From: Procambarus clarkii
Lineage: Eukaryota; Arthropoda; Malacostraca; Decapoda; Cambaridae
Length of the DNA: 64,000 nucleotides
Assembly: GCF_040958095.1 (NCBI RefSeq)
Contig: NC_091181.1
Span: 30,436,529 to 30,500,528, forward strand
Direction of reading: 5' to 3'
Notes under the pieces: generated by a model
What the model saw: only the letters and a program-made list of their open reading frames with translations
Database searches by the model: none
What the model was told of the DNA's origin: nothing
Translations under genes and position numbers: made by a program
Shown: in pieces, positions 1-64,000 of the stretch
How positions within the stretch are numbered: position 1 is the first letter of the stretch
Layout: every line of letters begins with the position of its first letter

Positions 1-1310
1 TGGGGTCAGGTTTTGGTCTCTGGTTCCCCCCAGTAGGCTCAAATATGACTCGCTGAATTCTGATGTGGATTGAATTGGGTGGAGCTTGCCAGACTGCTAG
101 CACCAAGGAGATACTTAAGGATCCCAGAAAATCATTAAAGTATTGTCCTAAAGTCAATCAAATATATATTGTTACCATCTTGCACTTCCATTTATAAAAT
201 ATTGCTATATAGATTTTCCATGACAATTATGATTATCCTTATAACTTTTGATTTAAAAAGTTGTAAATGCCTTACAGTACAATAGAAAGTTATTTTCAGA
301 TTTACACTTATCTGAAAATAAATCTCCAAGTCAACAAGCTTTCAGTAGTTTAATTTATTTAGTACATGTAATATCACAAAATATTTAGTGAAAAATCACA
401 CATTTGTATGCTGTATATGCTATAAATGACAATCATTAAATCTCATATGAAGTGCTATTCTTTTCAACTTAAATACTAGCCATTAGTAACAAATGGACAT
501 TAAATCTCTAACCAAGAGTATTCGGGAAAATAGACTTTTAGGTTTAATAACAAGAGAATTCCACATTTAGTGGATGTCACACTGGAAGAACAACTAGTGT
601 CGGTGGCCAAGCCTTATCCCTCTTTGGTTGCATATGCCAGGAGTAGAAGAAAATGGGAAGCTGGAAAATCAGTCACCTCCAACCTTTTCATCCATTTTTT
701 TTTTTACCTGTCAAGGTCACCATAAAATACATGTTAATATATGTAACAATTTGTTTCACCACTGTATAGGTAAATAATTTGATCTATTATCTTCTCCATA
801 CAATTTGTTGACAAATTAAGTAATAAAAACATCATGAACAAAACATTTTTTCAAAGCCACTTATATCTAAAAATAAATCTAAAATCTAAGTAACTACTGT
901 AATTGGAAGAGTAATGAACATATAAACTCAATTGAAAGATTAGTTACCCAACAAATATGTAATGTGGTTGGCATTATACCATAATGCCAAAAAAAAAAAA
1001 AGGCATTCAGTACTGTACATAATTGGTTTGGCTGTTCAGGCATCTGTGTCTGTACATCCATTTGTCCCAAATCTTATGCCGGTACAAAATATCACAAGAA
1101 TGACAAAATAATAAAAAAAATTGCAATCCTGTAGATACAAATGTTTGAATTCCTCATTAAATGCTGATGGTTAAAAAAATCAGATCGAGATCTGCACAAC
1201 GAGATCTGTCACCACCACTCGCGTAGTGACAACTGTTTTTCTAGCATTTCTCATTCCCATGAAGGGTCACATACACAGCTATCTGCAAAACATTTACATA
1301 CTGGCCTACC
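1..1310. other. AT-rich intergenic DNA, no gene seen
   Basis: No ORF of note, no splice-bounded coding stretch and no recognisable transposon was found. The stretch holds poly(T)/poly(A) runs and three TACAGTA/TACTGTA heptamers near 273, 895 and 1011. A 3' UTR or regulatory role cannot be excluded from sequence alone. Confidence 0.5.
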
Positions 1311-1379
1311 AATCCAAGAGTCCTGAGTTTGATTGTCAGTGAGGCAATGGTGCTTCAAATTGGTTCAAGGTAATTTCCA

Positions 1380-1665
1380 ACAACCCATCCTCTTAAAAAT
1401 TAACGCCACTTTTCGCTTGTATGCACGTTATGGCTAAAAATGAACGTACAGTAACTTGAAATGAAATCAGCTCGCGAAAGTGACGTAATGTCCCGTTTTC
1501 TGTTAAGAGTCCTCTGGCTTACTCTGTTAGGTTAGGAGAGGAAACTTTCAATTAACGTTTTGAAACCTTAGGAGAATTTCCTGCCCTCCTAACCTACCAG
1601 AGGACCCTCAAATTGTAGAAACAAAAAATTAAAAATTTATTAAATTTTTTTTCAAATTACCTCCA
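1380..1665 (+). mobile_element. MITE, right end missing (same family as 35,390-35,760)
   Basis: The left end reads CCCATCCTCTTA and is followed by an ACTTTTCGCTTG motif, matching the terminal inverted repeat of the complete copy at 35,390-35,760. The interior shares the block CTTAGGAGAATTTCCTGC and the flanking TTAGGTTAGGAGAGGA / CCTAACCTACCAGAGGACC inverted pair. The right terminal repeat is not found before the sequence changes near 1,665, so the copy is truncated. It is a non-autonomous DNA element with no coding capacity. Confidence 0.7.
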
Positions 1666-1749
1666 TTTTTGGGCAAACGGCCAAATTCAAACACACAGGT
1701 AATTTATAAGAGAACAGGTCATTTCCAAAGTACTGTATAACTATGTCCC

Positions 1750-1868
1750 CACCCGCTTTGGGCACACACCTCCTGTGCCAGGCGAGTACGACGAGCTCAC
1801 CATAGCCTGTGCTACTTGGAACTTTTTGTTCCAAGTAGCTGAATCTGAAACAACCACCACCACCACCA
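1750..1868 (+). repeat. SINE-like repeat ending in an (ACC/AAC)n tail
   Basis: The segment runs from a TGTGCCAGGCGAGTACGACGAGCTCACCATAG-type core through a perfect hairpin (ACTTGGAAC, TTTTT, GTTCCAAGT) to a trinucleotide tail (ACCACC...). The same core and tail order recurs at 7,525-7,640 with an (AGC)n tail. Short interspersed elements with AAC-type tails are common in decapods. The small ORF overlapping it (1,775-2,020) is not a gene. Confidence 0.6.
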
Positions 1869-2461
1869 CTCGCTTCGTTAAAAATATCCCTCCGAACAAA
1901 GGCGATAAACTTTCATGTCTTGCTCTGTCTGCAATATTAAATCCAAACACTAAATATGTGCTGCTGGTTCTTGCACCGTTGGTCCCCAGCAAGGGTAAAT
2001 TGCCCACTTTAAAAAAATAAAAAAAAATAGCACACACAACTTGACCTGCCACCTTCATTTTTTGCCTATACTGGAATCATTTTGGAAGTCTCAACAATAC
2101 ATGAAGTCATGAACAGAAATAGAGACTCTTTAATCAAGTTTTCTTAACTTCTAAGTATTTAAGTTAACAGCACATCACTCGGTTTGATTTTAAGAACTAG
2201 CAGGATAACATGCAATTCTTTAAGATTTGTGATTACAAAGAAAACATGCTTTGTTGCAATCGGGTTTATATTTTTTTCTTAAACTTCTCAAAAGTTATGG
2301 CTACTTATATCATGCGAGTAATATTGATGAGATACATCAATGGTGAGCATACCATTTATTATACACTTTATTATACATAAAATAGTGCTCTCTTATTGCA
2401 AGATAAAAAAATCTTCAAATGATAACAGACTATATCATTCTAAGTGCTTTTTATTTTTTAA

Positions 2462-2575
2462 TGGCCATTAGATATACTTATATATTTTAACTTCAACATA
2501 AATACTGTAATTTTTGATTGGCCATTAGATATACTTATATATTTTAACTTCAACATAAATACTGTAATTTTTGAT
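2462..2575. repeat. Two identical 57-bp tandem copies
   Basis: A 57-bp unit beginning TGGCCATTAGATATAC is present twice head to tail with no visible difference between copies. Each copy contains one TACTGTA heptamer. The identity suggests a recent duplication by slippage or unequal exchange. Confidence 0.9.
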
Positions 2576-3099
2576 TGGAGCTTTAACAGAACATGTCTTC
2601 CATTACATGTACACTCCTTAGGAATATTTATAATAAAGTACACTTGAACAGCCTGAGATAGTAGATATAAACTAGTAAAACAAATACATTGCTGCATCCT
2701 TAAAAACAAAAAATTATCTAAAACACGTATTTAGTACAACAATGTTGGAAGCAAATTAAAAGTGGTACATTATTAAACTGTAAATTCATGATCACCGAGC
2801 TACCTGGCATACATCTAAAATTATCCAATTTTTAGTAACCCCCCCCCCCCCAGGAATAATCTGAAGCTTTTATTTTAGTTCTCATGTTCCAAGACGACAT
2901 TGCCAGTTTGCAAAGCAAGTAATTATCATCGGAAGGTGCCAAGCCGAGAAGACTATGTAGCACCAACTGTCAAGGGAGATTCCTAAATAAATATATTGAA
3001 TTATATTCAAAAAGGTGCTCAATATTATTCGGGATGCCACTACAAAATCAAAGGGATATAAGGAAAGCGACATCAAAGGCAGAGAAAAATCACAGGGGG

Positions 3100-3560
3100 G
3101 AAGGAAGGGCGAGACCATTTAGGGCAACCAGGAAAAAAAAGTGTTACACCTTCAAATTGTTGAGAACAAAAATTTGAGAAGGTAGTACCAACTCTCACTT
3201 GAAATTAAGGAAGAAGCTTTAAAGGAAAGGTAGGAGATTGCCATGAAGGCTAAAGAATGCAGTTGGACTAAAATATTTTATCTCCAGGTGGTATCATAAG
3301 CCTTCTCCAGGTCAAAAAGAACTACAACAACAGAGAATTCACAGCAAAGGCAGCATGAATGTAGACCACAAAGTTCATCAAGATCTCTATTGTGCTGCAA
3401 CACTTGTGAAAGCCAAATTGGGAGTGGGAGAGGTAACTGTTCCTGGAACCACACGTGACATACATTAACCATATATTCAAAGAGTTTGCACTTGGAAAAT
3501 ACCAGGAGGACTAGTTCCAAATCTGCACTCAGAAATAACATCACACAAGACCAGAAGGTA
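3100..3560 (-). mobile_element. Decayed Jockey-type LINE, reverse-transcriptase fragment
   Basis: On the minus strand the translation passes, with breaks, through reverse-transcriptase landmarks: a CKLFEYMVN block, the catalytic-region motif VVLFDLEKAYDTTWR near 3,280-3,345, and further downstream FQVRVGTTFSNF. The LEKAYDTTWR motif is typical of Jockey-like RT motif A. Stops and frame changes occur throughout, so it is dead. Only the central RT region is seen; endonuclease and 3' end are not visible. Confidence 0.75.
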
Positions 3561-3567
3561 TGGCAGG

Positions 3568-4120
3568 ATGTGCAAAAATAACCCTATTGAAAAACCAGGT
3601 GCAATAGGCATGCCAAGAAAGAACTCTACCAACATCAAACACCTAAGACTTCAAAACTCCCCCTACACTTGGAGCATAACTAGCCGACCTCTTGAAATGT
3701 TAAAAAAAAGAGAACTTGACAAGCACCTTCAAAGGATACCTGATCAATCAAAGTGTGACTCATACATCAGACTAAAAACAGCCATATCCAACCACCTGTC
3801 TGACCAGACCACCAACCAGAAGGCCTGGTCAGATATTGGGCCACAGGAACATTTATCCTCTGAATCATTGACAAGTAATAAATGTCTAAAAGATGTTAAA
3901 AGATCAAAGATATATTTGAAACACATGGTAGAAGATGAATGAAACAGATGGTATACCAATTCTTCACAAAGACACAAGCAGCACTGGAATGAACATTTGA
4001 AAAAGAAGGAACAAAAGGAAATCATTCTGAATCAAGAGAGCAGTAGAGTTAACCCTACCAGAAGAAGCTGGAGGAGAGAAAGAAGTAACTACAGAATTAA
4101 CAAAGACTAGTGCCAAGCAT
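3568..4120 (+). other. Unassigned stretch with a 124-codon ORF
   Basis: A 124-codon ORF (3,568-3,942) starts next to the decayed LINE. Its product is lysine/serine-rich with no domain I recognise, no intron signals and no second copy in the window. It is more likely repeat debris than a host gene. The sequence up to 4,120 shows nothing else. Confidence 0.3.
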
Positions 4121-4876
4121 TGTGTTTGTCTTCAGGAGTCAGTGGTAAAAACAGATCAAAAGTTGCAGTTCATTAAATTTGGCGCTACTTCATTGTTTAA
4201 AACATTTGGCAAAGTATGTTTAACTGCCAAAAACTATTTAACCATTGTTAACAGTGAGTTATATGGAAAGAAAAAAAGGGTCAATTTAAACATGCTCCAT
4301 TTTATGATACATTTGTTTTTAATTTAATAACTTAACATAGCATCTTTCAAAAAATAGAATTCTTACTGGTTTAATGGCTTGAATACAAGTTTGCAGAACC
4401 CCTATTAATATTTTCAGGAGCTTGTTTTTGGTTCACCATGACTAATTTAAATTGTACATATCCAAGATTTAGAGTATACCAGGCATCAATAAATTTTTAT
4501 AGTGAATATATCACTTAAAACTTATTACAGATTGCAAATGTAGATAAAGACCAATATAAATTGTTTTACAAATCTCACTAGGTCACGAATCCACAAAATT
4601 TCTTATTTCACCAAAAGGGCTTGGAAATTTAAAGAACTGGCACAGTAGGTGAAGATGAATGTCTTCCACTGGAAATGTAGTTCACATGCCATTAAATAAC
4701 CACATAATAAAACTTTCTTGTCCATACAATAATTAAAATCGGTTTTTACTTTTTTTTTAATAATAAAAACTACTCTATTAATGCTGCAAGGAACTGCCGG
4801 TATAAAGCATGATCCTGGTCAGATCAGATTTCCTATTACAGTATTAGACTTACCACTATCAACCTTAAATACTGTA

Positions 4877-7800
4877 TTATTTTCTGGAGATTTTTGATTT
4901 TTGGTAAGGATGACTAGAGGAATGGTGTGGTCTGTTTGAGGAGCCCTGCAGTTTGGTCCCTGGTTTTTTCTCAATAAATGCGTACGTCACAGAGGTAGGT
5001 CGAGTGGCACTAGCTCCAACGTCTGGAGTTAGGTTCATCTTAAGGTTATCTTCTTCAAGTAGCTTTAATTTAGCCTCTAATGCAGCAATTTTGCTCTTTT
5101 TGCTGTAAAAACAATTGTTTGTAAAGGATTATGCATTAAAATAAAAATTAATGAATGCAAGAAGAAAGTTGAGAAAAAAAGCACAATTAAAAAAATTACA
5201 CACACACAGTATATACAGTACAATATTTTAAATTCGGCCTACCTTATTTGAGTTGTCTCTGCTTTACCACCACTAAGAATAGGTGGTGCTGGCTTTTCTT
5301 TATTCCTCTCATACATACTCTAAAAGCAGGAACAAAAATTAGAGAATTAACATTTCTCATTAATATTATGTGGAGTGCTAAAGTCAAGTCCCAAAACTGA
5401 GGAGTGTTTGATACAGTTTGGGCAAGGCAAATGAATTTATGATGGTACAAAGATGGAAATTAATTATTCACATGAATTTGTGGGTAGAAGAAGGCCAGGT
5501 AGACATGGTGCATGAGGAAGCAGTGTATGCGTGTGAACAATGCACGGGACATGACAATGTATAACTCGGGGAGGACAAGAAATTTGTAAGGATGCAGTGA
5601 ATCCATTTGTCCCATATATGTCAAGTTATTCAAATGACTTCCCATTTTAATTTAGTTTTTGTTTTCCCAAAGATGCTTTGCTAACAATATTACTGCACTT
5701 TATGACTGTGGATTTTATGTACAGTAATTCTATTGTAGAATAATCTTAATTACTAATAACCAAATGAAATTTAAGTCATTAAATTAATGTAATCTTTAAA
5801 TTTCAGACAAACATGAGCATGAATATACAGTATATATTAAATTTTACATTTAACTATGTACTATAAATTTCTGATATTGTAATTGTACCAAACATTGCTA
5901 TTAACTTGCTACATACAATACCAGTTGTGTAATTATACTAACCAATATTGTTATTAAATCTTAAAGTACAGCACATCATAAGGACATTCTAGTACTATGC
6001 CATGGCTACTCAGTAAATATATTGTGTTACCTCATCCTGAGCATGTGCCCATTTCACTGCCATCCTCCGACCCAAGATAATCTTCCCGTCAAGTACTCTC
6101 ATAGCCGTTTGGGCCGACTTGGAGGATTCAAATGTCACAAAGGCATATCCTCGGGGCTGTCCAGCTTGAGGGCCCGAGCGATGATAAAGAAAGTCGAATT
6201 CCACCAGCGGGCCAAAGTTTTCCACCATTTTAAGGAGTTGATACCAATTGGGGAGAGAAAAAATCCTGGATTAGATATGCACAACATCACCCAAATTCAG
6301 GTTCAAACATACTATGTAATCACAACATATTACAGTATAGCATTATACTGCAGACTGTTTTCTATCAATAATAATTTTCTTTGAGAAAATTAGTTGTAGC
6401 AATTATTTCTGACATTACTTTCTAATTGGTTTAAATTTCCTGCATCCATGAGACTGAACTGTATTGTGGGCCAAGTAAATTGTTTTACACTTTGGGTGTC
6501 TAATTTGTCTTGGAATATTTTGTTAAACTTTAATTCTGTTTATTATTGCCATCAATAATATTTTTTCTCAGACATGACAAGAAATTTGAAATAGTTTCCA
6601 AAAGCTTCCAAAATGGTTGCATATAGTAAAGTCTCCCATATTCGGCCCATTACCAGTCCTCGGACTTTGGCAGTTCAAAATTACCAGAGGACCACCATCT
6701 TTCTAGAGGCCTTGATGGGAACAAGAAGGCTTTTCAAATGTCCTCCCATTTTTCCCCAGGGATTTTTTCTAGCTGGATTTTGAACTGCAGTAATAACTTG
6801 GCATTTACAGCTTCAGTGGGCAGGCAATTCCATGGATTTATATCCCTATTGGTGGAAAAGCATCTGTTTTCTATCCTACACTGGCTTGTTGAGCTTGAAG
6901 CCATTGCTCCTTGTATGTCTTATAGTTGACCTTTTAACCCCCTTAATAAGTTTAAATAGCCTGCACAATTGTCTTATGAAAAAAAATGAAACCATCAGGA
7001 ATACTTACTCTCTCAGCCGAGAATCAAGATTGCCAACCCACAATCTTCTATCATCTGTTCTTGCTGAATCCTTGGGAGGAAGAGGTACTGGCAGAGTGAC
7101 CTCCTGCAACAGAAAAAAAACAGGAGATTAATGTAATGAAATGCCAATTTCTGGCTGAGCCCCTTGTGGCTCCCTGAAGCTATACACCGAGATGGTTCCC
7201 ACATACCAGGTCACATCAGCCGTGAAGTTCCATAGGCCTACCTGGAACCAGCACTAGAACCTGGCCTCCTCAGAAAGGCGCAGGAAGCGGTGAAAATTTG
7301 AAAACTCATGGGAAAGACAACCAGAAAGTCGAGTCAATACAAACCACTGTTAAATTCAAAAAGAGACTGAAGCTTCAAAACTTGCCTAACAAACTCCCTT
7401 GTGTAAACAAATCATCAGATTCTCTCGAAACTAGTGCGAGTTCATCCCCACTCATTTGTAAGGGGAGGCAAGGTGTAACTTGCTAAAAGTACTAAGGGCA
7501 GAGTACAGGCTTGAAGTGGGAGTTACCACCCCACTCTTGTGCCAGGTAAGTCCACTACGAGCTCACCATACCCGACGTTACTTGCAAATTTTTGTTCCCA
7601 GTAGCCGAATCTAAAACAACAGCAGCAGCAGTTTGAAGTAGTGTGCACTTTTGGCTAAGCTACTAATAATGCTAAACCATTCTGAACACGTCTGGACAAA
7701 TCAGTAAAGTGTCTAGTATATAAGGGATACTGCTCAACATGCGTTGCAGCTGGCCAAGACCTGCAAAGGCAAAGCAAACAGTTCTCTCAGATGGATTTCA

Positions 7801-8178
7801 ATGGAATTAAAAATCCTACAAATTCCAGCCAAACAAAATTCCAGCCTCTGAACTATAAACAGATGTAACACTTTGAAAACCTGCTTTCTTTAACAGTTTG
7901 AGTACTAGTTGACCTTGCCCGCTATAGAAATGCCTGTGTAAGGTGCGACTCTTACCCTTAGCAGAGAGAGATACCCTTAGGATAGGAGAGGCTAATCTTG
8001 TGTACAAAGATTAAAAAAAACAATTCTACTCAATAAAAAGGTTGGGTTCTAGAGTAGAACCATTAACTGTACGAAGGTGAGCGTATCAGAGAGACCTTGC
8101 ATGCCACACCCCGTGTTGAACATTTGCCACACGCCTAAGGCATTGCTTAGCCATAAGAAAGATACTTACGGCTGTCAT
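4877..8178 (-). CDS. RBM18: RNA-binding protein 18 (single RRM), five coding exons
   Basis: Coding exons in transcript order: 8178-8170, 7103-7009, 6244-6031, 5319-5243, 5102-4877. The lengths (9, 95, 214, 77, 226) sum to 207 codons, giving a 206-residue protein; human RBM18 has 190. The RRM spans about residues 22-105, with RNP2 LWVGNL at 24-29 and RNP1 RGYAFVTF at 66-73. The stretch after it (FDFLYHRSGPQAGQPRGYAF, then VKWAHAQ) follows the vertebrate protein closely. A lysine-rich helix (SKKSKIAALEAKLKLLEED) matches the conserved C-terminal segment of the family. RBM18 is an RRM protein of poorly known function. The start was chosen because ATG-ACA-GCC at 8178 is the only ATG of the first exon in frame with the RRM; another ATG at 8248 is out of frame. 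Introns are GT-AG except the second, whose best acceptor is TG (separate entry). Introns contain repeat debris. The gene is intact. Confidence 0.93.
6243..6270 (-). other. RBM18: Probable non-canonical TG 3' splice site in RBM18
   Basis: The upstream exon ends in GA at a good donor (GTAAGT at 7008). Family alignment calls for the next codons to read Glu-Tyr-Gln-Leu-Leu-Lys, which needs the exon to begin at 6244, just after ...CTCTCCCCAATTG. The intron would then end in TG rather than AG, directly behind the polypyrimidine tract TTTTTTCTCTCCCC. The nearest upstream AG (6267-6266) lies before that tract. It would keep the frame but insert seven residues (IFSLPNW) between the first strand and first helix of the RRM. 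TG acceptors are known as rare variants of U2 introns. Confidence 0.6.
6715..6945 (-). mobile_element. CR1-like LINE 3' fragment
   Basis: The minus-strand sequence aligns by eye with the post-RT tail of the LINE family at 16,040-16,860: an AAGGAG-AATGGCTTCAAGCTC-AACAAGCCA-TGTAGGA block followed by a CATGGAATTGCCTGCC-(G)AAGCTG block, which is the TRGH-KL-KP and WN-LP-EAV region of CR1-like elements. It is short and broken. It sits in an RBM18 intron in the same orientation as the gene. Confidence 0.7.
7140..7300. mobile_element. Possible DIRS-type terminal fragment
   Basis: TTTCTGGCTGAGCCCCTTGT followed by GGCTCCCTGA resembles the non-coding terminal block found just after the tyrosine-recombinase region of both DIRS elements (near 25,395 and 45,260). 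It is followed by a CCTGGAACCAGCACTAGAAC segment not seen elsewhere here. It is an isolated non-coding fossil fragment, old by divergence. Confidence 0.4.
7525..7640 (+). repeat. SINE-like repeat ending in an (AGC)n tail
   Basis: Second copy of the family at 1,750-1,868: TGTGCCAGGTAAGTCCACTA, then GAGCTCACCATA, then a decayed TTGCAAATTTTTGTTCCCAG hairpin, ending in AACAGCAGCAGCAG. It lies in RBM18 intron 1, inverted relative to the gene. The remainder of that intron (7,640-8,169) shows no recognisable feature. Confidence 0.6.
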
Positions 8179-8687
8179 CCTTCCGAGTTTGAAGGAAATC
8201 AATAACAACCTTACTGGAGACGTCTTCAGCAGTGTTGCCACCCCACATCTCTGTCTGCAGGGGGCAGCTCCTCGCTAACATTATACATTCATTCACGGGC
8301 AATCTGGTTAATTTATTGTTTAATTAGTTTATTGCAGCACATATAGTCACTCTGGAGTTGGCAGGAAATAACACTAAAATCATCAAATTATTTAGAAAAC
8401 TCTTATATTTTTTCGAGTTATTTTTTTTTTATTTGCCAGAAATGCTAAACTTAGATCTATACATTGAGTGGCCTTATAAAAATAATTTTACAAATAAAAA
8501 TGAATATTAATATGGACATAACCACTTTATATATATGAGTATCTATATATTTTACAGGTAAAGAGTGTTTTGCATAACTATCATAAATGCGGATTGGTAG
8601 AGGTAGAGGCACGACGCTTCAAGAACGTATACAGCATAAGTGGCCGAGCCGGATAAGCCAGATACCCATCTAGCAGAAGACACGGCT
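8179..8687. promoter_or_regulatory. Divergent promoter region between RBM18 and the small membrane-protein gene
   Basis: The first coding exon of RBM18 (minus) and the ATG at 8688 (plus) point away from each other across 509 bp containing both 5' UTRs. No further coding or repeat sequence was recognised there. The middle is strongly AT-rich, with no convincing TATA box on either strand. An out-of-frame ATG for RBM18 lies at 8248. A shared bidirectional promoter is inferred from geometry only. Confidence 0.5.
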
Positions 8688-11600
8688 ATGGCGACTCTAG
8701 TGCAGAAGGTTAATGCCAGCCTGAGCAAGGCTGGCCTCAGACCCATCACCAGGGACAGTGTCCTGTACTACTACGCCCCTATGAAGGGCTGCCTCTCCTA
8801 CGGCGTCCTCAGTATACAGATGTTCACCCCGGAGCTGTTTGAGAACTTCCGCTTCTTGTGAGAGTCTTATTCTAATCCCCGTGGTTTTCCTCCCAGTTTT
8901 CCAGTTTTGTCTCTGATATCTTGTCACGTTTGTGGTGTAAATGAAAGTGTATTTGGATATTGTGAAATTTGTTAGGTGTGTGTAAAGGAGTTTGATGGTA
9001 GCGGGTCTCTGGCATGGCTAATCTTCTTTATGGGAGAACCATTTTGTTTCTCCATTACTTTATGTTAAGTTTCTTGGTGACAGCTGCCAGTACTTGACAG
9101 TTATACAGGGAGAATTTAGAAAGTGCATTTACAAAATAGATGCTATGAACATATAATTATCATTTTGGGATAAGAAGCTTGTGGATAGGTTTAATAGGCT
9201 TGTATCAAAATCCCCCCTAGGTTGAACTACAGTACTGACTTTTCCCAGGGTGCAACCCTACAGCAGTTGCCTGACTCCCAGATATCTGTTTGAAGCTAGG
9301 TGGACAGGGGTGTCTGGTGAAAGGAAACGTGCCCAACCATTTCTGTCCCGCCCTGGAATTGAAGCAATAATTAATTTCCAGTTAATTTAGCCCTTTCTGT
9401 CATGATGTTTGATAGGTACATACTTGGTCATTTATTATATTTAAAATTTAATTTAAATTTCATTTTTAAATTTAATAATAAATTTAAAAGTTAATTTAAC
9501 GAGCCATACTTGATCATTGCAAGTTCCAGTTCATATTTTTTATGATTCCTATCATTCTTATCATATTGTCATAATGACACCTTGTAATACTTTGATATTT
9601 CTACATAAAGTTCAATATGGACCACATATATATAATTACTATATCCAAGTCTGGAGACCTCATCTTCAGAAGAACATATCTGCTTTGGAGAAAGGTCAAT
9701 ACCAGGCAACAAAAATCATTCCAGAACTTTATTGACTCTCATACCAGGAAAAGACTGAGAGCCGCAGGACTAACAACACTGCAAACCAAACATAACTGAT
9801 CTCATCGAGACTTAAAATACGGAACAGTTTGGAGGATATTGATCCAGACCATTTCCTTGAAAGCTCAGATGTAACTCACAAGGAGCAATGGCTTTGTTTA
9901 ACAAGCCACAATGTAGGGCAGAAAACAGGAGTGGCATTTTCACCCCTAGGATTATAAATCTATGGATCATCCTACCCGCCGAAGCTATATGTGCTAAAAC
10001 ATTGCTTTAATTCAAGATCCAACTGGATAGCAGCATCAGAATAAATGGGAGATCTCTGACAAGCTACCAGCTTTCTGTCCCTGTTGAACCCACTAGTGAG
10101 ATGATGGCCATCAGGTAAATTCAGTTAATAAATTGTGGTGCAATTGTCTTAATTATTTTTAGTAACCAATCTACCTAGTCATCAAACATATTCTCTTCTC
10201 ATTTGTGCTGACTTTAACCATGTTTCTACTCAAAAATAATTTATTAAATGGGAAATGAACACAGTCCAGAACAGAAATGTGTACGACAATCCTGTCTTAT
10301 TTCGGGATCCAGGGGGTCCCTGTAGTACCTTAGAGTCAGGTTTGTTCTCAACTCTCAATCGAGAATTTCAGGTTCGAATCCCGGGCAGGATAGAAATGGT
10401 TGGACCCATTTCCTATCACCTAATGCACCTATTCACCTAGCAGTTAGTAGCTACTTAGGAGCTACTCAGTTTGTTGTGGGGTTGCTTCCTGGGCAGGGTC
10501 AGTAATTCAACTGGGGAGGGGGGGGGGGTCGATATAAGCCTAACGTGTATGAATGTACTCTCGCTGCCTGTCCCTCAACACAATGAATTATTGTTATTAT
10601 TATTATTACTGTAATCTGCACAATACTATCTTCCTAAGAGATGGATATGTGGTTCATAAAGAACTGAAATGTTTGAGTAGAAAGTCGGATGCAATCGAAG
10701 GCGTCTATTCTGGTAGTACAATCATTTATACAGTACAGTACTTTAAGAGGCCTGGTCAGAGACCGGGCCGCGGGGACCTTGAACCCTGGAACCACATCAA
10801 GGTAAGGTAAGGTAAGGTACTGGTATTAGGTTGTAAAGGAAAGTAACAAAGGCTGGCTTGTGGATTCACTGGACTAGATTTTATACCAATTTCTTTTACA
10901 AAACCTTTTTAAAACACTTTCTGTACATGTTCAATTGTTTGAATAAATAAAAACATAATACCATTTGGTATAAAATAGTTGAAAAAGGAAAACTTTGACT
11001 GTTGTGAGTTCTGGATGCCATAGCCAGGAAGATTTTGTTCTTTCAAGCAGGGCTCTAGACTAAAACCAGGCAAAATTTGCCTTGATAATTTTCAACATAG
11101 GTTATTTGTACTGTTATTATGGCATACTGTTTAGTACTCTCGTTCATATTCATTTTTCTAGGGAGCAGATTATTGAGAAAATGTTTGTTTCTTACTCTAG
11201 GATGCTTTAATGCAAAAGTACAGTACATTATTCCCATTTCAGGGTTATACCTCATCATATCTCATTGACCAATGCCTGCTTGGTGAACTCTATTTGTGGG
11301 ACAGGGCTCTACTTATACTCCAGCCGACACTTAGCACAAGCTGCTCGTAAAGAAAAGTTATTATTCTGGTAAGTTAACAGATTTAAAAACAAAAACAAAA
11401 TTTATTCTTGGTATGCTACATTTTTCAAAACAAAGATCAAATATAAAACATGATTTCTATTTGAGAGCAAATATTTTATTTTCAATTATGTAATGTTCAA
11501 TGCTGGTATTAAGAAATTATGTACATTAATTTTGGCTTTTAATTCTTAACATCTCGATATAAAGTTTCCTGTTCTTATTAATGATATGGTCCTTGTAATC

Positions 11601-13593
11601 ATAATGTCATTGCTACATTTCCAGCAGCATGTAAAGATGAAGGATGAGTATTTATTGCTACAATATAGCATCTATGTATTCTGCAGTCTTCGTGAAACAG
11701 AATTACTATTGTATATATATATTCAATATTAAGTTCTTTTGCCATTAAAATGTTAAGAACTTCTGTTTTTTTAGGAGAAGGGAACATTCTAGGAAGAATG
11801 CCAGGAATTTAAATTCATTATACAGTACATGAATGCTAGAAGCATAAATAAATAAATTTGACACATTAGGCATTTATATTGAGGCAAAAAATTGTATCAT
11901 CATTGCAATCAGCAAAAGATTAGAACAAGAAGAGATAATGGAACAGGAATCTCATCTCCCGGGACACCACTCGGCATTTAGAAAGAACAGAACAGGAAGA
12001 GGAGCAGGTGGTGTAAAAGGACAACAACTAGAAGGGCTGTTGTAATCTTTTGTTACTTTAAAAAAAAACTCTTCTGTAGAGACATCATTTAAAGGATGGC
12101 CCATTTTAGGAAGACTCTACTGTATACAAGTTAAAAAGTGCAGAGAAATATAAAGCAATACAGTGGAACCTCAGTACTTGAACTTAATTGGTTCCAGAAG
12201 GCTGTTCGATTACCAAATAGTTTACCATGAAAAATAATGTAAATTGGATTAATCCGCTGCAGATCACAAAAAAATACACATACACACAATAGCTAGAATA
12301 AATGCAAATTTATTCTCACTTTACCTCGACTATCCAAGTGGTTGTGCACCATTCCTTTCCCCATCCCATCCCAAATCCTCATCCCTTCCAAGTGCTATAT
12401 AGTCATAATGGCTTGGCACTTTCTCCTGAGAATTCCCCTCTCTTCCACTCACTTTACCTGGACTTGGGAGAGTTGATGGCACATGTGGAAGGTGGTTAAG
12501 AGGAGGAGGAGGAGAGATGTTATTGCTTGGCTGAGGAGTCCCCTACCATAAAAAGTTTGGTAATTGTGCTTCTGGGGTTCTTTCTCTTTTGTCCTTTTTC
12601 TACTGCCTTCTTGAGACTTGCTGGATGCTTTTCTTACAAGAAACCTGTCCGATCATATTTGTTTTTGACTGCATTTTAAAATGTTTCTAAACTGAGGCAT
12701 AGCATTGTTATTCAACAGGTTTATAACACAGGTTGCCACAGCTTTGTCAGAGTGATATTTTTCAAACAAATTTGCACTTTCCCCTCACATTTTGCACACA
12801 TTTATTTTATTAGAGAACTAGATTTAGACATACCAAACTCTGTAGCAAGAACAGATATGCGGACACCACTTTCATACTTTGCTACGAGTTCTTTTTTCAT
12901 CCTTATCATGGTTATAACTAATTTTCTTTTTGTTTGATTCTTATCACCAACTTTCTTAGGCACCATTGTCACTTATTTATGCTAAGAATATAACAAATAT
13001 CCATGAAAACACTAGAAAGTTTACACACACATTTAGTGAGGTTTTACAGTGAACGATAATACTGGAAACTGACTTGTCTGCTATACATATTTACATTTGA
13101 GTGCCGAGCAAACGTTTGACTACCAAGCCTTTTTATTCATGAATAAAGTATTCAAGTTTGGAGCCATTCGAGTACTGAGGTTCCTTTGTATATGGATTCA
13201 AGATATTATTACCTAGCTGATCCTGCAGGAATAAAGGGATAGTTTTAAATGTTAATACGAAAATAAAATTAGGAACACTAGATTAATTTTTGTTTTCAGT
13301 GGGTGCAATTGATAGAAGACACATTATTACCAGCAGTACCTATTTTTCTTTTAAAGAAAAACTTGTCACAAGATGTACAGTTTATGTAATTAATATTTAT
13401 ATTTTTCAGCACTTTTGGGACTGTAATGTTTAATCTTGGATCGATGCTGCTCTGGGCGCTGGGCCGCACTGTGGCACCCGAGAACCCAGTCCTCCGCACG
13501 GTGATGGGTGCTGCTGGTGCAGCAGGAGCTTTATATCTTGGTAGGAACTATGTTGCTTATTTAGATGCACATGTCAGAACTTCCAAAGCTTAG
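8688..13593 (+). CDS. Small two-exon membrane protein, family not recognised
   Basis: Exon 1 is 8688-8857 and ends at a GTGAGA donor; exon 2 is 13410-13593, after a TTTTTCAG acceptor. Together they give 118 codons (117 residues). The ATG at 8688 was chosen because it opens a conserved-looking N terminus (MATLVQKVNASLSKAGLRPI); the same frame is open upstream but has no ATG. Around residues 30-48 lies a moderately hydrophobic stretch (APMKGCLSYGVLSIQMF). Residues about 56-76 (FTFGTVMFNLGSMLLWALG) and about 87-104 (TVMGAAGAAGALYLGRNY) look membrane-spanning, the second rich in small residues with a GAAGAAGA run. This suggests a helix-packing integral membrane protein of an organelle or the ER, but no family can be named. 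The two GC-richer exons join in frame with good splice sites, which supports a real gene. The 4.55 kb intron is full of transposon debris. Poly(A) signals follow at 13,656 and 15,736. Confidence 0.75.
9235..9375 (-). repeat. SINE fragment (tRNA-derived family), inverted
   Basis: The sequence CTAGGTGGACAGGGGTGTCT, then GGTGAAAGGAAACGTGCCCA, then TTTCTGTCCCGCCCTGGAAT matches the body of the inverted SINE at 62,600-62,782. The tRNA-like promoter is mostly lost. It lies within the intron of the small membrane-protein gene. Confidence 0.6.
9560..10130 (+). mobile_element. CR1-like LINE 3' fragment
   Basis: Translation yields VWRPHLQKNI, YQATKIIPEL and RLRAAGLTTLQTKHN, then an ETYKILNNLEDVD-type block across frame breaks, then the WN-LP-EAV region and a terminal stretch shared with 16,700-16,860. 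These are the thumb and C-terminal landmarks of CR1-like LINEs (RPHLDY-VW, ERL-LGL-TL). The copy is 5'-truncated and broken. Confidence 0.8.
10255..10625 (+). repeat. tRNA-derived SINE with (ATT)n tail
   Basis: The copy contains a clear box B (GGTTCGAATCCCGGGCAGGA near 10,372), a body with the CACCTATTCACCTAGCAGTT and GGGTTGCTTCCTGGGCAGG blocks typical of decapod SINEs, and a (TTATTA)n tail near 10,585-10,608. Box A is weak. It is not a functional tRNA gene: no cloverleaf closes around box B. The G-run at 10,519-10,528 may be a slippage site. Confidence 0.75.
10735..10820 (+). repeat. Short interspersed repeat fragment ending in GGTAA tandem
   Basis: A GGCCTGGTCAGAGACCGGGC then CGCGGGGACC segment ends in a GGTAAGGTAAGGTAAGG micro-tandem. 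The GC-rich core looks like a dispersed decapod repeat, with one copy in this window. No coding content. Confidence 0.4.
12161..13188 (-). mobile_element. Tigger/pogo-like DNA transposon, internally deleted
   Basis: The element is flanked by TA on both sides. Terminal inverted repeats are CAGTGGAACCTCAGTACTTG at the left and, in reverse complement, CAAAGGAACCTCAGTACTCG at the right. On the minus strand near 12,973-12,800 a start codon opens MVPKKVGDKNQTKRKLVIT, continuing through KKELVAKYESGVRISVL to EFGMSKSS, the N-terminal helix-turn-helix of Tigger/CENP-B-like transposases. It then meets a stop. The DDE catalytic part is absent, so the copy is non-autonomous. A SINE is nested inside. It lies in the intron of the small membrane-protein gene. 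The CAG left terminus and TA target are relevant to the TACAGTA/TACTGTA footprints seen across the window. Confidence 0.85.
12331..12447 (+). repeat. SINE (3' part) nested in the Tigger element
   Basis: The 117-bp insert carries the CCAAGTGGTTGTGCACCATT body and the TGCTATATAGTCATAATGGC 3' block of the family also seen at 50,119 and 59,994. It is flanked by near-perfect 16-bp target duplications, CTCACTTTACCTCGAC (12,315-12,330) and CTCACTTTACCTGGAC (12,448-12,463). The tRNA-like head is missing, so it inserted 5'-truncated. The order of events is Tigger first, SINE second. Confidence 0.85.
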
Positions 13594-15760
13594 ATGATTG
13601 TAAACACTTGGTCCTTAACCAGTGCTTCCAACACAAGAAGATTTATTGTAAACATAATAAAATATAATTTATTACATGGTATGTATACTGTAAAGCACAA
13701 CAGGTAATATTATAACAATTGCTATTTTGGGTAAATTTCAAGCACAATATTTACCAACTTTGTATATATGGTGTAGATGACCGAATGGAAGTTTCATGTT
13801 AAGTAGTGAGTTCACAGGCTTATGTAAGGGTGTAATAAACCTGCAATATTGTATTTAATCATGGCTTCCAAAATATTTGTTCTTGTTATTTAACTCGTGT
13901 TAAAGCACATTATTGTATATTATTCAGTCTCATCATTTGTGACAAAAACTTCATAATTTAAGAACATTCTAGGAACAAAGAACAATAGAAAGCACAAATA
14001 TGGTGGTTCAAATAAAATTTTTGGAACATGTACTGTACGTGAAGTGAAGTAAAACTACTGTAGTTTTGATGGTATGATTTTTGTAACGTGTATTTTATCA
14101 AGACCTGAAGTTTACACTAGATGTGCTAAAATCATTTTCCACTAGTGGTAAATCTGCATCTCTGATATTTGTAATTATTTTGTGCATTACTAAGGAAATT
14201 TTAGGCCAAGGTTTGAATTTCAATCATTGGGTGAAATTACATACAACATTCTTATATTATGATGTATCAATAATCAGGAGCCTTCAGCTGATCATTGACA
14301 GAATGCAAAAATTTGCCTTCTAATAGTACATGCATAGCTTGTAAGATGAAAAATCACTTTTCCCAATTTGTAGTTATTCACTATATTTAATGATTTCCTT
14401 GTCTGTTGAAGTTATGAGAATGTGCAGAAATAATATATCAATTGCACTTTTACTGCTTTTTTATGATAAATGAAAATATAAATACATTGTATAGGTGTTT
14501 ATTAGACAGTATTGTATTGAAGTGGTAGTAGGGAGCAGACAATACTGCACTGTATTTGTTATAACATGCACGAAATCAATGTGCCATCAGCTCTTGTCAA
14601 TATCTTCATTATTGTACAGTACTATACAGTATATCTATTATCCTTAACATAATACCAAGGTACTGCAACTTAATCAAACTAGGTCTATTTGCAGTTTATT
14701 ATAATGAACTGTTGGTAACATTTTATGACAAGGTGACAGATTCTTTTCAATGAAGGAATATTTTTTAGTCATAGATTTCCATTGACTCCATATAAAGCAA
14801 AACAGAAAATCAGTAATAATTTTGAAAGTTAGTGGTGTCAGACTTGTTCTTGGTCTCTTACAGTTACAGGCAAAATATAGGCTCTTTTTCAAGTGTTCTT
14901 TAGAATGTTCTTCCATTAGAATTTTAAACAACCATTAGAAAATATAGCAAAATTTTAATATTCGTTTTGATTTAGTGACCAGATATTTATTATCATCCAT
15001 GTTTAACAAGACTTAAATAACTATATTTCATTGTGTGATTTGTATTAGAGTCTTTGAACTGATTCCATGTTGAGAGATCTGCCTTAATTAAACTGTAATT
15101 TAATTGTCATATAATTTGTATTGCTAGCTCTTGGATGATCATTAAAAATGCATTAAATGAACTGGATTATGCATCTTAAGATATATTTGTTCAGGTGAAA
15201 CAATGCACTGTTCAGGATCTCTCTGAACACGTCATGCACAGATGACTTATTATAAGTAGATATATAATGATTTTGTAGTTTTATAGACTTCCTGAAAATT
15301 GTATTTATTTTTTATTTTTATTTTTTTTAGTTAAGCTTTCTTGGAAATGTTGATGTTATCTGTTTTACTAGTTAAGCATTGTATTTGTGACTTCAGTATT
15401 CTGTACAAGGCTTTATTTTGTGCAGAAAATTAGTGATGTAAAAGATTTTTCATTGACTGTATAGATGACTTGTAGCACAAATGTTTTACACTGAAGTAGG
15501 GAAAAAGAGAACCTTTAAAATTTGCTGTAATAGTAGTATAAAAAATGGGAACACCTGAATTGCAGTGGGCATTTTCTACAGTTAGTGTTAAGAATAATTG
15601 ATGAGTGTTTAATAAGAATTTTATTTGGTATACAGTACTGTGTATATTTATCTGAAATACTGTAACAGCATTCAAGTGTTTTTGGAAGTTGTGATAAAAA
15701 TGTTATACACCCTAAAAACTGTTATGTAGCTGTATAATAAAGCTTTCTTTAATGTTGAGT
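13594..15760 (+). other. 3' untranslated/downstream region of the small membrane-protein gene
   Basis: The stop codon at 13,591 is followed by AATAAA at 13,656 and another, AATAAAGC, at 15,736 with a T-rich tail after it. The 2 kb between is AT-rich, free of recognisable transposons and without credible ORFs, which fits a long alternative 3' UTR. It holds several TACAGTA/TACTGTA heptamers (13,686; 14,031; 14,054; 14,614 and others). Confidence 0.45.
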
Positions 15761-16039
15761 GTCATACTTTTTCATGTACTATAGAAGAAAAAGTAGCTTA
15801 CAGTGTGCTTGTAAGATCTATGTAGACTACAGGTTAATTTCTGAGCCTCTCTGAGGTACAGAAAGTTGAGGATGCCAAATCATTGAGGAAATACACTAGA
15901 AAGGTAAACGAGACAAAAAATACACAACAATAGTGCAAGAGTAATCAAATCCTCCACCCCAGGTAGTTAGGTAGTTCCACCTCCCACCACCAGAAAGCAG
16001 CACCAGGATCTGGCGAGTCAGGAAGTGAGCTTGGTGCTA

Positions 16040-16860
16040 CTATCTACAAGAACTCCTCAAATAGTCAGATAACTGGCAAATGCTTTTTAATATTGACAAA
16101 TGCAAGATCCTGCATGTGAGGCATAACAGCCCATGCCACAACTACCAAATAAATAACATTACATTACAGCAGATTCATGAAGAAAAGGGCCTTGGAGTCA
16201 AAATCCATTACTCTATAAAAGTTGCACAGCAGGTAGGGGCAGCAGTCAAAAAAGCTAACTAAATCCTTTGAATAATCAAGTGTACATTTGACTTTAAGGA
16301 AAAGAAGGTAGTGATTCAATTCTATAAATCTCTGGTGTGCCCTCATTTGGATTACTATATCCAAGCATGAAGACATCATCTTCACAAGGATATACTGTAG
16401 CTGGTCTGAAAAAAGTGCAACACCGGGCAACAAAAATCATTCCAGAGCTAAGTCAACCAATGTATCAGGAACAGTTGAGGGCCACAGGGCTAAAAACACT
16501 GCATACCAGGCATGACTGGGTGAATCTCATTGAAACTTACAAAATATTGAACAATTTGGAGGATGTTGATCTGGAAAATTTCTTAAAGAGGTCATGTAAC
16601 ACAAATAAGGAGTAACGGTTTCAAGCTCAACAAGCCACAGTGTAGGACAGAACAGGAGATACTTTTTCACCCACAGGGTTAACCCATGGAACCGCCTACC
16701 TACCGAAGCTGGAGATGCCATAAACTTTTAACTTTTAAAGTACTGTATAGCTTAAAAAGTTCATCAAGGCAAATGGTGGGACCTTCAAAAGGCTGCTGAC
16801 TTCCTGTCCTCGTTGAGGCCACTAGTGTTAGTGGCTCTCGGGTAAATTCGGGTAAAAAAC
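16040..16860 (+). mobile_element. CR1-like LINE remnant, RT thumb to 3' end
   Basis: The translation gives NIDKCKILHVRHNSPCHNYQ, then GLGVKIHYSIKVAQQVGAAV, then VVIQFYKSLVCPHLDYYIQA, HRATKIIPEL, and ETYKILNNLEDVDLENFLKR: the post-catalytic RT region and C-terminal domain of a CR1-like LINE. The final 150 bp, ending in the ACTTCCTGTCCTCGTTGAGG block, recurs at 9,970-10,110, 18,100-18,245 and 37,300-37,415. Several stops and frame shifts; 5'-truncated. Confidence 0.85.
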
Positions 16861-17100
16861 TGACGGTTATTCTGTAACTTGTGTATTTTACTGTAACACT
16901 GATTCATATGCAACTGACAGCTGTCTACCAATAATATATATTAATAAACCTAATAAGAGCTGTCTCACATGATCCAATACACACCTATAATGTCCTTTAA
17001 ATCTTCTTAAGTTGGGTACGATTGACTGGGTTGGGTTTGGATAACTTAATTGGGTTAGGTAGGTTTAAAACATCCCATCCTCATCAATAAAAACCAAATT

Positions 17101-17346
17101 GTTCGTTAATCCCAGCCCACCTTCCTGAACGAAGGTCAAATGTTTGTTAATCCCAACCCGCCCTCATCAACGACAGTCAAATACTTGTTAATCCCAGCCC
17201 ATCGTCATCGACAAAGGCCAAATGCTAGTTAATGCCAGCCGGTCCTTGTCAACAAAGATCAAATGTGCGTTAATCCCAGCCTGTCCTCATCAACAAAGGT
17301 CAAATACTCTTCAACCCAAGCCCATCCTTATCACCAAAGGCCAGAT
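17101..17346. repeat. 41-bp minisatellite, six diverged copies
   Basis: Six successive 41-bp units share the pattern GTTAATCCCAGCCCATCCTC followed by ATCAACAAAGGTCAAAT. A degenerate half-unit precedes them near 17,070. Copies differ from each other at several positions, so the array is old. It sits just before the duplication breakpoint at about 17,471. Confidence 0.9.
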
Positions 17347-18099
17347 GCAGTTTACATACTGATGATGTTCGAACATTAAGTGAATGGTGCTTCACTGACA
17401 ACCTCTAAATACAAATAATTGCCTAGAGAACCTAAACCCTATAACTTAACCCATGCCTAACTATACAGAGAACTTAATATATAAATACCAGTATAGCCTA
17501 ATGAGACCTTGACAAGCCTATATAAGAACATATCCAATGAAACTCATTCATTTCAGCGAACGAGTGAAACTTCAAGCTAAGACATAAACTTTTTTTTATT
17601 AAATTATAGTGTAAAAAATGTTTCACTTGTAACCAAAGGTTGCCATATAAATAGGTACTGGGTAAATATTTTTTCAGTGTACTCTTTTGTGAATGAACAT
17701 TTTACAAGGAGTACTTTAAAGGGGGGTAATCAGAGTGCAACACTACACACTCGCCCCTCGTCTGAGCTCTCTACCCCCGTCCTCGACTTAAGTCCTCGTC
17801 TCATACTCTACGACACTTCTCTACATTACCAAGAAACCCACTACTGTATCCAAGACTATACTAAATAAATATAAAAAAAGATGTGTCTAATTAACCAAAT
17901 ACGTACATGTAAAAATACATTACAGACTCGATTACGAATTAACACTTATTAATCGTAATTTATGAGATAAATCATTATTAGTGAATAATGCCCATGAAAG
18001 TGAGCAAGGATAATGACCTGAGTAGTTAATAAGAGGTCTAATACCCAAAGGCACCTAAAGCCTCTGTAACCCTTTCCTCTACCACCTACAGGATGGGTA

Positions 18100-18245
18100 T
18101 CGGGTGCCGTAAATGCCGTATCAGCTGAACTTTAAATCCAGCTTGAAAAAATCATCAGGACAAATGGAGGGACCTTTGACAAGCCGCTGGCTTCCTGTCC
18201 TTGTCGAAGCCACTAATGCTAGTGACCTTGAGGCAAGTTCGTGGT
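18100..18245 (+). mobile_element. CR1-like LINE terminal fragment
   Basis: CTTTAAATCCAGCTTGAAAA, then GGACAAATGGAGGGACCTTT and GGCTTCCTGTCCTTGTCGAA match the last 150 bp of the LINE at 16,040-16,860. The paralogous fragment in unit 2 is at 37,300-37,415, so the insertion predates the duplication. Confidence 0.75.
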
Positions 18246-18679
18246 GCCTTCTTTTAATAATTACTTATTTCAGATAAATTAAAAAAAAATAATAGCTAAA
18301 CTTAAAAACTAACCTTTGAGGTAAAATATAAGTAAAAAATGTATTTTAATTACATAATAATACAATCAAACATTTAATTTAAATTGGTATATCAATGAGA
18401 TGATGTAATTTGTATGAATTTGCCTGAAATAATGAATGTTGTGCTTACGGATATTATTAGGAAGTTTGATTTTCCCGCTCACGACGTCATGGACTACGAG
18501 CGCTTATATTCTGAGGTTGTCTATGTAGACAGTGAGTGCATGGCTAAGCATAATTACAAAAAATAAAACAAATAAAAAAAAATAAAAAACAGTATTGATG
18601 CAGCAAAACAACATTTAACACCAAATTTATTAGAAAATCCATTGAATTTTCTGGTCGCTAAATGTCGACGAACTTTATA

Positions 18680-18815
18680 ATAATAATAATAATAATCTTT
18701 ATTTAGGTAAGGTACATACATAAAGAGATTTACAAAGTTTGTTGGCTTTATAGATAGAGCTAGTACATACAATGCCTAAAGCCACTATTACGCAAAGCGT
18801 TTCGGGCAGCACAAT
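18680..18815 (-). repeat. Dispersed repeat 3' end with (ATT)n tail
   Basis: Read on the minus strand: CGAAACGCTTTGCGTAATAG, TGGCTTTAGGCATTGTATGT, then ACCTTACCTAAATAAAG and an (ATT)n tail. This is a retroposon 3' end with a polyadenylation-like AATAAA and a trinucleotide tail. A related copy is at 39,170-39,320. It is probably the 3' end of a decapod LINE or its SINE partner. Confidence 0.6.
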
Positions 18816-18994
18816 GACTTTCTGATGTAGACTTTCTGATGTAGACTACCTTGTAGTGGTAATGACTTTCAAATGTAGAAACAACAATGTTATCAATTAT
18901 CAAGGTATCAGTAACTTCACTTGTGCTACATGAGTGGCGGTTCTGATATAATAGAGTATTGTATGTTGTTATCGTCTCTTAGGTCCACGGGACC

Positions 18995-19100
18995 ACTTTA
19001 TCTAGAGCAGCGCCCGCTGTACACCTTCACTCACCCTGCTGAGGTGGTCCTGTAGAGAACCGTTACTATACGCTGCTAAGGTGGTCCTGTATATTCTCTC
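18995..19100. repeat. Minisatellite, about two units (unexpanded)
   Basis: About two copies of the CTGCTAAGGTGGTCCTGTA motif at the position where unit 2 has a large array (37,590-38,400). It shows that the array amplified mainly in unit 2, or contracted here. Confidence 0.8.
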
Positions 19101-19334
19101 GCAACTTGATGGTAAATTTATCCATGGTTTATTTTATATCTCAGAGTAAAGCAGAAAAACTGACCACAATTGGAACTGCGGTCAGTTGTGCAAGAATGGT
19201 AACCTTATTGAAGTTGATTGGTAATTATATTTAATTTAAATTATTAGGTAAGCTTAGTAATTATAATTATAATAAAACAAAGTATATAAATTATTAATGA
19301 AGCTTAATTTAGATTTTTTGTAAGCTTAAAACAG

Positions 19335-19790
19335 GTAATGACTTTATTTATATATACAGGAAAGTACATTGGGTTTGACAAAACTTAAGTTACATTATCT
19401 AAAAAGGCGAAGAATTAGGGGTGACAAAAAACAGGTGATTTTCTAGGTCTGTTCTATGTTTAGTGTTAGTTAGTTGATTGACATCTATGAGTGGACATTT
19501 TTAAATTCATTATTGACAATATTATTTAGTACGTGGGGGTTGGGGGTCAGAATGTATGAAGGTAGTATCGTCAGCAAATAGTATAGGTTTAAGAATGATA
19601 GAAACATTTGGCAAATCATTGATGTATTTAAGAAATAGAAGAGGCCCCAAGATGCTACCCTTTGGCACCCAACCCTACTGTCAATAGTTGAGTGGGGGAG
19701 GTTATACTATTGATGGCTACATATTGGTGTCACTGAGATAGGAACGAATACAGTCCAGAGCAAACCATAGTGGTGAAGTTTAAAGTAAGA
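19335..19790 (-). mobile_element. Jockey-type LINE, RT fragment and 3' end
   Basis: The minus-strand translation reads [20 protein letters not shown], then [14 protein letters not shown], which are RT motifs B to C of Jockey-type elements with the FADD catalytic box. Downstream, the fragment ends in CCAATGTACTTTCCTGTATA then TATAAATAAAG, a typical 3' end. The 3' end is shared with unit 2 (38,550) but the RT part is not found there. Broken. Confidence 0.8.
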
Positions 19791-19930
19791 GGTATAGTTA
19801 TGATTTACATTATCGTTTTTATTAATTAATAGTATATATTACGCGTTTACCTCTAGTAATTATTATATACAAGTATAAATATCACATAATAAATGTAATA
19901 GGAGTTTACTCCCAAACTGGCCACAGTGAA

Positions 19931-20022
19931 GTGTTTTGTACGTTCGATCATGTTTGTGGTAGTGTTTTGTGCGTTCGATCATGTTTGTGGTAGTGTTTTG
20001 TGCGTTCGATCATGTTTGTGGT
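19931..20022. repeat. 31-bp tandem repeat, three copies
   Basis: Three near-identical copies of GTGTTTTGTGCGTTCGATCA plus TGTTTGTGGTA. Unit 2 has a single copy near 39,655, so this is a unit 1 expansion. It lies just upstream of the DIRS element. Confidence 0.9.
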
Positions 20023-20239
20023 CACTGGGACGTGTAATGTTTACGCTGATGGGCGGCGTTCTTACTAAGCCCGGATTATGTCCATCACATCACTAAATCT
20101 CAATTAATAATTAACTGTTAATAGCATTATATTGTGGTTTTAATATTGAATAATTATATATATACGAAACCTTCAAAATTCTGTGTCCGAAATGATAAAA
20201 ATATGTGTGATCCGTACTCTGGAGTAAGAGTGTAGTATC

Positions 20240-23200
20240 CATTCAAGTCCTGTTGAGTTGCTGGCGGAGTGGTGGTCTCTCAGTCACCTCTGGCCTCACA
20301 TTCCTGTTCTGGATATTGCCTTGTGTGGCTGTGCCAGCTGTGTGTGTTGTGTGGTGGGCAGGTGTTCTTGTACTTAGAGCTACATGCGCCTAGGGCATCT
20401 TTCCCTAGGTTCCCTAAGTCCACCCTTGAGTGTCAGGGCTGTCTTCCCTGGACGTTCGGGACTCACTCTCCGTTTGAGGGCTTCGTCGCTTGACATTGTC
20501 ATCGCCGTTGGGGTGAGTCGGGGGTCTGGGGCTTTCCGTCGTGCCCCGAGTCAGGGGAGTGTTCTTGGCTGAAGGAGAAGGGCACACTGAGGCTGGCATA
20601 ATCTGCTTACTACCTGTGCGACGGACGATGTTACTCTCCTGCTGCTAGTTTGCTTGTCGTGTGGTTTCGAGGCTTGCTCTTTTTTTTTTTTAAAGGCGTT
20701 TTCCCAATGTGGACGGAGGAGGTCTGCTTAGCTGCTTATTAGGCTCGCCTTGATTGTGGTGGCTCTCCTAATCCGTTGCTCCCGAGGTTTCACCTCTGCT
20801 ACTAATAGTTTGCCTGCTTCCAAGCAGGGGGTCTACTGGCTTGGCTGGTCCCAGTGCCTGGGCATCCTGTAAGGCTGACATACCCTGCGGACCCTGGAAA
20901 ACTCCCGTGAGCTAGGTTGGTAACATGGATCCGCCCGAGCCCACTCTCGCCTTGTGCGAATGTGAAGGTTGTTTGTCGCCCCTGCCTCAGGGAGACAATC
21001 ATCCTTTCTGCCTCCACCATGCAGCCTGTTGGGTCGGTGACACCTACGACCCGGAGTCTTGCGAGACTTGTTCCCCGCTTGTGTTTCAGTTAACCCATTC
21101 CTCATCTGCAAATGATAGGATTCAGGCTGCGGCAGCATTGCATGCTCACTTCTCTCTCATGCAACGTGCCAGGTTGGTTGCCCGGTTGAAGGCCCCAGAG
21201 CTGCCCCGTTTGGGGTTTAGGGACCGGGATTTGGGGCCATTGCTCGCTTCAATCTTGGTTCCATCCATGCCCCTGCTTCCTTCCCAGATGGGCGTGGTTC
21301 GCTCTCTTCCTCTTCCGGCTCCCAAACGCCTGAGGGTTTCAATGTCAGGGCAGTGTTTAGATCGAGATGAGACTCGTGTGACTTCGGGGGCTGCCCCTTC
21401 AGATTCGGGCGCGGAAGTGGCTGAGCCCGCTCTTCCTGCTAAGGCTTCCAGTTCATCCCAGCCACCTAACGTATCGAAAGCCTTTCCCTTGGACTCTACC
21501 TTTTCTTCAGGGGTGGTGGGCGCGGAAGAGGACTCTGCCTTAAGGCCTGTGTTGGGGGTTCCCCGGGCTCGGGGGGAATCTGCTTGGAGTGCTTGGGCTC
21601 CTTTTGACCCTGCTTGGGCCCTTGTGCCTTCTGGGCAGGGATTGTTGCTGCAGGGGAAGGGTTTTTCGTATCCTCCTTCCCTGTATGAATTTGAGTTGGA
21701 TGCGGCTCCACCCCGAGTTCGTTTCCGGGTGCCTTTGGGTTCCTTGAATTCGTCTTTCCAGAGGTTTCCTCCTTGTCGGATTTCCCCTGGGAAGGTTCGG
21801 AAGGCCCTTGGTGCGTACCTCCTGCGAGACCCAGTTTACGCCTCTGTGATGGATCCATCTTCTTTTGAGTTTGGTTCTTCTTTCCCATATTGGGTGCGTT
21901 ATGAAGTTCCGGAGTCTTCCTTGCTGGCAGACTGCCCTCTTTTCTCTCTCAAAGCTTGGCGTGGCTTTTGTCGTACCCGTAAGCTGAATTCGCAGGAGGT
22001 TTCATCTGAGGTGCAGGTGTTCTTGGGGGGCTCGCTCGAGTTCCTCAATGAGTGCCTCTTTGCTCCTATGCTTCCTCGTGATGTGGGTCTGGTGCAGTTG
22101 CATGCTCAAGTTCCAACTCTTTCAGTTGCTTTGGCGGCTGAGGACCTCCGGACTCGCAGTCATTTGGCTTCGGTCCTGCGTTTTTTTGGTCTTCTGGAGC
22201 TTCACTCAAAATTTCTTTCTGAGGATGTAGGGGCGTTGAGTGAGGGGCCTTCGACTGGGGTTCTGGTGTCGGCTGCTCGGGCATCATCTGCCTTGCTTAA
22301 GCTGTTTGCACCGATCCTCCGGGAGGCGGTTTCAACGTTCTTCTCCTCTCGCCTCGCATGTCGGCAGGCTGTGCTGGCTCTGTCTCCGAATTCGGCTTGG
22401 GCCCTGGCTCTGCAGTCGTCTTCGCCATTCTGTCCTCTGTTGTTCCCGGAGGATGTTGTGGCTCAGTTTCTTTCGGTGATTTCGACTAGTTGCCGTCCTG
22501 TTTCGGACTTGTTTGTGGTACGGGGGAGCCGTTCTCGTTCATCTCGATTTGGTCGTACCAGGGCTCGGGTCTCGGTTGGTCGAGGTAGACCTTTGGTGCC
22601 AGTGGTTACGTCAGTGGGCTTTCCTGAACCTTCGTCATCTGGTTGGCGCGGTGTTCGGTCTGTGCGCCGAAAGGCTTCTCGGCGTTTGCATCGGCCCTTT
22701 CGCAGGTCGCCCCGTTAACGGGGCATTGGGGGGAGGCTGGCTCTTTTTTGCCTGTGCTTGGTCATGTGATTTGTGGGCTTTTTGGGTCGTTTCTTCCAAA
22801 CTCTGGTGGCGTTGGGTGGATCATCCCGCCATGGGAGGGTTGGGCTTGAGGGGGCAGCCTTCTTCCCTGTCCCTCAGTCGGGTCATCTTGGAGTGGCTTC
22901 GCTTGGGCGTGGTCAAAACAACTTCATCTCTCAAGTGGGTTTTCTGTTTGTTTCCAGATCTGAAATGGGACTGTGCGGATCTCCGGTACATTCTGGACTT
23001 TCCTGAACCGGTTGATTCCTTGCCCTTCTTTTTGGATGATCACACAATCCCAGGTCCAGCTCGTTCTCGAGCCAGGCACTTGGATGGTTTCCCTGAATCT
23101 CTGGGATGCTTATTGGTACATCCCTATTCATCCGGGATTCAGGGATTAGTTGGGGTTCCAGGTGGGGCGACAGGCTTACCGCTATCTTACCTGCTTTTCG

Positions 23201-25470
23201 GCTTGCATCCTGCAACTCGCATTTTTACGTGTCTCACTCGGATGGTAGTAGCCCATATGTGTCTGCTAGGTCTTCGGGTGTTGGCCTACCTTGACTATTG
23301 GTTGGTGTGGGCTCCCAGCCAGTCTGCTTGTCTGCTAGCCAGGGATCTGGTTCTTTAAGCACCTTAAGAAGCACCTCAAGGTTTACCAGCTTGCTGGGCT
23401 CGGGTTCCTGGTTAATTGGCAGAAGTCCCAATTGGTTCTGTCCCAGGTTCTGACTTGGCTGGGCCTCGTATGAGATTCTCGGACATTGTCCATCTCTCTC
23501 CCTTCTGTGGCTCTGCTCTGGTTGCAGTCTGGCTTCAGTTGTTTTTGAGGGAGACCCAGGTCACTCAGGAGTTGCTCGAGCGGCTGTGCCGGTACTGTAT
23601 CTTCGGAGTCGCCACTTTTGCCGCACTTGCGATTGTTTGGTTTGCACCCTGGGGTCCTTGTGTAGGTTGCTGCATCACCAGCTTCCACTTTGGGTTTTTC
23701 GGGGTTCGGTCACTAGTTCGGGCAGGGGCGCTGGGGTAGTCCTTCGGCCAGGCTTACAGCACGGTGCGGGTGTTTGTGGTGGTGTGCTGGATTCAGCTTC
23801 CTTGGGGCTCTTTGATCTGGCTCCATTCGGACTGATCATTGTCTCAACCGTGAGGGGATCATTTTGGTTCATGGCTCTTTGGAGCCAGTCGCTTCAGGTA
23901 GCTCTTCTGCTGAGTTCTCGGGGTTTAGCTCTCCATGTTGTTTACAGTCAAGGCGTGTCCAACATTCTGGCAGAGATGGCCTGGCCCGTTTCGTTCCTCT
24001 TTCCACAGAGTGAACAGTCGACACCGCATCCTTCCTTTGCCTTTGTTGGATGTATGGGAAGCCGAAGGTGGACCCATTGAACATGGTGCCATTCCCTGAC
24101 TGCAAGTGTGTTGCTCCTGGTCCTGGCTCGCTTAAAATCCTATCAGGGGAGAGTTCTTCTCCTGGCTCCATGGTGTCTGGCCCAGCCTTGGTTTCAAGTG
24201 CTGCTTGCTCGGTGTCCGAACCCGAGCATCTTTACATGGCTCTGCCTCTACCAGCAAATCAGTTCAGTGAGGCACCTTGCTGGTACGCGTTACTGTTCCG
24301 TACTTCGTGTCTGGTCTTTCTGATGCGGGTGTATTGCTATTTCTATGGTCTTCAGGTGGCTTCTTTGATGGTATTCCACCTATGGTTGTCTTGGTGACAG
24401 CATGAAGTCTCTTGGCGGTCTTTCCATTATTTTCATTCTTTTCGAGGGTTTTCATCAATTTCGAACTAGGTTGTTTTGTTCTTTCTTTCATGCCTGGTTG
24501 AGGACTGGGTCGCGGGAACGTTGAATTTCGCTTCTATCGTGCGATGTTGGCGGAGCCGCTCTAGCTTGCATTCAGGGTGGATGTTACTTCTGCCCCTTTC
24601 TGCAAGAGTTCATGTGCGTTTTTACACCTCTGGCCTGCTCGTGGGCCACCTGAGCCTTCCTGGTCTTTGGACCGGGTTCTTTCTTTACTTCTCGTTTTGT
24701 GGCGGCCCCCTTTGGTTGGCGATTGTTTTTGGAAGGCCACAAACATTTTTGTGGCCTTCCAGAAAAGAAGTTGGCCTTTTTTTTTTTTTTTTTTTTGTAC
24801 TTGGAATCTTAGGCTCCAGTTGAGGAGCTTCAGGCTCTCCTCCGGTGCTGAGGGTTCTGTTCTTTTGGTCCGGGTGGTCATTTTGTTTGGCTGCAGGCTT
24901 CTCCTTCTTTTCTGGCAAAGAATGAGACAGCAGGGCATAACATGTTGTGTCTGGTGGCGGCTTTACGCCGCTACCTGCAGGCCACTGGTTCGGTGACAGT
25001 GGACAATCTTTGGGTGGATCCAGTTTCCCCGGGCTCATGTCTCAGGTTGTCCGCAGTGTCAAAAGTTCCAGCCAGCCTGTGGTCTACCCTCGTGTCAGTG
25101 AAATATGGAAGTATGCGGCGCTTGCCACGGTTTTTGGGAACATGTCTTGGGTTGACGTTCTTGGCGTGGGGGTTTTGGAGGTTGAATAGGGTCCTGGCTG
25201 CCAGATATCTAGTGAATGTTCCGGGCCCTTTCCGGCTTGATGCTGCAGCTGTCGGTCTCTTCTTTGACTTGAGCCCTTCTGTGTTGCTGCTTCTCTGGTA
25301 AGTCTCCGTTTTCTTTATCTTTTGGTAGTTAGCTTCAGGGAGCCGACTGGGCTACCCCAGAAAACTAATGTTGAATGTAATGGTGTTATTTTCTGGGCGA
25401 AGCCACAGAGGCTTCCTGACATTCCCTGTCGGTCAGTGTTTTTTGTTTTTTTACATAATGCCTAGAACTG
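20240..25470 (+). mobile_element. DIRS-type (tyrosine recombinase) retroelement, broken
   Basis: A fossil of a DIRS1-like element, ends approximate. Parts in order: a 5' non-coding leader; a gag-like region with a cysteine/histidine-rich start; a DIRS-type reverse transcriptase and RNase H region; a tyrosine-recombinase region; and a non-coding terminal block containing an imperfect palindrome built on AGGGAGCC and CCCAGAAA. The base composition (GC-rich, T-rich coding strand) stands out from the flanks. It lies at the same position as the unit 2 element, so one insertion was copied by the duplication. This copy is clearly broken, with about five or more breaks. DIRS elements of this kind are widespread in Decapoda. 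Confidence 0.85.
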
Positions 25471-25474
25471 ACGT

Positions 25475-25560
25475 GGTGAGCTTGAGTATGCCACTGCTTT
25501 TTAAGCTTGAGGATGCCACTCTTTTGTAAGCTCGAGGATGCCACTGCTTGGTAAGCTTTT
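25475..25560. repeat. 25-bp minisatellite, three copies
   Basis: Three copies of a GCTTGAGGATGCCACTGCTT plus TGTAA unit directly after the DIRS element. Unit 2 carries about ten copies at 45,356-45,610. Confidence 0.9.
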
Positions 25561-25839
25561 ATATATAATTGCACTGCATTCCTAAATCTGCAAACAGCAG
25601 AATGTTATTCAAGAAGCAGTGAGCATTAAGAATTGTACAGTATATTAATGAACAACACAAAGTAGCATGGTATGCTGGCATGCTCTGGTGACAGTTAATT
25701 TGTTTTCGATTTAGTGAAACTTTGTTTTGGTGGCCTAATACCAGAGCACTGTTTTGTATGGCACCGATGTTTGGCCATACAGTATAGTGTTTTAATCATG
25801 ACCCACATTTCAATGTAATTGTTTAAGTGTAATTAACTA

Positions 25840-26790
25840 AGTGTAGTTACAGGATGAGAGCTACGCTCGTGGTGTCCCGTCTTCCTAGTGCTCTGTCATA
25901 TAACGCTTTGAAACTACTGTACTGACAGTTTTGGCCTCCTCCACCTTCTCACTTAGCTTGTTCCAACTGTCTACCACTTTGTTTGCAAAAAAAACTTATT
26001 AATATTTTTTCAACATTTTTGTTTCCTTAACTTATCTTCTAGTTTTGGCATGTTTAACGCCTCTAGTCTCTCCTCGTAACTCATGTTTCTCGGTTCCGGA
26101 AGCCATTTTGTAGCATGCCATTGCATTTTTTCCAGGTTCCTTATGTTTTTGAGATATGAGCACCATACAACTGTTGCATATTCAAATTTTGGTCTCACAA
26201 AAGTCACGAACAGTTTCTTTAGCATTTCCCCATCCGTATACAGTAATTAAAAGCAAGTCTGACGTTGGAAAGCAACGCATACGCTCCTCTTACAATGTTC
26301 TAAAAGCGTTCCTCTGGCAACAGCTTACTATCCAAAATCACTCCTAGGTCTCGTTCCTTATTAGAGTTCTGTAATTTCTTTTCACATAATTTGTAAGTTG
26401 TGTGTGGTCTATTTTCTCTGAATCCACATTCCATAACTTGGCATTTATTCACATTGAATTCCATTTACCACTTCACGCTCCAAGCTCTTATTTTATGTAG
26501 ATCAATTTGAAGGGCATTACAATCATCTGTGTCTCCTATCTTCCCCAGTATCTTAGCATCATCCGCAAACATGTTCATATAATTCTGTGTTCATTCTGGT
26601 AAATCTTTTATGTAGACAGTGAATATTACTGGTGCAAGAACTGAACCCCTGTTGTACTCTGCTAATAACACTTTTCCAGTCAGATACATTGTCTCTGATT
26701 ACTGCCCTCATATCTATGGCAGAAATTTTTTCATCCATGTCAGAAGGGAAGGGTACTGTCAGGGGAAAGTGCCAAGCCATTAAACTACAA
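25840..26790 (-). mobile_element. CR1-like LINE remnant, RT palm and thumb
   Basis: On the minus strand the translation shows VIRDNVSDWKSVISRVQQGF near 26,660-26,720, an NMFADDAKILGKIGDTDDC-type catalytic block near 26,525-26,580, then MLKKLFVTFVRPKFEYATVV and YEERLEALNMPKLEDKLRK (26,010-26,225). These are RT motifs and the thumb region of a CR1-like LINE. Stops occur. It is shared with unit 2 (45,870-46,990) and so predates the duplication. It is the same family as 62,800-64,000. Confidence 0.85.
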
Positions 26791-26794
26791 CTGG

Positions 26795-27150
26795 GGGCCT
26801 CGACTTACGAATTTAATCCATTCCCAGAGATGGGTTATAAGTCGAAACAAATTTTCCCAAATAATGTAAATTGAATTAATCCATTCCACAGCCCCAAAAA
26901 TATTAACTTAAAAATACATTTTATACTGAATAACACTACAATACAGTATGTATAGCTTACTTTGAATGAGGACTCTTGTTGGCATCTGGAAGAAGGTGAG
27001 GAGGAGGGGAGGAGAAAAGGTGTTAGTGTTTGGAAGGGGAGTCCCCTTCCATTATAACATCAGGCAGTGATGACTTTTCTGGGATACTCTCTTTCCTACA
27101 TTTTGGCTGCATACCACTAGGACCTGCTTGTGGCTCACTGCTTGTTTTTC
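26795..27150 (+). mobile_element. Tigger-like DNA transposon fragment
   Basis: The left end CTGGGGGCCTCGACTTACGA, followed by AATTTAATCCATTCCCAGAG and a second GTCGAA motif, resembles the terminal region of Tigger-like elements (a GTCGA/TCGAC-bearing TIR and a repeated TTAATCC motif). Unit 2 has unrelated LINE sequence at this position, so the insertion or an accompanying deletion is unit-specific. The right end is not recognised. Confidence 0.5.
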
Positions 27151-28574
27151 TCACCAAAAACTTGTCTTAAGGACTGCACATCCACGTGAAAGTCAAAACA
27201 GAACAAAATAAATCAAATATTTGTTTTATCCAACAAATAATGCAAGTGCTATTTTTTTTTTTTTATTTTTTAGGCATGTGACTGAGTACTGGTGACCAGT
27301 CGAGTATCGTCAAAATATCTGTAGGCATTATTTATAGTAATGGTTACAAGCCAGACCTTATTCTTTGTTATATTTAAAGATGAATAATGATAAGTCATGT
27401 GTCCTAGTCTGTGTATAAAATGTCGATATTGATACAATGTGTAAATAGATAACAAAAGAGGCGTTTGTGATGCTCGGGGATTAGATAACATATACTGTAT
27501 ATAGTACAACCGTTGTTAGGATACACCGCCTACCTAATCATTTTATCTCTGAAGTGGTCAGATATCCTACTCATCAAAACCAGATATTGAATCAGTGAAT
27601 CTAAACAAAATTCAGCATTTAACTTTTCAGTTTCGAACATTGGACAAAAAGAGCATTCCATACAGATCAAGAACATTTATTCCTGTCATTTCTAGTCAAG
27701 TGCCCAATGATGAATTATAGACACCTAATAGGAAATAACTAGCATGAGGGGCTTTTACAGTGAAGTGCTTTATCTTTTCTAGGAGATGCCTCCAGCATTG
27801 TTAAGGCAATGTTCTAGTAGGTTTGCTTGTAGTTGTTTGGATAAGTTGATCATGGTGATGAGCCTGCAAAAAATGTCCTACCTGAATCCTTCAGTGAACT
27901 TGGGATCATGAATCTCGGTGAAATATCCGGTGTTTTGGTAGGATCTCTCCCACTAGTTCACTAGTTGCACTTCATAGGGTTAGAAATGCAGGCAGTGCAA
28001 TCTATCTGCATTACCTTACTGATCCCTACATCACCACATCTAACTGGGAGCATTGGTTGGTCCCATTGGACATTTTTCAGGGGGAAGGTTTGACACTTTC
28101 AGGAGTTTGCCATACTTTCTCAAATTTTTTGCTGTCAAAGTGTGTGCACTTAAAGAAATAGATAAACCTGCGCATGGCTGTACATCTAATTGTGAAGAGA
28201 TACAAAGCTTTGTGAATGCTCATAACACTTGTTCGTTCTTCCATCCTCCTCAGGTCGCTTAGTTTTTCTTTAACTCGACACATTCTGTTAATGGAAGTTT
28301 GCACTGGGTTAAAACAAAAAAATTATATACTGTACTATAGTAAAATTAGTGCAAAAGAAAGAATAAATGTTTTAAATAATTCTGCTAACCTTGTATCCAT
28401 TATCTTATCTTTTTCAGGAACATTTCTGAGCTGAAATAATGTACTGAACAAACTAAGCAAGAATCTATGTAACAACAGGAAGAAAAGTTATTCTGATTCA
28501 TTAAAACTGAAAATATTTGCATTGTATATCTTTTAGTACAATAATACTCTACACACTTCATTACGAGATACAGT
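27151..28574. other. Upstream region of CTBS, no gene seen
   Basis: The 1.4 kb before the CTBS start is shared with unit 2 (47,100-48,507). A minus-strand ORF (28,077-28,304) has a diverged twin at 47,966-48,232, but the two differ in length and frame and show no domain. Their resemblance follows from the duplication. A CTBS promoter should lie here, but no core element is convincing. An untranslated first exon cannot be excluded. Confidence 0.4.
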
Positions 28575-31500
28575 ATGGCCAGTTTACATCAAATATGTGT
28601 AATGATACTGGGTACCTTTTCCTGTGTCAGTGGAGGACTTCATTCCTTCACTGCAGGAAACACTGATCAGGATTATTCTCCACTACACAAGTTAAGAGAC
28701 ACTAGTCTCCCCTGTTTGTGTAGTAATCCGTTACTCTGCATGCCACTTGGGAAAGCTGTTCAAAGACATCCTTTGGCTCCACATGTTCAAGAATTCTTAA
28801 GAAAATCTCAGGAAAAGGAAGTAAGTATAACATAATATAAGTTTAATATTTTTTTTTACAATACATGTATGGTAATTTTGTGGCTTGTACAAAGGTGCAC
28901 CGGTTTTCAACTCTTGCCAAAAAAATATACGAAATGTTGCCATAACAAAAGTAGTATGCAAAAGACAGCTAATGCTAATGCAATTGTAAGGATATATTAT
29001 TGTTGTTTTTATAAATGTTTGGCTTAAAGTTACTGTCAATGTTTCCAAACTCAACCATTTTCATTTCAAAACACACAGTGATGAAAACCTTAAAAATCAT
29101 TAACAAGTAACCTAATTAAAAAAAGTACAACTTTCAGAGTGCCCTGTGCAGTACAGTGGTTAAAGCTCATATTTGAACACATTATGCTGCTGTTTCCATA
29201 GATATATAGCAGTGATTACTTGTCAAGTCAGACTCATGACATTTGGACTCGACATGCAGCACTGATTCAATACAATAACCTACTAGCATCATGGGGTTCC
29301 CCTTCATGGACCTTGTAGAGGCTCTACAGAGGCACCAGAGACTGAATCAATCTGGCTATGATAACAGATATTCAGAAAGTTTCTCAATCCCAGGCTTAGC
29401 CAACTCTACAAGTTACTTTCCCACTGTAATGTCAGTTTTCGTGCCCGTGAAAGGGAAGTAGGGTAAACGTTTACCAGGCTTACTACAGTGTGAGCTAAGC
29501 ACTCCTACCTCATTCCTTCTAATAGCTGATGATTCAGGGACCAAACTCTTAAGCCTCCTTTTCCATCGTACTACTTGAAATAATAATGCATTAATTTTTT
29601 TTAACACAAATGTACATACATGTGATACATGAACATACGTAAGACAAGTACAATGCATAAAGCTAACAATGTGCAGTACATTTCAGGTATAACTTAAGAT
29701 AATATAGTTAGGTTGGTTAAAGGTTTGATTAGGTAGACAATACTAACAAAAAGAATGCTAACATAAAGGTTGTTCAAGCATTTAGTAAATGATATACAGT
29801 ACAGCTTTTAGGGAAGGTATAGCATAAAAAGAAGAAAATGAACAGGTGTAATTAGGAAACACACTGTACTTAGGTCTGGGAACATTATTGATGTTTGGAG
29901 ACGCCAGACCCTGAACCCTTCCCTACTTAACATTGCACACTGTTGTGATGACACTCCTGATTTTAATCAGGAGAGGCTGGAATGCTAAACATGAATCGGA
30001 GAGCGTTCTCTGAACGTCCTCCTCGGATAAAATCAGACTGCAAACTGGGCAAGAATGTAGCAGCAAAATTGTGAGCAATGATTCTTAATAGATGTGCGGC
30101 ACTGCTAATCCACTGCCAAGGAAGAAAACCATTGCCTCTTGCTGTAAGTTAGTATCTAGTAGTCTAGACTGATTCAGGCTTAGGTCCTTGCAGATAACCA
30201 GTGTGTTCAAGCATACTTGTCTCATAAGAGCTCCCACTGCTAATGATCTAGTAGATCACCAACACTGGGATCTACCAGTAGATCTGAACTTTACTGTTCA
30301 CTCAGGTAGAGTTCAAAGTAGCAATTCAGCTACTGCCACCCTAGGGTAACGAAGGTCAACACTTGGCCAAGGTAGTGCCCAAGGGTATCGAAGGTCAACA
30401 CTTAGCTTCAGAATTAGTCCCAGTTTGCCCATCTGCCATGGGTGCGGTCAGGATGTGAGGTTGCGGGGGAAGAGTATGACCTAACTTGTAGGGTTGCTGC
30501 TACCTAGTTTGAATTGGGAGTACTGTACATACTTGTCAGTAGGTTTTTTATTTGTGGATTGGCTATACAGTATTGAGCTACTTTTGGCAGTCATATGCAA
30601 TATGACTGAGACATAATTACCCTTGGCTTGAGTATACGTACATCTATCTGAAAACATCTTATAATGGTACTGTATGATATACATAGTCCTGTTAGCATCA
30701 GTGCTGCTGCACTTTTCACTGCAAAGATCACATATCTATGGGAGCAACAGTATAATGTAGCACAGAAACTCTATTAATATTCTTATATTTATATTTTTCA
30801 AATTTAGGTTTTTGCCTTTGTGCTTGATTGTGATCCATCTGTTTGGGGAAAATTCAACTGGTCTAAACTGTCAACTATTGCTCTTGCTGGCTTCTATGAT
30901 CTGGACCTTCTTTGTCATGCACACGAACATGGAGTCAAAGTTGTTAGATTGGGTAAGGATTTTCTTGGATTCTCATGCCACATATTTTTGCCCTGATGCT
31001 CTTACATCTTTCCTGTCTTGGGTGAGGATCATGTAGTGTATGTTGAAAAGGAGTGCTTCCTTATGTTTTTACTCAAAAGCACTTCTGTTGATAACCAAGA
31101 CTACCTGCTACTGCCTGCTATTCCTCCCATCAGATCAAATCTCTATGAATATACTGAATAATATACTGTAGTATTACTGTATAGTACTGTATAAATAAAT
31201 TGTCCATACTGTACTTATTTCATGTCTGATGCAACTTTTACATGAAACAGGTAACATCCCTACAAGTGATCTTCCTAATGCTACGGCACGCCATAATTGG
31301 GTAAAATTACAAGTTAGTGATGCTGCTTTGAATTTCTTAGATGGAATTAACATAGACTTTGAAGATGTTATTAATCCAGACTCTCCTGAACAAGAAGGAC
31401 TAACTAATCTGGTGCAAGAAACAGCAGAAATGTTTCACACAGCTTTACCTGGGTCACAGGTTAGTGGAAAGATTTAATCATGATCTTGTAATTTATCTTG

Positions 31501-34500
31501 AACAATCACAGGAGAGCTGTATTTAAGGTTGCTCTCACTCCTGAGCTTATTGCTTATCCCAGATATATCTGAGATCAGCCATTTACATAAGTTGGTAACT
31601 CTTATTTCATCACTTAAACTTAGTAATTGAATTTGGGTATATAGTAGTACTGTATTGCTTAGGGAGAGGAATACGCTTTGTGAATGATGATAAACTTATC
31701 TCCGAGAAGGTATTTTACATAGCACTCCCACTTGCACTATTATACATAGCACTCCAAATTTCAAAGTAGAAACAATGTTCTGGTTGCTGCTGGTTCCACT
31801 GGATATTTACATAAAATTTCTGGCCAGTCTAGTGGGCTTATTATTATTATCACCACCACCATCATGATCAACAAAAACAGGAATTTCTTTACATTCAACA
31901 TTGGTTTTTTTTTGTATGTGGAACCAATTACCACATAACATAATAGAAGATGGATCCTTTGATTGTTTCAAGAGTAGGTTAGACATACAGTGTACTGTAT
32001 ATGAATGAGTTTGAGTGGATATAAATAGGAGCTGCCTCGTGTGGGCCAAAAGGGCTTCAGCAGTCTTCTCGATTCTTATGTTCTAGAATCTAGATGGTTC
32101 AGCACTTTTGTTTTTTCTGGTAACTCTTGGATATTTTAGACTTAAAATTTTAGTGATTATATTTTTAAAACTCGCTCATCAATAATTACAGTGTACTATT
32201 TAGCATCTCTATACTTGTATTTAGCTTTATTGAATACATTAATTTTCCAGGAACAATTTATCATAGAATATATAAATTTATATATTTTTAAAGTTCTCAC
32301 AATTGCAGGTATCATTTGATGTTGCATGGTCTGCAAATGGGATTGATGGAAGATATTATGACTACAAATCAATTGCAAACTACAGTGATCTTATTTTCAT
32401 CATGGCATATGATGAGCAAAGTCAGATATTTGATGGCCCGTGTACTGCTAGGTAAATATGATGCTGACTGGATTTATAAACTTAATACTGTATATCATAT
32501 TTTGACACCAGTTTAAATACACATCATCTACATCAACCATTTATAACTAAACATTAGAGGGTACTGTATCATTATGTATTGTACACATGGATGACAAACC
32601 CGTCGATAGTTTCAAAGGGTCATATGACAGAGCACTGGGAAGACAGGACACCACGTGTGTAACTCATCCTATAACTTCACTTATGCAGTTACCGAAGTGT
32701 AATTACCTTATCTTATTGAATCGCCTTCACTAGCATGTAAACTGTTTGTGTAGATGTTAATTTTAAAATATCACATTTTGCGGGAAGAGTTTTCCCCAGG
32801 GATGTTTAACAAGTGTTGTTGTTGTCAACACTTGTTAAAGTATTGGCAGGAGGAAATTTTAAGCTGTAATGCAGCTCAATTGATCCTGAATTTAATGTGT
32901 AGCAAAGAAGTTTTCCTTGGAGTTCCCAAAGTACTGGAATAATTTGTTTATACAGTACTATATATCAATTCATTTGTAAATGTTTCATTTGTGTATGTCA
33001 ACTTGATCTTAAATAATTCTGTTCTTAATATTTGTGTAAACATTACTTAACTGCAAAATACAGTGTAGTAGCCTTAATTTTAAAGGTGAGAGTATGATAT
33101 GTATTCTTAATTGTTCATCTTGATTTGGTTTCCTGTTGTTTGGAGACAGAAAGCATATATATTATACAGTACTTAAACCTATTGAGGTCCACCTAGGCCA
33201 TATATTGACTTTCCCCAGAATGCACTTCACAAAAATTTTCTAACTTCTGGGTTCCAGTTTTAGTGCTAAGTGAACAAAGGCATCAGGGAAGAGAAAATGT
33301 CCCCAACTCTGTCCTACAAGCAGAAATCGAACCCAAAACCCTCGGTTATGAGTTGATGTAGACAACTCGGCTTTTGTATAACATAAACAATTTATTCTGA
33401 GTAAAGACCAAGTTATGTCAGATTTACATTGATATTAATAAGTACAATCAACTATGTGTTCAGAGCAATAAAGTGGGAGGAGATTGGGTTGGAAACCAAT
33501 CATCTCCTATTTCCTTCCCACAAAAGGTTTAGTGCCTCCTAAGCCCTTTCAAGAGAGAGAGAACCAGATTCAGGTCCTGGCTACTGGTAGGCAAGAAAGG
33601 GGGAGGGCGTCTCGGAGGCCTAATGCATCTCCCCAAGACATGGTTGGGCAAAAACTTACCTTGGGAGGCTACTGAGAGCCCCACCAGAAAAAGACATTTT
33701 ATTACATTCAATTCTTGATTTTAGCAGGTCATCTTGTGTAGCCATTTCACTCAAATTCTTACCCAGAAGAAACTTAGGCCTACCTTTTATTTTTTTGCAA
33801 CTTGTAATGATAAGAGCTAGGTAAAAAATGTATTTAACTGCTTTGAGGATTATTAGCACTATTAGGATCAACAGTTTGTTGGTCTTGAGTTTCATGATGG
33901 CCTCATTAACCATTGTCTAGTGCCTGTCTTGCATGTGTAGGCTAATGTTAGTATTTTATGAATTTGAGTTTAATATTTATGTTGTCTTAGACCAAACTCT
34001 GGCATCTACAAGACAGCCCAAGGCATACAGACATACTTGGATCTTGACATTCCTGCAGCGAAGATGGTCTTAGGAGTACCTTGGTATGGTTACAACTATC
34101 CTTGCATTTCATTAGATCAGGTAAGACTTACTTTTTATCTACTGCTCCATTGTGAAGAATTAACATTTTATTTTGATATTTACATTTTTTGCATTTGTCA
34201 GTCAATAATGATATTATATTCATTGTGATGTTTTCTAACATGCATGTCGCAGTCTCGGTTCTGTCATTTTTCTATTAAATTTTGACAGTAGGAATTTAAT
34301 TTTGTGCATGTTAGTTTAAAAACAAGACTAATTAGAATATATATACAGTATTTTTTGTCTACATTTTTGTGTCTTCTCTTTTCAGTTTATTTATTTCATT
34401 AAAAATGAATTTATGATTTTTTTACATACAGTGTTTGCAGTTAGCAATTTTTTTTTTCAGAATGACACTTGCTTCATTGAAGAAATCCCATTTCGAGGAG

Positions 34501-35172
34501 CTAACTGCAGCGATGCAGCTGGAACCCAGTATCCATATAGCTACATGGTTGCAACACTTGAGGAATTCAATGCAACTTATCATTGGGAAGAAAGCTCATT
34601 GACCCCATGGTATAACATCAAGGTAGGCACAGAGCATTTTGTGAAGACTCTGGTCAGCCGTTTAATTTAGAAATTTGTAGGATTTCTCATTCACTCTTAT
34701 TCTCATGTACTGTATTCTTAAATTTCCTAATACTTTCTCATTCTCATTCAGTTTACATCCATAGTTCGGGATTTTTCCTCAATTGCTTTCTCGTCTCTCC
34801 AAGCACTTCCTCTCAATCTTGCAACCCCACACACCAGCTTAACATTCTCTCTATACCTCCCACACATCATCAAGATTTATATACATAAATCTACTTATGG
34901 TATAAATTTATCAATTCGTCTTTCTGTGAACCGCCATCCATAATGATATCACATAGAGGGTGATATTTCACTACTCCTTTTTTTTTTAGGATAAGAATGG
35001 TCAAGCACGTCAGATGCGATATGATGATGGACAAAGTCTCCTCTACAAGTACATGCTGGCCATAATGACTGGGATGCGTGGTGTAGGCATGTGGACTGCC
35101 AACTTTCTGGATTATTCTGAAACAGATGAAGCCATTGCTCAACAAGAGTTGATGTGGAGCTTATTACCATAA
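28575..35172 (+). CDS. CTBS: Di-N-acetylchitobiase (GH18), seven exons, intact copy
   Basis: Exons: 28575-28820, 30808-30952, 31251-31459, 32309-32451, 33991-34120, 34461-34622, 34990-35172, all with GT-AG introns. The exons join without a break into 406 codons (405 residues; human CTBS has 385). CTBS is a lysosomal glycosidase that removes GlcNAc from the reducing end of chitobiose cores during N-glycan degradation; in a crustacean it might also act on chitin oligomers. The N-terminal hydrophobic stretch (ICVMILGTFSCVSG) fits a signal peptide. The GH18 catalytic motif DGINIDFE is at residues 161-168, with Glu168 as the expected acid. Other family landmarks are MAYDEQSQ, LGVPWYGYNYPC, RGANCSDAAGTQ and GMWTANFLDYS. 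The start ATG precedes the signal peptide and has no upstream in-frame alternative nearby. AATAAA follows at about 35,350. Transposon debris fills the introns. A decayed paralogue lies at 48,508-62,081. Confidence 0.95.
31830..32095 (+). mobile_element. LINE 3' tail in CTBS intron 3
   Basis: The translation across 31,945-32,090 recalls a LINE C terminus (GSFDCFKSRLDI, then NEFEWI and GAASCGPKGL). The nucleotide block GGATATAAATAGGAGCTGCC is shared with 52,560-52,815 (its paralogue) and 38,890-38,975. A short (TTA)n/(CAC)n tract precedes it. 5'-truncated and broken. Confidence 0.65.
33255..33365 (-). repeat. SINE fragment, inverted
   Basis: AAGTGAACAAAGGCATCAGG, then GAAATCGAACCCAAAACCCT contains an inverted box B (reverse complement GGGTTCGATTTC) and the SINE body seen at 62,600-62,782. 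The unit 2 counterpart (58,440-58,625) carries an extra insert. Confidence 0.6.
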
Positions 35173-35389
35173 ATAGTTATAGGTTTAATGTTTATTTCTA
35201 AAAATTTTATGCCACATTCCTTCTGGAAATTATACTTCCTGAAATTTATGGTCTCGTGTGACACTCCTGGCATCTTAAATGATTATGGTGAAAGAGATCA
35301 TTCAGAAAAATAATTAATACTGTATCTATTATGTTTGATTATCTTTTTAAAATAAAAACCATGTGGTATTTTTCAGTACTTGCTGGTAG

Positions 35390-35760
35390 CTCAACCCGTC
35401 CTCTTACTAATTAGTATGTTGCTTTTCGCTCGTATGCGCGTTAATGCCAAAAATAGTCATAATAGAAAATTAAATTGGCTCACGAAATTGACGTACTGTC
35501 CTGTTTTCTGTTTTGGGTCTTCCGGCTTACTTGGTTAGGTCAAGAGAGGACATTTTAAATTAACTGCTTTCATGACGTTTTGAAACCTTAGGAGAATTTC
35601 CTGCTCTCCAAACCTACCAAGGACCCAAGACTTGCTGCTTTTGGTTCATTTCATTTGGAAAATTAGTTTTAATTTTTTTTTTTTTAATTCCAATATGGCA
35701 ATTTTTGGACGTAGTGCACTTGAGCGAAAAGTGACGTAATTTGTAAGAGGATGGTCTGGG
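35390..35760 (+). mobile_element. Complete MITE with 3-bp target duplication
   Basis: The 371-bp element has terminal inverted repeats CTCAACCCGTCCTCTTAC at the left and, in reverse complement, CCCAGACCATCCTCTTAC at the right, followed by a shared CTTTTCGCTC motif. TAG flanks both sides (35,387-35,389 and 35,761-35,763). Unit 2 has the uninterrupted site CTGGTAGTCACATGCTGTAT near 62,300. A 3-bp target duplication suggests the PIF/Harbinger group, though TAG is not its usual TWA target. No ORF. Confidence 0.85.
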
Positions 35761-35763
35761 TAG

Positions 35764-36296
35764 CCTGTATGACAGAGTAGGTAAACACGAGTACACTTGA
35801 TAGTTGTATTCAGTCGAGGATATTAGCATCTGCTCTTCAAATATTTAGAAAATATTAAGAAATACAATTTCTTAGCAGGCAGAATTCTTTTTTTTCAGGT
35901 TCTAGGGAATTTTTAATTAGGTCTGTCTCATTCAATGTATGAGAATTGTGGAGATGTGATACTGCTACTTTACAAAGTAAAAGTATTGTAATATTGTGTA
36001 AGTACACTGGCATATATTATACAATTATTTGACCAAGATGATTATACAGTAGTTTGCAGGAGCTTACATGTAATATTTTATTACTTAGGTTATGATTAAC
36101 ACTAAATATTTGTAATTTCAAATTTAATCCGTGTAATCTGTGATATTTGAATCTTGATAGTAAATAATAGTGTTTATTATATGGTTTTATTGCCCGTTAA
36201 AACAATGTTATAGCAGTTTTTTTTTCCTATCATTGTTTTCATCAGTAGTGATACATACTGTACTATATTTCCAGTAAAAATGCTTGTTATTAACAT
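35764..36296. other. Spacer between duplication units, no gene seen
   Basis: About 520 bp of AT-rich DNA separates the last unit 1 sequence from the first unit 2 sequence. No match is apparent at the far edge of unit 2 or before unit 1. It may be original unit 1 tail since lost from unit 2, where a SINE and LINE now lie, or filler at the junction. Confidence 0.5.
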
Positions 36297-36561
36297 ATAA
36301 TATATAAATATCAGTATAGCCTAGAGACACCTCGATAAGCCTACATAAGAACATATCCAACGAAACTCATTCATTTCAGTGAACGAGTGAAACTTCAAGC
36401 TAGGATGTAAACTTTTTTATTAAATTATAATATAAGACCTGTTCGACTTGTAACCTTTGTAAAGTACTGTACTTGACTTGTAAAGTTTGCCATATAAATA
36501 GGTACCGGGTAAATATTTTTTCAGTGTACAGTACACTTTTGTGAATGAAAATTTTACAAGG

Positions 36562-36851
36562 TAAATTTTTGTAAATGTAGTCCCCCGTGGTGTAATGGTA
36601 AGATGCTCACCTGGTGTTTCGCGAGCGATTTGTTCTGGGTTCGTATCCTGGCCAGGGAGGATTTACTGGGCGCAAATCCTTAACTGTAGCCTCTGTTTAC
36701 CCAGCAGTTAAAATGGGTTCCTGGTTGTTAACGATTTGGCGGGGTCGTATTTGAGGGAATTTTAAGATTAAGAACTTATCTGAAGCTATGTGTGCTAGTG
36801 GCTGTACAAGAATGTAAGAACTCTTGTATATATAAATAAATAAAAGAAAGG
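36562..36851 (+). repeat. tRNA-derived SINE, absent from unit 1
   Basis: The SINE head reads CCCGTGGTGTAATGGTAAGA (box A) and GGGTTCGTATCCTGGCCAGG (box B), followed by a body and a short TATATAAATAAATAAAA tail. Unit 1 at 17,700 reads TTTTACAAGGAGTACTTTAA without interruption, giving the exact empty site. The flanking duplication is short (AAGG). Inserted after the segmental duplication. Confidence 0.85.
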
Positions 36852-37299
36852 AGTACTTTAAAAGGGGGGAACCAGAGTGCCACGCTTTACGCACTCACCC
36901 CTCGTCTGAGCTCTCTAACCCAAGGCTAACTCAGCTCTCGGCCCTGCTCTAGACTTCATCTCATCTTTTACAACACTTCACTACAGTGCCAACAAACCGA
37001 CTGCTATAACCAAAATTATACTAAATAAATATAAAAAACACTAAATTTTGTCTGATCATGCAAATACTGTACGTTAGACTCCATTACGAATTAACACTAC
37101 TGGCTTCGTAATCTTAATTTATGAGATAAATTATTAGCAAATAATGTCCGTGAAAGTGAGCAAGGATAATGACCTGAGTAGATAACATGGGGTCTAATAT
37201 CCAAAGGCACCCAAAACTACCCAATGCTATGCAAAGTGCCCAAAGCTGCTGTAACTCTTTCCTCTACCTCCCATACGATGGGTATCTGATGCCGTAAAT

Positions 37300-37415
37300 G
37301 CCAAAACTGCTGAGCTTTAAATCCAGCTTGAAAAAATGGAGGGACATTTGACAAGCCGCCGACTTCCTATCTTCACCGAGGCCACTAGTGTTAGTGACCC
37401 TCGGGTAAATTCAGA
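37300..37415 (+). mobile_element. CR1-like LINE terminal fragment (paralogue of 18,100-18,245)
   Basis: It is the unit 2 counterpart, slightly shorter: CTTTAAATCCAGCTTGAAAA, then GGAGGGACATTTGACAAGCC. Confidence 0.75.
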
Positions 37416-37589
37416 AAAATAATAAGTGAACTAAACTTAAAAACTAACCTTTGAGGTCAAATATAAGTAAAAACTGTATTCTAATTACATAATACAAAGT
37501 CTAAAATAAATTGGTACAGTATTTCAATGAGATGAAGTAATTTGTATGAATTTGCCTGGTAGAGCCAGGCAAATTCTGGCTCTTAGATG

Positions 37590-38400
37590 GTACTGCAGAG
37601 CCTTCGCTGAGGAGGTCCTGCAGAGGCGTCGCTGAGGTGGTCCTGTAGAACCGTCGCTGAAGGGGTCCTGTAGAACTGTCGCTGAGGAGGTCCTGCAGAG
37701 GCGTCGCTGAGGAGGTCCTGTAGAGGTGTCACTGAGGAGGTCCTGCAGAGGCATCGATGAAGAGGTCCTGTAGAGGCGTCACTGAAGTGGTCCTGTAGGA
37801 GGCGTTGCTGAGGAGGTCCTGTAGAGGTGATCCTGTAGAATTGTCGCTGAGGTGGTCCTGTAGAGGCGTCGCTGTGATGGTCCTGTAGAGAACCATCACT
37901 ATACCCTGCTAAGGTGGTCCTGTATAGAACCGTCACTATACCCTGCTGAGGTGGTTCTGTAGAGCCGTCACTATACCCTGCTGTGGTGGTCCTGTAGAGA
38001 ACCATCACTCTACGCTACTAAGGCAGTCCTGTAGAGAACCATCACAATACGCTGCTAAGGTGGTCCTGTAGAGAACCATCACTCTACGCTACTAAGGCAG
38101 TCCTGTAGAGAACCATCACAATACGCTGCTAAGGTGGTCCTGTAGAGAACCATCACTGTATGCTGTTAAGGTGGTCCTGTAGAGAACCGTCACTATACCC
38201 TGCTAAGGTGGTCCTGTAGAGCCGTCACTATACCCTGCTAAGGTGATCCTGTAGAGCCGTCACTCTACCCTGCTAAGGTGGTCCTGTAGAGCCGTCACTA
38301 TACCCTGCTAAGGTGGTCCTGTAGAGAACCATCACTATACCCTGCTAAGGTGGTCCTGTAGAGCCGTCACTATACACTGCTTAAGTGGTCCTGTAAACTC
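37590..38400. repeat. Expanded minisatellite, 25-bp and 35-37-bp units
   Basis: The first part (to about 37,860) is built of roughly 25-bp units (GCTGAGGAGGTCCTGCAGAG plus GCGTC). The second part has 35-37-bp units (CTAAGGTGGTCCTGTAGAGC plus CGTCACTATACCCTG, or the AGAACCATCACTATACG variant), including a higher-order duplicate near 38,005-38,150. Roughly 25 units in all, against about two in unit 1. The array is open in several minus-strand frames only because of its repeat structure. Confidence 0.95.
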
Positions 38401-38549
38401 GCAATTTATTGGTAAACTTATTTTATATATCAGAGTAATAACGTGTTGGAATTGCTATGAGTTGTGTATGATAAGCTTATTTAGGTTGATTGGTAATTAT
38501 TCTTAATTTAGATCGTTTGGTAAACTTATTAATATAGGTTATGACTTTA

Positions 38550-39085
38550 TTTTTATATACAAAAACTCACATTGGGTTTGGGAAAGCCATCCTTTGCTGG
38601 ACGTTATTATGGTAAACTCAAATTTTGATACAATGTTATGTTATTATGTTGAACTCAAATTTTACTACAATGTATCTATTGATACAGTACTTTAATTTTT
38701 ATTAGATTAAACACCTGCCCGAAAAGCTATGCGTGTTAGTGGCTTTACAAGAATGTAAGAGCACCAATGTTATGTACTCTCAACCCAATGTATCTTATAT
38801 ACAATCAGACAAACTAACAGATAACGTTTCGTTTGATTACGTTATTTTTTTGTCATTTCCTGATTACGTTACCTCCATTGGTTTCGTTTGATTAGATTGG
38901 ATGGATATAAATAGGAGCTGCCTCGTATGGGCTAATAGGCCTTTTGCAGTTACCTTCATTCTTATGTTCTTAATTCAGCCCATTCTCGTGTTTTGGTAGT
39001 ACAAGAATGTAATTACTATGCTATGTATCCTCACATTCCCAATGTACCTTCTTGTATATAAATAAATAAATAAATAAATAAATAA
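38550..39085. mobile_element. LINE 3'-end scraps, two orientations
   Basis: At 38,550-38,660 lies the unit 2 counterpart of the minus-strand LINE 3' end at 19,335. At 38,890-38,975 is a plus-strand GGATATAAATAGGAGCTGCC tail. At 38,990-39,085 a plus-strand tail CCCAATGTACCTTCTTGTAT ends in (AAAT)n. None has coding content left. Confidence 0.6.
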
Positions 39086-39169
39086 ACTTATATTAAGAAA
39101 AGCTAATGCTTGTAGGCGAGAAGGGCTGTAAACGCCAGCTAGCGCACAAGTACAAGAGCGCCCAAAATA

Positions 39170-39320
39170 CTTAAGATATTTATTCAGGTAAAGGTACATA
39201 CAGTGAAAATGTTGAGCACTGTACATACAGTGAAAATGTATATACAAACATAATGTCGGATTAATAGATAGAGCTAATACATACAATGCCTGAAGCCACT
39301 AATAAGCACAGCGTTTCGGA
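39170..39320 (-). repeat. Dispersed repeat 3' end (relative of 18,680-18,815)
   Basis: On the minus strand it reads CGAAACGCTGTGCTTATTAG, TGGCTTCAGGCATTGTATGT and ACCTTTACCTGAATAAATA. It contains an internal short duplication of CATACAGTGAAAATGT. The following 39,320-39,880 is AT-rich sequence partly shared with unit 1, with nothing recognised. Confidence 0.55.
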
Positions 39321-39889
39321 CAAGGTGTGGGGGGAACAAAATTTAGACTAAAACGTAATACTAATTGAGGTCAAAAGCATAAATTAAATTAAAAATAAGG
39401 AAAAAATAAGAAAAAGATAATGATAATAATTACATGATGGGTAGAATAGCAGAAAATGCACCGCAGAAGAAATTTTACCTAAATAAACGATTACAATACT
39501 TTAACACAAAAGACATGTACAGTCATGTGGTTTCTGACTTCGTTTTTATTCATTAATATTATATATTACGTGTTTACCTTTAATAATTATTATATACAAG
39601 TATAACTATCACATAATAAATGTAATAGCTTACCCCCCCAAACTGGCCACAGTGTAGTGCTCTGTGCGTTCGATCATGTTTGCGGTCACTGGAGAACGCG
39701 GGCGGCGTTCTTACTAAATCCGGATTATATTCATCACATCACTAAACGTCATTTAGTAACTATATGCCAAGTAGATTTTAACTGTTAATAACATTATATT
39801 GTGGTTTTAATATTGAGCAATTATATATATAAGAAATATGCACATTTTGTGTCCGAAATGGTAAAAATATGTGATCCGTCCTGTTATTG

Positions 39890-42800
39890 TAGCAAGTGTC
39901 TTAGTATCTATTCAAATCCTGTTGAGTTGCTGGTGGTCTCTTAGTGACTCAAGTCTCTTAGTCTTTTGCCTCAAGTTTCTGTTTAGGATTTTGCCTTGTG
40001 TAGCTGTGCCAGCTGTGTGCTGTGCTGTGGTGTTCTTGTACTTGGAGCTACATGCGCCTAGGGCATCTTTCCCTAGGTTCCGTAAGTCCACCCTTGAGTG
40101 TCAGGGTTGTCTTCCCTGGACGTTCGGGACTCACTCTCCGTTTGAGGGCTTCGTCTCTTGATATTGTCTTCGCCCTTGGGGTGAGTCGGGGGTCTGGGGC
40201 TTTCGTGCCCCGGGTCAGGGGAGTGTTCTTGGCTGAAGGAGAAGGGCACACTGAGGCTGGCATAGTCTGCTTACTACCTGTGCGACGGACGACGTTTCTC
40301 TCCTGCTGCTAGTTTGCTTTTTGTGTGGTTTCGGGGCTTGTTCTTTTTTTTTTATTTAACGGCGTTTTCCCAGTGTGGACGGAGGAGGTCTGCTTAGCTG
40401 CTTATTAGGCTCGCCTTGGTTATGGTGGCTTTCCTAATCTGTTGCTCCCGAGGTTTCACCTCTGCTACTGATAGTTTGCTTGCTTCCAAGCAGGGGGTCT
40501 ACCGGCTCGGCTGGCACCAGTGCCTAGGCATCCCGTAAGGCTGATATACCCTGCGGACCCTGGAAAACCCCCGTGAGCTAGGTTGGTAACATGGATCTGC
40601 CCGAGCCCACTCTCACCTTGTGCGAATTTGAAGGTTGTTCGTCGCCCCTGCCTCAGGGAGACAATCACCCTTTCTGCCTCCGCCATGCAACCTGTTGGGT
40701 TGGTGATAGCTACGACCCGGAGTCTTGCGAAACCTGTTCCCCACTTGTGCTTCAGTTTACTCATTCCTCGTCTGCAAATGATAGGATTCTGGCTGCGGTG
40801 GCATTGCAAGCTCGCTTCTCTTTCTTGCAACATGCCAGGCTGGTTACCCGGTTGGAGGCCTCGGAGCTGCCCCGTTTGGGGTTTAGGGACCGGGATTTGG
40901 GGGCGTTGGTCGCTTCGACCTTGGTCCCATCCGTGCCCCCATTTCCTTCCCAGGTGGGTGTGGTTCGCCCTGCTCCTTTTCCCCTGCTTTCACCTCCCAA
41001 GCGTCTGAGGGTTTCGAAATCGGGGCAGGGTTTAGATTGGGTTGAGGCTCTGGTGGCTTCGGGGGCTGCCTCTTCCAATTTAGGCTCTGAGGTAGTTGAG
41101 CCCATTCTTCCTGCCGAGGCTTCCGGGGCTGCCTCTTCCAATTTGGGCGCTGAGGTAGTTGAGCCCATTCTTCCTGCCGAGGCTTCCGGTTTATCCCAGC
41201 CACCTTCCTTATCAGAAATCTATCCCTTGGAATCTGGCTTTTCTTCAGGGGTGATGGGCATGGAAGAGAGCTCTGCCCCTGTGTTGGGGGTTCCCAGGGG
41301 TCGGGGGGAGTCTGCTTGGAGTGCTTGGGCTCCTTTTGACCCTGCTTGGGCCCTTGTGCCTTCTAGGGAGGGATTGTTGCTGCAGGGGAAGGGTTTTTCA
41401 TATCCTCCTTCATTGTACGAATTCGAGTTAGAGGCGGCTTCACCCCGGGTTCGTTTCCGGGTGCCTTTTGGTTCCTTGGATTCATCTTTCCGGAGGTTTC
41501 CTCCTTGTCGGATTTCCCCTGGGGAGGTTCGGGAGGCCCTTAGTGCGTACCTCCTGCAAGACCCGGTTTATGCCTCTGTAATGGATCCGGCTTCTTTTGA
41601 GTTTGGTTCTTCTTCCCCGTATTGGGTGCGTTATCAGGTTCCAGAGTCATCCTTGCTGGCAGACTGCCCCCTATTCTCTCTCAAAGCTTGGCGTGGCTTT
41701 TGTCGTACTCGCAAGCTTGATTCGCGGGAGGTTTCTTCTGAGGTGCAGGTGTTCTTAGGGGGCTCGCTCAAGTTCCTCAATGAGTGCCTCTTCGCGCCTA
41801 TGCTTCCTCGTGATGTGGGTTTGGTGCAATTGCATGCGCAAGTTCCCACTCTTTCGGCTGTTTTGGTGGCTGAGGACTTCCGGACTCGCAGTCATTTGGC
41901 TTCAGTCTTGCGTCTTTTCGGTCTTCTGGAGCTCTATTCGGATTGGTTTTCGGAGGATGTAGGGGCATTGAGTGAGGGGTCTTCGGATGTTGTTCTGGTC
42001 TCAGCTGCTCAGGCGTCGTCTGCCTTGCTTAAGCTGTTTGCACCGATCCTCCAGGAGGCAGTTTCAATGTTCTTCTCCTCTCGCCTGGCTTGTCGGAAGG
42101 CCGTGTTGGCTCTGTCTTTAGATTCGGTTTGGGCCCTTGCTCTACAGTTTTCTTCGCCGTTCTGTTCTCTGTTGTTCCCAGAGGACATTGTCGCTCAGTT
42201 TCTGTCAGCGGCTTCGACTAGTTGCCGTCCTATTTTGGACTTGTTGGTGGTACGGGGGGGGCGTTCTCAGTCATCTCAGTTTGATCGTGCCAGGGTGCGG
42301 GCCTCGGTTGGTCAAAATACACCTTTGGTGCCAGAGGTTGCGTCAGTGGGCTCCCCGAAGCCTTCGTCATCTGGTCGGCGCAGTGTTCGCTCTATGCGAC
42401 GAAGGCTTCTCGCGGGTTGCCCCATTGACGGGGCGTTGGGGGGGAGGCTGGCTCGTTTTGCCTGCAAGTGGTCCCACGATTCGTGGGCATATCGGGTCGT
42501 TTCTTCCGGCCTTTGCTGGCATTGGGTGGACCGTCCTCCCATGGGGGGCTCGGGCCTGAGGGGGCAGCCTTCTTCCCCATCCCTCGATCAGGTCATATTA
42601 GAGTGGCTTCGCTTGGGCGTGGTTGAAACGACTTCGTCTCTCAAGTGGGTTTCCCGCTTGTTCCCAGTTCCGAAACGGGACTGTGCAGATCTCCGGTACA
42701 TTCTGGACTTGTCTCGTCTGAACCGGTTGATTCCTTGTCCTTCTTTTCGTACGACCACGCTGTCCCAGGTCCGGCTCGCTCTCGAGTCGGGCACTTGGAT

Positions 42801-45350
42801 GGTTTCCCTGAACATCCGGGATGCTTATTGGCATGTTCCTGTTCATCCAGGGTTCAGGGATTGGTTGGGGTTCAAGGTGGGGCGACAGGCTTACCGCTTT
42901 CGTTGTCTGCCTTTCGGCTTGCATCTTGCACCTCGCGTTTTTACACGTCTCGCACAGGTCGTAGTGGCTCGTCTGCGTCTGTTAGGTGTCCGGGTGTTGG
43001 CCTACCTCGACGACTGGTTGGTGTGGGCTCCGACCCGGTCTGCTTGTCTGCTAGTCAGGGATCTGGTTCTTTCCCAGCTTGCCGGGTTTGGGTTTCTGGT
43101 GAATTGGCAGAAGTCCCAGTTGGTTCCCTCCCAGGTTAGGACTTGGCGGGGCCTCATATGGGATTCTCAGACCACATCCATCTCTCTCCCTCCTGTGGCT
43201 CTGCTTCGGCTGCAGTCCAGCCGTCATCTGTTTTTAAGGGGGACTCGGGTCACTCGGCGGTTGCTCGAGCAGTTGTGTGGGAGCCTGAGTTTTGCTCTTG
43301 TGGTTTTTCCATTGGGCAGGTTTTGGCTTCAGAGGCTGAACTGGTATCTTCGGAGCCGCATCTTTCGCCGCACTCGCAACCGTTGGGTTCGCACCCCAGG
43401 GTCCTTGTGTCGGTTGCTACGTCACCGGCTTCCTCTTAGAGTTTTTCGGGGCTCGGTGCCATGGCGCCTTCCCCTTCCATCGCTCGATGTGTTCACGGAT
43501 GCCTCATCTCTTGGTTGGGGCTTTGTGACTAGTGCTCACCAGACCGGTCAGGGGCGCTGGGGACGTTCCTTCCGTCAGGCTCACAGCATGGTGCGGGAGT
43601 TTGCGGCGGTGTGGCAGGCACTGCGCCGGATTCAGCTTCCTCGGGGCTCTTTGATCCAGCTCCATTCGGACTGCTCTCCTGTGGTTAATTGTCTCAACCG
43701 TGGGGGGTCTCTTCGGTCCATGGCTCTTTGGGGCTGGTCGCTTCGGGTAGCTCTTTTGCTGAGTTCTCGGGGTTTAGCTCTCCGTGCTGTTCACGTTCGG
43801 GGCGTGTCCAACGTTATAGCAGATGGCCTGTCCCGCTTCATTCCTCTTCCCACGGAGTGGACGGTTGATGACGCATCCTTCCATTGGCTTTGCCAGACGT
43901 ATGGGCAGCCGGAGGTGGACCTCTTCGCGTCGGCGTGGTCTCGGCGTCTCCCATTGTATGTGGCTCCATTCCCCGACTGCGAGGCTGTCGCGGTGGATGC
44001 TTTTCAGCAGGACTGGTCGAGGTGGGGATTCCTGTACCTCTTTCCCCCGGTCCAGCTGTTGCTCCAAGTCCTGGCTCGCTTAGAATCCTATCACGGGAGA
44101 GTTCTTCTCCTGGCTCCATGGTCTCCGACCCAGCCTTGGTTTCAGGTGCTGCTTGCTCGATGTCCGAACCCTCGCTTGTTTCCGCGGCTCCGCCTCTACC
44201 AACAGTTCGGGCCAGTGAGGCACCATGCTGGTTCGCATTACTGCTCTGCTCTTCGCGTCTGGTCTTTCTGATGCGGTTGTGTTGGGATTATGTGGCTTCT
44301 TTGATGGTGTCCCACCTGCGGTCTTCTTTTTGGCAACAGTTTGAAGTCTCTTGGCGGTCTTTCCGTCATTTTCTCTCTCCGAGGGTTTTCGTCTATTTCG
44401 GACCAAATTGTTTTGTCCTTTGTCTCATGGCTTTTTCTGGTTATTTCTGCCCTTTTCCACAAGATTTCACATGCGATTTTTCACCTCCGGCCTAATCATG
44501 CGCCGCCTAAGCCTACCTAGTCTTTGGACAGGGTTCTTTTTCTTTCTTCTCGTTTTGTGGTGGCCCCTTCGGTTGGTGATTATTTTCGGAAGGCCTTATT
44601 TTTTTGGCCTTTGGGGCTCAGGTTAGGGAGCTTCATACTCTCCTCTGGTGCCAGGGGTTCTATTCTTTTGGTCCGGTCGGTCGTTTTGTTCAATTGCAGC
44701 CTTCTTTTTTGGCGAAGAATGAGACTGCAGGCTTCCGAAAGGGTCCGATGGTGGTAAACGCTTGGTTAGTTCAGCGGGGGTTCATCCCGTGTCGGGTCCG
44801 GTGGTGGTTTTACGTGGCACTACCTGAGGGCCACTGGTTCGGTGATGGTGAACGCTCTTTGGGTGGTTTCAGCTTTCCTGTTCCCGGGTTCGTGTCTTAA
44901 GTTGTCCGCAGTGTCATTAAGTCCGGCTAGCCTGCAGTCTACCATCATGCCCATTAAGTACGGAAGTACGAGACCGTCGCCGTATTTTGGGAACATGTCT
45001 TGGGTTGACATTTGGGCGTGGGGGTTTTGGAGGACGAAAAAGAGTCCTGGCTGCCAGATATCTAGTGATTGTTCCGGGCCATTTCCGGCCTTGTGTGGCT
45101 TTGTGAAGTGTGTTGCGACCATCGGTCTCTTATTCGACTTGAGCCCTGTAGTGCTGCTGCCTCCCAGGTAAGTCCCTTTTTTTTTTTATCTATTGGTAGT
45201 TAGCTTCAGGGAGCCGACTAGGCTACCCCAGAAACTCAGTGTTCACTGTAATGAAGCTTCATTTTCTGGGCGAAGCCCTGGAGGCTCCCTGACACCCTCT
45301 CTCTCGTATGTATTTTGTATGCCTAGGCATGCCATCATGCCTAGAACTGA
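39890..45350 (+). mobile_element. DIRS-type (tyrosine recombinase) retroelement, gag-RT-RH part whole
   Basis: Fossil DIRS1-like element at the position matching the unit 1 copy; ends approximate. One long frame, 40,591-44,271 (1226 codons), covers a gag-like part (with a Cys/His-rich start), a DIRS-type reverse transcriptase (core box AYLDDWLVW near 43,005) and RNase H, and looks whole. A short internal tandem repeat of about 21 residues lies in the gag-like part and is not in unit 1. The tyrosine-recombinase region follows to about 45,080 and is broken in a few places. A terminal block with an imperfect palindrome (AGGGAGCC ... GGCTCCCT) follows near 45,210-45,295. The two copies share an insertion older than the segmental duplication, yet this copy has kept far more open frame than its twin. 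Confidence 0.87.
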
Positions 45351-45355
45351 GGTGG

Positions 45356-45610
45356 TGAGCTTGAGGATGCTACTGCTTTATAAGCTTGAGGATGCTACTG
45401 CTTTGTAAGCTTGAGGATGCCACTGCTTTGTAAGTTTGAGGATGCTACTGCTTTATAAGCTTGAGGATGCCACTGCTTTATAAGCTTGAGGATGCTACTG
45501 CTTTGTAAGCTTGAGGATGCTACTGCTTTGTAAGCTTGAGGATGCTACTGCTTTGTAAGCTTGAGAATGCCACTGTTTTTTAAGCTTGAGGATGCCACTG
45601 CTTGGTAAGA
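45356..45610. repeat. 25-bp minisatellite, about ten copies
   Basis: About ten copies of GCTTGAGGATGCTACTGCTT plus TGTAA immediately after the DIRS terminal block. Units alternate between CTACTG and CCACTG variants. The homologous array in unit 1 has three copies. Confidence 0.95.
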
Positions 45611-45869
45611 TTTCATATATAATTGCACTGCATTCCTAAATCTGCAAACAGCAGCATGTTATTCAAGACGCAGTGAGCATTAAGAATTGTACAGTATATT
45701 AATGAACAACACAAAGTAGCATGGTGTGCTGGCATGCTCTGGTGACAGTTACATTTGTTTTCAATTTGGTGAAACTTTGTTTTGGTGGCCTAATACCAAC
45801 GCACCGTTTTGTATAGCACCGATGTTTGGCCATACAGTATAGTGTTTTAATCATGACTCACATTTCAAT

Positions 45870-46990
45870 GTAATTGTCTAAGTGTAATTAAATAAGTGTA
45901 GTTACAGGATGTGAACTATGCTCGTGGTGTCCCGTCTTCCTAGTACTCTGTCGTATAACGCTTTGAAACTACTGTACTGACAATTTTGGCCTCCACCACC
46001 TTCTCACTTAGCTTGTTCCAACTGTCTACCACTTTGTTTGCAAAAGAAAACTTTCTAATATTTTTTCAACACTTTTGTTTCCTTAGCTTATCTTCTAGTT
46101 TTGGCATGTTTAACGCCTCTAATCTCTCCTCATAACTCATGTTTCTCAGTTCCGAAAGCCATTTTGTAGCATGCCATTGCACCTTTTCTAGTTTCTTTAT
46201 GTTCTTGAGATATGGGCACCATACAACTGCTGCATATTCAAATTTGGGTCTCACAAAAGTCATGAATAGTTTCTTTAGTATTTCCCCATCCATATACAGT
46301 ACTGTAATTATAAGCAAGTCTGAAGTTGAAGAGTTACGCATACGCTCCTCTCACAAATGTTCTTTATGTGTTCCTCTGGCAACAGCTTGCTATCCAAAAC
46401 AACCCCTAGATCTCGTTCTTTATTAGAGTTCTGTAATTTCTTTCCACATAATTTTTAAGTTGTGTGTGGTCTGCTTTCTCTGATTTCACATGGCATTTAT
46501 TCACATTGAATTCCATTCGCCACTTCGCGCTCCAAGCACTTATTTTATGTAGATCGATTTGAAGGGCATTACAATCATCTGTGTCTCCTTCCCTAGTATC
46601 TTCCCTAGTATCTTCCCTAGTATCTTGGCATCATCCACAAACATGTTCATATAATTTTGTATTCCTTCTGGTAAATCTTTTATGTTGACGATGAACATTA
46701 CTGGTGCAAGAATTGAACCCTGTTGTACTCCGCTAATAACACTTTCAGTCAGATGTCACTGATTACTGCCCTCATCTGTCTGTCAGAAAATTTTTCATCC
46801 ACATTAGAAGTCTCCCTGTCACCCCCTCCAGCATGTTCTAGTTTCCAGAACAGCCTCTTGTGTGGGACTGTTAAGTCTTTTTTAGATCCAGATAGTCAAT
46901 CAACCCAACTACCTCTTTTCTGTAGTATCTCTGTGGCTCTATCATAAAAACTATGTAGATTTGTTACACAGGATCTTCCTGTTTGAAAAA
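45870..46990 (-). mobile_element. CR1-like LINE remnant (paralogue of 25,840-26,790)
   Basis: The minus-strand translation includes ILKKLFMTFVRPKFEYAAVV, NIKKLEKVQWHATKWLSELR and YEERLEALNMPKLEDKLRK (46,066-46,341), with the catalytic FADD region near 46,625-46,650 and upstream RT sequence to about 46,990. A three-fold CTTCCCTAGTAT micro-tandem lies near 46,590-46,625. It is more complete upstream than the unit 1 copy, whose 5' side is replaced by a Tigger-like fragment. Confidence 0.85.
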
Positions 46991-49900
46991 CCATACTGTC
47001 TGTCTATTATTGTCATTACTCTACGTGTTCAACCCATTTGGGTTTAACTATTGTTTCTAGTGTTTTGAACATGTATTTGTGTCTACCCTTATGTTATCCC
47101 ACAGTTTAAGAACTGCACATCCACCTGAAAGCCAAAACAGAACAAAATATATCAAATATTTGTTTTATCCAACAAATAATGCAAGTGCTATTTTATATAT
47201 TTTTTAGGCTTGTGGCTGAGTACTGGTGACCAGTCGAGTATCGTCATGTTATCTGTAGCCTTTATTTATAGTAATGGTTACAAGCCAGACATTTTTCTTT
47301 GTTATATTTAGAGATGAATAATAATAAGTCATGTGTCCTAATCTGTGTATAAAGCATCGATATTGATACAATGTGTAAATAGATAACAAAAGGCGAGTTT
47401 GTGATGCTTGCAGATTAGATAACATATACTATATACCTTTGTTAGGATACACTCCCCACCTAATCATTTCATCTCTGAAGTGGTCAGATATCCTACTCGT
47501 CAAAACCACATATTGAATCAGAGAATAAAAAAAAAATTCATCATTTAAATGTTCAGTTTCATACACTAGACAAAAGGGTAGTCCATACAGATCAAGAATA
47601 TTTATTTGTCATTTCTAGCCAGGTGCCCAATGATGAATTATAGACAGCTAATAGGAAATAACTAGCATGAGGGGTTTTCACAGTGAGATGCTTTATTTTT
47701 TCTAGGAGATGCCTCCAGCATTGTTAAGGAAATGTTCTAGTAGGTTTGCTTGTACTGTAGTTGTTTGGATAAGTTGATCATGGTCATGAGCCTGCAAAAA
47801 AGTCCTAACTTGCTCCTTTAGTGAACTTGGGATCATGAATCTCTGTGAAATATCCGGTGTTTTGGTAGGATCTCTCCCACTACTTCACTAGTAGTTGCAC
47901 TTCACAGGGTTAGAAATGCAGTGCTATCTATCTGCATTACCTTACTGATCCCTACATCACCAAATCTAACTGGGAGCATTGCTTGGTCCTATTGAACATT
48001 TTTCAGGGGAAAGGTTTAGCACTTTCAAGAGTTTGTCATACTTTCTTAATTTTTTTACTGTCAAAGAGTGTGCGCACCTTAAGAAATAGGTAAATCTGCA
48101 CATGGCTGTACATGTAATTGTAAAGAGATACAAAGCTTTGTGGACGTCCAAAACACTTATTCGTTCTTCCATGTTCCTCAGGCTGCCTAGTTTTTCTTTA
48201 ACCCAACACATTCTGTTAATGGAAGTTTGCACTGGGTTAAGATGAAAAAAATTCTATACTGTACTATGGTAAAATTAGTGCAAAAAAGAAAGAATAAATG
48301 TTTTAAATAATTCTGCTAACCTTGTATCCATTTTCTTATCTTTTTCAGGAACATTTCTGTGAGCTGAAATAATGTATTGAACAAACTAAGCAAGAATCTA
48401 TGTAACAAGAAGAAGAAAAGTCATTCTGATTCATTAAAACTAAAAATATTTGTGTTGTATATCTTTTAGTACAATAATTCTCTACACAATTCATTACAAG
48501 ATACAATATGGATAGTTTACATCAAATATGTGTAATGATACTGGGTACCTTTTCCTGTGTCAGTGGAAGACTTCATTCCTTCACTGCAGGAAACACTGAT
48601 CAGAATTATTCTCCACTACACAAGTCAAAGAGACACTAGTCTTCCCTGTTTGTGTAGTAATCAGTTACTCTGCATGCCACTTGGGAAAGCTGTTCAAAGA
48701 CATCCTTTGGCTCCACTTGTTCAAGAATTCTTAAGAAAATCTCAGGAAAAGGAAGTAAGTATAACATCATATCACAGCTTAGTTTTGTTTTTTTACAATA
48801 CTGTACGTGTATAGTAATTTTGTGACTTGTACAAAGGTGCACCAGTTTTCAACTCCTGCCCAAAAATATAACAAATATTGCCATAACAAAAGTAGTCTAC
48901 AAAAGACAGCTAATGCCCAAGTTCTTGCAATTACTGGATAAGTTATTTGTGTTGAATATTTGGCTCTTTGGGCCCTCAATCAGCAGAATTGTTTCCTCAA
49001 GCAGTTGTTACCCAAGATAAACATTGTAGGAACTTTTATGAAATGAAATTCATGATTTTAAAAATCTGGTTTGACATGATTCTAAACTGACTTGAATACA
49101 GTACTAGTAAACAACTGTTTCATCATATTTGTTTATTTAAATGTGATGCTGTTTACCAAACAGATGTTTTAATTCAGCATCCATAATTATTCTGATCTAA
49201 TTATCTTTTAGAATGAAACTTGAGTTTTAGTGATTTCAGCAAATGTTTTCTAAGCTTAGAGCCATATGGTCAACTGAACGCCTCAAGGTTGCAGTAAACA
49301 TACATTGATACAACTGTTAATATTGAGAAGCTGTCAGTGTGCCTGAATGTTTTGCAGTTATGGTTCGATTGAGCAATTGTACAACCATAGAAAAATTATT
49401 AATACTGACAGTACAGGTGCAATATACTGTATCATGAAAAATGGTCAGTTTATGTATTTATAAATACTGTACTTCATAATTTGTATTGTGAGATATGCCT
49501 AGGCAATAGGGACTCTGGATTACTACTTAAATCAATACAGTGTATATAGTATTTTGTTTATAAACTAAATGTATTTTCATGCAACAAATATATTGTTGAG
49601 CTAGTAAAGGCTCATATTTGAGCAAGTTATGCTGCTGTTTCCATAGATATATACTGTAGTAGTGATTATCTGTGTCAGGTCATAATCATGACATTTGGAC
49701 ACAACATGCTGCACTAATGCTATACAAGGACCTACTAGCATCATGGGGCTAGGATAACAGATATTCAGAAAGTTTTTCGGTCCCAGGCTTAGCCAACTTT
49801 CTACAAGTTGCTTTCCCACTGTAATGTCAGTTTTTGTGCCCATGAAAGGAAAGTAGAGTAAATGTTTACCAGGCTTACTACAGTGTGAGCTAAGCACTCC

Positions 49901-50118
49901 TACCTCATTCCTTCTAACAGCTGATGATTCAGGGACCAAACTCTAAGTCTCCTGTTCCATCTGAGCTACTTGTAGTAATAATAATAATAATACATTAATT
50001 TTTTTACACATGTACATACATGTGATACATGAACAGAGGAAGATGCATAAATAAGACAATTACAATGCATAATGCCAACAACATGCAGTACATTTCAGGT
50101 ATAACTTAAGATAATATA

Positions 50119-50309
50119 CCCAACCACTTGAACTGGATGGTAGAGCGACTGTCTCACTTTATGCAGGTCGGCGTTCAATCTCCGACTGTCCAAGTAGTTG
50201 GCCACCATTCTTTTCTCCTGTCCCATCCCAAATCCTTATCCCGACCCCTTCCCAGTGCTATATAGTCGTAATGGCTTGGCGCTTCTCCTGATAGTTCCCT
50301 CCACTTCAT
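50119..50309 (+). repeat. tRNA-derived SINE with 13-bp target duplication, unit 2 only
   Basis: The head reads GGATGGTAGAGCGACTGTCT (box A) and GTCGGCGTTCAATCTCCGAC (box B). The body carries CCAAGTAGTTGGCCACCATT and the 3' block TGCTATATAGTCGTAATGGC. It is flanked by TTAAGATAATATA at 50,106-50,118 and 50,310-50,322. Unit 1 (near 29,697) has a single TTAAGATAATATA, the empty site. Inserted after the duplication. Confidence 0.95.
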
Positions 50310-52559
50310 TTAAGATAATATAGTTAGTTTGGTAAAAGGTTTGATTAGGTAGACAATACTAACAAAAAGAATGCTAACATAAAGGTTGTTCAAGACATTT
50401 AGTAAATGATAAACAGCTTTTAGGGAAGGTATAGCATAAAAAGAAGAAAATGAACAGGTGTAATTAGGGAACACGCTGTACTTAGATCTGGGAACATTAT
50501 TGGTGTTTGGAGAGGCCAGACCCTGAACCTTTCCCTATGTAAGGTTCTCAGTGTGCCAACAGTGGCACACTGTTCTGATGACACTCCTAACTTTAGTCAG
50601 GAGAGGGGTGGAATGCTAAACATGAATTGGAGAGCGTTAACTGAACGTCCTCCTCGGATAAAAATAGACTGCAAACTGGGCAAGAATGTAGCAGCAAAAT
50701 TGCGAGCAATGATTCTTAAAAGATGTGCAGCACTGCTAATCCACTACTAAGAAAACCACTGCCTCTTGTTGTACGTTAGTATCTAGTAGTCTAGATTGAT
50801 TCAGGCTTAGGTCCTTACAGGTAACCAGTGTGTTCAGGCATACCTGTCTCATACGAGATCCCACTGCTAGTGATCTACTGGTAGATCACCAACATTGGGA
50901 TCTACCAGTAGATCTGTACTCTACTGTTCACTCGGGTAGAGTTCAGAGTAGCAATTTATTTGTACAGTATGTATATATGTGTACTCTTAAGTGACTGCAA
51001 CTAAACACTTGGCCAAGATAGTGCCCTAGGGTATCAAAGGTCAACACGTAGCTTCAGAATTAGTCCCAGTGTACCCATTTGCCATGGGTGCTGTTAGGAT
51101 GTATGTGAGGTTGCTGGGGATGAGTATGATTTAACTTATAGGGTTGCTGCTACCTAGTTTGAATTGAGAGTACGTACTTGGCAGTATATTTTTTATTTGT
51201 GGTTTGGCTATACAGTATTGAGCTACTTCTGGCAGTCACATAATTGCTATATCACCGAGACATAATTACCCTTGGCTTGAGTATACAACTATCTGACAAC
51301 ATGTTACCCAGGATAGATAAATTCTGTCTCTTGACTCCCAAACACCTGTACAAAGTCATATAAGGGTACTGTATGATATACATAGTCCTATTAGCATCGG
51401 TGCTGCTGCACTTTTCACTGCAAAGACCTCATATCTATGGAAGCAGCAGTATAATGCAGCACAAACTCTATCAATAGTCATATACGTATTCATATTTTTT
51501 TCAAATTTAGGTTTATGCCTTTGTGCTCGACTGTGATCCATCTGTTTGGGAAAATTCAACTGGTCTAAACTGTCAACTATTGCTCTTGCTGGCTTCTATG
51601 ATCTGGACCTTCTTTGTCATGCACACAAACATGGAGTCAAAGTTGTTAGATTGGGTAAAGATTTTCTTAGATTCTCACACCACATATTTTTGCCTTGAAA
51701 GGCTGCTTTTCTTTTCTTCTTTTCTATTCTTTTTTTTACCCACGATGACAGGAAAGATGTATCATGTAGTGTATGTAGAAGAGGACTACTTCCTTATATA
51801 TTTCCTCAGAGCACTTCTGTTGATAACCAAGGCTACCTACTACTACCTGCTTATTCTTCCCATCAGATCAAATCTCTTATGTATATACTGTATAAATAAA
51901 TTGTCCATACTGTATTTATTTCATGTCTAATGCAACTTTTACATGAAACAGGTAACATCCCTACAAGTGATCTTCCCAATGCTACTGCACGCCATAATTG
52001 GGTAAAATTGCGAGTTAGTGATGCTACTTTGAATTTCTTAGATGGAATTAACATAGACTTTGAAGATGTTATTAATCCAGACTCTCCTGAACAAGAAGGA
52101 CTAACTAATCTGGTGCAAGAAACAGCAGAAATGTTTCACACAGCTTTACCTGGGTCACAGGTCAGTGGAAAGATTTAGTCATGATCTTATAATTTATCTT
52201 GAACAGTCACAGGAGAGCTGTATTTAAGGTTGCTCTCACTCCTGAGCTTATTGCTTATCCCAGATATATCTGAGATCAGCCATTTACATAAGTTGGTAGC
52301 TCTTATTTCATCACTTAAACTTAGTAATTGAATTTGGGTATATAGCTGTACTGTATTGCTTAGGGAGAGGAATACGCAATGTGAATGATGATGACAAGCT
52401 TTAGCTCCGAGAAATTATTATACATAGCACTCCCACTTGAATGGAATGTGATCCTCCAAATTTCAAATTAGAAATAATGTTCTGGTTGCTACTGGTTCCA
52501 ATGGATGTTTACAAAAAATTTCTGGCTAACCCAGTGGGTATCTTTATGGACTGAATTAT

Positions 52560-52815
52560 TATTATTACTGTATTATTATTATTATTATTATCATCACCAT
52601 CATCATCAAAAAGAGGCATTTCCTTACATTCAATGATAATTTTTTATACAGTATGTGAAACCAACTACTGCGTAACATAATAGAAGTAGGATCCGTTGAT
52701 TGTTTCAAGCGTAGGTTAGACATATACAAGAATGAGTTTGGGTGGATATAAATAGGAGCTGCCTCGTGTGGGCCAAAAGGCCTCACACAGTTTCCTTGAT
52801 TCCTATGTTCTAGGT
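52560..52815 (+). mobile_element. LINE 3' tail in CTBS pseudogene intron 3 (paralogue of 31,830-32,095)
   Basis: Same order as the unit 1 copy: a (TTA)n/(CAT)n tract, a degraded C-terminal coding tail and GGATATAAATAGGAGCTGCC. A TACAGTA heptamer at 52,647 is missing from the unit 1 copy. Confidence 0.65.
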
Positions 52816-53638
52816 GGTTCAGCACTTTTGTCATTTCTGGTGATTTGGATATTTTAGTCTTAAAATTATAGTGATTATATTTTTAAGACTTGCTCATCGG
52901 TAGCTGAGCATTTTGCTTTATTGAATAGATTAATTCTCCAGGAACAATTTATCACAGAATACTGTACATACATTTTTATATTTTTAAAGTTCTCAGAATT
53001 GCAGGTATCATTTGATGTTGCATGGTCTGCAAATGGGATTGATGGAAGATATTATGACTACAAATCAATTGCAAACTACAGTGATCATATTTTCATCATG
53101 GCATATGATGAGCAAAGTCAAATATTTGATGGCCCGTGTACTGCTAGGTAAATATGATGCTGATTGGATTTATAAACTTATACTGTATATCATATTTTGA
53201 CACCAGTTTAAATACACCTCATCTACATCAACCAACCATTCATAACTAAACATTAGAGGGTATTGTATCATTATATCATTATGTATCGTACACATGGATG
53301 CCAAACCCATCGATAGTTTCAAAGGGTCATATGACAGAGCACTGGGAAGACAGGACACCACAGGTGTAACTCTCATCCTATAAATACACTTATGCATTTT
53401 CCGAAGTGTAATTACTTATCTTATTGAATCGCCTTCACTAGCATGTAAACTGTTTGTGTAGATGCTAATTTTAAAATAGCACACTTTGTGGGAAGAGTTT
53501 TCCCAAGGGATGTTTACAAGGTATTGTCAACACTTGGCTCCAGCAACAAGCAGCCACGCCACCACTCAGGACTCCGGCAGTGACAGTGTAACGGTGAGTG
53601 AAGTGGCTACTGTGGCTCAGAGAGAGGGTCATAATAAT

Positions 53639-54076
53639 ATGGTCAAGGAAGTGTGGGCTGAACTTAAAAAAGTTGGCGAGTTCCTCCAAAATCTGGGGCA
53701 GAGAATCGAGTCCATCGAGGCTAAATTAAACGTTCAGGAGGTCAAGGAAAATCACAAAACGGTGGAGGATAGTCAGGATATAGTGGTTGAGGACAAAAAT
53801 GAAATATTGAGTGATGAAATGAAGGAAAGTGAAGTGTGTGTGAATGATGGTAGTCGTAGTGAAAGGAAGAACCCTATAATTACACATAAAATGAAGGAAT
53901 CATTTGGGCCAATAATGGACATCTCAGGGCTGAAAAAATCTCTTGAGAATCGCAATGTCGCTTTTACTGGTGAACTTGGGAGGAGGTGGGAGATGTTATA
54001 CAAGGTATGGCTATCATTTAGTGAACTTATTGGGGATGACTTAGGCAATGAATTGATTAATAATGGATCACCCTAG
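53639..54076 (+). CDS. LINE ORF1 (coiled coil), probably 5'-truncated
   Basis: 145 residues from the first in-frame ATG. The frame is already open from the element's 5' edge at 53,537, so the natural start may be missing. The segment EVWAELKKVGEFLQNLGQRI to about residue 40 has heptad spacing typical of the coiled coil by which LINE ORF1 proteins multimerise. The rest is acidic and lysine-rich. No CCHC knuckle or RRM is visible, unlike many I-group ORF1 proteins. It ends in AATGGATCACCCTAG, where the ORF2 start ATG lies within its last 14 bases. ORF1 proteins bind the element's RNA; here that role is inferred from position and coiled coil only. Confidence 0.7.
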   Translation: MVKEVWAELKKVGEFLQNLGQRIESIEAKLNVQEVKENHKTVEDSQDIVVEDKNEILSDEMKESEVCVNDGSRSERKNPIITHKMKESFGPIMDISGLKKSLENRNVAFTGELGRRWEMLYKVWLSFSELIGDDLGNELINNGSP

Positions 54077-57000
54077 ACTGAAAGTGTTGTCATGGAATGT
54101 TAATGGTTTGAGAAACAGGGTTACAGATGTTCATTGTTATGTGATGGGAAATGATATTGATGTTGTAGCTCTCCAAGAGACAGGGGATAGGAATGAAGGA
54201 TTATTGAAATTAAATGGTTATAAAGGGTTTCACCTCTTCGCTGCAAATAACATCAGAGGCACGTCGATTTATGTTAAGAACTCCATACCAGCAGAGTTAG
54301 TAGAACCACCATCAAAAACGCAAGGTATAGAGAGTGTCTGTGTTAAATTATCATTAAGGGAAGGGGAATTTATTGTAGTTAATTTGTATGTATCCAGGAA
54401 CTGCTTCGACGCTAACTATTTACCTGACTGCATTTATACTAATCCTTCACTGGTCATTGGGGACCTTAATGCTCGGCACACAAGCCTTGGGACAGTGGGT
54501 AGTATTAATACTAATGGGGTCAAGTGGTTACAGTTTCTACAAGATCATCCAGATACCTGTCTATTGGGAAACAGTGAACCAACTCACATCAGGGGAGGAC
54601 GGCTTGACTATGCCTGCGTTTTAAACTCTCAGGGGATTATGGGGGAGGCTCGGGTTGTTCGGGAACTACTTAGTGACCACTTTGCCTTGAACGTTGAATT
54701 ACCACTGGGGAAAAAACAAGTCCACTTTCAAAGGAAAAGGCTAAATATTAAGAAAGATATGAAAAATTATTTTATTCAAAATATGGGAGATTGGTATCAA
54801 CATTACACGCCGCTCTGCGTTGATAGTTTTTACGAGGACATGGTCGAGAACATAGAGAAATTAGTACAGAGGGAAAATAACGGGGGCAGGGGAAGCAAGA
54901 CGCACGGACCTAAGAAATTTAAATATTCCAATGATCAGCAAGTCAAGGGATGGGAGAGAATGCTACGGGGTGCGCATAAAGCATGGTTAAAAAATGGAAT
55001 GAGGGATGAAGAGAAAAATACAATGTTGGAAGTGGCTAGGGAATGCAGTCAGGTGAGGAAGGAGGCGCGGGACAGATACTGGCAAGACTTTGCTCAGGCC
55101 ATTGGTAATACTAAGAACCTTAAAGACATATGGAGAGCAGTAAATAAAGTCAGGGGTTGTAAGACTAAATTCATTGCTCACTCAGATCCAGGGAAAGTTG
55201 CTAATGAGTTAGTAGATAAATGGGCAAGTGCTGCTGGTATGGAGTCCTTACCTGCAGACACGAGAGTCACCATTGAGTCATGGGAAAATATTAGAAATGG
55301 AGTAACTTTATGTGCCTTAAATACAAGATCTATAGCATGCACTGAGATAACCCACGATGAGCTACTGGATGCTATAAAAAGTGGCAGCTCCACTGCTCCG
55401 GGAAAAGATGGAGTAACGTATGACGTACTTAATTATTTAGCCGGTATGAAACCTAATCCCTTACTTGATTTGTTTAATATGAGTTATAGAGAGGGAAAGT
55501 TACCAAGAAAATGGAAAGAGGCTGTCATCATTCCTATCCCTAAGTCAAACGGAGGCTACAGACCTGTCTCCTTAATATCCTGCTTTTGTAAAATGATGGA
55601 AAGGATTTTGTTAAATAGGCTACTCTACCTTGTAGGTGATAACATGTCCAATAATCTCTTTGGTTTTATCAAAGGCAAAAGTACTGCGGATTGTCTCTTA
55701 AAGTGTTTGTCTAATGTGGATGACAATTGTAGAGTTTTTGTTGATCTACAAGGAGCGTTTGATAAAGCCAATGGGGAAGTAATCTTATACGAATTAGCCA
55801 ATCTGGGAATAACAGGGAGATTGCTACACTGGATAAGGGATTATCTACAAGGCAGAAAAGGTCAGGTGTATTACCAGGGATACATGTCTGAGGAACGGAG
55901 GTTTCAGTTAGGTACCCCACAAGGGGGAGTATTAAGTCCCACCTTATTCAATGTATTAATGAACAGATTAGCATCAGAGATGTATCCTCCAGGGGTCACG
56001 ACGATCATATATGCTGATGACATTCTTATACAAGGCACTTCTGGGAACAAAATTCAAGATGCTCTTAACATACTTGGTACAACCTGTCACAAGTTAGGCT
56101 TAGTTATAAATGCAGATAAAACCAAATACGAGTATAGGAAACGAAGAAATATAACACTTACTCTAAATGGTGTGGAACTGAGCCGTGTACAGAAGTACAA
56201 GTATCTGGGCATGTATGTTGGATACACATGTGAGAGTAAAAATGCTGAAATAAATCATATCAGCACCTTATGTAAAGCCCGTCTGCATCCTCTAAAAGCA
56301 CTGGCTTTTTCTGGTAAAGGTGTTGGGGTACCTATCTTGCGGATGTTATACATAAGCACTGTTCGATCCCTGATAGACTACGCAGCACCCGTATTGTCTT
56401 ACACAGGCCAAGGCAGAATTCAAAAAATAGAGCTGATACAGAACGAGGCTATGAGGATTATTCTTGGATGTCAAAGAAATGCAATGATTGAAATAATGAG
56501 AATGGAATTAAATTTACAGAGTGTGTGTGATAGAGTCCGTGACATTAACACTAGAGTATCTATTCGTTTCATGCGGAGAAAAGGAGGGGATAAGCTGTTT
56601 GAGAGCGTTCAGACCTGCTTGAGTGACGTACACACTTCCAGGAAACTGAGGGAGACACGCTATACGAGAGGATTAGCTCATGACCTCAGGGAATACGACG
56701 TACTTGACTGCTGTAAACCCTCTCGAAAGTGTAATATGTCTGCTCCCTGGAAAGTACAGAAAATAGACGTCGAAATTGTACCCCTCAAGGTGAAAAAGAT
56801 TCATCATGAACCGGGACAATTACGGTGTTTGTATGGAAGCATGATATCTCGGTTACCAAGAGGCAACAGTTTACATGTATATTGCGACGGGTCGGTGGCG
56901 GAGGATGGCAGGGCAGGGTGTGGTGTCCTAATAAGGGATTATACGGAGTTTGGGACTGTGGACAGGATAATTGAACTCCGGCTTAGTAATTATATATCAT

Positions 57001-57722
57001 CCACACAAGCTGAACTGCAGGCCATTCTGGCGTGTTTGGAGGAAGTACGTCATGACGACAAAAATGTTTTTGTATTTGTCGATAGCCGAGGAGCACTGGA
57101 GTCCTTAAACAGTCGAAACCCAGTCTTCATGTCTATAGTGGAGGACTGTAAGAGAAGAATAACTGAGATACAGCTGAAAGGTTATAGTGTGAAATTCATG
57201 TGGATTCCATCTCATGTTGGAATAGTGCTCAACGAGGTGGCGGATGACTTGGCCAAACGTGCCACATCAAAACCACAAGTTGACATTGAATGTGAATTCA
57301 CAATGAGACAAATAAGAAGCAAAATCAGAAATATTCAGGCACAGGCGGGAGTGGAGAGGAGAGAGATAATGTATGAGAGTAGTCAAACCATGCAACACTA
57401 CATGTATGTGAGTCAAAACACCCATTTCACTTATGGTAAAAGGAGAAATGCTTGGAGTGACTCTGTGTACATGCGGCTCAGGCTTGGGTACAAATATTAC
57501 TGGGAATATGGGATAGATGTTCATGGTAATGACACGAAGTGTAAACTATGTGGTATGTTAAGGTCTCACACCCTTGCCCATTATATTCTTGATTGTCCGT
57601 TGATTAGTGTATATAGAAACACTGAGATAAGGACTGTTCCTGAACAAATAGCCTGGATGTGTCACAACGGAAAGGTTGATGATATTCTTGAGAGATATAA
57701 GAATTTTGCACCAAGATTGTAA
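54063..57722 (+). CDS. LINE ORF2: APE endonuclease, reverse transcriptase, RNase H
   Basis: An uninterrupted 1219-codon frame. Residues about 5-215 form an APE-like endonuclease (LSWNVNGLRN, the VVALQET glutamate, IGDLNARH, and the LLSDHFALN Ser-Asp-His). Residues about 430-720 form the reverse transcriptase: APGKDGV, GGYRPVSLIS, FVDLQGAFDKA, LGTPQGGVLSPTLFN and the YADD box at about 650-653. Residues about 938-1070 form RNase H, with Asp in YCDGSVAEDG (about 942), Glu in STQAELQAI, Asp in FVFVDSRGAL, and WIPSHVGIVLNEVADDLAKR. Near residue 1160 lies a zinc-binding C-terminal motif, CKLCG-8-H-x3-H-x4-C. It overlaps ORF1 by 14 bases in the +1 frame, suggesting termination-reinitiation. Target-primed reverse transcription is the family's mechanism. 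All catalytic residues looked for are present, so the copy is recent. Confidence 0.95.
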   Translation: MDHPRLKVLSWNVNGLRNRVTDVHCYVMGNDIDVVALQETGDRNEGLLKLNGYKGFHLFAANNIRGTSIYVKNSIPAELVEPPSKTQGIESVCVKLSLREGEFIVVNLYVSRNCFDANYLPDCIYTNPSLVIGDLNARHTSLGTVGSINTNGVKWLQFLQDHPDTCLLGNSEPTHIRGGRLDYACVLNSQGIMGEARVVRELLSDHFALNVELPLGKKQVHFQRKRLNIKKDMKNYFIQNMGDWYQHYTPLCVDSFYEDMVENIEKLVQRENNGGRGSKTHGPKKFKYSNDQQVKGWERMLRGAHKAWLKNGMRDEEKNTMLEVARECSQVRKEARDRYWQDFAQAIGNTKNLKDIWRAVNKVRGCKTKFIAHSDPGKVANELVDKWASAAGMESLPADTRVTIESWENIRNGVTLCALNTRSIACTEITHDELLDAIKSGSSTAPGKDGVTYDVLNYLAGMKPNPLLDLFNMSYREGKLPRKWKEAVIIPIPKSNGGYRPVSLISCFCKMMERILLNRLLYLVGDNMSNNLFGFIKGKSTADCLLKCLSNVDDNCRVFVDLQGAFDKANGEVILYELANLGITGRLLHWIRDYLQGRKGQVYYQGYMSEERRFQLGTPQGGVLSPTLFNVLMNRLASEMYPPGVTTIIYADDILIQGTSGNKIQDALNILGTTCHKLGLVINADKTKYEYRKRRNITLTLNGVELSRVQKYKYLGMYVGYTCESKNAEINHISTLCKARLHPLKALAFSGKGVGVPILRMLYISTVRSLIDYAAPVLSYTGQGRIQKIELIQNEAMRIILGCQRNAMIEIMRMELNLQSVCDRVRDINTRVSIRFMRRKGGDKLFESVQTCLSDVHTSRKLRETRYTRGLAHDLREYDVLDCCKPSRKCNMSAPWKVQKIDVEIVPLKVKKIHHEPGQLRCLYGSMISRLPRGNSLHVYCDGSVAEDGRAGCGVLIRDYTEFGTVDRIIELRLSNYISSTQAELQAILACLEEVRHDDKNVFVFVDSRGALESLNSRNPVFMSIVEDCKRRITEIQLKGYSVKFMWIPSHVGIVLNEVADDLAKRATSKPQVDIECEFTMRQIRSKIRNIQAQAGVERREIMYESSQTMQHYMYVSQNTHFTYGKRRNAWSDSVYMRLRLGYKYYWEYGIDVHGNDTKCKLCGMLRSHTLAHYILDCPLISVYRNTEIRTVPEQIAWMCHNGKVDDILERYKNFAPRL

Positions 57723-58439
57723 TATTTTGTTGAATTATCTGCAGGTGTCTTGCAAATTGTCTATACAGTATACCTAGGTCATAAAAGTATTTGTGTGTAC
57801 GTCTGATACCATACTACTTGTGAAGGAGGAAATGTATATTTTTACCTCTCAGAATGTTTGGTAATATGTTTATTTGTGATGTGTGTATATGTATATATTA
57901 ACACGTTGTACTGAACGGGGTGAGAATAGCTTGAGCTACCTCATCCCTTTGTGTGTATTTTACCTCAATAAACTTATTTCAATTTCAATTTTCAATTTTC
58001 AATTTCAACACTTGTTAAAGTGTTGGCAGGAGGAAATTTTAAGCTGAAATGCAGCTCAGTTGTTCCTGAATTTAATATGTTGCTAAGAAGTTTTCCCATG
58101 AGTTTCTAAAGTATTGGAATAATTTGTTTATACAGTACTGTATATCAGTTCATTTGTAAATGTTTCATTTGTGTATATCAACTTGATCTTAAATAATTCT
58201 GTTCTGAATGTTTGTGTAAATATTACTTAACTGCAAAATACAGTGTAGTAGCCTTAATTTTAAGGGTGAGAGTATGATATGTATTATTAATTGTTCATCT
58301 TGATTTGGTTTCCTGTTGTTGGGGACAGGAAGCATATATTGTACTTAAGCCTATTAAGGTCCACCTAGGCCATATATTGATTTTCCCCAGAATGCACTTC
58401 ACAAAAATTTTCTAACTTCTGGGATCCAATTTTAGTACT

Positions 58440-58625
58440 AAGTGAACAAAGGCATCAGGGAAGAGAAAATGTCACCAACTGGTTTAGTTGACTCAGGTGC
58501 ATCTGGGAACATCCCGTGCATAGGTTCGAACCCTCATCACGGCCCTTGTGGATTTGTTCATTGTCCCCTGTCTGCCTCTGTCCTACAGCAGATATCGAAC
58601 CCAGAACCCTCGGTTATGAGTTGAT
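58440..58625 (-). repeat. SINE fragment with inserted second repeat
   Basis: This is the unit 2 counterpart of 33,255-33,365, enlarged by about 90 bp (GGTTTAGTTGACTCAGGTGC through CCCTGTCTGCCT) that carries a forward GGTTCGAACCCTCATC box B. The insert is missing from unit 1. It is either a second small SINE insertion or a longer ancestral SINE reduced in unit 1. Confidence 0.5.
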
Positions 58626-59993
58626 GTAGACCACTCGGCTTTTATATAACATAAACAGTCTATTCTGAGAGAAGACCAAGTTATGTCAGATTTACATTGA
58701 TATTAATATGTACAATCAACTTTGTGTTCAGAGCAATAAAGTGGGAGGAGATTGGGTTGGAGACCAGTCATCTCTATTTCCTTCCCACAGAGGTCAAGTG
58801 CCTCCTAAGCCCTTTCAAAAGAGAGAGAGAGAGAGAGAGAACCAGATGCTGGTCCTAGCTACTGGTAGGCAAGGAAGGGAAGTTGAGGGAGGGGGTCTCG
58901 GAGGACTAATGCATCTCCCCCCAAGACATGGTTGGGCCAGAACTTACCTTAGGAAGCTACTGAGAGCCCCATCAGAAAAGGACATTTCAGTACATACATT
59001 CAATTCTTGATTTTAGCAGGTCATCTTTAGCCATTTCACTCAAATTCTTACCCAGAAGAAACATAGGCCTACTTTTTATTTTTTTGCAACTTGTAATAAG
59101 AGCTCGCTAAAAAATGTATTTAACTGCTTTGAGGATTATTAGCACTATTAGGATCAACAGTTTGTTGGTCTTGAGTTTCATGATGGCCTCAGTAACCATT
59201 GTCTAGTGCGTGTCTTACATGTATAGACTAATGTTAGTATTTTATAAATTTGATTTTAATATTTATATTGTCTTAGACCAAACTCTGGCATCTACAAGAC
59301 AGCCCAAGGCACACAGACATACTACTTGAATCTTGACATTCCTGCAGAGAAGATGGTCTTAGAAGTACCTTGGTATGGTTACAACTATCCTTGCATTTCA
59401 TTAGACTAGGTAAGAGACTTACTTTTATCTAATGCTCCATTGTGAAAAATTAGCTTTTTATTTTAGTATTTTTCATTTTTTTGCATTTGTCAGTCAATAA
59501 CGACATGGTATTCATTATGATGTTTTCTAACATGCATGTCACAGTCTCGGTTCTGTCATTTTTCTATTGAATTTTAACAGTAGGAATTTAATTTTGTGCA
59601 TGCTAGTTTAAAAAAAATGACTGTAATTAGACTATACATTATATTTTATGTTCTACAATTTTGTGTCTTTTCTTTTCGGTTTCTTTATTTCATTAAAAAT
59701 AAATTTATGATTGTTTTACATACAGTGTTTGTTATTAGCAATTAATTTTTTTCAGAATGACACTTGCTTCATTGAAGAAATCCCATCTCGAGGAGCTAAC
59801 TGCAGCGATGCAGCTGGAACCCAGTATCCATATAGCTACATGGTTGCAACTCTTGAGGAATTCAATGCAACTTATCATTGGGAAGAAAGCTCATTGACCC
59901 CATGGTATAACATCAAGGTAGGCACAGAGCATTTTGTGAAGACTGGTCAGCAGCTTATTCACTTTCATTCACTTAAATTTTTACATACTGTAT

Positions 59994-60180
59994 TGCTCAA
60001 TTACTTGGGCTGAACGGTAGAGCGACGGTCTCGCTTCATGCAGGTTGGCGTTCAATCCCCAACCATCCAAGTGGTTGAGCATCATTCCTTTGCCCGGTCC
60101 TATCGCAAATCCTTATCCTGATCCCTTCCCAGTGCTATATAGTCATAATGGCTTGGGGTTTTCCCCTGATAGTTCCCTTC
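59994..60180 (+). repeat. tRNA-derived SINE with 11-bp target duplication, unit 2 only
   Basis: The head reads GGGCTGAACGGTAGAGCGAC (box A) and TTGGCGTTCAATCCCCAACC (box B); the 3' block is TGCTATATAGTCATAATGGC. The flanks repeat ACATACTGTAT (59,983-59,993 and 60,181-60,191). Unit 1 lacks it near 34,705. Same family as 50,119-50,309 and the nested fragment at 12,331. Confidence 0.92.
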
Positions 60181-60419
60181 ACATACTGTATGCTTAAATT
60201 TCCCAATACTTTCTCATTCCCAATCAGTTTACAGCCATAGTTTTTTTCCTCAATTACTTTCTCATCCCTCCAAGTTCTTCTCTCAGTCTTGCAACACCAC
60301 ACACCAGCTTAACATTATCTCTATATTAGTACTTCCCACATAACATCAAGATTTATATACAAAAATCTACGTATGGTATAAATTTATCAATTCTTCTTTC
60401 TGTGAACTGCCATCCTTAA

Positions 60420-61863
60420 CTCTTATACTGTGCAGTATATAAATCCTTATATACGACAGAACTCGATGGCACCATAAGTTAAATTTCTCAAACTTGCTCT
60501 CATGCTTTCCAATTTTTTGTGCATAATCTACTTGGCAAACACTCAAACTTTTTCTAAATGATCACCAACGTAACTTGAAAAACAAGAATATAAAAAAATA
60601 TTTATAAAATTTAATACTGAAAATTTCAGATTTTCAGATCAGCTGCAAAAATATTAAATATCGCCAATTGTTCATTAAGTGTTATTATGCTCTCAGAATA
60701 GTATATGATCTTCATTTTAATAGATTTAGAATATAGATTTTCAGTTTAGTTTACTGTAAAAAAAATTGTCATGTGGCATTTGAAATATGCACCAAATTCA
60801 GACAACAAAATTTATAACTCAAAATGTTTAGGGTTTATAAAAAATCCATTCTAATAGGATTGTAGAACAGACAGCTGCGCACACTATATGTAAAAATGGT
60901 TAGAATAAAGTCAGAAATTTGATTTTTTGAAGCTGTCTCAAAGTTGAAACTCTAGTTTTAGAGATAATTGAAGTTGTAGTTGTCGACAAAGTTTTAATAA
61001 ACGTTGTTTGGCATTCGTACTCGAATCTGTGAAAGTTGTAGGTCAAAATGTGTTGGAATGAAGTCAAGAAAAAATACCCCTCCCACCCCCCAAAAAATAG
61101 GGATAATTATAATTATTTGGGGGGATAAAGATGTATGCCTCATACAAGTGAAAAAGTCCTAATCTAGTCCCTAATCATTGAGACAACCTAAAGAGATGAA
61201 TAAAATTATTAGAAATTTGTGAAAAAATCACAAAAAAAAATCAAAGTCCCAAGTTCTGCCAGTTATGATTTATTTGTTCACCAATTTAATCTATCTTCAC
61301 ATACTTACGGACGGGTATGCACTCTCCAGGATGTAGAGGTTACAACAAAATCAGATAATAAACAAACAAAAAAATAAAAAAAAATCTCCCTAAAAAAAAT
61401 TTGTGGACATTGGTGAAAGTAGCAGATATTACAATTGGACAATGTATTTGTATGATATATAACAAAATAGAGCATAATAACATACTTACTCATTATTATT
61501 GGTGTTATTATGTATTACTCAGCAATGCTATAAAGGCACCAGCTGCATATTCACTTTGTGGACACTTATAACTACTATTCTTCTTCTTTGTGCATTGGAC
61601 AGGTGCTTGCATCTCTATTACTGCATTATTCCTCAGTTCCAGTTAATAGGAGCTGTTCACATTATCAACAAAACATTCTTTGTTTTTTTAAAAAATTGTC
61701 TAAAATCCATTTCTGAAAATATTGGGATGAAACTTTCATGACACTGAAGCCAATAAGTTGGAGATTTGTTTAACGTTTTAATGTTACTTTTCACATCAAA
61801 TTTTTTTTTGCCCAGCCCTAGCTTATACCCCCATTTACAGCCCAAGCTGTAGCAGTGTAAGGA
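60420..61863. mobile_element. Possible piggyBac-like non-autonomous element
   Basis: A 1,444-bp block found only in unit 2 is bracketed by TTAA (60,416-60,419 and 61,864-61,867), the piggyBac target. The ends are weakly inverted: CTCTTATACTG at the left and TCCTTACACTG in reverse complement at the right. The interior is very AT-rich with no credible transposase. Unit 1 at this place (near 34,940) is short but not a perfect empty site, so some rearrangement accompanied it. It lies in intron 6 of the CTBS pseudogene. Confidence 0.5.
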
Positions 61864-62324
61864 TTAAGTGAGGGTGATATTTCACTACTATTTTCTAGGA
61901 TAAGAATGGTCAAGCACGTCAGATGCGATATGATGATGGACAAAGTCTCCTCTACAAGTACATGCTGGCCATAATGACTGGGATGCGTGGTGTAGGCATG
62001 TGGACTGCCAACTTTCTGGATTATTCTGAAACAGATGAAGCCATTGCTCAACAAGAGTTGATGTGGAGCTTATTACTATAAATAGTTAAAGGCTTTAAAG
62101 TTTGTTTTCTAACATTTTTATGACAAATTCCTTCTGGAAATTATACTTCCTGAAATTTATGGTCTCATGTGTCACTCCTGGCATCTCAAATGATTATGGT
62201 GAAACAGATCATTCAGAAAAATGATTAATACTGTATCTATTAACTTTGATTATCATTTTAAAATGAAGACCAGTGTGGTATTTTTCAGTACTTGCTGGTA
62301 GTCACATGCTGTATGACATTCATG

Positions 62325-62480
62325 GGACCTCGCGGCTGAGTGGACAGTGCTCTGGGGTCGTAGTCCTAAGGGCCTGGGTTTGATCCCCTGACAGAGTTCC
62401 TTTCATCCGGATGCGCCTGTAAATGGGTACCTGGGAGTTAGCCAGCTGCTACAGGCTGCTTCCTGGGGATGTATTTACTA
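62325..62480 (+). repeat. tRNA-derived SINE
   Basis: The SINE opens at GGGACCTCGCGGCTGAGTGG (box A) and has GGCCTGGGTTTGATCCCCTG (box B), then GGGTACCTGGGAGTTAGCCA and GGCTGCTTCCTGGGGATG. It starts exactly where homology to unit 1 stops, so it may mark the far duplication breakpoint. Confidence 0.8.
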
Positions 62481-62589
62481 CAGGTATTTACTATTTGTGT
62501 CTGCAGAATCAAGCTATTAGATTTTGGACCCACCTTTCTAAGGAATCAATATTTCCTCTATTATATTTACTACATATATATTTCTCTAA

Positions 62590-62782
62590 CACACACACAC
62601 ACATACCCAGAAAGCAGCCCATAGCAACTGTTTAACTCCCAGGTACTCATATACTGCTAGGTGAACAGGGACATCCAGGTGAAAGAAACTGTGCCCATTG
62701 GTTTCTGCCTCAGCCAGGAATCGAACCTGGGCCCTTAGGATTACGACCCCCGTGCGCTATCTACTCGGCCATTAGACCCCAA
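62590..62782 (-). repeat. tRNA-derived SINE, inverted
   Basis: On the minus strand it begins GGGTCTAATGGCCGAGTAGA, a box A-bearing head, with box B CCCAGGTTCGATTCCTGGCT, then the body, ending at a (GT)n run (CA repeat 62,590-62,602 on the plus strand). Head-to-head arrangements of this kind with 62,325-62,480 could form a long hairpin. Between them (62,480-62,590) nothing is recognised. Confidence 0.8.
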
Positions 62783-62799
62783 ATTTTGTGTGTAATTAC

Positions 62800-64000
62800 C
62801 TTTAGTAATTACCAAAGTGTAGTTACAGGATGAGAGCTACGCTCGTGGTGTCCCGTCTTCCTAGCACTTTTTGTCATATAACGCTTTGAAATTATTGACG
62901 GTTTTGGCCTCCACCACCTTCTCGCCTAACTTGTTCCAACCGTCTAACACTGTTTACAATAGTGAATTTTCTTATATTTCTCCAGCAGCTTTGTTTCGTT
63001 AGTTTAAATCTATGACCTCTTGTTCTTGAAGTTCCAGGTCTCAGAAATTCTCCCCTATCAATTTTATCGATTCCTGTTATTATATGGTACGTAGTGATCA
63101 TATCACCTCTTTTTCTTCTAGCTTCTAGTTTTTGCATATTTAATGCCTCTAACCTCTCCTTGTAGCTCTTGTCCTTCAGTTCTGGGAGTCACTTAGTGGC
63201 ATGTCTTTGCACCTTTTTCAGTTGGTTGATGTGCTTCTTAAAATATGGGCACCATACAACTGCTGCATATTCCAGCTTTGGTCTAACAAAAGTCATGAAC
63301 AACTTCTTTAGTATTTTTCCATCCATGTATTTAAAAGGAATTCTGAAGTTAGAAAGTGTAGCATTGGCTCCTCACACAATGTTCTTAATATGGTCCTCGG
63401 GTGATAGTTTTCTGTCTAGGACCACCCCTAGATCTTTTCTTTGTCAGAATTCTTTAAAGATTTCTCGCATAATTTATAGGTTGTGTGGGGTCTATGTTCT
63501 ATTCCACATTCCATAACATGGCATTTATTTGCATTAAATTCCATTTGTCAAGTGGTACTCCATATACTTATTTTATCCAGGTCTTCTTGAAGAGTATGGC
63601 AATCATCTAAGTTTCTTATCTTCCCTATTATCTTAGCATCATCAGCAAACATGTTCATATAATTCTGTATTCCATGTGGCAGATCATTCATTTGCAAGTT
63701 ACCGGTGCAAGAACTGAACCCTATGGTACTCCACTTGTGACATTTCTCCAGTCTGATACATTGCCTTTGATTACTGCCCTCATTTTTCTATCAGAAGATT
63801 TTTCATCGATGTTAGAAATCCAACACCAACCAACTCCCAGGATGTTAATGAACACATTAACATCCTGGGAGTTAATCAAAGTTAAAACCCCTCCAATGTG
63901 TTCCAATTTCCAGAACAACCGCTTATGTGTAACTCCGTCGAAAGCCTTTGTTTTAGGTTCAGATAGGTACAGTCAATTCAACCATTTCTTTCCTGTAAAA
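62800..64000 (-). mobile_element. CR1-like LINE, runs off the window
   Basis: The minus strand shows, from 64,000 downwards: KAFDGVTHKRLFWKLEHIGG (RT motif A region), MRAVIKGNVSDWRNVTSGVP, NMFADDAKIIGKIRNLDDCH (motif C, near 63,600-63,655), then the thumb (MLVRPKLEYAAVVWCPYFKK-like near 63,250) and RKRGDMITTYHIITGIDKID with TRGHRFKLTKQSCWRNIRKF near 62,950-63,060. Frame breaks are present. Same family as 25,840-26,790. It continues beyond the right edge. Confidence 0.85.
63832..63873. repeat. Perfect 19-bp inverted repeat with 4-bp spacer
   Basis: AACTCCCAGGATGTTAATG, spacer AACA, then its exact reverse complement. It sits inside the LINE RT coding region, between motif A and the palm motif B, where related copies have none. 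A snap-back or templated insertion is the likely origin. Confidence 0.95.

Follow-up and report, generated by a model that had tools for sequence, protein, structure and literature searches.

We report that short insertions distinguishing two duplication units in a 64-kb stretch of the Procambarus clarkii genome (64,000 nucleotides, hereafter the window) are probably excision scars of cut-and-paste transposons, and that pogo-superfamily elements of the Tigger type are their likeliest source. Specifically, one unit has TA where the other has TACAGTA or TACTGTA (together TACWGTA).

Comparison of the duplication units

Unit 1 (17471..35389, + strand) and unit 2 (36300..62301, + strand), the latter having the same order and being broken up by insertions, were defined using BLAST and global alignment and compared over 14 homologous blocks, i.e. 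15,133 aligned columns. Identity was 90% (mismatch 9.8%), and there were 215 indels in total, 20 of them 5 bp long. The base-by-base tabulation, which a preliminary description of this DNA had proposed, revealed that nine of these 20 are exact differences between TA and TACWGTA, in which TA is kept on both sides of CAG or CTG with a net gain of 5 bp, and that no other 5-bp indel has the form TA-NNN-TA. By chance this form is expected for 0.63% of the possible 5-bp deletions from the unit sequences (200/31,675), giving a binomial P of 2.5e-15 for nine of 20.

Among the nine strict sites (all given on the + strand) seven were gained in unit 2, viz. TACAGTA at 36527..36533 (empty TA near 17,680) and 37515..37521 (empty near 18,388), TACTGTA at 47753..47759, 48799..48805, 49652..49658 and 52960..52966 (empty near 27,830, 28,862, 29,207 and 32,271, respectively), and the second 5 bp, at 46,300, of a nested footprint, TACAGTACTGTA (46295..46306), these 5 bp being absent from unit 1. 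The other two were gained in unit 1, TACAGTA at 29795..29801 (empty near 50,410) and TACTGTA at 30521..30527 (empty near 51,171). The preliminary description had listed about twelve +5-bp sites with gains in both units, and TACAGTA or TACTGTA is indeed present at all 12 positions that it gave as gained. Besides the nine exact cases, two are probable footprints with further change: 52647..52653 (+, unit 2), a 5-bp difference with an empty allele lacking TA, and 33165..33171 (+, unit 1), where the net 7-bp difference is taken to combine +5 with a 2-bp AT step. The gain at 37,065, in a stretch without clean alignment between the units, was not confirmed.

The aligned units hold 52 motif rows. Of the 25 not classed as shared, nine are the strict sites and the remainder belong to larger or complex indels or reflect substitutions; 27 rows are common to both units, and many TACWGTA motifs are therefore older than the unit duplication.

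Motif abundance

The heptamer count, also proposed previously, placed TACAGTA first of 7,694 heptamers in the window as the one with the greatest over-representation (93 observed versus 10.2 expected from dinucleotides). At 20 loci in arbitrary places the observed/expected ratio was 1.9 (65 versus 34.5; rank 549 of 8,169); 16 of the 20, with 0-2 copies each, showed no motif excess, and at one of the other four (L012) nine of 12 motifs were copies spaced 49 bp. Genome-wide the motif occurs 1,038,508 times versus 525,540 for the reversed heptamer, a rough control, leaving an excess of about 0.5 million, and the two mirror products are balanced (523,518 versus 514,990) without strand preference. 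According to PMC4378557 the same motif is found at more than 300,000 places in mouse, which argues that many of the copies counted here are due to chance.

Transposases and candidate source elements

Profile searches for transposases covered 4.03 Gb. With DDE_1 (pogo/Tigger) all 150 scored candidates, out of 3,461, were matches; many of them score identically and have open frames of 600-700 aa. Pfam DDE_3 gave one match at E<=0.001 when 150 of its 337 candidates were scored, and Pfam Transposase_1 three (all 37 candidates scored, E<=10), one of which exceeds the Pfam cut-off and has an open frame of 367 aa. Two DDE_1 proteins were characterized, one (L036) with CENP-B_N and HTH_Tnp_Tc5 domains and the other (L038) with HTH_Tnp_Tc5, and each matches the CENP-B chain 1hlv_A. 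Their catalytic spacing, counted by eye with assumed catalytic residues, is DD32D for L036 and DD36D for L038. PMC7386202 gives DD29-36D for Tigger, and its ranges for pogoR and Lemi also include both values; the family name Tigger is therefore provisional.

L038 represents a complete 2.38-kb element with TA on both flanks. TA flanks together with CAG termini at both ends were found for L038, L024, L030 and eight further elements, and two CAG-ended families have 2,315 and 1,233 exact ends genome-wide, counting ends with a non-G base at -10. These ends are more than 100-fold fewer than the motif excess. At least two families in the genome combine DDE_1 open reading frames with CAG ends and flanking TAs. 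In the window one element of the CAGTGGAACC family remains (12159..13190, +; inverted ends 17/20); it is TA-flanked and decayed, with the left end TA-CAGTGGAACCTC and the right end decayed to ...GAGGTTCCTTTG-TA, and it was recovered again in a separate search. The earlier statement that almost no elements are left hence holds for the window but not for the genome.

Duplication of TA by one present element is evident from related empty sites. The copy of a dispersed repeat that is filled at C2:33,103,481 reads GCATAA-TA-element-TA-GTGGC, while its empty-site copy in the window (18694..18809, - strand) reads GCGTAATAGTGGC. In the one individual analysed this was the only filled/empty set found, and no pair of a filled and a footprinted copy was found at any locus.

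The preliminary description had pointed to a Sleeping Beauty-like Tc1/mariner source. Under this alternative the excision mechanism would be the same, and the family would now be extinct, decayed or missed. PMC4378557 documents precisely TACAGTA and TACTGTA as the consensus footprints of Sleeping Beauty, and PMC8151067 a characteristic CAG footprint; the scars reported here resemble these in their position at TA, the net +5 bp and both central bases. Moreover, the present Tigger-type ends are far fewer than the scars, and the single DDE_3 match and the Transposase_1 match above the cut-off remain. However, so few matches in 4.03 Gb (one for DDE_3 with 150 of 337 candidates scored, three for Transposase_1 with all 37 scored), set against 150 of 150 scored for DDE_1, disfavour this source, as do the numerous CAG-ended Tigger-type elements with a flank preference like that of the scars, and we consider it unlikely. 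The Tigger-type families identified here, rather than extinct or undetected relatives, would then have left the scars.

Flank preference of scars and elements

A purine precedes TA (position -1) at 87% of the element ends and 82% of the scars, versus 52% of all window TAs. For 84 distinct element ends and 186 scar flanks the frequencies at -1 are, respectively, A 0.56 and 0.51, G 0.31 and 0.32, C 0.06 and 0.07, and T 0.07 and 0.11. Scars and present elements thus share a target preference, and when scored with the scar profile the element flanks outrank the TAs of the window (AUC 0.79, P 5e-20). For the second Tigger-type family this ranking gave AUC 0.70 (P 1.4e-10); its fit to the scar profile is less good, with C 0.14 at -1 and G 0.29 at -2. 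It may be that the R-TA-Y preference is general to TA-specific families. Element ends lying in TACWG|TA (4/84) were not in significant excess over window TAs so placed (186/9,941; P = 0.075).

Direction of change and nested scars

The direction of change was read from a dispersed repeat with copies in the window at 26033..26745 (+, unit 1), 46,089-46,812 and 63,119-63,817; in total 41 copies were aligned. Their consensus lacks any TACWGTA, while motif-forming insertions are present at three sites, with +5 and +10 scars in separate lineages and both CAG and CTG products. The differences in this repeat are accordingly gains and not losses, including 46,300, one of the nine strict sites, where the repeat copies form a 0/+5/+10 series. 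The TACAGTA at 26239..26245 (+), common to both units, is found neither in the consensus nor in the third copy (63,119-63,817). At repeat site 209 one TA was scarred in three lineages, w26/w46 (with the nested +10 in w46), L062/L075 and L039 (there TACGGTA), and these carriers do not cluster in the star-like tree of the 41 copies. In a second repeat the copy L093, which was chosen for retrieval since its length stood out, carries a private TACTGTA, and one of its motifs was created by a single-base insertion. The preliminary description had given no evidence on polarity; that presented here came from the dispersed-repeat analysis. Its reading of the motifs as excision footprints is well supported by the direction of change, both mirror products, the target preference and the repeated scarring of one TA.

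Some of the scars might instead stem from abortive transposase action, in which the DNA is cut and resealed or a single element comes back to the same TA; this is compatible with excision by Tigger-type elements. The TA scarred in three lineages fits this, as do the common nested scars and the excess of scars over present element ends. Repeated events are, however, predicted also by the R-TA-Y preference, as a scar presents both G-TA and TA-C, and we regard abortive action as a quite improbable contributor.

Nested scars in direct order number 17,287 and those in mirror order 18,589. The two mirror orders are unequal (11,465 and 7,124), which independent orientation would not predict and which may be caused by tandem arrays. 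That mirror nesting is as frequent as direct nesting is unlike slippage of TACTG/TACAG units during replication, or their duplication in tandem; slippage, which the preliminary description had set against its own reading, predicts direct order. In addition, the first gains occurred at plain TAs, with no adjoining unit to copy. A 10-bp tandem array of TACTGTACAG at C1:21.577 Mb and the 49-bp-spaced copies at L012 demonstrate that an existing motif can be amplified, and the single-base insertion in L093 also speaks for slippage; as the origin of the motif we nevertheless find it very improbable. Finally, a further reading takes the differences as losses: the motif would be ancestral and would have suffered frequent deletions of 5 bp, or would be retained for protein binding. 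This is scarcely credible. The 27 shared rows agree with it, but the motif-free consensus, the insertions in separate lineages and the 0.63% of random deletions having the right form (versus 9/20) do not.

Proposed mechanism and relation to known systems

According to the excision model, an element with CAG...CTG ends would insert at TA and duplicate it. At its departure the transposase would leave three terminal bases as staggered ends, which host end-joining would probably seal, the central mismatch being resolved either way to give TACAGTA or TACTGTA; this chemistry is known from Sleeping Beauty. Scarring would have been active both before and after the unit duplication, and favoured R-TA-Y sites would have been revisited, earlier scars among them. 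On this reading the Tigger-type transposases should cut with a three-base stagger, a prediction open to assay.

Excision is ordinarily invisible once the element is lost, and a fixed, countable 5-bp mark would make its rate, location and host repair measurable over evolutionary time. It is possible, if somewhat short of an even chance, that the genome is a readable, long-running archive of roughly half a million canonical Tigger-type scars, in which present elements are interspersed, some of them inserted in old scars. If so, excision and not insertion would be the main mark left by Tigger-type elements, their breaks would be repaired with unusual uniformity, and transposon activity could be dated from the scars across the age range of duplicated sequence.

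In the literature searched we found no description of naturally occurring footprints in such numbers. The scars of Sleeping Beauty described in PMC4378557 and PMC8151067 come from an introduced transposon, whereas those reported here are heritable and have accumulated in a genome in which the searches made gave few Tc1/mariner transposases. With Tigger as described in PMC7386202 the present elements share short TIRs, duplication of the TA target, a DDE_1 domain (here DD36D/DD32D), and CENP-B-like and Tc5-type DNA-binding domains; a CAG/CTG footprint was not encountered in the part of that description used here, and we infer the link between scars and Tigger. As in a comparison of two rice genomes (PMC4423477), natural DNA-transposon excisions were recognised from related sequences, but in rice perfect excisions were 8/94 and most had deletions or filler, while here canonical scars are conspicuous and messy ones would escape detection. 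Passer, an active pogo-superfamily transposon, likewise leaves small excision footprints (PMC9976928); these are 0-4 bp in HeLa cells, in contrast to the single +5 form that is prominent here.

Results

We report that the two tandem units of the window (unit 1, 17471..35389; unit 2, 36300..62301) differ repeatedly by exact 5-bp indels between TA and TACAGTA or TACTGTA (TACWGTA), and that these scars are probably excision footprints, most likely left by Tigger-type elements with CAG ends. Alignment of unit 1 and unit 2 gave 14 homologous blocks with 15,133 aligned columns, 9.8% mismatch and 215 indels. Twenty indels are 5 bp long and nine of these are exact TA to TACWGTA changes (strict sites); the TA-NNN-TA form, expected in 0.63% of random 5-bp deletions (P = 2.5e-15 for 9/20), is absent among the remaining 5-bp indels of the aligned units. 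The preliminary description had listed about twelve such sites, with gains in both units: nine are exact (seven gained in unit 2, two in unit 1), those at 52,647 and 33,165 are probable, and the one at 37,065 fails, lying in a stretch without alignment. The motif occupies 52 rows of the aligned blocks, 25 of them unshared (the nine strict sites, the rest being larger or complex indels or substitution differences) and 27 common to both units (one such pair, 34,708/60,184, sits at a block edge), and since these are shared the scar process is also older than the duplication. At the edges of six large inter-unit gaps, inspected by eye, no CAG-ended element was seen to occupy one unit while missing from its counterpart; pairs of the form TACAG...CTGTA with inverted ends gave only six weak matches (12-14 of 16) within the window, and Rfam at gathering scores gave no match there.

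The window holds 93 TACAGTA/TACTGTA against 10.2 expected from dinucleotides, the top ratio among 7,694 heptamers, and among its TA-NNN-TA words with more than three expected, CAG is 9.1-fold in excess and the next highest 1.9-fold. The genome-wide heptamer count (4.03 Gb, 2,308 contigs) is 1,038,508 TACWGTA vs 525,540 of the reversed heptamer. For comparison, PMC4378557 places the motif at over 300,000 sites in mouse. At 20 loci from arbitrary places, picked at round coordinates and not at random (two contain 5,000 N, one 500), the observed/expected ratio is 1.9 and 16 of the 20 have 0-2 copies; that the excess is missing from most of them counts against the footprint reading. Nine of the 12 TACWGTA of one such locus (L012, 8395-8787) recur at intervals of exactly 49 bp and seem to form a tandem array with one motif per unit. 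Moreover, in C1:124076-2933414 TACAGTA occurs at 0.036 per kb vs 1.45 per kb in the window, about 40 times rarer, and the first element ends and nested scars among those listed for contig C1 appear only beyond 4.2 Mb. Separately, TACATGTA is present 18 times in the window (both strands) vs 3.1 expected from dinucleotides (about 5.8-fold), and no indel matching it was seen between the aligned units.

The direction of change was read from dispersed repeats. For the window repeat at 26,033-26,745 a first look gave 7,102 candidate relatives, of which 40 were scored, and the aligned set of 41 consisted of the 40 best search matches (38 fetched, two being the window's own) and a third window copy. 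TACWGTA is absent from the consensus of the 41 copies. Insertions that make the motif (5 or 10 bp, including a one-base variant) occur at three repeat sites: 209, 545 (copy L058) and 652 (+10 in copy L056, interpretable as a nested scar altered by subsequent base changes). Specifically, at site 209 the unit 1 copy has TACAGTA, the unit 2 copy TACAGTACTGTA, L062 and L075 TACTGTA, and L039 TACGGTA. These occupy separate places in a star-like tree (unit 1 with unit 2 copy, support 0.98; L062 with L075, 1.0; L039 with the insertion-free L065, 0.87), and most simply this one TA was struck three times, yielding both products, and then again in the unit 2 copy. A private TACTGTA is present in a second repeat family, in a copy (L093) chosen for fetching because of its outstanding length. 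The polarity applies to the repeat copies and, of the nine strict sites, to one only. Another 5-bp insertion, in copy L070 (site 685), was rejected as a scar: a 4-bp allele is common there, and the insertion is a variant of it. L057 has one motif whose origin involved no 5-bp insertion.

Genome-wide, nested motifs number 17,287 in direct order (TACAGTACAGTA, both strands), 11,465 in one mirror order and 7,124 in the other; direct and mirror totals are thus about equal, matching the prediction of independent orientation. The inequality of the two mirror orders is not predicted by it, and tandem arrays that inflate counts may be the cause. Slippage or tandem copying, raised beforehand as what might explain the heptamer away, predicts nesting in one direction only and is contradicted by mirror nesting about as common as direct; it was set aside after testing, as was ancestral loss. 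A 10-bp tandem array of TACTGTACAG at C1:21577008-21577614 seems to be a nested scar amplified to a satellite.

Among resident transposases, the 150 best of 3,461 DDE_1 (pogo/Tigger-type) candidates were scored and all are matches, many of them in open frames that reach or exceed 600 aa. Two CAG-ended, TA-flanked families were recognised, CAGTGGAACC elements and CAGAGCACC elements (first and second family). The complete element in L038 (approximately 2.38 kb) reads TA, CAGTGGAACCTCTATTAACGAG, a frame of 609 aa that encodes HTH_Tnp_Tc5 and DDE_1 domains, the inverted end and TA. Second-family elements start with CAGAGCACCACTTGG; both ends are present in L030, and L036 has a 682-aa frame, its left end having been searched for and not found. 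Both transposases (L038, L036) match the DNA-binding domain of CENP-B, and their catalytic spacings, counted by eye, are DD36D and DD32D, inside the published Tigger range and also inside the pogoR and Lemi ranges according to PMC7386202; the label Tigger-type is accordingly provisional. One decayed member lies at window 12,159-13,190. A scan of the window and the 20 arbitrary loci for ends like TACAGTGGAACCTC (at most 2 mismatches) gave six: a pair from a single element in the window, a pair in L024, and the others in L020 and L027.

Flanks of elements and scars were compared using 100 of 2,315 first-family and 100 of 1,233 second-family ends (the pattern required non-G at -10), collapsed to 84 and 80 distinct 10-mers, and 186 scar flanks from all 93 window motifs, with unit-shared sites counted twice and chance motifs included. 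A purine stands at -1 in 73/84 first-family and 153/186 scar flanks vs 52% of all window TAs, and both sets are enriched in A/T at -2 and -7. A profile built from scars only ranks first-family flanks over window TAs with an AUC of 0.79 (P = 5e-20) and second-family flanks with 0.70 (n = 80, P = 1.4e-10), the latter departing visibly from the scar profile at -1 and -2; window TAs served as background for element flanks taken from contigs C1-C5, and local composition may enlarge the difference. Ends directly after TACAG, inside an older motif, number 4/84 and 2/80 in the two families, the former not significant against window TAs (P = 0.075). The element at C2:33,103,481 lies within a repeat; empty copies of that repeat, one of them in the window (18694..18809, minus strand), have a single TA, so the element duplicated TA. 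All nine empty copies looked at (including L025, L027 and the window copy) have plain TA with no footprint, the scar in L093 is at a different TA, and no locus filled in one copy and footprinted in another was found. On C1 up to 35.68 Mb, some near-duplicate positions being omitted, the 24 first-family ends among those listed have a median distance of 19 kb to nested motifs vs approximately 811 kb when circularly shifted (P = 6e-4), and the 14 second-family ends 14 kb (P = 1.4e-3). A shared compartment, e.g. avoidance of satellite blocks, could give such proximity, and it is therefore not counted toward the source.

Discussion

Directly observed are +5 gains at R-TA-Y, the occurrence of either mirror product, more than one hit at the same TA, and resident CAG-ended elements whose site preference is similar. 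The transposase would cut three bases inside the element ends, after which end-joining would settle the central mismatch as CAG or CTG; the elements concerned would be the Tigger-type families. The same two products, TACAGTA and TACTGTA, are documented as the consensus footprints of Sleeping Beauty (PMC4378557). In contrast, PMC9976928 gives footprints of 0-4 bp in cells for Passer, which belongs to the pogo superfamily, unlike the +5 here. Three further points count against a Tigger-type source: no filled/footprint pair was found, the rough scar excess outnumbers the listed ends over a hundredfold, and the R-TA-Y preference may be general to TA-specific elements.

The same scars could instead stem from Tc1/mariner elements, which we consider improbable. 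A mariner source gains some weight from a Transposase_1 match above the Pfam cut-off in a 367-aa open frame (C64:8725704-8725922, locus L033) and from the overlap of the DDE_1 catalytic spacings with other ranges, which weakens the Tigger assignment; however, such transposases are few, with one DDE_3 match (150 of 337 candidates scored) and three of Transposase_1 (37 of 37 scored). Of the Sleeping Beauty-like source proposed in the preliminary description, the footprint part is retained, and the Tc1/mariner part is not favoured, that open frame aside. Excision footprints and Tigger elements are already known; natural canonical footprints on this scale and a CAG/CTG footprint for Tigger may be new, no report of either being among the literature matches listed, with most subscription journals outside coverage.

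Other features of the window include a non-LTR retrotransposon at 53480-57722 (plus strand) with an open 1,221-aa frame encoding endonuclease, reverse transcriptase and RNase H, which falls in an alignment gap, is apparently present in unit 2 only, and contains none of the 93 motifs. A paired reverse-transcriptase element, DIRS-like to the eye, lies at 20916-25500 and 40582-45500 (plus strand), and its unit 2 copy has a 1,229-aa frame containing RVT_1; the two copies are 84-90% identical vs 87-95% for the rest of the units, a divergence at odds with the single age that the units should have. Outside the window, TTAGG-type repeats are present in L009, L010 and L015; together with the many large contigs they may point to an arthropod host, perhaps a decapod. 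Finally, at 37589-38395 of the window, 25-bp and 37-bp minisatellites adjoin and have a common GGTCCTGTAGAG core.
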